The notes under the pieces are model-generated. The model made no database searches and was not told where the DNA came from. It was given only the letters and a program-made list of their open reading frames with translations. Positions 1 to 32,861 of a stretch of 32,861 bases of DNA are shown in pieces. This stretch comes from Candidatus Saccharimonadota bacterium. GTDB taxonomy: Bacteria; Patescibacteriota; Saccharimonadia; Saccharimonadales; Saccharimonadaceae. The position numbers and the translations under genes are program-made. Each line of letters opens with the position of its first letter. Positions within the stretch are counted from its first letter, which is position 1. Location of the stretch: the NCBI GenBank assembly GCA_030523715.1, contig JAUNHY010000010.1:1-32861 (forward strand), written 5' to 3'.

Positions 1-19
1 CGCACCAAGCAATAAAAAC

Positions 20-44
20 ATAGCCCAGAGGGCTATATTTTATT
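20..44. terminator. Intrinsic terminator at window edge
   Basis: Perfect 7-bp stem (ATAGCCC at 20-26, GGGCTAT at 30-36) with loop AGA. It is followed by a T-rich tract and preceded by an A-rich tract, so it could work in both directions. It probably ends the gene left of the window. Confidence 0.75.
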
Positions 45-48
45 GCTT

Positions 49-58
49 ATGCTAAAAT
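49..58 (+). promoter_or_regulatory. Extended -10 promoter, leaderless start
   Basis: TATGC followed by TAAAAT (53-58) forms an extended -10 box. The start codon ATG at 67 follows after 8 nt, so transcription should begin at or next to the ATG. No clear -35 box is visible. Confidence 0.65.
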
Positions 59-66
59 ATACATGT

Positions 67-1098
67 ATGGAACCGAATAATTCTAATCCCGCTGCTCAGC
101 AACCCGCGCCTCAAATTATGGCTTATCAGCCAGCTCCTGCCCCGCAACCGCAACCAAAACATAAAGGCAACAAACTCGTTCCAGTTGTTATTATTTTGCT
201 TCTCGCCGTGCTCGGCCTCGGTGGATATATTATTTACGATAAATTCGTTACCGTCGCCACCGAAGATAATTCCGTCGAGACCATCACTACCGAAATTTTC
301 GACTCCCTCTCCAGCCTTGACATCCCAAATGAAAATCGCGATGTCCACATTGCCCAAGCCCTTGCTGGCCGCCTCTTTACCGTTAACGCCAGCTCCGATC
401 AAACTATAAAGTTCACCAGCTCCGAAGATTATGTTTACAGCTACTATCGTGATCCAACCGCAGACTATCGTAAAATCCTCTTTAGTACCCATCATGGCAA
501 ATTCTCCGTTTCTGGCGATACCGTCAGGCTAGAATCCGGCGATGAATTCCGCATCGTCGGCGATTATCTCGTCAAATCCAAAGATGAGCTCAGCAGTAAC
601 CAATACTACGTCTATTTTGATAACTACCAAATGTACAATGTCGCCAACGGCCTCAACAATTCCCTCAACGATTACTTTGGCCGCATGAAAAAGAGCAACA
701 AGTACCTCCCTACCACCGAAAAATCTCATATCGACATTGATAGCGTCGTCTGCAAGGCAGATTATACTAATCCAAATATTACTAACGCCGATGCTTATAT
801 CTGCGGCACTTATTACACTCAGTATTTCAATGAGACAAACACCGCCAGCATCGTTAAAGAATACAATTATCCAGATTTCATAAATTATTGTTGGAATGAT
901 GTCAACATTCAGACCTATGCCAAGGGCGGCAACTGTTTCACTAACAGCGCCATCCAAAACTACGCTAGCATTATCGTCCGCCTTACCGATAATACTAATT
1001 ACCGCGTCACCGGCGTCTATCGCGAAGATAATTCCAAGATGGATATCACAACCGGCGTAGACCCAGACGAAGATAAAACCTCGAACAACCAGCACTAG
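67..1098 (+). CDS. Single-span membrane protein of unknown function
   Basis: 343 residues, not recognised. The first ~35 residues are Pro/Gln/Ala-rich and probably cytoplasmic. One hydrophobic helix follows (about residues 39-58, rich in V, I, L and G), then a ~285-residue Asp/Asn/Tyr-rich domain that should lie outside the membrane. Four cysteines in its second half (context VVCKAD, YICGTYY, NYCW, GNCFT) could form disulfides. An upstream in-frame TTG at 43 is open, but the -10 box at 53-58 lies inside that extension, so ATG 67 is chosen as a leaderless start. The gene stands 40 nt before the RNA methyltransferase gene, which has its own promoter. The architecture suggests an envelope-anchored protein, but no family-specific motif is visible. 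Confidence 0.8.
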   Translation: MEPNNSNPAAQQPAPQIMAYQPAPAPQPQPKHKGNKLVPVVIILLLAVLGLGGYIIYDKFVTVATEDNSVETITTEIFDSLSSLDIPNENRDVHIAQALAGRLFTVNASSDQTIKFTSSEDYVYSYYRDPTADYRKILFSTHHGKFSVSGDTVRLESGDEFRIVGDYLVKSKDELSSNQYYVYFDNYQMYNVANGLNNSLNDYFGRMKKSNKYLPTTEKSHIDIDSVVCKADYTNPNITNADAYICGTYYTQYFNETNTASIVKEYNYPDFINYCWNDVNIQTYAKGGNCFTNSAIQNYASIIVRLTDNTNYRVTGVYREDNSKMDITTGVDPDEDKTSNNQH

Positions 1099-1101
1099 CT
1101 C

Positions 1102-1130
1102 TTGCAAAAATACCGAATCTGTGGTATAAT
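1102..1130 (+). promoter_or_regulatory. Sigma-70 promoter of the RNA methyltransferase gene
   Basis: TTGCAA (1102-1107), 17-nt spacer, TATAAT (1125-1130) with an upstream TG. The ATG at 1139 follows after 8 nt, giving a leaderless mRNA. Confidence 0.8.
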
Positions 1131-1138
1131 ATGTAGAT

Positions 1139-1882
1139 ATGAAGCTTTCACGCTACAAACATGATTCCGAACTATCCTACGCTTTTGGCGCCACGCTTGT
1201 CTATGAGCTCGCCAAAACCCATCCCGAGCTCATCACTCGTGTCTTTTTGCGTCCAGATTTATCCATGCAGGGCAAGAAAATTATCGAAATTCTATCTATG
1301 CTCCGCGGCCTCGAAATCGAAATCATCGAAAACAATAAAGTCTTCAATGTCCTCGGCGCCAAAGAAAGCTGTCTCTTAATCGCTGAATTCCAAAAGCCAA
1401 ACACTACCCTCACGCCAATTGGCACCGCCCATATCGTCCTTGTTAATCCATCCGATTCCGGCAATCTTGGTGCTATTATGCGTAGCGCCGTCGCTTTTGG
1501 CTACCAAGATATCGCCATTATCACTCCTGCCGTCGATGCCTACGATCCTAAAACCATCCGCGCGTCCATGGGCGCCATTTTCCATCTTAATATTCAGCAG
1601 TTCTCTTCTTTCGAAAACTACTCGCAGCTTTATGGAAACTTTGGCACCAATCCGCGCAAATATTACGCCTTCATGCTCAATAAAAACGCCCAAAAGCTAA
1701 CTGAGCTTAGCTACATCAGCAACAATTACGCAATCATCTTCGGCAACGAAGCCACTGGTCTTCCAGAATCATTTGCGAACGTCGCTCAACCAATCTTCAT
1801 TCCTCAAAGCGATAATGTCGACAGCCTCAATCTTTCGGTCGCTTCTAGCATCGCCATGTATCACTTTAGCCAACAAAAATAA
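1139..1882 (+). CDS. SpoU/TrmH-family RNA 2'-O-methyltransferase
   Basis: 247 residues. SPOUT-class enzymes transfer a methyl group from S-adenosylmethionine to a ribose 2'-OH in rRNA or tRNA. The three SpoU motifs are visible: motif 1 around residues 101-124 (NPSDSGNLGAIMRSA), motif 2 near 200-210 (IIFGNEATGLP), and motif 3 near 222-243 (IPQSDNVDSLNLSVASSIA), which form the trefoil knot and cofactor site. The N-terminal ~95 residues resemble the substrate-binding domain of the 23S rRNA Gm methyltransferases (RlmB/TsnR group). The exact target nucleotide cannot be read from the sequence. It converges on the SurA-like gene with a shared terminator. Confidence 0.9.
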   Translation: MKLSRYKHDSELSYAFGATLVYELAKTHPELITRVFLRPDLSMQGKKIIEILSMLRGLEIEIIENNKVFNVLGAKESCLLIAEFQKPNTTLTPIGTAHIVLVNPSDSGNLGAIMRSAVAFGYQDIAIITPAVDAYDPKTIRASMGAIFHLNIQQFSSFENYSQLYGNFGTNPRKYYAFMLNKNAQKLTELSYISNNYAIIFGNEATGLPESFANVAQPIFIPQSDNVDSLNLSVASSIAMYHFSQQK

Positions 1883-1905
1883 CCCCCGCGGGGGTTATTT
1901 TTTAT
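1876..1905. terminator. Bidirectional intrinsic terminator
   Basis: 12-bp perfect stem (1876-1887 with 1890-1901), core CCCCC-GC-GGGGG, flanked by A and T runs. It separates the convergent methyltransferase gene and SurA-like gene; the minus gene's stop lies at its right edge. Confidence 0.9.
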
Positions 1906-2999
1906 TCTCCAGAATTTTCCGTTTCTTCTTTTTCGGCTTCCGTGTCTTCTTCTGTCGATATCTCTTCGTCGACGTTCAGGTCAATTTTCTCAGTCACTTT
2001 TCCGTCTTCACGCAACTTCGCCATCTCAGAATCTAACCATTTAAAACGTACCCAGATCGACGCATAACTAACCTTTGTTTCGGTCTTGCCAGTCAGCTTC
2101 ACAATATAATAACCATCGCCATTCTTCGAAACAAAGTAGTTCGAAATATCACCAACATTTTCCAAAGTTGAAGCCATTGCGGCACGACCGCTATCCAAAT
2201 TCAAGAACTCTACACTATCCACAACCTCATAGCCAATCGCATCGTTGTCCTGGTATTTCTTTACGAGTTCTTCCATGTTACTATTTTCAGCTAACGCGGC
2301 CGCAATTTCCTCAATTAACGCCTTCGCATCTTTATCGAATTCTACTGATGCCTTCTTTTTGGCAAGCGACAGCATGATCAAGCGGCGATATTCGTTAATA
2401 CTTAGCCCAAAATTATCTTTAATGATTCCTTCAAAAGCTTCATCGCTACGTTTTTCGCCATCAATAATCTTATGCTCTTCAATAACTTCGTCAATTTCTT
2501 TTTCGGTCACAGACTTCCCGGCTTCTTCCAACTTTGCCATCGCAAAAGCATAATCTTCTGCTGCCGTTAATGCCTGGCGTTTATAGTAAGCCAGCTGCTG
2601 CTTTGATGTGTCAGAATTATCAAACTTACCCTGCTGACGCTCTACGGATGCAATCGAGCTACGATACAACATTAAATAATCGCTAAAGCGTACCTTTACG
2701 CCATCTACTTCCGCCACCGATAAACCTAACGTGCGCGTAAAACGATACATTACTTCGCCCGTATTTTGCGCCTTATAAAGCTGCACCCAACCCACGAAAG
2801 TAAAAGCACCAATTGCCACTAAACCAATCAAAATCGCACTAATAATTAAGCGATGTTTAGCGTACTGGAAAGGATATTTAAATTTTTTACCCTTCGCAAT
2901 AATCTCTTCGCGACTTTCTTCAATATTCTGCTGCGTAATCGCACCAGAACTTGTCGCTTTCTTCTCTTTTTTGAGCTTTATTTTTTCACTAATCTTCAT
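1902..2999 (-). CDS. SurA-like N-terminal domain protein, membrane-anchored
   Basis: 365 residues. A Lys/Glu-rich cytoplasmic head (1-~40) is followed by one membrane helix (about 43-66, SAILIGLVAIGAF). The helical segment after it begins VAEVDGVKVRFSDYL and runs through AKLEEAGKSVTEKEIDEVI, the pattern of SurA/PrsA-type chaperones and peptidyl-prolyl isomerases (SurA_N family). The C-terminal part (NSNMEELVKKY to GYYIVKLTGKTE) resembles a degenerate parvulin-like domain. The acidic tail is rich in Glu and Thr. It likely helps proteins fold after export; isomerase activity is uncertain. ATG 2999 is preferred because it overlaps the end of the upstream gene by 11 nt, implying translational coupling; an alternative upstream start at 3029 would add ten basic residues. 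Confidence 0.75.
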   Translation of the reverse strand: MKISEKIKLKKEKKATSSGAITQQNIEESREEIIAKGKKFKYPFQYAKHRLIISAILIGLVAIGAFTFVGWVQLYKAQNTGEVMYRFTRTLGLSVAEVDGVKVRFSDYLMLYRSSIASVERQQGKFDNSDTSKQQLAYYKRQALTAAEDYAFAMAKLEEAGKSVTEKEIDEVIEEHKIIDGEKRSDEAFEGIIKDNFGLSINEYRRLIMLSLAKKKASVEFDKDAKALIEEIAAALAENSNMEELVKKYQDNDAIGYEVVDSVEFLNLDSGRAAMASTLENVGDISNYFVSKNGDGYYIVKLTGKTETKVSYASIWVRFKWLDSEMAKLREDGKVTEKIDLNVDEEISTEEDTEAEKEETENSGE

Positions 3000-3492
3000 T
3001 TTCTTCTTCACTTTCCGTCTTACGTGCAATATGCGCTGCGTCCCCTAATTCATTATACACGGTCTCTGGTTTGCTCACCATGCTCATGGTAAGATCGCCC
3101 GCACTCGTCTGCACCAAAATCGTGCCGTAATTTAGCATCGTCGCCATAATGCCATGTTGGCCATACGACGCACTCAAAATATTTTCCAAATCTAGATCAA
3201 CTACCGTCTTCTTAAATAGGCCTTTTTGACGCACCTGACGCAAACGCTGGTTCGTTAACATGTAGAAGCTGAAATACCACAATACATAGCTGTAGCCCAA
3301 ACCAATCAGGCCCACCAGCACAAAACAAATCCATACAAAGAACATATGTCCATTGTTTGGCCACATCAAACTCGGCAAATAACCTAATCCAATCATTACG
3401 ATTAGAAACAAAATGCCTTTACTGGCAGTAATTGGATGCCGGCGAAAAACATAAATGACTTTCTCATCTGTCCTTTGCCCTTCAAAATCCAT
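2989..3492 (-). CDS. Bacterial PH-domain membrane protein
   Basis: 167 residues. A short head (DEKVIYVFRRHPITAS) precedes two adjacent hydrophobic helices (about 24-45 and 52-80). The C-terminal half (YMLTNQRLRQVRQKGLFKKTVVDLDLENILSASYGQ, read here in pieces: TNQRLRQVRQKG then DLDLENILSASYG) is typical of the bPH_2 family (YdbS/YdbT-like). The role in the membrane is unknown. ATG 3492 is chosen over ATG 3498 because the TATAAT box ends at 3499, so only 3492 can lie at or after the transcription start. It is the first gene of a two-gene minus-strand operon with the SurA-like gene. Confidence 0.8.
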   Translation of the reverse strand: MDFEGQRTDEKVIYVFRRHPITASKGILFLIVMIGLGYLPSLMWPNNGHMFFVWICFVLVGLIGLGYSYVLWYFSFYMLTNQRLRQVRQKGLFKKTVVDLDLENILSASYGQHGIMATMLNYGTILVQTSAGDLTMSMVSKPETVYNELGDAAHIARKTESEEENED

Positions 3493-3498
3493 AAGCAT

Positions 3499-3504
3499 AT
3501 TATA
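3499..3504 (-). promoter_or_regulatory. -10 box of PH-domain gene, leaderless
   Basis: TATAAT reads on the minus strand from 3504 to 3499. Six nt separate it from ATG 3492. No -35 is seen because the tRNA gene lies immediately upstream. Confidence 0.65.
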
Positions 3505-3512
3505 TCAAAAAA

Positions 3513-3588
3513 TGGTGACCCGGGCGCGAGTCGAACGCACAACCTTCTCCTTAGGACGGAGCCGCTCTATCCATTGAGCTACCGGGCC
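3513..3588 (-). tRNA. tRNA-Arg (anticodon CCU)
   Basis: 76 nt including an encoded CCA. Acceptor arms GGCCCGG and CCGGGTC pair (one G-U). The D arm (GCTC/GAGC) and T arm (GTGCG/CGCGC around TTCGACT) are complete. The anticodon loop is GTCCTAA, giving anticodon CCT, which reads the AGG codon. The base of the anticodon stem has a G27/A43 mismatch and position 32 is a purine, both slightly unusual. Confidence 0.93.
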
Positions 3589-3605
3589 AGTAATCTCATT
3601 CTACC

Positions 3606-3636
3606 ATAAAAAAGAGCCCCTCACGAGGAGGGGCTC
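3606..3636 (-). terminator. Terminator of the Cna-B surface protein gene
   Basis: 9-bp stem (GAGCCCCTC at 3614-3622 with its complement at 3628-3636), loop ACGAG. The A run at 3608-3613 gives a T run on the minus strand. It lies 8 nt after the stop codon. Confidence 0.88.
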
Positions 3637-3644
3637 ACTCCACA

Positions 3645-6600
3645 CTATCGACGTTTGCGGATAGTAATCGCTGCTCCAGCGACAGTCGAGGCGGCCAAAA
3701 TCGTTCCAGCCACGCCCAGACCGTCAATAGTCTTAGGGTTCTTCGGGATTTTCTTGTTTTCAATAGTGAAGCCATTTTCGACATCACCAGTCGTCACGCC
3801 TGGATAATATCCAGGAATCTGATAGCTTTCACGCACATCATAATCGTAATTCGCATCCAAATCTTCCCAGTCATATTCCCAGCCGGTTTCATTATTCAAC
3901 TCAACTTCGTCAATTACTTCCCCATCGCGCAGAAGCTCAACTTCAATTTTACCCGGACGATCATCTTCCGTATCATTTAGCCAAATTTTATCGACATGGA
4001 TATCAATTAAATCTGGATTATATGTATTCGTAATATCCGTTTCAGAAACTTCCGTCACATATTGATCAACTTCCAACTCTTCAATCGTATATTCATATAG
4101 CACACCATTTGAATCGTATTTATCGAGATTCGTGAAGCTAAATTCCCAAACCGCCGTATCTTCATCTTCATCTGAAGAAGTCATATTATCAGCCGTTAAA
4201 GTCTGCGACTTATATTGCTCGCCATTCCTTAATAGAATGACCGTAATCTCATCTGGACGCACCCGATCTGGCGCCCCATTATATTTCCAGGTCTTCGTGC
4301 CATTAATTTCGACTTTGCCAAACAAAGTATTTACAAAGTCGTTTCCATTCGTCGTGTTCTTGTAGTTTTCTGGCACCACCTCGCTAACCGTGTAATTAAT
4401 CTTCACGCCATTTTCATATAATGGCAAATTCGTAAATTCGTAATTCCACGTATTACCATCTTTCGTCCAAGTTGGCGTGGCCGTCACTTCTTGCGATTCA
4501 TTAGAACCATCCAAACTGCGATACAATTTCAACGTCAAATCAGCCGGACGGAAATTGTACGCATTTGAATTATCTTTCCAAGTCTTCGTACCACGCACCG
4601 ATGCTAATGCGTACAATGAGTTTGTAACCGTAGTGCCGTTTTGCGAGGCTCTATAACCAGCAACATTCGTCTTTTCGCGCACCGTATATTCAATTAATAC
4701 ACCCTCAGAATCATACTTTGGCATATTTCTTTCCGTATGATTCCATTCATTATTTTGACCAGACAGCGTCACTGTCTTGTAGACATTACTGCCATTCTGG
4801 ACAATTTCAAATTCGACACTTGTTGGGCGCGTATTATACGCATTACTATTATCAACCCAACTCTTCGTCATCGAAATCTCAGTTGTGCCAATAAGCGTGT
4901 TGGTTAACGTGTTACCATTCGCCATTACATCGTAAACACCAATCAAATCGCCATCTTCACTCCAAGAGTATCCCCACTCATTACCAGAAGAGTTATATTT
5001 CTCTAGGTTGTTTACGGTCAGCGTCCAAGTATCGCCCGAACCAGTCATATTGAGCGCCATCACCGAGTTGTCGCTCCTAGTAAGATGCACGACTATACTA
5101 GATGGGCGCGTGTTGTACGCATTATGGTTATCTTTCCAAATTTTCGTCAAAGTTAAGCTTATACGTACATCTAATTTGTTCGTAATCGTATTGCCACTTT
5201 GTGTCATCGTGTAGTTTGTTGGTACCGACGATTCGCGCCAAGTATACTGATATTCCGTACCATCATCGCGATATTTCAGTAATCCTGTCTCCGTGTGCGT
5301 CCAAGTATTGCCGGAGCCCGTCAACGTTACGGTTTTAATCTTCGTGCCATCGCGCAGTAAATCAACATTCACGTTTGCCGGACGATAATTATGTCGGTTG
5401 CTCCAGTCAGACCAAACTTTCGTTACCGTCGTAGAAGTTTCGCCACGATAGCTGTTCTTTATGGTCAGGTCATCGACTCTCGACATCTGATATCCAGTCG
5501 GGACCGATGCTTCTTCAACCGTATATGAGTATTTCACGCCCTCCGCATCATAGAGCGGCAAACCAGTAATTTCGCGCGACCAAGTGTCGCTCGTTCCGTT
5601 AAGGCTAATCGTATCAATTTGCGTCCCATTGCGCAGTAAATTAAATGTAATTGTAGCTGGGCGCGTATTATCCGCATTGCTCAAATCATCCCACTGTTTT
5701 GCAACCGTTATGCTAGTTGTGCCGGTAAGCGTATTCGTAATCGTACTATCGCTCTGCGACGACGTATAGCCAGTCAGCGTAGTTTTTTCGCGCACGGAAT
5801 ATGTGTAACGTACACCATTCGCGTCATACATTGGCAAACCACTATAGGTCGCCGACCAAGTATTTCCCGTCGCGCTCAAAGTCTTCGTTTGGTACACGCT
5901 ACCATTTTGCAAAATTTCGATTTCAATGCTCGCCGGACGCGTCGAATATGCATTTGAATTATCTTTCCAAATCTTCGTTACCGAAACCGAAGTCGTCCCA
6001 GTTAAAGTATTTGTAAAAGTATCGCCACTCCTTGAACTGGTATACGAAGAAACAGCCGGCTCAGCAAGCGAGTAACTATAAAGAACACCATTTGCATCAT
6101 ACTTTGGTAATCCAGTCTTCGTACCCGTCCAAGTATCACCAGATCCAGACAGCACCAAAGTCGAATAAGCTGCGCCGTTTTGTAATATATTCAAAGTAAT
6201 ACTGCTCGGCCGCGTACTATAGGCGTTCGAATTATCTTTCCAAATTTTCGTACCAGAAATTGAAGTTGTGCCCGTCAACGTATTCGTAACCGTCAATCCA
6301 CTAATCGAAGTACTATAACCAGAAACCGCATCCTCAGTAATCGTCACCGTACCAGCCGCGCCGAGCGTAATCGCTTGCGTCCATGTATTTCCAGAACCAG
6401 TCAAATCATAATATCCCTGATTTACGCCATTGACGTAAAAGTAAATCCTTACGGAAGTTGGGCGCGTGCCATACGCATTCGAGTTATCTTTCCAAATCTT
6501 TGTCACAGTTACTGTTTGGCCATCCGTATGCGCATACTGCCCCAAAATCTGCAAAGCCGAGTTCGACGGGCTATACCAAAGATAAAGATAGTTCATGCCA

Positions 6601-7085
6601 GCCGGTAAAGCTGCGCTCGTTGCGTAATTTAACAAGTCCGTCGCAGTTAAGGAATTTCCCGTCTCATGCAAGCTGCTATATAGCATCGATGGGCTACGCT
6701 GCTCCGTAAAGACATATGAGGACGCCATCGCAATCGGAATGTCGCCATATCCTCCCGCTTTGCCATAATACATAATTTTGAACAGCAACTGATCACGTTC
6801 CGAAGAGGAGGAGGTAATCAATGCTGGGTATCCACTTAGGGTCTCCATCGACGTACCAATCGATGGCGAAGTTTTATCATGCTCAAAGCACCATGCCTCG
6901 CTGCCATTAACCTGGAATAGCCCAATCGTAGTCGTGCCATTCGTGTGCTGTTGATAGCCCGTCACTGAGCCAGAGTCAGCTGACGCCGACTCATTTTGTA
7001 TATAATTTCTTGCAATTACCGCGCCAAATATAGCCGTAATCACCAGCCCGGCGAGTAAAAATAAACGTTTACGCAACCTGCGCAT
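3645..7085 (-). CDS. Surface adhesin with ten Cna-B repeats and sortase-like tail
   Basis: 1146 residues. A basic head and hydrophobic helix (1-25) form a signal peptide or anchor. The N-terminal domain (~40-185) contains AWCFEH (Cys66) and FTEQ (Gln129), a pairing that could form a thioester as in Gram-positive thioester adhesin domains; this is tentative. From ~191 to ~1110 there are ten Cna-B units of about 85-95 residues, each opening with a T-K-x-W motif followed by an RP and ending in a TNTL-like strand. The Lys, an internal Glu and the final Asn are the usual isopeptide triad, so self-crosslinked, protease-resistant rods are expected. The C-terminus has NPKTID (1116-1121), a hydrophobic stretch and RKRR, the layout of a sortase sorting signal of NPxT type. 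No sortase gene is in the window. Likely function: attachment to the host bacterium or to a surface (inference). A possible SD (GAAGAGG) lies 9 nt before ATG 7085. Confidence 0.92.
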   Translation of the reverse strand: MRRLRKRLFLLAGLVITAIFGAVIARNYIQNESASADSGSVTGYQQHTNGTTTIGLFQVNGSEAWCFEHDKTSPSIGTSMETLSGYPALITSSSSERDQLLFKIMYYGKAGGYGDIPIAMASSYVFTEQRSPSMLYSSLHETGNSLTATDLLNYATSAALPAGMNYLYLWYSPSNSALQILGQYAHTDGQTVTVTKIWKDNSNAYGTRPTSVRIYFYVNGVNQGYYDLTGSGNTWTQAITLGAAGTVTITEDAVSGYSTSISGLTVTNTLTGTTSISGTKIWKDNSNAYSTRPSSITLNILQNGAAYSTLVLSGSGDTWTGTKTGLPKYDANGVLYSYSLAEPAVSSYTSSRSGDTFTNTLTGTTSVSVTKIWKDNSNAYSTRPASIEIEILQNGSVYQTKTLSATGNTWSATYSGLPMYDANGVRYTYSVREKTTLTGYTSSQSDSTITNTLTGTTSITVAKQWDDLSNADNTRPATITFNLLRNGTQIDTISLNGTSDTWSREITGLPLYDAEGVKYSYTVEEASVPTGYQMSRVDDLTIKNSYRGETSTTVTKVWSDWSNRHNYRPANVNVDLLRDGTKIKTVTLTGSGNTWTHTETGLLKYRDDGTEYQYTWRESSVPTNYTMTQSGNTITNKLDVRISLTLTKIWKDNHNAYNTRPSSIVVHLTRSDNSVMALNMTGSGDTWTLTVNNLEKYNSSGNEWGYSWSEDGDLIGVYDVMANGNTLTNTLIGTTEISMTKSWVDNSNAYNTRPTSVEFEIVQNGSNVYKTVTLSGQNNEWNHTERNMPKYDSEGVLIEYTVREKTNVAGYRASQNGTTVTNSLYALASVRGTKTWKDNSNAYNFRPADLTLKLYRSLDGSNESQEVTATPTWTKDGNTWNYEFTNLPLYENGVKINYTVSEVVPENYKNTTNGNDFVNTLFGKVEINGTKTWKYNGAPDRVRPDEITVILLRNGEQYKSQTLTADNMTSSDEDEDTAVWEFSFTNLDKYDSNGVLYEYTIEELEVDQYVTEVSETDITNTYNPDLIDIHVDKIWLNDTEDDRPGKIEVELLRDGEVIDEVELNNETGWEYDWEDLDANYDYDVRESYQIPGYYPGVTTGDVENGFTIENKKIPKNPKTIDGLGVAGTILAASTVAGAAITIRKRR

Positions 7086-7178
7086 AAAACATAACCTCTT
7101 CTTTTTATGTTAATCTGTTTATTTTTGATCCCGTTTCTCAACTCCGGGTTTTTCCACTACTTAAAGCTTACGTTAATT

Positions 7179-7207
7179 TTTACCAAAAGTCAAGTTGGTG
7201 CTACAAT
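7179..7207 (+). promoter_or_regulatory. Promoter of pilin-like gene, leaderless GTG start
   Basis: TTTACC (7179-7184), 17-nt spacer, TACAAT (7202-7207) preceded by TGC. GTG at 7215 follows after 7 nt. Confidence 0.7.
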
Positions 7208-7214
7208 AAAAATA

Positions 7215-7877
7215 GTGGAAAACAACCAACAAACAAAATCCGGTTTTACAATAATAGAAATCATTCTAGTTTTAGCTATTGCGGGCCTAATCTTTCTAAT
7301 GGTATTCATCGCTCTGCCCGCGCTCCAACGCACCCAACGCAACACAGAACGCCGCCGTGATTTATCTCTCATTGTGACCGCCATGAATACTTGGCACACC
7401 CATAATAGTGTCAGCGTTACCGACAATTTCACGAAACGAAATGCCACTAACGGCTTCTGCACTTTCTATAAACGTTATGTAACCAAAGATGTCGTCGATC
7501 CGAGCACCGGCGAACCATTTAAGGTTGCGCTATGGAGCAGCACGTACGTCGTAAACTGCATCAATGGTCAAGTATTTAACCGCGGTAGATACGATCCAGA
7601 AGTAGTCGGCTCCCAGACGGGTGGCGTCGGCAGCGACAACTGGGCCTACATGGAAGTCGGCGATATTCAATATGATGACGGTGCCTATTGTTCCGAAGAA
7701 GATAATGTCTTTATCGACGATATCGGCGGCGGCCGCTACGCCGGCTATCATATTTTCGCTTTTCGCATCCGACTCGAAGGCGGCGAGTCACTCTGTCTTG
7801 ATAACGGCTACAGCTTTGCCTCCCTGCCGTACCAATACACTATCGGCCAACTTGGCGACGTCCATAGAAGAATTTAA
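7215..7877 (+). CDS. Type IV pilin-like protein (pilin paralogue)
   Basis: 220 residues from GTG 7215. The start is fixed by the promoter at 7179-7207 and by the class III signal peptide: a short basic leader ending KSG, cleavage site, then FTIIEIILVLAIAG with the Glu at +5 expected of prepilins. The reading frame is open back to 7107, but that would add 36 residues before the leader. The ~40 N-terminal residues of the mature protein are almost identical to those of the main pilin at 10469-11005, while the rest is different, with several cysteines that could pair. PilD (9608-10411) should cleave it. It may be a minor pilin or an alternative pilin subunit. It is divergent from the Cna-B adhesin gene and convergent with ndk. 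Confidence 0.87.
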   Translation: MENNQQTKSGFTIIEIILVLAIAGLIFLMVFIALPALQRTQRNTERRRDLSLIVTAMNTWHTHNSVSVTDNFTKRNATNGFCTFYKRYVTKDVVDPSTGEPFKVALWSSTYVVNCINGQVFNRGRYDPEVVGSQTGGVGSDNWAYMEVGDIQYDDGAYCSEEDNVFIDDIGGGRYAGYHIFAFRIRLEGGESLCLDNGYSFASLPYQYTIGQLGDVHRRI

Positions 7878-7884
7878 AGCATAA

Positions 7885-7912
7885 AAAAATCCCCTCGCTA
7901 GAGGGGATTTTT
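7885..7912. terminator. Bidirectional terminator between pilin-like gene and ndk
   Basis: 12-bp perfect stem (7885-7896 with 7901-7912), loop GCTA, with A run on the left and T run on the right. Confidence 0.92.
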
Positions 7913-7914
7913 CA

Positions 7915-8535
7915 TTAGCGCGTAAAGCGTTCCGACAAAGTCTTGTAGATCTGAACTTCTTCTGGTTTAAACCAATAGGAAACTTCCTGTTCGGCTTCCT
8001 CTGGGTTACCCGAAGCGTGAATTAAGTTTGCTACACCTTCATTGCGCGCATCTGCATAACCAAAGCTAACATGCGCATAATCACCGCGAATTGTACCCAT
8101 ATCGGCTGCCATTGGCTCGGTTGAACCAACAATCTTGCGCACAACCGGAATTGCTTCGACGCCCTCTAGTACCATCATAATGACTGGACCAGACGTCATG
8201 AAATCTACTACCAAATCAAACGCCTTTTGACCACGGCGAGACACCATCTTAGAAATGCCTTCGTAATGGTGATAGTAACGATCCTTATCTGGGTTGACCA
8301 TCTTGGTAGCAACAATCTTCAAACCAACGCGCTCAAAGCGGCTCAAAATCTCACCGACAATTCCGCGCTGCACTGCATCTGGCTTGAAAATAATCAGCGT
8401 GCGCTGAATTAAACCATCTGGGTTATTTGTTTTATTAAAGCCAACATTAAAAGCATTTACTTCCTTCTGCTCTTTTGCGACTTTCTCCACGGCTTTACCA
8501 ATTTTTTTATCTTTGGTATCTTTCTTTTCTGCCAT
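7915..8535 (-). CDS. ndk: Nucleoside diphosphate kinase with N-terminal extension
   Basis: 206 residues. Transfers the gamma phosphate of a nucleoside triphosphate (usually ATP) to nucleoside diphosphates through a phosphohistidine. The core starts at about residue 45 (RTLIIFKPDAVQRG, with the conserved Lys) and includes NLIHASGNPEEAEQE, the active-site His motif, and the C-terminal YWFKPEE. Family members are usually 130-150 residues; here a Lys/Glu-rich extension of ~44 residues precedes the core, and the region before the catalytic His is slightly longer. ATG 8535 is chosen because a purine-rich SD (AAGGGAG) stands 6 nt before it; the in-frame ATG at 8556 overlaps the -10 box and cannot be in the mRNA. 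In a genome of this type, with few nucleotide synthesis genes, it would balance scavenged nucleotides (inference). Confidence 0.93.
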   Translation of the reverse strand: MAEKKDTKDKKIGKAVEKVAKEQKEVNAFNVGFNKTNNPDGLIQRTLIIFKPDAVQRGIVGEILSRFERVGLKIVATKMVNPDKDRYYHHYEGISKMVSRRGQKAFDLVVDFMTSGPVIMMVLEGVEAIPVVRKIVGSTEPMAADMGTIRGDYAHVSFGYADARNEGVANLIHASGNPEEAEQEVSYWFKPEEVQIYKTLSERFTR

Positions 8536-8554
8536 TCTTTTCTCCCTTTTTCCC

Positions 8555-8563
8555 ATTATATAA
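8555..8563 (-). promoter_or_regulatory. -10 region of ndk
   Basis: On the minus strand TGTTATATAAT is read just before an SD-containing leader of ~13 nt. It lies directly after the T run of the small terminator at 8571-8584, so ndk can be transcribed even if upstream transcription stops. Confidence 0.5.
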
Positions 8564-8564
8564 C

Positions 8565-8628
8565 AAAAAATCCCCACTCGGGGACTCTGCTTGGAGCAAC
8601 TCAAGAATAAACCCGAGCCCGCTCGATT
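8565..8628 (-). ncRNA. Candidate small RNA or attenuated leader upstream of ndk
   Basis: A near-perfect promoter (8635-8663) should start a transcript near 8628. About 45-60 nt later there is a terminator hairpin (GUCCCC-GAGU-GGGGAU type, 8571-8586) with six Ts. Between them are two more short hairpins (CGAG/CTCG at 8625-8614 and TTGAG/CTC-AA at 8604-8591). No start codon with an SD lies in it. It could be an independent ~65-nt RNA or a conditional terminator in an ndk leader. I do not recognise the family. Confidence 0.5.
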
Positions 8629-8634
8629 ACTTAT

Positions 8635-8663
8635 AATATAGCACAAATCTCACATTCTGTCAA
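8635..8663 (-). promoter_or_regulatory. Strong sigma-70 promoter of the ndk-upstream RNA
   Basis: Minus strand: TTGACA (8663-8658), 17-nt spacer ending TGTGC, TATATT (8640-8635). It lies between the xer stop codon (8673) and the short RNA. Confidence 0.75.
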
Positions 8664-8672
8664 TGCTAGTGC

Positions 8673-9608
8673 TTACTTTACGTCGCTATGGAACTTTTCG
8701 TGAATATCTTTGAGATGCGGGTCTGTCACGTGTGTATAGATCTGCGTCGTCGAGATGTTCGAATGCCCCAACATCGACTGTACCGAACGCAAATCCGCCC
8801 CGTTCATCAACAGATCCGTCGCAAATGAATGGCGTAAAGTATGCGGCGTCACATGCTTCGTAATCCCTGCCGCCCGCACATATTTATTAATAATTCTTTC
8901 AATGCTGCGTGGCGACAATCGCCGATAATCTCCGCTCGTCCCTACCATCGGTTGATTGCGCGAATTATTCAAGAACAATGCCGGCAATTTATCTTTACGC
9001 TCATCTAAATAATCTTGCACCGCATCCGCCGCCGATTGCGAAATAAATACCGGGCGATCTTTTTGGCCTTTGCCGCGCACCATGAATTCGCGCCGTGTTA
9101 AATTCACATCGCCTCGATTTAGTCCGGTCAACTCCGATACGCGCAAGCCCGTCGAAAACAATAATTCAAATATCGCCCGGTCACGCAAACCATCTTCCGT
9201 ATCGAGCGGAATCTCCGCTAAAATTCGATCAATTTCATCCACATGCAAAAATGTCACTTGCGGACGATGCGTCCGCGGCAATTCTACCAACACTGGGTCT
9301 AGAGATTTAATACTTCGCTTTGCGAGATATTTTAAAAATCCCCGCAGCGCAATCAAATGATAAGCTTGTGTCGTCACCGACAAGCCTTTTCCGCGCTCTG
9401 TCTGGTATCTATTCAACCACAGCCTGTATTTACGCAACCATTCTTGCGTAATATCCGCCGGCTTTAAATCATTTTCTGGGTCAAAATCATTCTGAAATTC
9501 CAGCAAACGCGATAAACATAATTCATAATTACGCGACGTATAACGACTGCGCCCATTCTCTACTTCCAGCGATTCCAGAAATTCATTAATTAAATCTGCA
9601 ACGTACAT
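8673..9608 (-). CDS. Tyrosine recombinase, XerC/XerD family
   Basis: 311 residues, usual Xer length. Residues ~5-95 form the SAM-like core-binding domain (LINEFLESLE...), and the rest is the catalytic domain. All catalytic residues are visible: Arg in STGLRVSELTGL, Lys in VRGKGQKDRP, His and Arg in HTLRHSFATDLL, His in MLGHSNIST and the nucleophilic Tyr in TTQIYTHV. Xer enzymes resolve chromosome dimers at dif; a single Xer is common in reduced genomes. No nearby inverted repeats suggest an integron or phage role. The ATG at 9608 shares one base with the pilD stop (TGATG), so it is co-translated with pilD; the upstream TTG at 9611 is less likely. Confidence 0.92.
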   Translation of the reverse strand: MYVADLINEFLESLEVENGRSRYTSRNYELCLSRLLEFQNDFDPENDLKPADITQEWLRKYRLWLNRYQTERGKGLSVTTQAYHLIALRGFLKYLAKRSIKSLDPVLVELPRTHRPQVTFLHVDEIDRILAEIPLDTEDGLRDRAIFELLFSTGLRVSELTGLNRGDVNLTRREFMVRGKGQKDRPVFISQSAADAVQDYLDERKDKLPALFLNNSRNQPMVGTSGDYRRLSPRSIERIINKYVRAAGITKHVTPHTLRHSFATDLLMNGADLRSVQSMLGHSNISTTQIYTHVTDPHLKDIHEKFHSDVK

Positions 9609-10411
9609 CAAAATCCTATAAAGTTAAGAATTGCGTTTTGTGCTAGATATATACACCAAAAGCCCACAATCAAAAACGGCCCAAATGGAATCACCATATT
9701 CTTTTTCTTTCTATGCAACGCCACCGGTAGCATTACGACACTACCAATCACGTTCGAGGCAAACATGCACATTAGTGCCAACCACATATTTCCAAGCATT
9801 AAAGCTAGCGACATGCATAAAATCCAATCACCACCACCAACCCAACTTTCTCCGCTCACGCGATACATCAAATAATACAAACCCGGCAAAAACACCAACG
9901 CCAGCACTAAACTTCCCCAGTCAAAACCACCGCCAAACGCGTAACCTTGCCAAATATTTATGCCCAAAAAGACTGCCGCTACCACAATCGCCACCACCAT
10001 CAAAAACACTGGCAACTCTTTCCATTTTGCATCGTAAATAAACAAGATCGTGAATACCACCAGGTTAATCAGGAACAGCACAAACTTAATTATTTCTGCT
10101 ACCGATAATGCTAATAGCTCGCTTTTTGTCGGCCAAAACCAAAATGTTAGCGCAAATACTAACGCTAAACCGACCTCGGCTAAAATTTCCGCATAACCAA
10201 TTTTCTTGCGACATTTACGACATTTGCCACCCAACATCAACCAGCTGATAATTGGAATATTGTCGTACCATTGCAATCGATACTTGCAATTCATGCAATG
10301 AGACCATTTTGACTTATCGCCCTTACGTATTCGCCATACCTGACAACAGGCAAACGACCCTAACATCGCACCCATTATAAACAAGAACACCATCGCGAAT
10401 ATGCTTTCCAT
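9608..10411 (-). CDS. pilD: Prepilin peptidase / N-methyltransferase (PilD)
   Basis: 267 residues, integral membrane aspartyl protease that removes prepilin leaders and methylates the new N-terminus. The N-terminal helix is followed by a cytoplasmic loop with two CxxC pairs (HCMNC and KCRKC) that bind zinc, around the YDNIPIISWLMLGG signature of the DiS_P_DiS domain. The peptidase half has several membrane helices with the catalytic aspartates in FIYDAKWKELP and GGGDWILCM. Substrates in this window are the pilins at 10469 and 7215. It is transcribed from a leaderless promoter just downstream of the pilin terminator and is coupled to xer. Confidence 0.93.
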   Translation of the reverse strand: MESIFAMVFLFIMGAMLGSFACCQVWRIRKGDKSKWSHCMNCKYRLQWYDNIPIISWLMLGGKCRKCRKKIGYAEILAEVGLALVFALTFWFWPTKSELLALSVAEIIKFVLFLINLVVFTILFIYDAKWKELPVFLMVVAIVVAAVFLGINIWQGYAFGGGFDWGSLVLALVFLPGLYYLMYRVSGESWVGGGDWILCMSLALMLGNMWLALMCMFASNVIGSVVMLPVALHRKKKNMVIPFGPFLIVGFWCIYLAQNAILNFIGF

Positions 10412-10418
10412 ATCTTTT

Positions 10419-10429
10419 ATTCTAGCACA
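10419..10429 (-). promoter_or_regulatory. Extended -10 promoter of pilD, leaderless
   Basis: Minus strand TGTGC followed by TAGAAT (10424-10419); ATG 10411 follows after 7 nt. The upstream half overlaps the T run of the pilin terminator. Confidence 0.65.
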
Positions 10430-10430
10430 A

Positions 10431-10458
10431 AAAGAGAGCTCCTCTCGGAGCTCTCTTT
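10431..10458. terminator. Terminator of the main pilin gene
   Basis: 12-bp stem (AAAGAGAGCTCC, 10431-10442, with 10447-10458), loop TCTC, followed on the minus strand by TTTT. It isolates the pilin mRNA from pilD. Confidence 0.88.
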
Positions 10459-10468
10459 TACGCTAAGA

Positions 10469-11005
10469 TTAGTGGTTATCGTTGCAGATAATCGCACCGC
10501 CCTCTTCAATGTAGAACATAGCGATATTGCGTTCACCAGCGTAGTAGGTATAAGTACCTTCCGTTGAGCCACAGCCAGCAGCTTGGACTACATAAATCTT
10601 ATGGTCAACCGTAGAACCGGTAACATAAGATTGGTCAACTTGACCGCCAATAGCAGTTGCAGCGGCATTCCACTCATAATACGTACCATCTGGATCCGTA
10701 AACTGTGCGCCACAGGAATTTGGCTTAAGGGCATCATCAGTAGTAAATTCACAAGTATCATCAATGTAGCGCTTAGTGAAGAGACCAAGCTTGTTGGCCT
10801 GCCATGGCGTCTTACCACTGTTGTTAGTTTGGAAATCGTTCACAGCCGTGAGGAAGCGAGCGATATCATCTTCGCGCTGAGTGTTGCGCTGAGAACGCTG
10901 CAATGCTGGAAGCGCGATGAAGACCATCAAGAAGATAAGACCGGCGATAGCAAGAACCAAGACTACCTCGATGATCGTAAAGCCTTTTTTATTGTTTTTT
11001 GTCAT
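10469..11005 (-). CDS. Type IV major pilin
   Basis: 178 residues. Class III signal peptide MTKNNKKG, cleavage, then FTIIEVVLVLAIAGLIFLMV with Glu at +5; this hydrophobic helix anchors the subunit before assembly and forms the pilus core after it. The globular domain contains three spaced cysteines (DDTCEF, NSCGAQ, AAGCGS) plus one near the end (AIICNDN), a pattern that allows two disulfides. The gene has a -35/-10 promoter with 17-nt spacing, a folded 5' leader and a good SD (AAGGAG, 7 nt before ATG), plus its own terminator, all consistent with high expression as the main subunit. pilT and pilC lie upstream in the same direction; pilD lies downstream. Confidence 0.92.
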   Translation of the reverse strand: MTKNNKKGFTIIEVVLVLAIAGLIFLMVFIALPALQRSQRNTQREDDIARFLTAVNDFQTNNSGKTPWQANKLGLFTKRYIDDTCEFTTDDALKPNSCGAQFTDPDGTYYEWNAAATAIGGQVDQSYVTGSTVDHKIYVVQAAGCGSTEGTYTYYAGERNIAMFYIEEGGAIICNDNH

Positions 11006-11023
11006 TTTATGCTCCTTTTTTAT

Positions 11024-11087
11024 TTTTGCAACCAGTAATTGCCATTTGGCTACTCAGATACCCACTGAGTGATTACCAATTGCAAAA
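11024..11087 (-). promoter_or_regulatory. Three-way-junction fold in the pilin 5' leader
   Basis: On the minus-strand RNA a 16-bp outer stem (11087-11072 with 11039-11024, including three G-U pairs) encloses two hairpins: ACTCAG/CTGAGT (11070-11065 with 11057-11052) and GCCA/TGGC (11050-11041). The fold ends about 9 nt before the SD (11011-11016). It may stabilise the mRNA or control translation. No riboswitch class is recognised. Confidence 0.65.
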
Positions 11088-11101
11088 CTGCATTTAACTA
11101 A

Positions 11102-11130
11102 ACTATACAAAAAGTTTATGCTAAAATCAA
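11102..11130 (-). promoter_or_regulatory. Promoter of the main pilin gene
   Basis: Minus strand: TTGATT (11130-11125), 17-nt spacer, TATAGT (11107-11102). The predicted start near 11095 gives a ~90-nt leader. Confidence 0.65.
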
Positions 11131-11171
11131 GTCCTATTTTTGACAATCTGTGGAAAAATGTCTTCTCTTCT

Positions 11172-12371
11172 CTATCCAATCGAGTTGACCAAGGAGTAAA
11201 TCGGGAATAGAACACCACCTACCAAGAGACCAGCGATAATTGCCAACATTACCATCATCAACGGTTCAATCATGGCCGAGATTGTTGCAATCTTTTCATC
11301 AAGCTCATCTTCAAATACCTGAGCCGCCTTACCAAGCATCTCATCCATCTTACCGGATTGTTCACCAATTGCCGCCATCTGGTAGATAAGAGGTTCGACA
11401 TAAGGTTTATCACGTAACGCATCAGAAAGCGCTTTGCCACCCTGCACCTCGCCAGCCGCTTCTTTAATCGAATCTTGCACCACAACGTTGTTCGTTGCAT
11501 CACCCGCAATATTCATCGTATCGAGCACCGCCACACCAGTAGAAAGCAGGATTTGCGAAATCCTCGCAAAGCGCGACATGTATAGAATTCTCATCAAACC
11601 ATTAAATAATGGCACATTAAGTTTGAAATTAGCCGCTGCCCTGATACCCGGCTCCGTCTTCAAGAATTGCATTAAGCCCATCACGATGAAAGCGATAATA
11701 ATCAAAGTAAGCCACCAGAAAGCAAAGATAAAGTCCTTAATTGCAACCAAAGCCTGCGTTAAGGCCGGTAGTTTTTCACCCAAATCTTCATAGAGCGACT
11801 CAACATGCGGCACAACCTCGACCATCATATATATAAATACGATAATCATAACTGCAAGCGTAATTAAAGGCATCGTTAAGGCGCCCTTAATCTTACTCAT
11901 CATCTTTTCATCCTTCTCCTCCTGAGAAGCAATACGACGCAGAGACTCATCGAGCGTACCCGAAACTTCGCCAGCGCGAATCAAAGACATGTAAACGTTG
12001 TTAAATACATCTGGATGCTTGCCAAACGAATCACCTAAGCTGTGACCAGCTTCCACGTCGGCTAGAATCTCTTCAATGACCGACTTCATTGCCTTGTTGC
12101 TCGTCTGTTCAGATACTGTACGCAAAGACTGCGCAATCGGCAAACCTGCGCCAACAAGCGTCGCGAACTGACGCGTAAAGTTAATACGGTCTTTCGAAGT
12201 GACTTTATTTAACTTATCGCCAAAACCAGAGCCCTCTTCGCGTAGGGTTTCCGGCACATAGCCACGATCCACCAAAAGCTTACCAGCAACACGTTCTGTT
12301 TCTGCCTGAATTGTACCTTTGATAACCTTACCGGTACTTGATTCCTTAGCTTTATAAGTAAATCGTTTCAT
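11172..12371 (-). CDS. pilC: Type IV pilus inner-membrane platform protein PilC
   Basis: 399 residues, the usual length. It anchors the assembly and retraction ATPases to the membrane and to the growing pilus. Two GspF domains are visible: residues ~65-190 (FTRQFATLVGAGLPIAQSL at its start) and ~268-395 (FARISQILLSTGVAVLDTM). Membrane helices lie at about 166-188, 212-235 and 370-395. The N-terminal ~50 residues (FTYKAKESSTGKVIKG) match the cytoplasmic head of the family. The ATG overlaps the pilT stop as ATGA, so the two are translationally coupled. No terminator separates it from the pilin leader. Confidence 0.95.
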   Translation of the reverse strand: MKRFTYKAKESSTGKVIKGTIQAETERVAGKLLVDRGYVPETLREEGSGFGDKLNKVTSKDRINFTRQFATLVGAGLPIAQSLRTVSEQTSNKAMKSVIEEILADVEAGHSLGDSFGKHPDVFNNVYMSLIRAGEVSGTLDESLRRIASQEEKDEKMMSKIKGALTMPLITLAVMIIVFIYMMVEVVPHVESLYEDLGEKLPALTQALVAIKDFIFAFWWLTLIIIAFIVMGLMQFLKTEPGIRAAANFKLNVPLFNGLMRILYMSRFARISQILLSTGVAVLDTMNIAGDATNNVVVQDSIKEAAGEVQGGKALSDALRDKPYVEPLIYQMAAIGEQSGKMDEMLGKAAQVFEDELDEKIATISAMIEPLMMVMLAIIAGLLVGGVLFPIYSLVNSIG

Positions 12372-13708
12372 CCGCGAGCTAACCTTTCAAATTCTTGCAA
12401 ATCGACCGCAAATTCCCTTGCGGCATCATAAGTAATCACGCCTGTTTGAATCAGCTTCACCAAAGTGCGATCCATCGTCTGCATACCCTGATCCGCACCT
12501 GTCTGAATAATCGTATCAAGCTGATGTGTTTTACCTTCACGAATCACCGAGCGCACAGCTGGGTTCGCAATCAAAATTTCTGCTGCCACCACGCGGCCAC
12601 CACCAATTGCTGGCACTAAGCGCTGAGCACAAATTGCCTGCAAAATGTTCGACAACTGCGAGCGCACCTGTGGCTGCTGATGTGGCGGGAACACGTCAAT
12701 CATACGGTCGATACTCTGAGAAGCGGAGTTAGTGTGTAGTGTTGCAAACACCAAGTGACCAGTTTCCGCAATCGTAATAGCTGCGGAAATCGTCTCGAGA
12801 TCGCGCATCTCACCAATCAATACTACATCTGGGTCTTCGCGGAGCGCCGAACGAAGTGCCGCCGAGAAGGAATAGGTATCATAGTGCACCTCGCGCTGTA
12901 CCACCACAGAGCGAATCGACTTATGCGTAAACTCAATCGGATCCTCGATTGTAATAATGTGAGCAGTCTTTTCGCGATTAATCTTATCAACCAAGGCCGC
13001 GAGTGTTGTTGACTTACCGGAGCCTGTAGGGCCAGTCACCAAAACCAAGCCACGTGGATAATCCGCAAAGCTCGTCACAATTGATGGCATACCAAGTTCG
13101 CTAATAGACTGAATTTCATTCGGAATTAAACGGAAAGCACCTGCAATATTACCCTTTTCATGGAAAGCATTTACACGGAAACGGCCTAAGTCGCCGAAAG
13201 AGAACGAATAATCAAACTCCTTATCCTTAATCAAAATCTGTTTCTGATCTTCTTCAAGCGTAGAGAAAACAAGGCGCTCAACAGTGGCTTCGTCCATATC
13301 GCCATAACCAGAGACCGGCTGCAAAGCACCATCAATACGCAAAATTGGCGGCAAACCTACCTGTAAATGAAGGTCGGATGCTTTCGTACGTACGCACTCC
13401 TCGAGAAGGCTCTCGATACGAACCTCGCTATTTGGAATTGTGCTCTGCATTGCAGCCTGCGCAAAAGTCATTGGAGGTGGCGTTGGCGCCTGTTGTGGCG
13501 GCATCGGTAAAGCGCTATTCTGAGAAACTCCCATCTGAGCCGGAGCCGCGGTAGGAATTGCTTTTACTGCCGGTGGCATACCTTGTTGAGCTGGTGCTTG
13601 AGGCATCGCCTGTTGCATAACCTGTTGCTGCGGCATTGCTACTGGAGCTGCCGTAGGTGCTTGTGGCATAGCAGCCGCACCCATATTCACCTGCCCACTT
13701 TGTTCCAT
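12368..13708 (-). CDS. pilT: Pilus retraction ATPase PilT with extended N-terminus
   Basis: 446 residues. The hexameric ATPase of type IV pili. The Walker A motif is VTGPTGSGKSTT, followed by the Asp box (ITIEDPIEF), Walker B (DPDVVLIGEMRD) and His box (ETGHLVFATLHT). The N2 domain starts near residue 95 (RIESLLEECVRTKASDLHLQVG), as in PilT rather than PilB. The first ~90 residues are Met/Pro/Gln/Ala low complexity, absent from standard PilT (~345-370 residues). ATG 13708 is chosen because TACAAT ends at 13716, only 7 nt upstream; the open frame to 13771 lies before the transcription start. No PilB is in the window. Confidence 0.93.
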   Translation of the reverse strand: MEQSGQVNMGAAAMPQAPTAAPVAMPQQQVMQQAMPQAPAQQGMPPAVKAIPTAAPAQMGVSQNSALPMPPQQAPTPPPMTFAQAAMQSTIPNSEVRIESLLEECVRTKASDLHLQVGLPPILRIDGALQPVSGYGDMDEATVERLVFSTLEEDQKQILIKDKEFDYSFSFGDLGRFRVNAFHEKGNIAGAFRLIPNEIQSISELGMPSIVTSFADYPRGLVLVTGPTGSGKSTTLAALVDKINREKTAHIITIEDPIEFTHKSIRSVVVQREVHYDTYSFSAALRSALREDPDVVLIGEMRDLETISAAITIAETGHLVFATLHTNSASQSIDRMIDVFPPHQQPQVRSQLSNILQAICAQRLVPAIGGGRVVAAEILIANPAVRSVIREGKTHQLDTIIQTGADQGMQTMDRTLVKLIQTGVITYDAAREFAVDLQEFERLARG

Positions 13709-13715
13709 ATACATT

Positions 13716-13744
13716 ATTGTACTTATGTTTAAAGAAAAATGCAA
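13716..13744 (-). promoter_or_regulatory. Promoter of pilT-pilC, leaderless
   Basis: Minus strand: TTGCAT (13744-13739), 17-nt spacer, TACAAT (13721-13716), then ATG 13708 after 7 nt. Confidence 0.7.
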
Positions 13745-13756
13745 ATAAAAACTCGT

Positions 13757-13859
13757 CATTTTTCCAAACACCCACGCGAGTATCCGCAGGTTACGACCGA
13801 GGACGAACGAAAAGCCGCCCGTAACGACGGGACGGCCTTGAGTGTTTCCTAGAAAAATG
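13757..13859. repeat. Long palindromic intergenic element, copy A
   Basis: Outer arms pair (13757-13771 with 13842-13859). Plus-strand core 13782-13840 contains ATCCGCAGG, hairpin P2 (GGT-TACG-ACC, 13789-13798), a linker GAGGACGAACG, and hairpin P3 (CCCGT-AACG-ACGGG, 13818-13831, on an AAGCCG/CGG-CTT base). It shares this core with copies B and C. On the minus strand P3 is followed by TTTT and may also terminate rpoD, whose stop is 6 nt away. Family not recognised. Confidence 0.75.
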
Positions 13860-13864
13860 TTCAG

Positions 13865-14839
13865 TTACTTCAGATATTCATGAAGTTTTTTCGTATCTTT
13901 GTTCTTGCGGAGCTTCGCCAATGCCTTAGCTTCAATCTGGCGAATACGCTCGCGCGTCACGGAGAATTCTGCACCAACTTCTTCAAGCGTATGGCTCTTG
14001 CCACCGCCAATACCAAAGCGCATCTTGATAATCTTTTGTTCGCGATCAGTCAAAGTCGAAAGAATCGCCGCAATTTGTTCCTTCAAAAGCTGAGTTGCCG
14101 CTGAATCTTCCGGCGAAATACGTTCCTCGTCCTCAATAAAGTCACCAAGCGAAGAATCGTCATCATCACCATCGCGACCAACCGAAGCATCAAGTGAGGC
14201 AATGTCCTGCTTAATCTTCATTACGTATTCAATCTTTTCCGGTTCCATGCCCATCGCCTTCGCAATCTCGTCAGTCGATGGCTCGCGGTTCAGCTCCTGC
14301 GTCAAACGGCGTTGCGTGCGTAGGACCTTATTGATCGTCTCTACCATGTGTACTGGAATACGAATCGTGCGTGCCTGGTCAGCAATTGCGCGTGTAATTG
14401 CCTGGCGAATCCACCAAGTCGCGTAAGTCGAGAATTTAAAGCCCTTGTCTGGGTCAAACTTTTCTACTGCGCGCAGTAAGCCAGTGTTACCTTCCTGAAT
14501 CAAATCCAAAAAATCCAAGCCACGGCCAGAATAGCGTTTTGCAATCGAAACCACTAAACGCATGTTCGATTCTGCCATTTTATCCTTAGCCTTTTTCTGT
14601 TCTTTTGGCGTGCCATGGATAATTTTTTGTGCTAGTTCATACTCTTCTTCGCTAGAAAGAAGTGGAATTTTACCAATTTCGCGTAGATAAAGTTTTACGG
14701 AGTCGTCAGAAACTTCGTCGTAAGTCACGGATTCAAGATCTACGTTATAATCTTCATCGCCTTCGTCACCCATATCGTCGAGTGATGGCTCATCCATCAT
14801 ATCGTCGTCTAAACGTAAATCTTTGTCGTCTTCGTCCAT
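13865..14839 (-). CDS. rpoD: Primary RNA polymerase sigma factor (RpoD/SigA)
   Basis: 324 residues, shorter than most primary sigmas (360-610). A very acidic head (1-~40) precedes region 1.2 ([17 protein letters not shown]). Region 2 is intact: [27 protein letters not shown] and [21 protein letters not shown], including the -10 recognition helix. Region 3 ([13 protein letters not shown]) and region 4 with the helix-turn-helix ([21 protein letters not shown]) follow. It has no region 1.1-type globular domain beyond the acidic head and no large insert between 1.2 and 2.1. The many extended -10 promoters in the window (TG-n-TAnnAT) fit contacts by regions 2.4 and 3.0. It lies between copy A and dnaG. 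Confidence 0.96.
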
Positions 14840-14990
14840 TTATAATTCCCTATTATTTTTAACAACAAAACGCCCGCCCGTTTGCAATGTTTGTTTCAAG
14901 AGTTTTTGTATGCCTTATCAATTGACTTCTTCTTCCTGGGTGGACTATCAAAATCAGCCCGCTGACCCAGCATTTAGGTGAAATATAGCA
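14840..14990 (-). promoter_or_regulatory. rpoD promoter and leader
   Basis: Minus strand TATGC-TATATT (TATATT 14987-14982) is an extended -10 box. The ~135-nt leader contains a hairpin with CTGGGT/ACCCAG arms (about 14970-14937) enclosing CAGC-GG-GCTG, and a weaker one near 14885-14867. An AGGG lies 8 nt before the ATG as a weak SD. Confidence 0.5.
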
Positions 14991-15007
14991 TAATTTTTAC
15001 AACAAGT

Positions 15008-16630
15008 CTATTTTTTTCGCAAAATTTTGCTTAGTTTTTGCAATAATTCATTTTCGAGCGCCTCGTCGCCATTTTCCTCGGCCACCCGTATCTGCTCCTC
15101 CAAATCCCGCCGCTCTTCTGCCAACCGCTCTTCTTTTACGCGCTTAACTAAATTCTGCGCTTCCTTTTCGAGCTCATCCTTGGCAAACTTGCTATATTGC
15201 TCTTCAAATATAAGTTCCAGCTCATCTAAGTTATAAGAACCGACCTCAACATCATCGACATTAATTTTTCCAACTTTAACAATCGCTGCCAAATTCTTCT
15301 CGGCCCGACTTTCGGCTTTTGCACTCTTCTGGATATTCTTCTTTTTCAGCTTTTTCTTCTCTGCGGCCTGAACCTTCTTTGCCCGAAATGCTTCCAGTGA
15401 AATACCTAATCTTTCCGCCGCCATGCGTTCATACTTCTCACGCAAAACAGTATCCGCCGGGTCAATTTCATCAATTAAGCGCTTCGCCTCTGTCGCATAC
15501 TCCTGAAAACCTTTTTCGGTTCGCAAATCATACTTCGTCTCATATTTTTCGAGTAACCACTCTAATGCCGGACGATATTTTTGTACTGCCTCCTGCCAAA
15601 GTTTCGGATCTTTTTGAATCAACTCGTCCGCATCTTTACAGCCATGATAATCGTCGATTACAGACAAATAAATCCCAAATTTTGACGCCATCGAAATTGC
15701 CCGCTCCGCTGCTCGCACGCCTGCCTCATCGCCATCGTAAGCCAAACGAATATCCTTCGTCATCCGCGCAAAGCTCTTCAAATGCATTTCCGTCATTGCC
15801 GTGCCGGCCGTTGCCACTGCTTGGCAAACTCCGGCCTGATGCGACGAAATCACATCCATGTTCCCCTCAACTACTACTACAAAATCGGATCGCCGAATCG
15901 CATCTCGTGCTTGCGACAAACCAAAAATATGACGGCCTTTATTATACAAAATCGTCTCTGGCGTGTTCAGATATTTTGGCGAATTATCGTCTTGCTCAAT
16001 GATGCGGCCCGTAAAGCCAATCACATTTCCTGACACATCCATTAGTGGCACTGTCATTCGACCTTTAAATAAATCTCCGCCAAAACGGTTCACGAGCCCC
16101 GCTTCTTCCATTTCCTGCTCAGTAAAACCGCGCTTTTTCAAAAAATTCACTAACGCCCAACCAGATTTCGGCGCATATCCAATCCGAAAATTCTCTACCG
16201 TCTTCTTGTTTAAATTACGTTTATAGAAAACGTATTTCATGACGGCTTTATTCTTCGTCAAACAAAACTGAAAATATTTCGTCGCAAGCTCTAAACAATC
16301 GCGAATTCGCTGTTTGCGTTCAGCCTGTTTTTTATCATCGCTCGAATATCGCTTCAGCTCTACGCCGGCTTGTCGCGCCAATTTTTCGAGCGCCTCTCGG
16401 AAAGTGCACCCCTCCATCTCCATTACAAAAGTAAAAATGTCGCCACCTTTATTACTCGAAAAATCATGCCAAATCCCCTTATCTGGCGAAACCATAAAAC
16501 TCGGCGTTCTGTCAGTCCCCCAAGGTGAATGCCCCTTAAAATTCCGCCCGGCTCGCTTTAGCTCGATGTATTGCCCCACCACATCTTCGACCGCTAACCT
16601 TGCGCGAATCTCCTCTTTAGCATCCTCCAT
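15008..16630 (-). CDS. dnaG: DNA primase DnaG with degenerate zinc-binding domain
   Basis: 540 residues. Makes RNA primers for replication. N-terminal domain residues 1-~95, catalytic core with TOPRIM signature VVVVEGNMDVIS and LAYDGDEAGVRAAERA, and a Lys/Glu-rich helical C-terminus instead of a clear DnaB-binding domain. The zinc ribbon normally reads CPFH...HCFGC; here the four ligand positions are Ser35, Gly38, Asp56 and Ser59 (SPWG and HDFSS), although surrounding residues (RTPSFMVSPDKG, GGDIFTFVM) are conserved. The fold is therefore kept but zinc binding appears lost. ATG 16630 is leaderless from TATAAT at 16642-16637; the frame open to 16654 lies upstream of transcription. Confidence 0.95.
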   Translation of the reverse strand: MEDAKEEIRARLAVEDVVGQYIELKRAGRNFKGHSPWGTDRTPSFMVSPDKGIWHDFSSNKGGDIFTFVMEMEGCTFREALEKLARQAGVELKRYSSDDKKQAERKQRIRDCLELATKYFQFCLTKNKAVMKYVFYKRNLNKKTVENFRIGYAPKSGWALVNFLKKRGFTEQEMEEAGLVNRFGGDLFKGRMTVPLMDVSGNVIGFTGRIIEQDDNSPKYLNTPETILYNKGRHIFGLSQARDAIRRSDFVVVVEGNMDVISSHQAGVCQAVATAGTAMTEMHLKSFARMTKDIRLAYDGDEAGVRAAERAISMASKFGIYLSVIDDYHGCKDADELIQKDPKLWQEAVQKYRPALEWLLEKYETKYDLRTEKGFQEYATEAKRLIDEIDPADTVLREKYERMAAERLGISLEAFRAKKVQAAEKKKLKKKNIQKSAKAESRAEKNLAAIVKVGKINVDDVEVGSYNLDELELIFEEQYSKFAKDELEKEAQNLVKRVKEERLAEERRDLEEQIRVAEENGDEALENELLQKLSKILRKK

Positions 16631-16636
16631 ACTCAA

Positions 16637-16645
16637 ATTATAACA
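16637..16645 (-). promoter_or_regulatory. Extended -10 promoter of dnaG, leaderless
   Basis: Minus strand TGT-TATAAT (TATAAT 16642-16637); ATG 16630 follows after 6 nt. Confidence 0.7.
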
Positions 16646-16685
16646 CCTATACAACAGATAAGAAAATCCCCAGGCACTAATATCC

Positions 16686-16818
16686 GCATAAACATTTTGA
16701 AAGTAAAGATTTTTTGGAACATCCGCAGTTACGACGAGGACGAGCGCAGAATACCCGCAACGGCGGGCTATTCAAAGCGTTTCCAAAAGGCTTCTACTTT
16801 CTTAAAAAATGTTTATGC
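16686..16818. repeat. Long palindromic intergenic element, copy B
   Basis: Outer arms: 13-bp perfect pairing (GCATAAACATTTT 16686-16698 with 16806-16818), then GAAAGTA/TACTTTC and TTTTGGAA/TTCCAAAA. Core 16721-16778: ATCCGCAG, P2 (GT-TACG-AC, 16728-16735), GAGGACGAGCG, P3 (GAATA base, CCCGC-AACG-GCGGG, 16754-16767). The right arm includes the TATGC of the extended -10 box of the next gene. It fills the space between the divergent dnaG and 16831 genes. Confidence 0.8.
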
Positions 16819-16824
16819 TATAAT
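16814..16824 (+). promoter_or_regulatory. Extended -10 promoter, leaderless
   Basis: TATGC-TATAAT (TATAAT 16819-16824); ATG 16831 follows after 6 nt. The upstream half belongs to the right arm of palindrome B. Confidence 0.75.
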
Positions 16825-16830
16825 GTCATT

Positions 16831-17433
16831 ATGGACAATAAAGCTTATCTTGACGAAATTGCCGTCAAAGGCAAAAAGAAATTTTCAGCAGGGCCAATCT
16901 TGACTCCCGTCATGATTAAGCTCATTGCCGCCGCCGCTGTCGCTGTTGTAGCGATGATCGTAGTAGGTGGAATCTTGGCTTCAAAAAACGGTGAAGTCGC
17001 CGAAGTGCATCAAATGGTCTACGCACGCATCGAGAGTCTTCTCGACGACGAAGGCCCACTCAATTCTTATTCCGAGCGTCTCAAATCGTCCGACCTTCGC
17101 ACTTACACGGTTCAATTACTCTCTTCGCTTGAATCATCCCGTTCCGCCATCGAGACATCTGGACAAAATGTTACCGCCAGCGGTAAAGTTACCGACGAAA
17201 ACTCTGGCCTAATGATGACCTACATGAACGAACTCGAAGATGGTATGCTTAGTGGCCAGCTCGACAAAGTCTACGCAACCGATACTGCTTATCACCTATC
17301 GCTTCTCATTTCCCTCGAGCAACAGGCTCGCGCTAAAGCAACTAATGATGTTTACGCCAATGCGCTTGATGCTTCCATCCGCGATCTTCAAACACTCCAG
17401 AAGAACTTCAAGGAATATAGCGACACTCATTAA
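16831..17433 (+). CDS. Single-span membrane protein of unknown function
   Basis: 200 residues. A short basic cytoplasmic head (1-~25) is followed by one membrane helix (about 28-50, rich in Ala/Val/Ile) and an external, mostly helical domain rich in Ser, Leu and Glu with no cysteines. No family recognised. The frame is open back to 16714 but that stretch lies in palindrome B and before the promoter; ATG 16831 is a leaderless start. The gene ends at a strong bidirectional terminator that it shares with the mscL-orn-yjbR operon. Confidence 0.82.
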   Translation: MDNKAYLDEIAVKGKKKFSAGPILTPVMIKLIAAAAVAVVAMIVVGGILASKNGEVAEVHQMVYARIESLLDDEGPLNSYSERLKSSDLRTYTVQLLSSLESSRSAIETSGQNVTASGKVTDENSGLMMTYMNELEDGMLSGQLDKVYATDTAYHLSLLISLEQQARAKATNDVYANALDASIRDLQTLQKNFKEYSDTH

Positions 17434-17441
17434 AGAACACC

Positions 17442-17471
17442 AAAATACCTCCCGCCTGGGAGGTATTTTTT
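17442..17471. terminator. Bidirectional terminator
   Basis: 12-bp stem (AAAATACCTCCC, 17442-17453, with 17458-17469), loop GCCT, T run after it and A run before it. It separates convergent genes. Confidence 0.92.
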
Positions 17472-17788
17472 TATTCTTTTGGTGCCGACTGCTCGTAACC
17501 GTGCCGCACTAAATCTATCACTTCGTCATGCGTCAATTGCCCAGAGCAAATGATTTCGATGCCATTTCGCCCCAAAGCGCGACTTTCCATTACACTCTCA
17601 TAGCGTTCTTGCAAAGTCTTGCTAAGTTCGCGGTCGCAGCGTACTTGCATGCGTAGCGGCTCTTTGCCTGGCTCAAATAACGCAAAAATGGTTTCACCGC
17701 GTAAGAAAATCTTATATTCTTTCTCATCGTGCACCGATACATCTGGCAAAGCCAAGGCGTACTTTACGATATCATCTTCAAGTACCAT
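17471..17788 (-). CDS. MmcQ/YjbR-family protein
   Basis: 105 residues, typical length for this small domain. Features: an N-terminal YALALPDV segment, a central sheet region (YKIFLRGETIFALFEPG), and a C-terminal helix pair with RNGIEIICSGQLTHDEVIDLVRHGYE. The family has a double-wing fold and is sometimes called DNA-binding, but its function is not established. The ATG lies inside the end of orn (25-nt overlap) with GAGGAG before it, so it is the last gene of the mscL-orn-yjbR operon. Confidence 0.75.
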   Translation of the reverse strand: MVLEDDIVKYALALPDVSVHDEKEYKIFLRGETIFALFEPGKEPLRMQVRCDRELSKTLQERYESVMESRALGRNGIEIICSGQLTHDEVIDLVRHGYEQSAPKE

Positions 17789-18300
17789 TTCAACTCCTCA
17801 ATACTGCCCCGAATGTCATCCAGCGCACGGTGGTTTTCTGGCTTCATAAACTTCCGATGCAACGCATTCTCGAAATAAATCTTCCAAGAGCTCACGTCCA
17901 GCTGCCTATAATGCAATTTCGCATTTAGCTTTGGCCACTCGCGTTCGATAAATTTTTGGTCCTGATGAATCGAGTTCCCTGCTAAATAAACGGTTTCGTC
18001 AAAATTCTTCTCAACAAAAGCCAGCAACTCCTGCTCGACTTCTTTCGCCGGTTTACCATCCGCATTTTGTGCGAATAAAGCGTCATAAGAATCTTTGTTC
18101 TTTTCCCAGAACTCACCTACCATGCGCTCACGCATCAACTTTTCATCAACCTTTACGACCGCCGTAAAAGTATCAACTTCATTCATATCCCAATCTGTCG
18201 CAATTGCCGCCACTTCCAAAATCTTGTCTTTTTCTGGCGACAATCCCGTCATTTCGAGATCAATCCACAACAATGTGGCTTTTTCAGATTTTTTTGGCAT
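17764..18300 (-). CDS. orn: Oligoribonuclease (DEDDh 3'-5' exonuclease)
   Basis: 178 residues, normal for Orn. Degrades 2-5 nt RNA fragments, including linear dinucleotides, to mononucleotides. The DEDDh residues are visible: Asp and Glu in LLWIDLEMTGL, Asp in AGNSIHQDQKFI, and His/Asp in NHRALDDIRGS. The start overlaps the mscL stop by one base (TAATG). In a nucleotide-scavenging cell it would feed recycled nucleotides to the pool (inference). Confidence 0.95.
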   Translation of the reverse strand: MPKKSEKATLLWIDLEMTGLSPEKDKILEVAAIATDWDMNEVDTFTAVVKVDEKLMRERMVGEFWEKNKDSYDALFAQNADGKPAKEVEQELLAFVEKNFDETVYLAGNSIHQDQKFIEREWPKLNAKLHYRQLDVSSWKIYFENALHRKFMKPENHRALDDIRGSIEELKWYLKMIS

Positions 18301-18665
18301 TATTTCTTAACGTCAAGTTTCAAAGCCTTAATAACCAAGTAAATCACGAAGGCCAAGATAATAAAGTTAATTAAATCGTTCAAGAAAGCACCGAGAGCCA
18401 ACTCTGCACCAGTTTCCCCGAGCGGAATAGTCCAGCCCTTCAAGCCTTCCGTTGAGCCCAACATAAGACCAATTGGTGGCATGAAAACATTATTAACAAG
18501 CGAGTTAACTAGTGCACCAGCGTGCGTACCAAGTACTAAGCCTACGGCAAGACCGACAATATTCTGCTCTTTAATGAAAGTCATGAAGCCGCTCGCGCCG
18601 CCTTTAACCCGAGCGATTCCGCCCTTCTTCTCACCCTTTTTCTCTTTTTCTTTAGCTTCAGCCAT
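18300..18665 (-). CDS. mscL: Large-conductance mechanosensitive channel
   Basis: 121 residues. Homopentameric channel that releases solutes when membrane tension rises. An unusually Lys/Glu/Gly-rich head (about 20 residues) precedes TM1 (FIKEQNIVGLAVGLVLGTHAGALVNS, shown in part as NIVGLAVGLVLG), the periplasmic loop and TM2 (ALGAFLNDLINFIILAFVIYLVI). The short C-terminus ends KALKLDVKK and lacks the longer helical bundle of E. coli MscL. SD GAGGAAA lies ahead of the ATG. First gene of a three-gene operon. Confidence 0.94.
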   Translation of the reverse strand: MAEAKEKEKKGEKKGGIARVKGGASGFMTFIKEQNIVGLAVGLVLGTHAGALVNSLVNNVFMPPIGLMLGSTEGLKGWTIPLGETGAELALGAFLNDLINFIILAFVIYLVIKALKLDVKK

Positions 18666-18691
18666 CGAAATTTCCTCTATTAATTACCTAA

Positions 18692-18720
18692 AATATACCA
18701 TATATTTAGATTCTTGACAA
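18692..18720 (-). promoter_or_regulatory. mscL operon promoter
   Basis: Minus strand: TTGTCA (18720-18715), 17-nt spacer, TGG-TATATT (18697-18692). Its -35 box occupies the same bases as the -35 box of the divergent promoter at 18714. Confidence 0.7.
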
Positions 18721-18742
18721 ATCTACATATCTGTGCTAAAAT
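18714..18742 (+). promoter_or_regulatory. Strong promoter of orphan gene 18826
   Basis: TTGACA (18714-18719), 17-nt spacer ending TGTGC, TAAAAT (18737-18742). The predicted start is near 18749. The ~77-nt leader begins with a hairpin (TTCAC 18751-18755 with GTGAA 18769-18773). Confidence 0.8.
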
Positions 18743-18825
18743 AATACAGATTCACGCCTTTTGGGAGAGTGAAGGATCCTTTTCATCTTTAGTTTTTCAA
18801 ATAAAGCACAGGGGAGGTGTGCAAT

Positions 18826-19461
18826 ATGGCAGGAAAGATCATTCACCTGCAGCCGGCTCACTTCTCTTTCGAGAAGCGTGGCGGCTACAACGTAATTTTA
18901 CCCGAGATAATCGCGCAATTCTTCGAATACATGCGTGGAATCGGCCCGGATGCTTTTATCATAAAAAGCTATACCTTCTCAGAGGGTAACACCGGACCAT
19001 CCAGCACCGAGATCATGCGCGGTTGTGTACCAACAGAGGCAATCGACCGCAAATCTATTCGCCAAGCACAGCTCTCGCTCGAAGCAGAGCTCGACAATCA
19101 GGCCGAAGAAGCCAGTAAGCGCATCAAGGGGCGTACGTCCCGTGTATTCCAGAACCGCAACCACGGTAACGATGTCGTATACGTAAGATGCCGCAATGGC
19201 ATCATGGGCTGCGGTTGGTATGACAGCGCTCATACTGTCCGCAAAGGTCTGAAAATGGCCGCCTTCATGCTCTACGCACTCGGCACCATCAATGGCGACA
19301 CCGACGAAACGCTTCTCACCGCCATCTACAACTATTTGCCCTACGATAGTGAGCTCAGCTCAAGCGAAGCGGATAAAGCGACCGACATTATTGTCCGCGT
19401 CCTTACCGATAAAGCACTTCAGCAGAATAGCCCTTTCCGTCGGCCGTATGTGACTAACTAA
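18826..19461 (+). CDS. Orphan soluble protein, G/C-rich codons
   Basis: 211 residues, not recognised; no signal peptide or membrane helix. It is mixed alpha/beta in character, with Cys residues in RGCVPTE, YVRCRNGIMGCGWYD and a central basic stretch (ASKRIKGRTSRVFQNRNHG). The ATG at 18826 has a strong SD (GGGGAGGTG) 7-8 nt upstream; the in-frame GTG at 18817 lies inside the SD. Codons are richer in G and C than those of neighbouring mscL or argS. It has its own strong promoter, leader and terminator, so it is a one-gene unit. It may be a horizontally acquired or highly expressed accessory protein. Confidence 0.8.
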   Translation: MAGKIIHLQPAHFSFEKRGGYNVILPEIIAQFFEYMRGIGPDAFIIKSYTFSEGNTGPSSTEIMRGCVPTEAIDRKSIRQAQLSLEAELDNQAEEASKRIKGRTSRVFQNRNHGNDVVYVRCRNGIMGCGWYDSAHTVRKGLKMAAFMLYALGTINGDTDETLLTAIYNYLPYDSELSSSEADKATDIIVRVLTDKALQQNSPFRRPYVTN

Positions 19462-19469
19462 AGAAATAT

Positions 19470-19498
19470 CCCCGGCTGCATCCGCAACCGGGGTTTTT
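19470..19498 (+). terminator. Terminator of gene 18826
   Basis: CCCCGG (19470-19475) pairs with CCGGGG (19488-19493); inner GC pairs; then TTTTT. Confidence 0.85.
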
Positions 19499-19511
19499 CA
19501 TGCTATTTTTT

Positions 19512-19546
19512 CAAAAAAAGAATGCCCCGGCCGCAATTGGCCGGGG
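19512..19546 (-). terminator. Terminator of gene 19609
   Basis: 8-bp GC-only stem (CCCCGGCC 19525-19532 with 19539-19546). The A run at 19513-19519 gives a seven-T run on the minus strand. Confidence 0.85.
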
Positions 19547-19608
19547 ACTTTGTTGATGAGTGTTCGCCTAGGTTATTCAGGCAGTGGCCGAACTTCGACC
19601 GATGAATC

Positions 19609-20016
19609 CTATGCGCTCACGCGCAGCTCGTAACCCATCTCCTGGGCACAGGCTTTGGCCAGCTCGACGGCGCCAGGCATATCCTTGTAAACTTCCGCAA
19701 TCTCGCGGAGTTCCTTGATGCCCCTTGCGGTGACGATATCCTGAATCATGGCGCCATAATCCATGGCTTCGGACGCCTTCACGGGCACCACCATGCCGAT
19801 ATCATCATCGATAACGCCTTCGTACATGGCCACCTCCAGCATCTTCGTGGTGATGTCTGCCAACGCGCGTGCCTTTGGTGATTCATCTTCGAATCCGAGT
19901 ATTTTGGCATCATATGCCGCCAACTCTTCATCGGAGTCGGGGACGATGGAGAGCCCCATCACTCCCAGTTCGTTTCTTGCCGTCATTTTCTGGCGGACTT
20001 CCTTGGATTGAAACAT
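19609..20016 (-). CDS. Orphan small acidic protein, G/C-rich codons
   Basis: 135 residues, not recognised. Acidic and mainly helical (EELAAYDAKILGFEDE, IKELREIAEVYKD), with no signal peptide or membrane span. ATG 20016 is preferred, with GAGGT about 5 nt upstream; the in-frame GTG at 20022 overlaps that SD. The gene has a near-consensus promoter ~190 nt upstream, a long folded leader and its own GC-rich terminator. Codon choice (GCC, CTC, AAG) differs from argS next to it and resembles the other orphan units in this window. Confidence 0.78.
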   Translation of the reverse strand: MFQSKEVRQKMTARNELGVMGLSIVPDSDEELAAYDAKILGFEDESPKARALADITTKMLEVAMYEGVIDDDIGMVVPVKASEAMDYGAMIQDIVTARGIKELREIAEVYKDMPGAVELAKACAQEMGYELRVSA

Positions 20017-20204
20017 ACGCACCTCATCTTCCTGCCAGCTCTCCAGCCGGCTGTCTAATCTTAGCCCGTGGCGAGTGGCTTCGCTTAGGGCTAGATTTCC
20101 CTCCCCTCAGAGAAAACTAGCCCCAAACTGGATGCTATACGTATAAGAATAAACTCAATCAACGATTAAAGGTCATGACTTACTAGATATAATAAGCCAT
20201 AACC
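20017..20204 (-). promoter_or_regulatory. Folded leader of gene 19609
   Basis: A 12-bp stem with two G-U pairs (20204-20193 with 20182-20171) begins near the transcription start. Later a stem pairs GGGCTA-type arms at about 20095-20085 and 20065-20055, enclosing GCGA/TCGC. No known riboswitch is recognised. Confidence 0.55.
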
Positions 20205-20206
20205 CT

Positions 20207-20235
20207 ATTGTATCACACTTTGACTAAAAAGTCAA
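20207..20235 (-). promoter_or_regulatory. Strong promoter of gene 19609
   Basis: Minus strand: TTGACT (20235-20230), 17-nt spacer ending TGTGA, TACAAT (20212-20207). Confidence 0.82.
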
Positions 20236-20245
20236 GATGCTTAAG

Positions 20246-21928
20246 CTACATGCTCGCCGGAATCTCGATACCCAATAGATCAAGCGCCCGCGCCAACACG
20301 AAGTCTGCTTTGCGAATCACATCTAAACGCGCTGAGCGTTCTGCATCTTCTGCCGTCGAAATCGGCGTCTTTTCGTAATAGCGATTTAACTCTTGCGCTA
20401 GCTCAAAGGCAAAACCAGCAATCTTGTGCATCTCAAAGTTCTCGCATACACTCGCTACTATTTCTGGGAATTTCAAAAGCAACTGCAATACACTCTTCTC
20501 TGCCGCGAAATCATAGTCGGCATAATCCACCGACGCAAAATCAGCATTTTTCTCGAGAATCCTGCGCAAACGCACATCTGCATACTGACAGAATGGCCCC
20601 GATTGGCCCGTCAACGCAAAAATTTTATCTGGGTCGTACAAAATTCCCGTTTTACGATCTGCCACAAAGTCGGAATATTTAATCGCCCCCACCGCAATCT
20701 TCGCAATATCCTCATTGGCAAGTTTGCCACCAAAATTCTCGCGCACGCGTTTTTCGGCATCATTTAGCAGCTCTTCCATCAAAACTACCCCTTTACGCGA
20801 CGACATTTTTTCGCGCTTCCCCTCTGGGTTAATCTGGTCAATCGTGCCAAACCACAAGTGATAATTGTCTACCTTTAGGCCAATTTTCTTCGCTAACGCA
20901 AACAGCTGCTCAAAATAGAATTTCTGCTCCGCTCCCACCGCATAGACAATCTTATCCGGATGGATATTTTCCACGCGATACAGCATACAGCCAAGATCCG
21001 TCGTCGCATATAGCGCCGTACCATTGCTCTTAAGCATCAGCATTGGCACATCAATACCATACTCATCCAAGCGACAAATAATCGAACCATCCTCGTTACG
21101 TTCAAAAATACCATCTTTAACCAGTTGTTCAACTTTCTCTTTACCAAGCTCCACGAAACAACTTTCGCCCATCTCAAGATCAGTATTAATCCCTAGGCGC
21201 CCCATAATTTCATGCGTGTGCGCCATCGAAATCTCTTTAAAATGCTCAGACAACTTTACCGCTTCCGGGTCCTTCGCCTCGAGTTTCTTCAGCCAATCCT
21301 GTACCCGCTCGGCCAGTTCTTGCTTGCCAGCCTTTTCTTCTTCCTTCAAGTCGGCCTTCATCTGGATATAAATATTGCCAAGATCATAGATTGTTACCTT
21401 ATCAGCATCAATCCCCGAACGTTTAAAACCAGTAGCCCAAATCCCAAACGGCGTGCCCACGTCACCTAAGTGATTATCCGTCACCACTTTCCAGCCATTT
21501 GCTTCAAGCACTTTCTTGGCCGCCCAACCCTGTGTGCCTGGACGCAAATGCCCCACCGAATACGGCTTAGCGATATTTGTGCTCGGAAATTCCGAGATTG
21601 CTACCTTGCTGGCGCCAGAATAATTATCACCATAATGCTCCGACCAAGCCGCATCTAACTGCGCTTTCAAAGCTTTTCCGGATACGCCAATATTAATAAA
21701 ACCTGGCCCCGCAATTGACAATTCAAAACCACAATCCCCCAGTTTTTGGATAATTTCTTCGGCAATTTGACGCGGATTCTTACCAACTTGGCGCGCAAGA
21801 CGCATCGCCACATTCGTCGAATAGTCGCCTTCGATATCTGCCGGCACCGCCGCGAAATCAACCACGACATCATCAACGCCATATAAATCGTTGATAACTC
21901 CCTTGATTTGATCCTTAAAATTATCCAT
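20246..21928 (-). CDS. argS: Arginyl-tRNA synthetase
   Basis: 560 residues, class I synthetase that charges tRNA-Arg. The N-terminal ~85 residues form the Add-1 domain that binds the tRNA elbow (VAMRLARQVGKNPRQIAEEI). The HIGH-type motif is SVGHLRPGTQG, preceded by the substrate-binding SEFPSTNIAKP. The KMSKS-type loop is present as KREKMSSRKG, a full KMS signature that many ArgRS lack. The C-terminal anticodon-binding domain has the ALFA-like end (VLARALDLLGIEIPASM). ATG 21928 is leaderless; the in-frame ATG at 21937 touches the -10 box. Two tRNA-Arg genes lie in the same window. Confidence 0.97.
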   Translation of the reverse strand: MDNFKDQIKGVINDLYGVDDVVVDFAAVPADIEGDYSTNVAMRLARQVGKNPRQIAEEIIQKLGDCGFELSIAGPGFINIGVSGKALKAQLDAAWSEHYGDNYSGASKVAISEFPSTNIAKPYSVGHLRPGTQGWAAKKVLEANGWKVVTDNHLGDVGTPFGIWATGFKRSGIDADKVTIYDLGNIYIQMKADLKEEEKAGKQELAERVQDWLKKLEAKDPEAVKLSEHFKEISMAHTHEIMGRLGINTDLEMGESCFVELGKEKVEQLVKDGIFERNEDGSIICRLDEYGIDVPMLMLKSNGTALYATTDLGCMLYRVENIHPDKIVYAVGAEQKFYFEQLFALAKKIGLKVDNYHLWFGTIDQINPEGKREKMSSRKGVVLMEELLNDAEKRVRENFGGKLANEDIAKIAVGAIKYSDFVADRKTGILYDPDKIFALTGQSGPFCQYADVRLRRILEKNADFASVDYADYDFAAEKSVLQLLLKFPEIVASVCENFEMHKIAGFAFELAQELNRYYEKTPISTAEDAERSARLDVIRKADFVLARALDLLGIEIPASM

Positions 21929-21937
21929 GATACGCAT

Positions 21938-21966
21938 ATTTTACCATCTTTTTACCCCTGTCGCAA
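21938..21966 (-). promoter_or_regulatory. argS promoter, near-leaderless
   Basis: Minus strand: TTGCGA (21966-21961), 17-nt spacer ending TGG, TAAAAT (21943-21938). ATG 21928 follows after 9 nt. Confidence 0.7.
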
Positions 21967-21988
21967 ACAAATGCAAGCATAAAGACTA

Positions 21989-22017
21989 TTGACAATTTTG
22001 CCAAACTATGCTACAAT
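21989..22017 (+). promoter_or_regulatory. Strong promoter of orphan gene 22138
   Basis: TTGACA (21989-21994), 17-nt spacer ending TATGC, TACAAT (22012-22017). The predicted start is near 22024. Confidence 0.85.
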
Positions 22018-22023
22018 AAGACT

Positions 22024-22137
22024 ATAACTTTGCACAATTCTGTGCTAAAGTTATTTTTACGCTCTTCTCCGCATAGAGGAGAACGTAAGACACCCATTGT
22101 GTCGGAAACGACAAGAACTTTTAAAGGAGATGATCTG
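22024..22137 (+). promoter_or_regulatory. Folded leader of gene 22138
   Basis: It starts with a 13-bp hairpin with one bulge (ATAACTTT-GCACA, 22024-22036, with TGTGC-T-AAAGTTAT, 22041-22054) followed by TTTTT, so it looks like a terminator at +1. Next come TTCTCC/GGAGAA (about 22067-22085) and two overlapping options, GACAC/GTGTC or TGTCG-GAAA-CGACA (about 22089-22113). The SD AAAGGAG is at 22123-22129. Confidence 0.6.
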
Positions 22138-22674
22138 ATGAAGAACATCATCGAGAAGTCAAAGAAGTACATCGAACTCAGCGGCAAGGAAGCCGCCGGC
22201 TCCAAGCTGACCGCTGAAGAGGCTAAGCAGGTTCAGGAACTCCGCCGTGAGCTCTCTGCCCGCGGTCTCGACCCGCAGCATGTTGTGGGGCTCGATTACA
22301 GGGCCCTTGTTTTCGCTTATAAGTCCAAGGTGGCCACTTTCGTCGCGATGCGTGAGAACGACAAATACTATGCGTCTACCCGCTACTACCTGCAGTCCGT
22401 CGGCATTGAGCCCGACCAGCAGCGTCTCGGTCGTATGTTGGCTGAGTTCAAGCAGAACGCCAAGAGCATCGCCAAGAAGAAGACCACCAGGGGGGTCTGC
22501 ATGGCCCGCCAGGAACGCGAACGCGCCATCACGGCTATCGTCGCGGAAATTTCCGAGGAGGACGCCCAGCGCGCCGCCGAGGAACTGGCTGCCGAAGAAA
22601 AGGCCCGCCAGGAACGCGAGCGTATGTCCCGCGAAAGCATCACTGCCTTCGCCGCCGAAGCTTTCGGCGTCTAA
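22138..22674 (+). CDS. Orphan helical protein, G/C-rich codons
   Basis: 178 residues, not recognised. Strongly helical and charged; the C-terminal third is almost all Ala, Glu and Arg with two copies of ARQERER and likely forms a coiled coil. One cysteine (GVCMARQ). No signal peptide or membrane segment. ATG 22138 has an AAAGGAG 8 nt upstream; the frame is open to 22030 but that covers the leader hairpins. Codons favour C and G endings (CTC, AAG, CGC, GCC), unlike argS and pyrG on either side. One-gene unit with strong promoter, leader and terminator. Confidence 0.8.
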   Translation: MKNIIEKSKKYIELSGKEAAGSKLTAEEAKQVQELRRELSARGLDPQHVVGLDYRALVFAYKSKVATFVAMRENDKYYASTRYYLQSVGIEPDQQRLGRMLAEFKQNAKSIAKKKTTRGVCMARQERERAITAIVAEISEEDAQRAAEELAAEEKARQERERMSRESITAFAAEAFGV

Positions 22675-22742
22675 GCACCACTTGCGTCAGGGAGTGGCTT
22701 CCCTTTACCGATTTTCATCACCCTTTCTCATCTTCCACCGCC

Positions 22743-22791
22743 GGACTCCTGGAGTCCAGGGGCGACCGTTCCCGCCGGCCGCCCCATTTTT
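22743..22791 (+). terminator. Terminator region of gene 22138
   Basis: A small hairpin (GGACTC/GAGTCC, 22743-22757) precedes the terminator stem GGGGCG (22759-22764) with CGCCCC (22780-22785), inner CCG/CGG, then ATTTTT. A pyrimidine-rich spacer of ~65 nt lies between it and the stop codon. Confidence 0.8.
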
Positions 22792-22802
22792 AATGCCAAA
22801 AA

Positions 22803-24395
22803 TTATTTAACGCTCGCGCGAATTAAACCCTCAAACAACGGATGCGCACGATATGGTCGACTCCTAAACTCTGGATGCGCCTGCGTTGCAATAAAGTAGT
22901 CACATTTTGGCGCTTCCACATACTCCACCAATTTTCCATCTGGCGAAGTGCCAGACACTACCAAGCCACCTTTTTCAATTTCCTTCAAAAACTTCTGATT
23001 CACCTCATAGCGATGACGATGGCGTTCAATCACATCTTCGGCTCCGTACAACTTCTCCGCTAAACTGCCTTTCGTAAGATGGGCTGGATAGTCGCCTAAG
23101 CGCATTGTGCCACCAGTGCTTTCCTTGCCCTTCTGGCCTTCCATGATGTAAACCACATTCGCATCTGCCGGCGCATCAAATTCTTCCGAATTTGCATTCT
23201 TTACGCCACCCATACGCGCCGCCGCGATTACCGCCGTCTGCAAGCCAAGACAAAGTCCAAGATATGGCTTATTACGCTTCAGACAATAAGTCGCTGCCGC
23301 AATTTTCCCCTCTACGCCACGAATCCCAAATCCACCTGGCACCACGATGCCATCCACGCCCGCAAAATCTTTTTCGGTAGCTTTTTCGGCATCAATCCAA
23401 ATCGTATTCAGCTTTACGCCCGTCTTCCAGGCCGCCGCTTTCAAAGCTTCCGTCACTGACAAATATGTGTCCGTATTGTCGATGTATTTTGCGACCAAGC
23501 CAATCTTCACCTCTTTTTTCGGATCTGACTCGATATTCTTCACTAATTCTTCCCACTGACTCATGTCTGGATCGCCATGATCGATAAACCTCTCAAGTGG
23601 CGCCAATACGCCACCTTTTACGGCATTCAGTGGTACTTCGTAAACAGACTTTGCATCTGGCATCAAAACTACTGCATCTTCGGACACAGCACAAAATGTT
23701 GCCAACTTCGAGGCCACCTGTGGTGCCTTAATTACCTTATCGACATCCATGCGCGCCACTACCATATCTGGAATAATGCCAAATTCGCGCAAATCACGTA
23801 GCGAATTTTGCGCCGGTTTCGTCTTAAACTCCTGCGAGGTCGATAGCCAAGGCACATAGCATACATGCACATACAAGCAATTTTCGCGCCCCACGCGCGT
23901 ACCAAATTCACGAATCGCCTCCACAAAATGCGAACCTTCAAGATCGCCGATAGTACCACCAATCTCAACTATATGGACATCGGAACCAAAGTATTCTGCG
24001 TTATCAAGGAAAGTTTGCTGCACTAAGCCAGTTACGTGCGGCACCAACTGCACCGTGTGGCCACCAAACTCGCCTGCGCGCTCCGCATCAATCAATTTCT
24101 TATAAAGTTTTCCAGATGTCCAGATGGAGTTGCCGGTCATCTCTTCATCAAGGAAACGCTCATAATGACCCAAATCTAGGTCCGTCTCGGCGCCATCACG
24201 CGTCACAAAGCATTCGCCATGTTCGCGCGGATTCAAAAGTCCTGCGTCGACATTAAAATAAGGGTCGCATTTCTGCATCGAAACTTTTAGACCCTTCGCC
24301 TTTAATATTGCACCGATACTTGCCGCCATGATTCCCTTCCCAACACCGGAAATCACGCCCCCTGTCACAAAAATGTATTTCGTTTTTGTTTTCAT
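22803..24395 (-). CDS. pyrG: CTP synthase
   Basis: 530 residues. Converts UTP to CTP using ATP and glutamine. The N-terminal amidoligase domain (1-~265) has the P-loop-like VTGGVISGVGKGI and CDPYFNVDAG. The C-terminal class I glutamine amidotransferase (~290-530) shows GGFGIRGVEGK, the nucleophile Cys in YLGLCLGLQ and the catalytic His/Glu in THPEF-type AHPEFRSRP. A strong SD (AAGGAGG) precedes ATG 24395, unlike the leaderless neighbours. No other pyrimidine pathway gene is nearby, in line with a cell that salvages pyrimidines (inference). The promoter is unclear; TATAAA near 24428-24423 is one option. Confidence 0.97.
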   Translation of the reverse strand: MKTKTKYIFVTGGVISGVGKGIMAASIGAILKAKGLKVSMQKCDPYFNVDAGLLNPREHGECFVTRDGAETDLDLGHYERFLDEEMTGNSIWTSGKLYKKLIDAERAGEFGGHTVQLVPHVTGLVQQTFLDNAEYFGSDVHIVEIGGTIGDLEGSHFVEAIREFGTRVGRENCLYVHVCYVPWLSTSQEFKTKPAQNSLRDLREFGIIPDMVVARMDVDKVIKAPQVASKLATFCAVSEDAVVLMPDAKSVYEVPLNAVKGGVLAPLERFIDHGDPDMSQWEELVKNIESDPKKEVKIGLVAKYIDNTDTYLSVTEALKAAAWKTGVKLNTIWIDAEKATEKDFAGVDGIVVPGGFGIRGVEGKIAAATYCLKRNKPYLGLCLGLQTAVIAAARMGGVKNANSEEFDAPADANVVYIMEGQKGKESTGGTMRLGDYPAHLTKGSLAEKLYGAEDVIERHRHRYEVNQKFLKEIEKGGLVVSGTSPDGKLVEYVEAPKCDYFIATQAHPEFRSRPYRAHPLFEGLIRASVK

Positions 24396-24531
24396 TGGGC
24401 ACCTCCTTAATTAGCCCACCTTATTTTATAACCCTAGCATAAGCTATTTTTTATGCCCCCGCAAGAACTGATTTTTACAATTTTTATGCCTTAATACTTG
24501 CACAACTACACTATATCTAGCGTAGTATAGT

Positions 24532-24673
24532 AACATTCCAACACTATAATCGCGTGTCAGTATTGAACTACCGTTTTGGACATGCGCAGGCTACGGCCGA
24601 GCCTAAGCGCGAGTCGCCCGTAACGACAGGCCGACTCGACGCGGTCCAAACCGGCAGATTAATACTGAATGTT
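24532..24673. repeat. Long palindromic intergenic element, copy C
   Basis: Arms: TCAGTATT (24557-24564) with AATACTGA (24661-24668); CCGTTTTGGAC (24571-24581) with GTCCAAACCGG (24644-24654, one mismatch); outermost AACATTC (24532-24538) with GAATGTT (24667-24673). Core 24582-24643: ATGCGCAGG, P2 (GGC-TACG-GCC, 24589-24598), linker, P3 (GAGTCG/CGACTC base, CCCGT-AACG-ACAGG, 24617-24630). It occupies most of the 291-bp space between pyrG and the divergent gene at 24687, whose -10 box touches the right arm. Confidence 0.75.
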
Positions 24674-24678
24674 ATAAT
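24670..24678 (+). promoter_or_regulatory. Extended -10 promoter, leaderless
   Basis: TGT-TATAAT (TATAAT 24673-24678); ATG 24687 follows after 8 nt. It abuts palindrome C. Confidence 0.7.
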
Positions 24679-24686
24679 CATAAGTA

Positions 24687-25664
24687 ATGAAATGTTTCTA
24701 TTTTTCTAAATACCGTTTCTACAAGCCAGAGGTCAAAAAAGAGCTCAAATTCTTCTTAATGAGCGATATTCATTTCAGCCCTAAAGTTACTTCCAAAACT
24801 CTTGAAATTGTCGCTAAGAAAGCCGCCTCTGAAAAACCAAATTACATTCTTATTGCCGGCGACCTCGTCGATTCTCTTGATGCTATTCAAAGCAAAGCCA
24901 GCCTCAAGCGCCTTACAGCTTGGCTTTCCCATCTCGGCGAAATTGCCCCAACCCTTATCGTGCTCGGCAATCACGATTATTATCGCAAAAATCCCGAATA
25001 TTCCGGTGTCTTCTCTGGCAAGCGTCACTGGTACGCCGAAGAGCCGCATCTTCTCGCCGATGCCATCAAAGACATTGATAATGTCCGTCTGCTCGACAAC
25101 GATGTTTACGAAGACAAAAATGCCTACATTTTCGGATTTACCCAAAGTCCAGATTATTTTCAGTTCGACCGCGACGAAAACCGCACCACTTCTATATTCC
25201 ACCCTGGAAGCGAAGATAAAAGCATCCTACTTTACGACCTTCATCAACTCGACCACAAGCTAATCCGCGACTTACCAAAACATAAAGCCAAAATCGCTCT
25301 GCTTCACTCTCCTGTATTTTTGTTCGATTCTGAAGTATCCAGTTATCTTTACGAGTTCGACTTTTTCGTAACTGGCCACATGCATAGCGGCGTCGTTCCA
25401 CCAGTCGTGAATGACTTTTGGCGTTCCGATCGCGGACTCATGGCCCCAGGCAAACTCTTCTTCCCGCGCCATGCTCGCACCCACATTACCGAACCGTACC
25501 AAAAAACCATCGTCTGCGGCGCAATTTCTACTATCCAAGACAGCGCCAAGCCAATCACTTTTCTTAATGGCGCCTTCCCCATCAACATTGCCACACTCGA
25601 ATTTTCGCATCGCGAAACTCTCGAGCGTAAACCCGATATTAAGCACCAATATCTTAGTTTTTAG
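24687..25664 (+). CDS. Calcineurin-like metallophosphoesterase
   Basis: 325 residues. All metal-binding motifs of the family are visible: SDIHFSP (DxH), AGDLVDS (GDxxD), LGNHDYY (GNHD), LLHSP and GHMHSG (GHxH), so a two-metal phosphodiesterase/phosphatase centre should be active. The layout is close to the YkuE/YaeI-like group that acts on membrane-associated or nucleotide phosphoesters, but this protein has no N-terminal membrane helix and its substrate is unknown. Leaderless start at ATG 24687. Its last 11 nt overlap the 3' end of the convergent gene 25654. Confidence 0.9.
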   Translation: MKCFYFSKYRFYKPEVKKELKFFLMSDIHFSPKVTSKTLEIVAKKAASEKPNYILIAGDLVDSLDAIQSKASLKRLTAWLSHLGEIAPTLIVLGNHDYYRKNPEYSGVFSGKRHWYAEEPHLLADAIKDIDNVRLLDNDVYEDKNAYIFGFTQSPDYFQFDRDENRTTSIFHPGSEDKSILLYDLHQLDHKLIRDLPKHKAKIALLHSPVFLFDSEVSSYLYEFDFFVTGHMHSGVVPPVVNDFWRSDRGLMAPGKLFFPRHARTHITEPYQKTIVCGAISTIQDSAKPITFLNGAFPINIATLEFSHRETLERKPDIKHQYLSF

Positions 25665-26433
25665 CGCTCTCCAAAATCTTCTTCAAATCCGACTTCAACT
25701 CGTCGTAATACTTCGTCGTCTCTTCGTCGTCCGTATTGCCAATAATCTCAAAATCCGCTCCATCAATCTTAATCGTGATTAATTTCTGACGGCCGCTCTT
25801 AAATACTGGCGCCTGGCGCTGGCTGATTTCCAGAAGCTTGTCGTAATTCTTATAGACATAATCCTTCAATGCGCCCCGCGTACGTTCGCGGTTTTCGCCA
25901 ATTTTCTTTCCATTTGGTGCCACTAACACTTCGCCAACGCAGCCAAAATCCTCAATTTTCTTTGCCTTTTCATCCGAACTCGGCGTATATTCACGTACTC
26001 GCGCCACAAACTGCAATGGTTCCATCTCGCGATAGACTCTCACTCTCACGAAAGTCGTCAGACTCGCATCTGCAGAAATCATCACCTTATTCGCAATGCG
26101 CTTAAATTCGCCGTTAAAGACTTCAATAATATCCTTTGCACGCGGATCTTTCATTAATGCTGGCACATCTTTCGTCCAGTAGTCGTATACTTCTCTATCC
26201 ATTACCAATGGCAATTTTTGCTTGGCATACTGAGGAGTTAAATAGCACCAGAAAATATACTTCGCGTGTGACAAAGGCCCACCACCCGCCAACACGAGCA
26301 TCGCGGCGTTATACATCATTTCCCTAGCTTTACCATCAAGTAGACCTTTCGCCTCAGGACTCATCTGTCTCTCAAAATAATCAGCGAGGTCGCTTGCAAT
26401 CTCTTTTTGACTACGTCGTTTTGCCTTATTCAT
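25654..26433 (-). CDS. Protein of unknown function
   Basis: 259 residues, not recognised. Soluble and charged, with no signal peptide or clear membrane span. N-terminal half helical (SDLADYFERQMSPEAKGLLDG, quoted in part), then a segment with FWCYLTPQYAKQ and VYDYWTKDVPALMKD. A conserved-looking central stretch has FVARVREYTP and DFGCVGEVLVAPNGKK. The minus-strand -10 box is at 26464-26459 and an AAGGAG stands 13 nt before ATG 26433 (or 10-11 nt before the TTG at 26436), so the start is uncertain by one codon. The 3' end overlaps the metallophosphoesterase gene tail to tail with no terminator between. Confidence 0.75.
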   Translation of the reverse strand: MNKAKRRSQKEIASDLADYFERQMSPEAKGLLDGKAREMMYNAAMLVLAGGGPLSHAKYIFWCYLTPQYAKQKLPLVMDREVYDYWTKDVPALMKDPRAKDIIEVFNGEFKRIANKVMISADASLTTFVRVRVYREMEPLQFVARVREYTPSSDEKAKKIEDFGCVGEVLVAPNGKKIGENRERTRGALKDYVYKNYDKLLEISQRQAPVFKSGRQKLITIKIDGADFEIIGNTDDEETTKYYDELKSDLKKILESAKN

Positions 26434-26458
26434 CAAAAATTTAATACTCCTTATGCTA

Positions 26459-26464
26459 ATTATA
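26459..26464 (-). promoter_or_regulatory. -10 box of gene 25654
   Basis: Minus strand TATAAT (26464-26459), followed by a short leader with SD AAGGAG (26452-26447). Confidence 0.55.
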
Positions 26465-26493
26465 ACTTATGCCACGAATAATGCCACAAAAAT

Positions 26494-26603
26494 AGCTTCA
26501 TAGTTAAAATTGTGTAGATTAGTAGTTTCTTCGACTCTCGCGCGGTTATTGACCGAGCGACGAGGAGAAAAACTGCTGAGATACGCAATTTTAACATGAA
26601 GCT
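26494..26603. repeat. Long hairpin next to tRNA-Arg; possible fourth palindrome (copy D)
   Basis: Arms of 18 bp with one bulged base: AGCTTCAT and GTTAAAATTG (26494-26512) pair with CAATTTTAAC and ATGAAGCT (26586-26603). Weaker pairing continues inward. The middle has CGGT-TATTG-ACCG (26543-26555) then GAGCGACGAGG, similar to P2 and linker of copies A-C, but the P3 hairpin is not clear. The right arm touches the tRNA CCA end. On the minus strand the arm is followed by ATTTTT, so it may also terminate the tRNA transcript. Confidence 0.6.
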
Positions 26604-26678
26604 TGGTAGGCCCGGCTGGAATCGAACCAACATTGTACCCTTAGAGGGGGTATGTCCTATCCGTTGAACGACGGGCCC
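26604..26678 (-). tRNA. tRNA-Arg (anticodon UCU) with C33
   Basis: 75 nt with encoded CCA. Acceptor GGGCCCG/CGGGCCT, D arm GTTC/GGAC, anticodon stem TACCC/GGGTA, T arm GTTGG/CCAGC around TTCGATT all pair. The 7-nt anticodon loop is CCTCTAA, giving anticodon TCT for AGA codons. Position 33 is C instead of the nearly universal T. Confidence 0.88.
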
Positions 26679-26704
26679 TTCCCCTATAATCTTACCATAA
26701 AAGA

Positions 26705-26713
26705 TGTTATAAT
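26705..26713 (+). promoter_or_regulatory. tyrS promoter
   Basis: TGT-TATAAT (TATAAT 26708-26713). A ~22-nt leader with SD AAAGGAG (26730-26736) precedes ATG 26742. Confidence 0.65.
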
Positions 26714-26741
26714 TATAAAGTTAATAACTAAAGGAGTATTC

Positions 26742-27956
26742 ATGAAATTATCCGAAGAACTCCAGTGGCGCGGTTTCGTAGCCGAGCACACACTGGACCA
26801 GATATCAGACCTAGACAAAGCTCCGCGTAATTTCTATTGGGGCACCGACCCTAGTGCCGATTCTCTTCATATCGGTCACCTCGCCGCCCTAATGATGTGC
26901 GCTTGCTTCGTTCGCCACGGTTATACTCCTTACTATCTTGTCGGCGGTGCTACCGGTCAAATCGGCGACCCAAAAGATACTACCGAGCGCGACCTCAAGG
27001 ATTTAAGCGAAATTGAGCAAAATAAAGCCGCTCTTGCCGCTCAAATTATTCGCGTTACGCATTCCCCTGCCGATACTCAGATTCTCGATAATAATGACTG
27101 GTTCAAAGATATCAAATTTTTGCCATTCCTCCGTGAAGTTGGCAAAGCTTTCAGTATGACGCAGCTCCTCGATCGTCAGTTCGTCCAAAAACGCATTGGC
27201 GAAGGCGGCTCCGGTATCAGTTACGCCGAGTTTAGTTACACCCTCATTCAAGGTTACGATTTTCTACACCTCTTCCGCACGCATAATATCGATCTCCAGC
27301 TTTGCGGCGCCGATCAATATGGCAACTGTACCTCAGGCATTCACCTCATTAAGCGTCTCGAGGACGCCAACGCCGATTGTTACTCTTGTCCACTTATCAT
27401 CGATAAAGTAACTGGCCGCAAGTTCGGCAAGTCCGAAGGCAACGCCGTCTGGCTCGATGCCAATAAAACCAGCATCTTCGATTTCTATCAGTTCTGGCTC
27501 AATCAGTCCGATGACGCGCTCGAAGATTACTTCAAATACTTCACCTTTATCATGCCAGAAGAGCTCAATCAAATTCTCGCCGAACATCGCGAAAATCCAG
27601 GTGCTCGCCTTGGCCAAAAACGCCTCGGCTTCGAGGTTACTAAGGTTGTTCACGGCGAAGAAGCCGCCAAACAGGCCGAAAAACTCACCGCCTTCCTCTT
27701 TGGCGATGGCAAAATCGAAGAATTATCTTCCGAAGACATCGAACTTCTCGCCAAGAGCTTCCCTACTACTACTGTCGGTAAGACTCTTGTTGATATCCTC
27801 ACCGAAACCGGCCTCGCCAGTAGTAAGGGCGAAGCTCGCAAACTCATCTCTGGTAACGCTATTTCCGTAAATGGCGCCAAGATTACCGAAGATTCCACAA
27901 TTGCCAGCCTTTCTCTTATCAAAAAAGGCAAAAATAAGTTCGCGCTTGTCCGCTAA
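26742..27956 (+). CDS. tyrS: Tyrosyl-tRNA synthetase
   Basis: 404 residues, class I synthetase charging tRNA-Tyr. The catalytic domain shows YWGTDPSADSLHIGHL with the HIGH motif, the tyrosine-binding CGADQYGNCTSG, and the KMSKS-type loop KFGKSEGNAVWL, where Lys-Phe-Gly-Lys-Ser replaces KMSKS as in the TyrRZ-like group. The C-terminal ~65 residues are an S4 RNA-binding domain (SSKGEARKLISGNAISVNGAKI, quoted in part as KGEARKLISGNAISVNG). ATG 26742 is set by the SD; the longer frame to 26652 runs through the promoter and into the tRNA gene. Confidence 0.97.
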   Translation: MKLSEELQWRGFVAEHTLDQISDLDKAPRNFYWGTDPSADSLHIGHLAALMMCACFVRHGYTPYYLVGGATGQIGDPKDTTERDLKDLSEIEQNKAALAAQIIRVTHSPADTQILDNNDWFKDIKFLPFLREVGKAFSMTQLLDRQFVQKRIGEGGSGISYAEFSYTLIQGYDFLHLFRTHNIDLQLCGADQYGNCTSGIHLIKRLEDANADCYSCPLIIDKVTGRKFGKSEGNAVWLDANKTSIFDFYQFWLNQSDDALEDYFKYFTFIMPEELNQILAEHRENPGARLGQKRLGFEVTKVVHGEEAAKQAEKLTAFLFGDGKIEELSSEDIELLAKSFPTTTVGKTLVDILTETGLASSKGEARKLISGNAISVNGAKITEDSTIASLSLIKKGKNKFALVR

Positions 27957-27968
27957 CTATTAGCATTA

Positions 27969-27997
27969 TTGACTTTTTTGGCCAAATGTGCTATAAT
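27969..27997 (+). promoter_or_regulatory. Strong promoter of orphan gene 28093
   Basis: TTGACT (27969-27974), 17-nt spacer ending TGTGC, TATAAT (27992-27997). The predicted start is near 28004. Confidence 0.87.
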
Positions 27998-27998
27998 G

Positions 27999-28092
27999 AA
28001 AAAGTGCGGTCATTTCGACCTGCACTTTTTCGTGTCTTAGACGCGAAAACGGTAACCCCGAGCACTTTTTTAGCCATGAAAGGAGCAGTTGT
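27999..28092 (+). promoter_or_regulatory. Folded leader of gene 28093
   Basis: AAAAAGTGC (27999-28007) can pair with GCACTTTTT at 28022-28030 (enclosing GGTC-ATTTC-GACC) or with a second copy, GCACTTTTTT, at 28062-28071. A GTC-TTA-GAC hairpin lies between. SD AAAGGAG is at 28079-28085. Confidence 0.55.
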
Positions 28093-28584
28093 ATGGATTC
28101 TTATTACCAGAACCTCGTCGATCAAGAAATTCAGCGCATGCGTGATAGAATCACTATCACCATGTACGAAGGCCACACCGTTACCACTGTGAACAAGGAT
28201 GGACGCACTGTGCGCTATTCCGAAGAGAGCGCCATCGAGGCCACCAACCGCGAAATCGCGGAGCGCTATGCCATCGGCAAGCAGCTCGAGCACTGCGTCG
28301 CTATCGACCCCGATACCGGTCATGCCTACGACCTGGATTTCCTCGCTCAGTTCTGCAAGAACATCTATGAACAGCCCTCGTCACCGCGCCCTCTCGAGAG
28401 TGCGCTCTACGTAATTGGCGAAACCATCGCACCGGCCAGCTATCCGCCGGAGGATCTGCAGCGCATCGTCGACATCTTCACCGACCTGCAGCAGCACGCC
28501 CATCTCAACATCTACCTCTATAATGAGCTTGGCCACGTCCTCCGCCGCAGCGCTATCGCGCACGAGCGTTACGCCACCGCTTAA
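28093..28584 (+). CDS. Orphan soluble protein, G/C-rich codons
   Basis: 163 residues, not recognised. Mildly acidic, without signal peptide or membrane span. The N-terminal half has a short beta-like segment (ITITMYEGHTVTTVNKDG) and then helices; the C-terminal half is mostly helical (EDLQRIVDIFTDLQQHAHL). ATG 28093 lies 7 nt after AAAGGAG. Codons end largely in C or G, in contrast to tyrS immediately upstream. One-gene unit with near-consensus promoter, folded leader and strong terminator, like genes 18826, 22138 and 28880. Confidence 0.8.
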   Translation: MDSYYQNLVDQEIQRMRDRITITMYEGHTVTTVNKDGRTVRYSEESAIEATNREIAERYAIGKQLEHCVAIDPDTGHAYDLDFLAQFCKNIYEQPSSPRPLESALYVIGETIAPASYPPEDLQRIVDIFTDLQQHAHLNIYLYNELGHVLRRSAIAHERYATA

Positions 28585-28593
28585 CATGGTTTC

Positions 28594-28622
28594 ATCCCCG
28601 CCCACCAACGGCGGGGATTTTT
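28594..28622 (+). terminator. Terminator of gene 28093
   Basis: 9-bp stem ATCCCCGCC (28594-28602) with GGCGGGGAT (28610-28618), then a T run. Confidence 0.92.
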
Positions 28623-28657
28623 CTATTCCGAAAATGCTTAAAAATAGCAAAATACTA

Positions 28658-28686
28658 TTGACTTTTTTGCAAAAGTGTGATAGTAT
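28658..28686 (+). promoter_or_regulatory. Strong promoter of orphan gene 28880
   Basis: TTGACT (28658-28663), 17-nt spacer ending TGTGA, TAGTAT (28681-28686). The predicted start at about 28693 coincides with the first base of a hairpin. Confidence 0.82.
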
Positions 28687-28692
28687 ATATAC

Positions 28693-28879
28693 GTACTCGC
28701 AAATGTGAGTACAGTACCTTAATTCTCAGAGTAAATTCACTATTAATTCGACATCTTGTCGAGCGTTAAGCGCATCAACCTCCTTAGTGCGTTTTATGCT
28801 CGACAAGAGCCCAACTTTGCATTCTTGCAAGTTGGAAGAATCTCTATCTTATAGAAAGGGCCCCTAGGAAGAAGGGGTA
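28693..28879 (+). promoter_or_regulatory. Long folded leader of gene 28880
   Basis: Four hairpins in order: GTACTCGC-AAAT-GTGAGTAC (28693-28712); an 11-bp stem TCTTGTCGAGC (28754-28764) with 28798-28808, enclosing CGCA/TGCG whose loop contains ACCTCCTTA (28778-28786); CCAACTT-t-TGCA type stem (28811-28821 with 28826-28835); and CCCCT/AGGGG (28861-28865 with 28873-28877), which covers the purine-rich SD region. The 295-bp gap before this gene is filled by the terminator, promoter and this leader. Confidence 0.65.
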
Positions 28880-29605
28880 ATGGTGAAAATCATGGAAAAG
28901 AAAGTGAAGACCCTGATCTACGTCGCTGCTGACGGCTCCAAGCTGGTCAATCCCGCTGCGTCCGTTCTGCCCGCTACGACCGATATGGTCATCACCAGCT
29001 ACACCGACGACAGCCTGGTCATCGATGCTCCGATCGTGGGCGAAGTGTCCACCGAACCGCAGCGTCAGACCGTCAACGAGCTGGTCGCCGACTGGCTGGG
29101 CAAGCGCAAGATGAAGATCAGCTCCGCGAAGGGCGATTTCCGCATTCGCGAGGAAGTCCGCAAGGAAGACGGCGACGAAATCCCGAGCCTGATCATCAAG
29201 GCTCCCGACGGCCGCCCCACTGACGAGCAGCTGCACGTCGTGGTCGGCAAGGCCATCAAGTGGCTGAATGCCACCGGCGTCAAGCCCGAAGCCAAGACCG
29301 AGCCCAAGCCCGAACCCAAGAAGGATGACGGCAAGAAGTCCACTCCGGCTCCGGCTCCCAAGCCTGACCCCAAGAACGACGATGGTCAGAAGTCCACTCC
29401 CGCACCGGCGCCGGATCCCAAGCAGGATGACGGCAAGAAGAGCGCTCCGGCTCCGGCTCCCAAGCCCGAACCCAAGAAGGATGACGGCAAGAAGAGCGCT
29501 CCGGCGCCCGATCCCAAGCCTGCGGCTCCGACCTACGCCACCAAGTGGGATCCCAAGAAGTCCATCGAGGAGAACCTCGATGCCATCATGGGCCCCGCCG
29601 ACTAA
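28880..29605 (+). CDS. Orphan protein with Lys/Pro/Asp repeat linker, G/C-rich codons
   Basis: 241 residues, not recognised. Residues ~1-130 form a folded-looking alpha/beta region (KTLIYVAADGSKLVNP, LIIKAPDGRPTDEQLHVVVG). Residues ~135-215 are about four tandem units of the pattern PxPKxDDGxKSxPAPAP, a flexible charged linker. A short C-terminal segment follows (TKWDPKKSIEENLDAIMG). No signal peptide or membrane span. Start ATG 28880, with GTG 28883 and ATG 28892 as in-frame alternatives; the SD is AGGAAG or AAGGGG. Codons are strongly C/G-ending (CTG, AAG, CCC). It is a one-gene unit. The tandem repeats are near-identical in DNA and could vary in number. Confidence 0.8.
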   Translation: MVKIMEKKVKTLIYVAADGSKLVNPAASVLPATTDMVITSYTDDSLVIDAPIVGEVSTEPQRQTVNELVADWLGKRKMKISSAKGDFRIREEVRKEDGDEIPSLIIKAPDGRPTDEQLHVVVGKAIKWLNATGVKPEAKTEPKPEPKKDDGKKSTPAPAPKPDPKNDDGQKSTPAPAPDPKQDDGKKSAPAPAPKPEPKKDDGKKSAPAPDPKPAAPTYATKWDPKKSIEENLDAIMGPAD

Positions 29606-29641
29606 TCCACCGCGCCTCTGGCGCAACCCTGAGAAATTCCA

Positions 29642-29675
29642 CAGCCACGCTTTGAAAGGAGCGTGGCTTTCTCTT
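29642..29675 (+). terminator. Terminator of gene 28880
   Basis: 8-bp stem AGCCACGC / GCGTGGCT with a 10-nt loop, followed by a pyrimidine-rich TTTCTCTTT. Confidence 0.65.
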
Positions 29676-29695
29676 TATGTCAATTCAAAAATCTT

Positions 29696-29702
29696 ATATA
29701 AT
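29696..29702 (+). promoter_or_regulatory. -10 box of HAD phosphatase gene
   Basis: A TATAAT-like hexamer (edge uncertain by one base) lies about 26 nt before ATG 29728; SD GGAGG (29718-29722) follows. Confidence 0.5.
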
Positions 29703-29727
29703 ATCTTTCATAACATTGGAGGATTTT

Positions 29728-30498
29728 ATGAAAAAAGTACTAGCATTCGACGTTGATCAGACCTTAAATATTGCCAAAACCCCAATCCCTCCAGAAATTG
29801 CCGAATTACTTACTAAATGTCTTGATCATTTCGAAATCTGCCCAATTTCTGGCCAAAAATACGACCAGTTCTTATATCAAATTGTTGATCAGCTCAAAGA
29901 TGCCACCCCAAAACAGCTCAGCCATCTCCATCTTTTCGTTGCTCAAGGCACTCAATACTATCGTTTTGACGCCAAGAAGAAAGAGTGGAAACAGGTTTAT
30001 AGCTACCCTCTCACCGATAAGCAGGTAAAAGAGATTACTACCGCTATCGAAACGGCCGCCAAAGAACTCGGCTACTGGGAAGAAGATAAGCTCGCAGAAG
30101 GCGACGAAATTATTGAAAACCGCCTCAGCCAAGTTACCTTCTCTGCTCTCGGCCAAAAGGCTGGCACCGAAGCTAAATATGCCTGGGACCCAGACTGCAA
30201 GAAACGCGAAGCTATCGTTAAACGCGCCAAAGAACTCGCCCCTGCTTACGATTACGAAATCGGCGGCACCACTTCCATCAACGCTATCACTCCAGGCATG
30301 AATAAAGTCTTCGGTATGACACACCTCATGGAAGAACTCAAAGTTGAAAAGAAAGACATCCTCTACTTTGGTGATATGACTCAGCCTGGCGGCAACGATT
30401 ATCCTGTTGTCCAAATGGGAGTTGACACCATTACCGTCCGCAATCACGAAGACACCGCCTATGCATTACGCGGTATCCTTGGCCTCGTTCAGAAATAA
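29728..30498 (+). CDS. HAD-IIB hydrolase related to phosphomannomutase
   Basis: 256 residues. HAD motif I is FDVDQTLN (nucleophile Asp and acid/base Asp), motif II lies in CPISGQKYDQF (Ser), motif III Lys in NKVFGMTHL, and motif IV is YFGDMTQPGGND. The last pattern, and the cap segment ENRLSQVTFSALGQKAGTEAK (quoted in part as QVTFSALGQKAG), resemble eukaryotic-type phosphomannomutases (GDxTxPGGND, NVSPIGR). It could therefore be a sugar-phosphate mutase or a sugar phosphatase; the sequence alone does not settle it. ATG 29728 has GGAGG 5 nt upstream; the frame open from 29677 overlaps the promoter. Confidence 0.85.
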   Translation: MKKVLAFDVDQTLNIAKTPIPPEIAELLTKCLDHFEICPISGQKYDQFLYQIVDQLKDATPKQLSHLHLFVAQGTQYYRFDAKKKEWKQVYSYPLTDKQVKEITTAIETAAKELGYWEEDKLAEGDEIIENRLSQVTFSALGQKAGTEAKYAWDPDCKKREAIVKRAKELAPAYDYEIGGTTSINAITPGMNKVFGMTHLMEELKVEKKDILYFGDMTQPGGNDYPVVQMGVDTITVRNHEDTAYALRGILGLVQK

Positions 30499-30510
30499 TT
30501 AAAACAATTA

Positions 30511-30519
30511 TGCTAAAAT
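30511..30519 (+). promoter_or_regulatory. Extended -10 promoter, leaderless
   Basis: TATGC-TAAAAT (TAAAAT 30514-30519); ATG 30526 follows after 6 nt. No -35 box. Confidence 0.7.
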
Positions 30520-30525
30520 AAGTGC

Positions 30526-31041
30526 ATGAATAAACATCTTTTTGCACGCATTTGTCGCGTTATTGGTCGGTTTTTGTTATGTGTTGGGACTATCTTTTTA
30601 ACTGGTTCCCTACTTCTCGCAGCCGCCCCAACGCTATTTGGTATTAATGATCAAAGTCAAGCTGCCTCAAATTTCTCTATCAAAAACTTTTTCAATCCTA
30701 GTAGCAGTTGCGGTTCAGTTACGCATATCGGCGCCACTAATCCTGCCTATTCCGCACTCGGCGTCGTCATCTTTATTGCCGTCATTACTATTTTTGGCGT
30801 CGTCCTGCATCATTACAACGACTCTATCCGTAAATATATCGCCAATATAGCAAAGCGCTTAAAGATTAGTATTCATTCTACAGAATTACTTTGCTCAACA
30901 TTCATCTGGGGCATGGTTACTGCAGTGACTCTCAATTATCTACCAATTTTTGCCCTTCTCGCCCTCACTGTCTTAATTATCAATAATCTTTTATTTATCT
31001 TCGCCTGGACATCTTACGGCTGCCGAAATTACACTCTCTAG
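30526..31041 (+). CDS. Small integral membrane protein of unknown function
   Basis: 171 residues, not recognised. Four hydrophobic segments: about 14-36, 76-96, 119-138 and 139-160 (the last two nearly continuous). A polar loop of ~40 residues between the first and second contains SSSCGSVTHIG and is probably extracellular. The N-terminus is basic (CRVIGRF). Leaderless start. It lies between the HAD gene and tpiA, each of which has its own promoter, so context does not suggest a role. Confidence 0.75.
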   Translation: MNKHLFARICRVIGRFLLCVGTIFLTGSLLLAAAPTLFGINDQSQAASNFSIKNFFNPSSSCGSVTHIGATNPAYSALGVVIFIAVITIFGVVLHHYNDSIRKYIANIAKRLKISIHSTELLCSTFIWGMVTAVTLNYLPIFALLALTVLIINNLLFIFAWTSYGCRNYTL

Positions 31042-31063
31042 CCACCCCAAAACTAGTCGCTTA

Positions 31064-31072
31064 TGCTAAAAT
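31064..31072 (+). promoter_or_regulatory. Extended -10 promoter of tpiA, leaderless
   Basis: TATGC-TAAAAT (TAAAAT 31067-31072), the same 11-mer as at 49-58; ATG 31079 follows after 6 nt. Confidence 0.75.
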
Positions 31073-31078
31073 ATTAGT

Positions 31079-31873
31079 ATGACTAGTCCTCGAAAGATTT
31101 ATATTATTGCGAACTGGAAGATGAATTTCACCCCCGGTGAGTCCAGCCTCTATTTGCATCGCCTTAGCAATCGCATCCAACCTTCACGCAATGTCCAGGT
31201 TGTGCTTGCGCCATCTACGGTTGCCCTGCAACCATTATCACTTCAGATTAATCGCCGCCAATTCAAATTGGCAGCACAGAATTTTTACTGGCGCGATTAT
31301 GGTGCATACACCGGCGAAACTTCCGTTTCTCAAATTCGTGGATTTGTAGATTATGCCATCGTCGGTCATTCCGAACGTCGCTATGTCTTTAACGAGACCG
31401 AAGAAGATATCGCTCAGAAAGTTGCCGCCGCTATCCGCAACGGTCTCACCCCTATTCTTTGCATTGGCGAAACTGCCCTTGAGCGCAAGGACGGCGAGAC
31501 AGCGTCAGCTATTTATAATCAGCTTACCAACGGTCTTCACGAAGTTAGTAAAGAGGACATTTCTAAAGTCATTATTGCCTACGAACCAGTCTGGGCTATT
31601 TCCAGCAATAAAAACGCCCGTCCAGCCCGTCCAGCCGACATTGCCGAGGCTGAGCTAATCATTCGTCAACATATCGCTAAGCTTTACAACAAGCAAATCG
31701 CCGAAGATATTGCTATTCTCTATGGCGGCTCCGTCAATTCTGACACCGCTGGCGGCTATCTCGACATTCCCGGCATCGACGGTCTTCTCATCGGTGGCGC
31801 TAGTTTGATAGCAGATTCATTCTGTGCTATTGTAGAGACAGCAAAGGGAAAGATTAATGAGCGACAATATTGA
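31079..31873 (+). CDS. tpiA: Triosephosphate isomerase
   Basis: 264 residues. Interconverts dihydroxyacetone phosphate and glyceraldehyde 3-phosphate in glycolysis. All active-site motifs are present: ANWKMN (Asn and Lys), IVGHSERR (catalytic His), IIAYEPVWAI (catalytic Glu), LYGGSVNSDTAG and GLLIGGASL (phosphate binding). Slightly longer than typical (~250) through an insertion near SSNKNARPARPADIAE in the flexible loop 6 region. The start is leaderless. The stop lies 17 nt inside the next gene, so the two are co-transcribed. Confidence 0.97.
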   Translation: MTSPRKIYIIANWKMNFTPGESSLYLHRLSNRIQPSRNVQVVLAPSTVALQPLSLQINRRQFKLAAQNFYWRDYGAYTGETSVSQIRGFVDYAIVGHSERRYVFNETEEDIAQKVAAAIRNGLTPILCIGETALERKDGETASAIYNQLTNGLHEVSKEDISKVIIAYEPVWAISSNKNARPARPADIAEAELIIRQHIAKLYNKQIAEDIAILYGGSVNSDTAGGYLDIPGIDGLLIGGASLIADSFCAIVETAKGKINERQY

Positions 31874-32645
31874 TTATGCAGAGTTAGACAAAGCTGTTAA
31901 TGAAGCCATCAAAAACCGCTCCAATACAGCTAAACCAACGACTAAACCAGTAGCAGCTGCGCCGGTTAAGCGCCCGCATGGTCAATTTATGGATATCATG
32001 GGCCCACAGCGCCCTGCTCCGCATATGGTTAAACCAGTCGCCAAAACCCCTGTCAAACCTGCTGTAAAACCAGTTGCTCGCCCAATCGCAAAGCCTGTCG
32101 CTACTAAAGTTATTACCGCACCGCGTCCGGCAATTGCTACTCGCAGCGCCAAAATCGGCACTGCTACCCGCCCTGTCCGCCCAAGCGTTGCTTCCCAAAT
32201 TCAGCAAAAACAGCAGCATGTTGCTGCAAAACCAGTCGCTAAACCAACGGTAAAACCAGTCACAAAGACCGTCGCTCCAGCTAAATCTGTCACCAAGCCA
32301 GCCCCAGCTACCGCTAAGAAGCCAGAGCCAAAGAAAGAGACACCAAACGCCAACAATTATTCTCTCGGCGTCCGTTCTCCATTCATGACTAATACCAAGG
32401 TCGAGAAACGCCCTCTCGGTACTGACATTCCAGAGACCAGCGCAACCGCCCTTCGTAGCACTAAGAATATTTATAGTTCCAAGAGTCCAAGCAAATCTTC
32501 TAAGGCCGACAAAAAGCACATGGTCACAGAAGCACCGAAGAAACATTCCGGTTGGCTCTGGACGCTCATCGTCTTATTAGTAATCGCTGCCGGCGGTGGT
32601 CTTGGCTACCTCGCCTACATCATGGTCTTTGCCAACCAGCTCTAA
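31857..32645 (+). CDS. Lys/Pro/Ala-rich protein with C-terminal membrane anchor
   Basis: 262 residues, not recognised. Residues ~20-160 are low complexity with many KPVAKP/KPTVKP-like repeats. A short conserved-looking motif (NNYSLGVRSPFMTNT) follows near 167-181. One membrane helix at about 235-257 (WLWTLIVLLVIAAGGGLGYL) near the C-terminus makes it a tail-anchored-like protein with a cytoplasmic or wall-spanning extended arm. The very basic disordered region could bind nucleic acid or acidic polymers (inference). The ATG overlaps the tpiA end by 17 nt; AAGGG lies ~9 nt upstream. Confidence 0.75.
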   Translation: MSDNIDYAELDKAVNEAIKNRSNTAKPTTKPVAAAPVKRPHGQFMDIMGPQRPAPHMVKPVAKTPVKPAVKPVARPIAKPVATKVITAPRPAIATRSAKIGTATRPVRPSVASQIQQKQQHVAAKPVAKPTVKPVTKTVAPAKSVTKPAPATAKKPEPKKETPNANNYSLGVRSPFMTNTKVEKRPLGTDIPETSATALRSTKNIYSSKSPSKSSKADKKHMVTEAPKKHSGWLWTLIVLLVIAAGGGLGYLAYIMVFANQL

Positions 32646-32657
32646 ATCTGATATAAT
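32629..32657 (+). promoter_or_regulatory. Promoter of tRNA-His / tRNA-Gly
   Basis: TTGCCA (32629-32634), 17-nt spacer ending TGA, TATAAT (32652-32657). It overlaps the end of the 31857 gene; the start is expected near 32664. Confidence 0.75.
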
Positions 32658-32658
32658 C

Positions 32659-32693
32659 TAGACACGTCAATCTGTTCTGACGTGTCTATTTTT
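32659..32693 (+). terminator. Hairpin terminator overlapping tRNA transcription start
   Basis: 11-bp stem TAGACACGTCA (32659-32669) with TGACGTGTCTA (32678-32688), then ATTTTT. It should end the 31857 mRNA. The tRNA transcript would begin inside its left arm and carry a shortened hairpin. Confidence 0.82.
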
Positions 32694-32697
32694 ACAT

Positions 32698-32775
32698 GGT
32701 GGGTATAGCTCAGCTGGTTAGAGCGTCGGTTTGTGGCACCGAAGGTCGGAGGTTCGAACCCTCTTACCCACCCCA
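32698..32775 (+). tRNA. tRNA-His (anticodon GUG)
   Basis: 78 nt with G-1 and encoded CCA. Acceptor GTGGGTA/TACCCAC with the tRNA-His-specific extra G-1:C73 pair. D arm GCTC/GAGC, anticodon stem TCGGT/ACCGA with loop TTGTGGC, T arm GGAGG/CCTCT-like around TTCGAAC. Confidence 0.96.
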
Positions 32776-32783
32776 TGTAATTT

Positions 32784-32858
32784 GCGAGTTTCATATAACG
32801 GTTATTATGTGAGTTTTCCAAACTCAACATGAGAGTTCGACTCTCTCAACTCGCACCA
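32784..32858 (+). tRNA. tRNA-Gly (anticodon UCC)
   Basis: 75 nt with encoded CCA. Acceptor GCGAGTT/AACTCGC, anticodon stem TGAGT/ACTCA with loop TTTCCAA (anticodon TCC, reads GGA), T arm GAGAG/CTCTC around TTCGACT. The D stem is weak, only ATA/TAT with a T-T mismatch, though GG is present in the loop. Only 8 nt after tRNA-His, so they share a transcript. Confidence 0.88.
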
Positions 32859-32861
32859 TAA

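Follow-up and report, generated by a model that had tools for sequence, protein, structure and literature searches.

Genus-specific single-gene units with a shared promoter layout, hairpin-rich leaders and their own codon usage in a gut or rumen Saccharibacterium

Saccharibacteria are obligate epibionts, and their host-interaction proteins are largely uncharacterised. In the genome of a gut or rumen member of this lineage, whose genus has known bacterial parasites among its relatives, a stretch of 32,861 nucleotides (hereafter, the window) carries five single-gene units that had been described as highly expressed or recently acquired accessory genes, and the question is what kind of genes these are and why they are written in codons unlike those of their neighbours. 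The five ORFs (18826, 19609-20016, 22138, 28093 and 28880) lie exactly where they had been placed, and are here called P1 to P5. The elements of each unit are given below; promoters were assigned by motif match and terminators from the sequence.

18714..18742, plus strand: P1 promoter, TTGACA-N17-TAAAAT, with extended -10 (TGTGC)
18743..18825, plus strand: P1 leader with 5' hairpin, from leader folding
18826..19461, plus strand: P1 ORF, 211 aa; GC3 of 0.62; fold mixed alpha/beta at pLDDT 87; 24 genomes of the genus, its own included, have a match
19470..19498, plus strand: P1 terminator (CCCCGGCTGC..GGGG + T5)
19511..19547, minus strand: P2 terminator, convergent with the P1 terminator
19609..20016, minus strand: P2 ORF, 135 aa, GC3 0.67; positional orthologues adjoining argS, hardly alignable
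20017..20206, minus strand: P2 leader, 190 nt, containing a 5' hairpin at about 20170-20205, the motif GACCTTTAA at about 20166-20174, a long conserved hairpin and a pre-SD hairpin
20077..20134, minus strand: structured RNA hairpin, conserved (model R1, 59.5 bits); compensatory changes at 11 of 19 pairs
20207..20235, minus strand: P2 promoter, TTGACT-N17-TACAAT
21989..22017, plus strand: P3 promoter, TTGACA-N17-TACAAT
22018..22137, plus strand: P3 leader with hairpins; motif GAACTTTTAAAGGAG adjoining the SD
22138..22674, plus strand: P3 ORF, 178 aa; GC3 of 0.76; helical; 12 genomes of the genus, its own included, have a match
22758..22791, plus strand: P3 terminator
27969..27997, plus strand: P4 promoter, TTGACT-N17-TATAAT
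27998..28092, plus strand: P4 leader with 5' hairpin AAAAAGTGC..GCACTTTTT
28093..28584, plus strand: P4 ORF, 163 aa; GC3 of 0.72; 5 genomes of the genus, its own included, have a match
28594..28622, plus strand: P4 terminator
28658..28686, plus strand: P5 promoter, TTGACT-N17-TAGTAT
28687..28879, plus strand: P5 leader, 193 nt, with 5' hairpin, motif GTACCTTAA and long hairpin CTTGTCGAGC..GCTCGACAAG
28880..29605, plus strand: P5 ORF, 241 aa; GC3 of 0.80; K/P/A/D-rich repeat; 4 genomes of the genus, its own included, have a match
29645..29667, plus strand: weak P5 terminator candidate, hairpin with interrupted T-run

The shared strong-promoter layout was confirmed, with TTGACW-N14-TGnTAnnWT upstream of all five genes. 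Six copies of this pattern lie in the window, where shuffles predict 0.04; five of them are the promoters of P1 to P5, and the sixth stands ahead of window position 7915. A search for more loci with the same promoter-leader layout showed that a genome-wide class exists: the 767 kb that were read as stretches, about 86% of the genome, contain the pattern 65 times, compared with about 1 expected (0-2 in order-1 simulated sequence). Gene calling used a scorer built for this analysis, and errors are possible among the short calls. Two further features had been ascribed to every unit and held for most of them. A clear SD was present for P1, P3 and P4, whereas that of P2 is weaker (GAGG) and P5 has no GGAG-type match; a terminator of hairpin plus T-run was present in four of the five units, with an interrupted T-run only behind P5. 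Terminators (76% versus 30%) were counted in favour of a regulon of stand-alone units.

The G/C-ending codons of the five genes were also as described. Their GC3 values exceed the genome median (0.455) and its 95th percentile (0.607), as well as those of the neighbouring argS, pyrG and tyrS (0.48-0.52) and of 22 genes for ribosomal proteins and translation factors (about 0.48). Genome-wide, the promoter accompanies 25 of 59 genes with GC3 > 0.57 and 23 of 655 others (odds ratio 20, p = 3e-17); the overlap is partial, with only these 25 of the high-GC3 genes carrying the promoter and 23 promoter genes having ordinary GC3. No such link was seen in the two other genera sampled. The GC excess is limited to the ORFs (GC 0.52-0.62, against 0.39-0.47 in the leaders).

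Genes with both high GC3 and the promoter, here termed the class, share a codon dialect that favours CCC for proline and CTG for leucine and avoids A-ending codons. The fractions are 0.35 for CCC, 0.39 for CTG and 0.09 for CCA in the class, compared with none, none and 0.77 in ribosomal proteins, although this class table is partly a consequence of the GC3 cut-off, since GC3 and promoter define the class together. An independent check is provided by the five window genes and by positional orthologues in relatives, which were chosen by promoter only: in the relatives the dialect recurs, at 0.30 versus 0.08 for CCC and 0.26 versus 0.10 for CTG.

One account would be that these are ordinary highly expressed genes, their GC3 raised by translational selection as in ribosomal proteins. 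Strong promoters are consistent with it, and C-ending codons for Phe, Ile, Asn, His and Thr are increased in the class and in ribosomal proteins alike. However, the two sets differ in their preferences for Pro, Leu, Gln, Val and Ala codons, and the codon shifts correlate at only 0.46, so that ribosomal-protein-like codon adaptation was rejected. Because ribosomal proteins do not use the dialect, simple high expression does not explain it; in addition, highly expressed genes normally evolve slowly, and class genes evolve fast, as described below. Thus, we consider this account improbable. High expression itself, as originally predicted, is plausible for the five genes, judged by promoter and leader sequence, with codons unlike those of ribosomal proteins.

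Another account turns this difference into a function. According to selective-charging theory, tRNAs for little-used codons stay charged when amino acids run out, and a dialect of codons rare in ribosomal-protein mRNAs might thereby permit synthesis under scarcity, in host-detached cells. CTG, CCC+CCG and GTG are indeed little used in ribosomal proteins (0.00, 0.05 and 0.07) and common in the class (0.39, 0.75 and 0.31), and Leu-CAG, Pro-CGG and Gln-CTG tRNAs are present. The Pro-GGG tRNA, however, was not seen in the 767 kb, so CCC may simply be slow. We regard this account as unlikely.

Hairpins had been noted in the leaders, and folding agreed: the first ~38 nt gave a mean z of -2.7 in the high-GC3 class versus -0.04 in upstream control DNA. 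Such 5' hairpins are present in most leaders regardless of GC3, and a class transcript typically starts with one, often followed by the motif G[TC]AC[AC]TTRR. The motif occurred in 7 of 44 and 13 of 49 leaders (0.1 and 0.5 expected from shuffles), counts that are optimistic because it was chosen by eye and scored on the same leaders; an unguided motif search of the leaders returned a T-rich pattern only. The succession of promoter, hairpin and, some 30 nt beyond the -10 box, a short G-A-C-TT-A motif resembles rrn-type leaders, in which a hairpin plus boxA serves NusB-NusE antitermination, and NusB, expected for such a system, is encoded in the genome (PF01029, E 5.7e-33). The resemblance to the lineage's rrn leader boxA is only partial, the genome's own 16S gene being absent from the assembly: GYACMTTRR differs from the rrn leader sequence ACTTAACAATTTAG and mostly lacks the CTTT core, and class transcripts bear one short gene.

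In the P2 leader, the long hairpin, with pairing taken from the RNAalifold structure, is better conserved than the protein encoded downstream. The leader had no match in Rfam at gathering score, which places the hairpin outside every Rfam family. No second convincing copy of model R1 was found in the 767 kb of its own genome, so the other units share the architecture rather than this RNA family.

These features raise the possibility that dialect and hairpins serve mRNA stability only, with fewer AU-rich RNase sites and decay blocked at the 5' end, the proteins being diverse and without a shared theme. The avoidance of A-ending codons and the hairpins in leaders of any GC3 would fit. On the other hand, GAA and GAT are nearly unchanged in the class, which makes the bias specific to certain codons instead of uniform, and the shared rapid evolution would be left unexplained; we hold this reading, too, to be rather unlikely.

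The distribution of the units bears on their origin. Up to 24 genomes of the genus have homologues, compared with none of the 24 other genera of the order that were searched, and in about ten species the units keep their order and orientation beside mscL, argS, pyrG and tyrS. One relocation was observed, the P1-P2 pair lying away from argS in genomes G035 and G036. Within this stable setting the proteins change rapidly. Between genomes G034 and G026, a pair of different species, protein identity is 95% for ArgS and 97% for Orn, compared with 56% for P1 and 44% for P2; pN is 0.29 (P1) and 0.42 (P2) versus 0.04 (argS), dS being saturated and dN/dS therefore unusable. The proteins of the units diverge several-fold faster than neighbouring genes, with residual purifying selection remaining.

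The original prediction had raised recent acquisition and interchangeable cassettes, and both ideas are contradicted by these results. Single-gene units with their own promoter and terminator and deviating GC3, together with the displaced P1-P2 pair, are what moron- or integron-like mobile cassettes from a GC-rich donor would look like. However, homologues are confined to the genus, the units keep their order and direction across it within an unchanged set of flanking housekeeping genes, leaders and flanks have the composition of the host genome, and the dialect is retained in relatives; recent transfer was rejected on these grounds. A phage or plasmid origin was likewise rejected, with no match in PHROGs, no relatives of P1 in viral contigs or phages and no plasmid match for P3. 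Mobile cassettes, already largely refuted by synteny, are thus very improbable. Phage morons and other autonomous accessory units are similar in having a single gene with its own promoter and terminator, deviating composition and a function unrelated to the neighbours; the class differs in its fixed, inherited places, in the lack of phage relatives and of mobility at the scale tested, and in a composition that deviates inside the ORF only.

As to the proteins, the five had been called unrelated and unrecognised, and we found no similarity among them at E < 1e-3 and no significant match in Pfam, NCBIfam, PHROGs or PADLOC; defence genes were rejected on the last result. Most class proteins are accessory and unrecognised, and 17 of 20 class genes tested had no Pfam domain above the cut-off. 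Some belong to ordinary families (DegV, Bax1-I, Band_7/SPFH), which shows that orphans are not alone in using the dialect. P1, whose full alignment is too divergent for collection scans, had no sequence match in the PDB; its predicted order of helix, two strands, helix, three strands, helix recalls the Roadblock/LC7 and longin folds, with weak structural similarity (best Foldseek E 4.9e-3, TMq 0.20-0.35; VIA Z 7.1). The fold search with P3 gave no significant match. C-termini and net charge of class proteins are ordinary, with no clear enrichment of a degron or secretion signal, and the proteins yielded neither a secretion signal nor a toxin fold or host-directed domain.

Taken together, each unit combines a single strong promoter of the extended -10 type with a leader rich in hairpins and one gene for a small protein in the dialect, and usually ends in a terminator of its own. 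We propose that P1 to P5 are part of a regulon of stand-alone accessory units, specific to the genus and inherited vertically, for interaction with hosts or rivals, a reading to which we give about an even chance. Proteins that change much faster than their neighbours are good candidates for dealing with a host, and the suggested link to the host-dependent lifestyle is possible. Under this regulon reading, promoter and hairpin-capped leader would yield abundant, long-lived mRNA; the dialect might be held by selection on mRNA stability or on translation in a particular state, for example host detachment; and the products would work at the interface with host or rival, perhaps as immunity proteins or as proteins that are injected or act at the surface, and being recognised there would force their rapid change. 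Saccharibacteria have a T4SS, for which effector delivery has been suggested as a role (PMC11665869; PMC12102498). Fast-evolving effector or immunity families that are identified by gene structure instead of sequence, such as the aphid bicycle genes (PMC9168663), are comparable in that gene architecture is conserved while protein sequence has diverged beyond recognition; here, position, promoter and leader are conserved.

In its boldest form, which we offer as speculative and rather doubtful, the proposal is that an ultrasmall epibiont maintains a genus-wide, effector-like regulon with its own translational dialect, in which dozens of units with hairpin-capped leaders and codons avoided by growth genes would encode fast-changing host-interaction proteins. 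These would be produced under a special condition (free life, starvation or recent attachment), and perhaps even inside the host cell. Host-interaction proteins that evolve too fast escape homology searches, and the combined signature of promoter, leader and codons, which recurs in other species of the genus, picks about 25-60 candidate genes in one genome by architecture alone. The split codon dialect also gives a clear-cut example with which to ask why a genome should treat one set of its genes differently in codon choice.

The window spans contig C20 in full; the assembly has 20 contigs and 888,513 bases, of which 767 kb, taken as stretches, was surveyed; genes were called by a score combining amino-acid log-odds and the SD sequence. 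The original prediction of five single-gene units behind matching promoters holds for all five, and these units are part of a wider rule. The genes concerned are as follows:

18826-19461, + strand, P1
19609-20016, - strand, P2
22138-22674, + strand, P3
28093-28584, + strand, P4
28880-29605, + strand, P5

All five share the promoter TTGACW-N14-TGnTAnnWT (genome-wide majority letters TTGACTTTTTAGAAAATTTGTGCTATAAT in the 767 kb sampled), with 6 sites in the window versus 0.04 expected. The same promoter-leader layout recurs genome-wide: 65 promoter sites were found in the 767 kb, compared with 0-2 in simulated sequence of matched dinucleotide make-up. The expected excess of G- or C-ending codons was confirmed, as the GC3 of P1-P5 (0.62-0.80) lies above both the genome 95th percentile (0.607) and the ribosomal proteins and translation factors (0.41-0.56). 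Using a high-GC3 cut of GC3 > 0.57, the promoter was present at 25/59 genes above the cut versus 23/655 others (odds ratio 20, p = 3e-17). Two further species of the genus showed the GC3 link as well, whereas two genera elsewhere in the order had the promoter at densities down to 3 sites per 100 kb and no GC3 link. Terminators were found 3′ of 76% of class genes (high-GC3 genes of this layout) versus 30% otherwise; the terminator claimed for every window unit was clear for four, and the fifth had no clear one. The class promoter also lies 5′ of a tRNA-Met gene (L037:14743-14908, + strand) and is thus not exclusive to orphan proteins.

A Pfam family above cut-off was missing in 17/20 class genes scanned versus 4/10 control genes, the exceptions being DegV, Bax1-I, and Band_7. 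As anticipated, P1-P5 were unrecognised, with zero family matches for all five. P1 was predicted to be a compact alpha/beta domain (pLDDT 87, pTM 0.85) with a weak roadblock/longin-like arrangement, and P3 was predicted to be helical, with no match in a fold search. No phage or viral-contig relatives of P1 and no plasmid relatives of P3 were found.

The unit proteins evolve fast. Between two relatives, G034 and G026, identity was 95% for argS, 97% for orn, and 92% for pyrG, compared with 56% for P1 and 44% for P2; pN was 0.29 for P1 and 0.42 for P2 versus 0.04 for argS. For both, pN remained lower than pS, so purifying constraint acts on these reading frames; synonymous sites were saturated.

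The units had been suggested to be recently acquired, interchangeable cassettes, and this did not stand: the five units are inherited, not mobile. Among 61 genomes (the own genome included; the relatives are MAGs of Saccharibacteria from samples that include goat, sheep, and horse), homologues were present in 24 for P1, 3 for P2, 12 for P3, 5 for P4, and 4 for P5, and none was found outside the genus. The mscL/argS, argS/pyrG, and tyrS/HAD-like gene slots of relatives carry same-strand genes, mostly with the class promoter, also at slots that have lost all sequence similarity. For the most part, leaders also keep their length (mostly ~70-105 nt for P1; ~165-212 nt for P2; ~170-220 nt at the P5 position). 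In G035 (contig C1) and G036 (contig C5; L014, L013, and L140 for both), the P1-P2 pair and its leader hairpin are found elsewhere, away from mscL-argS, and the pair has therefore moved as a module, rarely; in G036, the displaced pair adjoins another class gene. In relatives (L080, L081, L082, L083, L091), the argS-tyrS interval spans anywhere from ~5 to 25 kb; some relatives encode very large secreted-looking proteins (1,300-2,300 aa) within it.

The class has its own codon dialect. The Pro CCC fraction was 0.35 in the class and 0.49 in the five window genes, versus 0.03 in the rest of the genome and 0.00 in ribosomal proteins; CTG reached 0.39 versus 0.08 and 0.00, respectively. Relative to the rest of the genome, CAG was favoured, CCA and most A-ending codons were avoided, and GAA and GAT were little altered. 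Between this shift and the one of ribosomal proteins, the correlation was only moderate (0.46). Recent transfer poorly explains this dialect, because leader composition is close to genomic (0.42) and genes behind the promoter at corresponding slots in other species share it (CCC 0.30 versus 0.08 in housekeeping genes). Uniform GC pressure is also a poor explanation, given the little-altered GAA and GAT and the leaders near 0.42. We infer that selection keeps the dialect, with mRNA stability and translation under scarcity as the two best-fitting candidates. A P1-like gene on own-genome contig C12 (L028:1131-1808, - strand), adjoining P-type ATPase genes, has GC3 0.40, ordinary codons, and no class promoter, which suggests that the dialect is tied to the unit rather than to the protein family.

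The predicted leader hairpins were also recovered: a 5′ transcript hairpin was present irrespective of GC3 (z -2.7 for high GC3 and -2.5 for others; control -0.04). The P2 leader comprises, in order, this 5′ hairpin, a G-A-C-TT-A motif ~30 nt 3′ of the -10 box, a long hairpin (20077..20134, - strand), and a hairpin 5′ of the SD. The long hairpin showed two-sided changes in 11/19 pairs, 27 two-sided change cells versus 7.4 in shuffles, and 95% pairing, which drops to 36-60% in slid controls. No Rfam family includes this hairpin; its RNA model matches next to P1/P2 at all genus loci surveyed and has one convincing match in the 767 kb of the own genome. Between G034 and G026, the P2 leader is ~86% identical versus ~50% for aligned P2 codons at the nucleotide level. 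Unrelated units repeatedly have the motif G[TC]AC[AC]TTRR in their leaders (own genome 7/44, 0.1 expected; relatives 13/49, 0.5 expected); it resembles boxA but differs from the rrn leaders of the lineage. On own-genome contig C10, an unrelated orphan gene (L026:8816-9741, + strand; GC3 0.81) has a 183-nt leader laid out as that of P2, with a 5′ hairpin, GCACATTGAGAA, a long hairpin, and a hairpin 5′ of the SD, and no match to the P2 hairpin model. In the P2 leaders of G034, G026, and G030 (L083, L089, L090), ACTAAGTCGAA lies 5′ of the long hairpin and could base-pair with its 5′ arm TTCGGGTTAGT, making a two-state leader possible in this clade; such pairing is not evident in the window equivalent (20017-20206).

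Elsewhere in the window, the 1146-aa product of 3645-7085 (- strand) contains numerous similar repeats, has an anchor-like C-terminal end, and looks like a surface adhesin, and pilin-like, prepilin peptidase-like, PilC-like, and PilT-like genes cluster at 7107-13771, by eye a type IV pilus locus. The 16S loci of G013 and G021 (L105, L107) carry an RNase III processing stem-like element past the 16S 3′ end, followed in L107 by a terminator-like sequence; therefore, 16S may be unlinked from 23S there.

These units are best read as a regulon specific to the genus, made up of stand-alone accessory proteins that evolve fast, are probably abundant, and probably act on the host or on rivals.

Follow-up and report, generated by a model that had tools for sequence, protein, structure and literature searches.

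Why should hairpins begin at, or within a few nucleotides of, the predicted transcription starts of six promoters in one stretch of a Candidatus Saccharibacteria genome? The window (the whole stretch of 32,861 nucleotides that was analysed) carries such hairpins behind consensus-like promoters at 18714+, 21989+, 27969+, 28658+, 32629+ and 20235−, just as the original prediction had them; five fold well and the one at 18714+ is weak. The T runs it described after the hairpins at 22024, 27999 and 32659 are likewise present. Transcription starts are predictions throughout, and simple scripts of our own supplied the gene calls and promoter scores. A search of the window with Rfam returned four tRNAs and nothing else at gathering score. 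The features discussed below are as follows.

18714..18742, +, promoter TTGACA-17-TAAAAT with extended −10 TG, of gene 18826 (ortholog promoter scored at 17/17 related loci)
18749..18775, +, weak start-site hairpin (−5.2 kcal/mol, shuffle p 0.57)
18826..19461, +, orphan protein of 211 aa, genus-restricted
20207..20235, −, promoter TTGACT-17-TACAAT, directly past the ArgRS stop
20170..20205, −, start-site hairpin with a 16-bp stem (26-species set)
20056..20128, −, conserved leader element R1, with long stem P1 and a GGGGAG apical loop
19609..20016, −, orphan protein of 135 aa, high GC3
21989..22017, +, promoter TTGACA-17-TACAAT, extended −10
22024..22054, +, start-site hairpin, then a T run
22138..22674, +, orphan protein of 178 aa, helical model
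27969..27997, +, promoter TTGACT-17-TATAAT, extended −10, exact-pattern
27998..28031, +, start-site hairpin with a T run (TTTTT shared with an overlapping second hairpin)
28093..28584, +, orphan protein of 163 aa, GC3 0.72 (6/45 genus genomes)
28594..28618, +, strong terminator-like hairpin ending gene 28093
28658..28686, +, promoter TTGACT-17-TAGTAT, extended −10
28690..28716, +, start-site hairpin
28880..29605, +, orphan protein with Pro/Lys/Asp repeats, GC3 0.80
29643..29668, +, strong terminator-like hairpin ending gene 28880
32629..32657, +, promoter of tRNA-His/tRNA-Gly, overlapping the upstream gene's end
32659..32688, +, start-site hairpin with a T run ahead of tRNA-His, clade-specific

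The 889-kb genome containing the window has 51 near-consensus extended −10 promoters versus 0 in the control. Their predicted +1 lies seven bases past the −10 box and is marked by a purine-T initiator signature (110 promoters; A.66 and G.22 at position 7, T.61 at position 8). Our unbiased, exact-pattern set comprises 50 of these 51 whole-genome matches. The promoter at 27969 is the only exact match in the window, the other five being off by at least one base.

Folding against shuffled leaders, carried genome-wide as the original prediction had envisaged, revealed an enrichment at +1 that extends beyond the window. Seventeen of the 50 exact-pattern leaders beat 95% of their shuffles (p ≤ 0.05; 2.5 expected; 60–100 shuffles for each p value), 35 have a start-site hairpin of ≤ −8 kcal/mol, and the mean energy is −9.69 versus −6.31 for shuffled sequence. 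At a control start 28 nt further in, 16/50 reach ≤ −8 and 7/50 p ≤ 0.05, with a mean of −6.48 versus −6.21 shuffled. Among promoters scoring ≥ 12.5 in a 387-kb genome sample, 25/35 have a start-site hairpin of ≤ −8 and 14/35 exceed 95% of dinucleotide shuffles; the profile of hairpin starts peaks 6–12 nt past the −10 box, a bin that holds 21/35. When leaders were folded from +1 only, 36/50 hairpins were ≤ −7; pairing began at +1 to +3 in 19 of them and at +1 to +5 in 27. Given the predicted +1, the stem thus lies within a few nt of the 5′ end, as in leaders of the ompA/aprE type. The word GYACNTTA appears to be conserved near hairpin ends and ahead of ribosome sites.

Unusual base composition in these genes and their leaders might yield hairpins as a functionless by-product, since hairpin strength tracks GC3 in the gene that follows (Spearman −0.48) and even shuffled leaders have a mean of −6.3. 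However, the hairpins exceed dinucleotide shuffles that keep composition, only the start site shows the effect, with no equal enrichment at non-start positions, and ortholog hairpins survive sequence change. We therefore regard a by-product as very unlikely.

Among relatives, 28/100 promoters scoring ≥ 12.5 reach p ≤ 0.05. The effect is weak in the sister genus (7/30 versus 5/30 at the control position, in 30 of 73 matches), and G035 and G020 have the hairpin at few strong promoters (1/6 and 1/4). Orthologous leaders were folded at individual loci, bearing in mind that related species are not independent. Downstream of argS, where the promoter was found in 27/47 sequences and 26 were used (L073 was excluded because its promoter match precedes mscL), the 26 species gave a mean of −11.49 versus −5.13 shuffled, with 18/26 at p ≤ 0.05. 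The ortholog set of gene 22138 (9 sequences) averaged −11.16 versus −5.88 (6/9 at p ≤ 0.05), and that of gene 18826 (18 sequences) −9.13 versus −5.74 (7/18 at p ≤ 0.05; 13/18 ≤ −8). For tRNA-His, 30 loci gave 27 distinct leaders, of which 19 contained a scored promoter and 10 the hairpin. Orthologous hairpins persist while both arms change sequence, which argues for selection on structure and not on a DNA word; evolutionary evidence of this kind suggests that structure would matter over stem sequence, as in ompA and aprE. A test for strand asymmetry in the stems counted 20 G-U versus 15 A-C mismatches (p 0.50), in a search that admits chance mismatches.

Operators often sit as inverted repeats just past the −10 box, a position that would suit the palindromes as DNA sites for a dimeric repressor at the start site. 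Yet the argS-downstream hairpins lose most of their pairing when arms are swapped between species (−14.35 with their own arms versus −5.03), and stems differ among loci within one genome. A shared operator was rejected, as no palindromic sequence is common to the stems, and we consider repressor binding highly improbable.

The original prediction also offered promoter-proximal termination, in which most transcripts would abort at 30–40 nt; a variant is that read-through terminators of the upstream gene overlap the next promoter. T runs do occur at 22054, 28026 and 32689, and a same-strand upstream gene stops just ahead of the promoters at 27969, 20235 and 32629. In relatives, 11/55 start-site hairpins have TTTT in the tail versus 0–2 of 42–57 at each downstream control; the upstream control position, where neighbours' terminators lie, gave 3/9. 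In this genome, however, only 2/26 start-site hairpins have such a tail, and at 21989 and tRNA-His the orthologs keep the stem and drop the T run. A T run directly after the hairpin, the mark of an intrinsic terminator, is thus no overall property; the window has it at three sites, at two of which it is not conserved. The upstream gene is divergent at 18714 and 21989, which leaves nothing for a read-through terminator to stop there. Since T runs are rare and mostly not conserved, a universal terminator was rejected and promoter-proximal termination is unsupported as the common function; as an explanation of the hairpins it is quite unlikely. Local termination is possible at 18714, where one clade of orthologs retains the T run.

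A covarying RNA element, R1, lies in the leader of the gene that follows argS and was found in 31/45 genus genomes. Both sides changed in 10/13 pairs of its P1 stem, and covariation was.562 versus.307 shuffled and at most.156 when slid. A2 draws on 23 of the 26 argS-downstream sequences; L067, L069 and L076, whose core could not be made out by eye, were omitted. No Rfam family matched this leader, and a relaxed threshold gave chance-level matches, the best far below cut-off. Each leader might be a regulatory RNA specific to its locus (a riboregulator, an attenuator or a protein-binding leader), with the start-site hairpin as one arm of a larger switch. P1 covariation and the spread of R1 fit this, as does the T run common to the start-site and next hairpins at 27998–28031 and in L063/L065, an arrangement expected of mutually exclusive folds; so too does the hairpin kept together with its T run in one clade of the 18714 orthologs (set B). 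Against it, the hairpins precede unrelated genes and are followed by unrelated structures, no known regulatory RNA in Rfam matches, and the own-genome sample yielded R1 only once. That single copy also led us to reject one RNA family for all leaders. We hold regulatory RNAs to be a possible but doubtful explanation.

With moderate confidence we propose instead that the hairpins are 5′-terminal stabilizing stem-loops that act independently of sequence and block 5′-end-dependent decay, as in ompA and aprE. This fits best because of the start-site position, the structure kept despite sequence change, the many unrelated stems and the RNase J and RNase Y genes. The latter are present in 20/21 (RNase J family) and 21/21 (RNase Y) genus genomes, so that at gene level the cell has the 5′-end-dependent ribonuclease such a stem-loop would counter. 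Precedents are the 5′ stem-loops of ompA, papA and aprE, cited in passages of PMC3997798 and PMC7509114; Emory 1992 and Hambraeus 2002 are among the primary papers that the reviews cite. Once RNA polymerase had initiated at such a near-consensus extended −10 promoter, the start of the RNA would fold immediately into a stem of roughly 7–16 bp that buries the 5′ end. Decay via RNase J and 5′-end-sensitive entry of RNase Y would be hindered, and a terminator hairpin would seal the 3′ end of most units, each a single gene. The combination of promoter, start-site hairpin and terminator would yield abundant, long-lived mRNA of fast-evolving, mostly orphan genes. In this scheme the data show the positions, the enrichment, the structure conserved amid changing sequence, the association with a gene class and the presence of the nuclease genes; where transcription starts, how stable the RNA is and that it is highly abundant are what we infer.

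Several observations do not sit easily with a protective stem-loop. A hairpin of ≤ −8 is absent from 15/50 near-consensus promoters, which makes the word "common" in the original prediction too strong; the prediction is partly supported, its decay-blocking part being the best fit. Strong promoters of the RNase J gene and of several housekeeping genes lack the hairpin, and many leaders have structure beyond what a cap requires. Pairing begins only at +6 to +9 in 9/36 hairpins folded from +1, a single strand that may suffice for 5′ entry. The weak effect in the sister genus and the scarcity of hairpins at strong promoters of G035 and G020 also count against it.

The near-consensus promoters mark a distinct gene class, described here for the first time: single, terminator-closed, mostly orphan genes with unusually GC-rich third codon positions. 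A terminator-like hairpin ends 20/23 class genes versus 127/302 genes with GC3 < 0.55. Translational selection was rejected as the cause of high GC3, as housekeeping genes with strong promoters lack the same bias. No homology was seen among class proteins (12% mean column identity in A3, 22 proteins hand-picked for the high GC3 of their genes, the majority of which have such promoters), and only three PHROG families were matched, by one member each. The 18826 protein, whose family occurs in 5/148 genomes, all within one genus, has no Pfam match, and no PDB structure matched its model (pLDDT 88.8) at E ≤ 0.001. Most of its top-ranked matches had a roadblock-like fold (Ragulator, MglB), which was set aside at a query TM of about 0.2–0.34. 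We also considered a genus-private expression system of about fifty insulated single-gene units, mostly fast-evolving orphans with distinct codon use, each with a near-consensus extended −10 promoter and a terminator and most with a hairpin-capped structured leader. Acting in trans, an RNA-binding factor or a nuclease regime reserved for these units would read the leader and set their joint output, for example during host attachment; this we think unlikely.

We found no paper on Saccharibacteria start sites or 5′ hairpins in the literature outside subscription journals. Stabilizing 5′ stem-loops are known mRNA by mRNA; here an entire promoter class of one genus of ultrasmall gut bacteria appears to share them as a design. 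The set yields a list of orphan genes that are probably highly expressed, includes one covarying RNA element without an Rfam match, and offers ready-made strong promoters and leaders for Saccharibacteria, in which transcriptional reporters and inducible expression are still to be developed, according to a passage of the review PMC11665869.

Riboswitches and structured cis-regulatory leaders in Rfam likewise show covariation in leader stems that precede a gene, but the start-site hairpins have neither an Rfam match nor a consensus sequence. Attenuators and intrinsic terminators share the GC-containing hairpin, sometimes with a T run; here the hairpin starts at +1 and the T run is usually missing or unconserved. 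Phage morons are single genes of atypical composition with their own promoter and terminator, and in this the class genes would resemble them, although some class genes occupy conserved chromosomal places across the genus. In E. coli ompA and papA and B. subtilis aprE, a comparable stem-loop lies at or near the mRNA 5′ end, upstream of a strong ribosome site, in cells that likewise have 5′-end-sensitive nucleases. Those are single mRNAs studied individually, whereas the present case comprises many unrelated leaders behind one promoter class in a lineage of Patescibacteria.

All six hairpins that the original prediction placed at transcription starts in the window are present, and each begins at or just past the expected start site with an extended -10 (TG) promoter upstream; the 18751 hairpin is weak and non-significant taken alone. 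The observation is confirmed, and it generalises. The source genome (889 kb in 20 contigs, ∼ 95% complete, the window being contig 20) encodes in this window an ArgRS with at most 84% identity to rumen and gut Candidatus Saccharibacteria, and a 1146-aa reading frame (3645-7085, minus strand) without an NCBIfam match.

Hairpin strength at each position was taken as the minimum free energy computed for every possible closing pair. In 387 kb of the genome (the window and 20 stretches), promoters scoring at least 12.5 show a hairpin peak 6-12 nt past the -10 box, where -8 kcal/mol is reached in 21/35. Folding against dinucleotide-shuffled leaders, the check proposed originally, gave p ≤ 0.05 for 14/35 promoters here and 28/100 in relatives. 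An exact pattern picked blind to hairpins (TTGACW, a 17-nt spacer ending in TGN, TATAAT) has 51 matches in the whole genome and none in the reversed control. The signature of these 51 promoters is TTGACTTTTT-N9-GTGTGCTATAAT; most other families of the order have few near-consensus promoters of this kind. Enrichment at the start site holds genome-wide: 17 of 50 exact-pattern leaders have p ≤ 0.05 (2.5 expected; binomial 1.5e-10) and 35 reach -8 (mean -9.69 versus -6.31 shuffled), compared with 7 and 16, respectively, when the same leaders are folded from a control start 28 nt further in (mean -6.48 versus -6.21). The predicted +1 was placed by an initiator signature seen in 110 such promoters, A or G at position 7 past the -10 box (88%) and T at position 8 (61%). 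Folding from this +1 only yields a hairpin of -7 or below in 36/50, with the first paired base at +1 to +3 in 19 and at +1 to +5 in 27 of the 36.

Across 148 genomes, the promoter pattern occurs 23-51 times per genome in five genomes of the same genus, 22-39 times in five of one sister genus, 0-17 times in further genera of the family, and in other families mostly 0-4 times (maximum 15). Hairpin enrichment is clear in the source genome and weak in the sister genus (7/30 versus 5/30 at the control position); G035 and G020, both sampled within the genus itself, show a low level. The start-site hairpin thus belongs to this lineage, to a varying degree, and does not come with every strong promoter.

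Three sets of orthologous leaders were compared. Downstream of ArgRS (26 species) the mean is -11.49 versus -5.13 shuffled (p ≤ 0.05 in 18/26); a 5' arm folded with its own 3' arm gives -14.35, with another species' arm -5.03. Leaders of the orphan-protein genes 18826 (n = 18) and 22138 (n = 9) average -9.13 versus -5.74 and -11.16 versus -5.88 (p ≤ 0.05 in 7/18 and 6/9). The tRNA-His leader hairpin, found in 10/27 distinct leaders, carries paired substitutions and in some lacks the T run. Hairpins kept while sequence changes point to an RNA structure rather than a DNA operator. The tRNA-His/tRNA-Gly promoter (32629-32657) overlaps the preceding gene at its end, a layout also seen in hairpin-less relatives.

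The argS-downstream gene has a further leader element:

20056-20128, minus strand: long stem whose apical loop reads GGGGAG, located after the start-site hairpin in the leader

Among 23 species, both sides change in at least one species for 10/13 pairs of this stem, 93.6% of cells pair, and the covariation score is.562 versus.307 shuffled and ≤.156 slid. Its model, R1, matches in 31/45 genus genomes, mostly as a single copy adjoining argS; an Rfam search found no matching family. Since the downstream protein is far more variable than the leader, the element may have a regulatory role of its own. In G035 and G036 the element sits close to a relative of gene 18826, elsewhere than at argS.

Start-site hairpin promoters are associated with a class of orphan genes. 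In a 349-gene sample of the genome, strong promoter and hairpin coincide in 13/20 genes with GC3 ≥ 0.65 versus 13/313 with GC3 < 0.58 (odds ratio 43). Near relatives give 16/29 genes with GC3 > 0.15 above the median versus 6/308 below the median; in the mid group the link is weak (2/8 versus 7/195). Codon bias in the class is toward C- and G-ending codons and is absent from strong-promoter genes of ordinary GC3. The gaps upstream of class genes are wide (median 172 versus 39), and these genes usually end in a terminator-like hairpin (20/23 versus 127/302). A Pfam search of 22 high-GC3 proteins, hand-picked by the analyst, matched only seven families, one protein each, of which Bax1-I, DegV, YkuD and SH3_3 are convincing. 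The 18826 protein is found in 5/148 genomes of the order, all of the same genus; a diverged second copy lies in the source genome (L022:1185-1475, minus strand). The genes at L022:10827 and L012:13385 encode similar membrane or secreted proteins, and their leaders have in common a second hairpin (ATTACTGC...GCAGTAGGAAG) unlike other class leaders. The word GYACNTTA recurs right past the start-site hairpin or immediately 5' of the ribosome site.

Promoter-proximal termination, the other function originally suggested, is not general, as TTTT follows only 2/26 start-site hairpins here and 11/55 in relatives. The latter share nevertheless exceeds that at downstream control positions; some of these hairpins, mainly those of the 18714-promoter orthologs in one clade, may thus be genuine attenuators. 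Within that clade the promoter spacer (GCAATCTGTGC) is near-identical and a hairpin with a T run lies at about +11; spacer and hairpin together look like a regulated site shared by the divergent mscL side.

Cap-like protection of the mRNA 5' end is the best-supported, if unproven, reading. Position, enrichment, kept structure and the presence in genus genomes of genes for RNase J (20/21) and RNase Y (21/21) speak for this part of the original prediction; what counts against it is that 15/50 strong promoters have no such hairpin and that some hairpins begin at +6 or later. With the 5' end paired into a stem, decay enzymes that require a free end would be kept from starting, and the mRNAs of hairpin-led genes would consequently last. 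Protection by a 5' stem is known from the ompA and aprE leaders (reviews PMC7509114 and PMC3997798), and the start-site hairpins reported here are predicted to follow the same protective logic.
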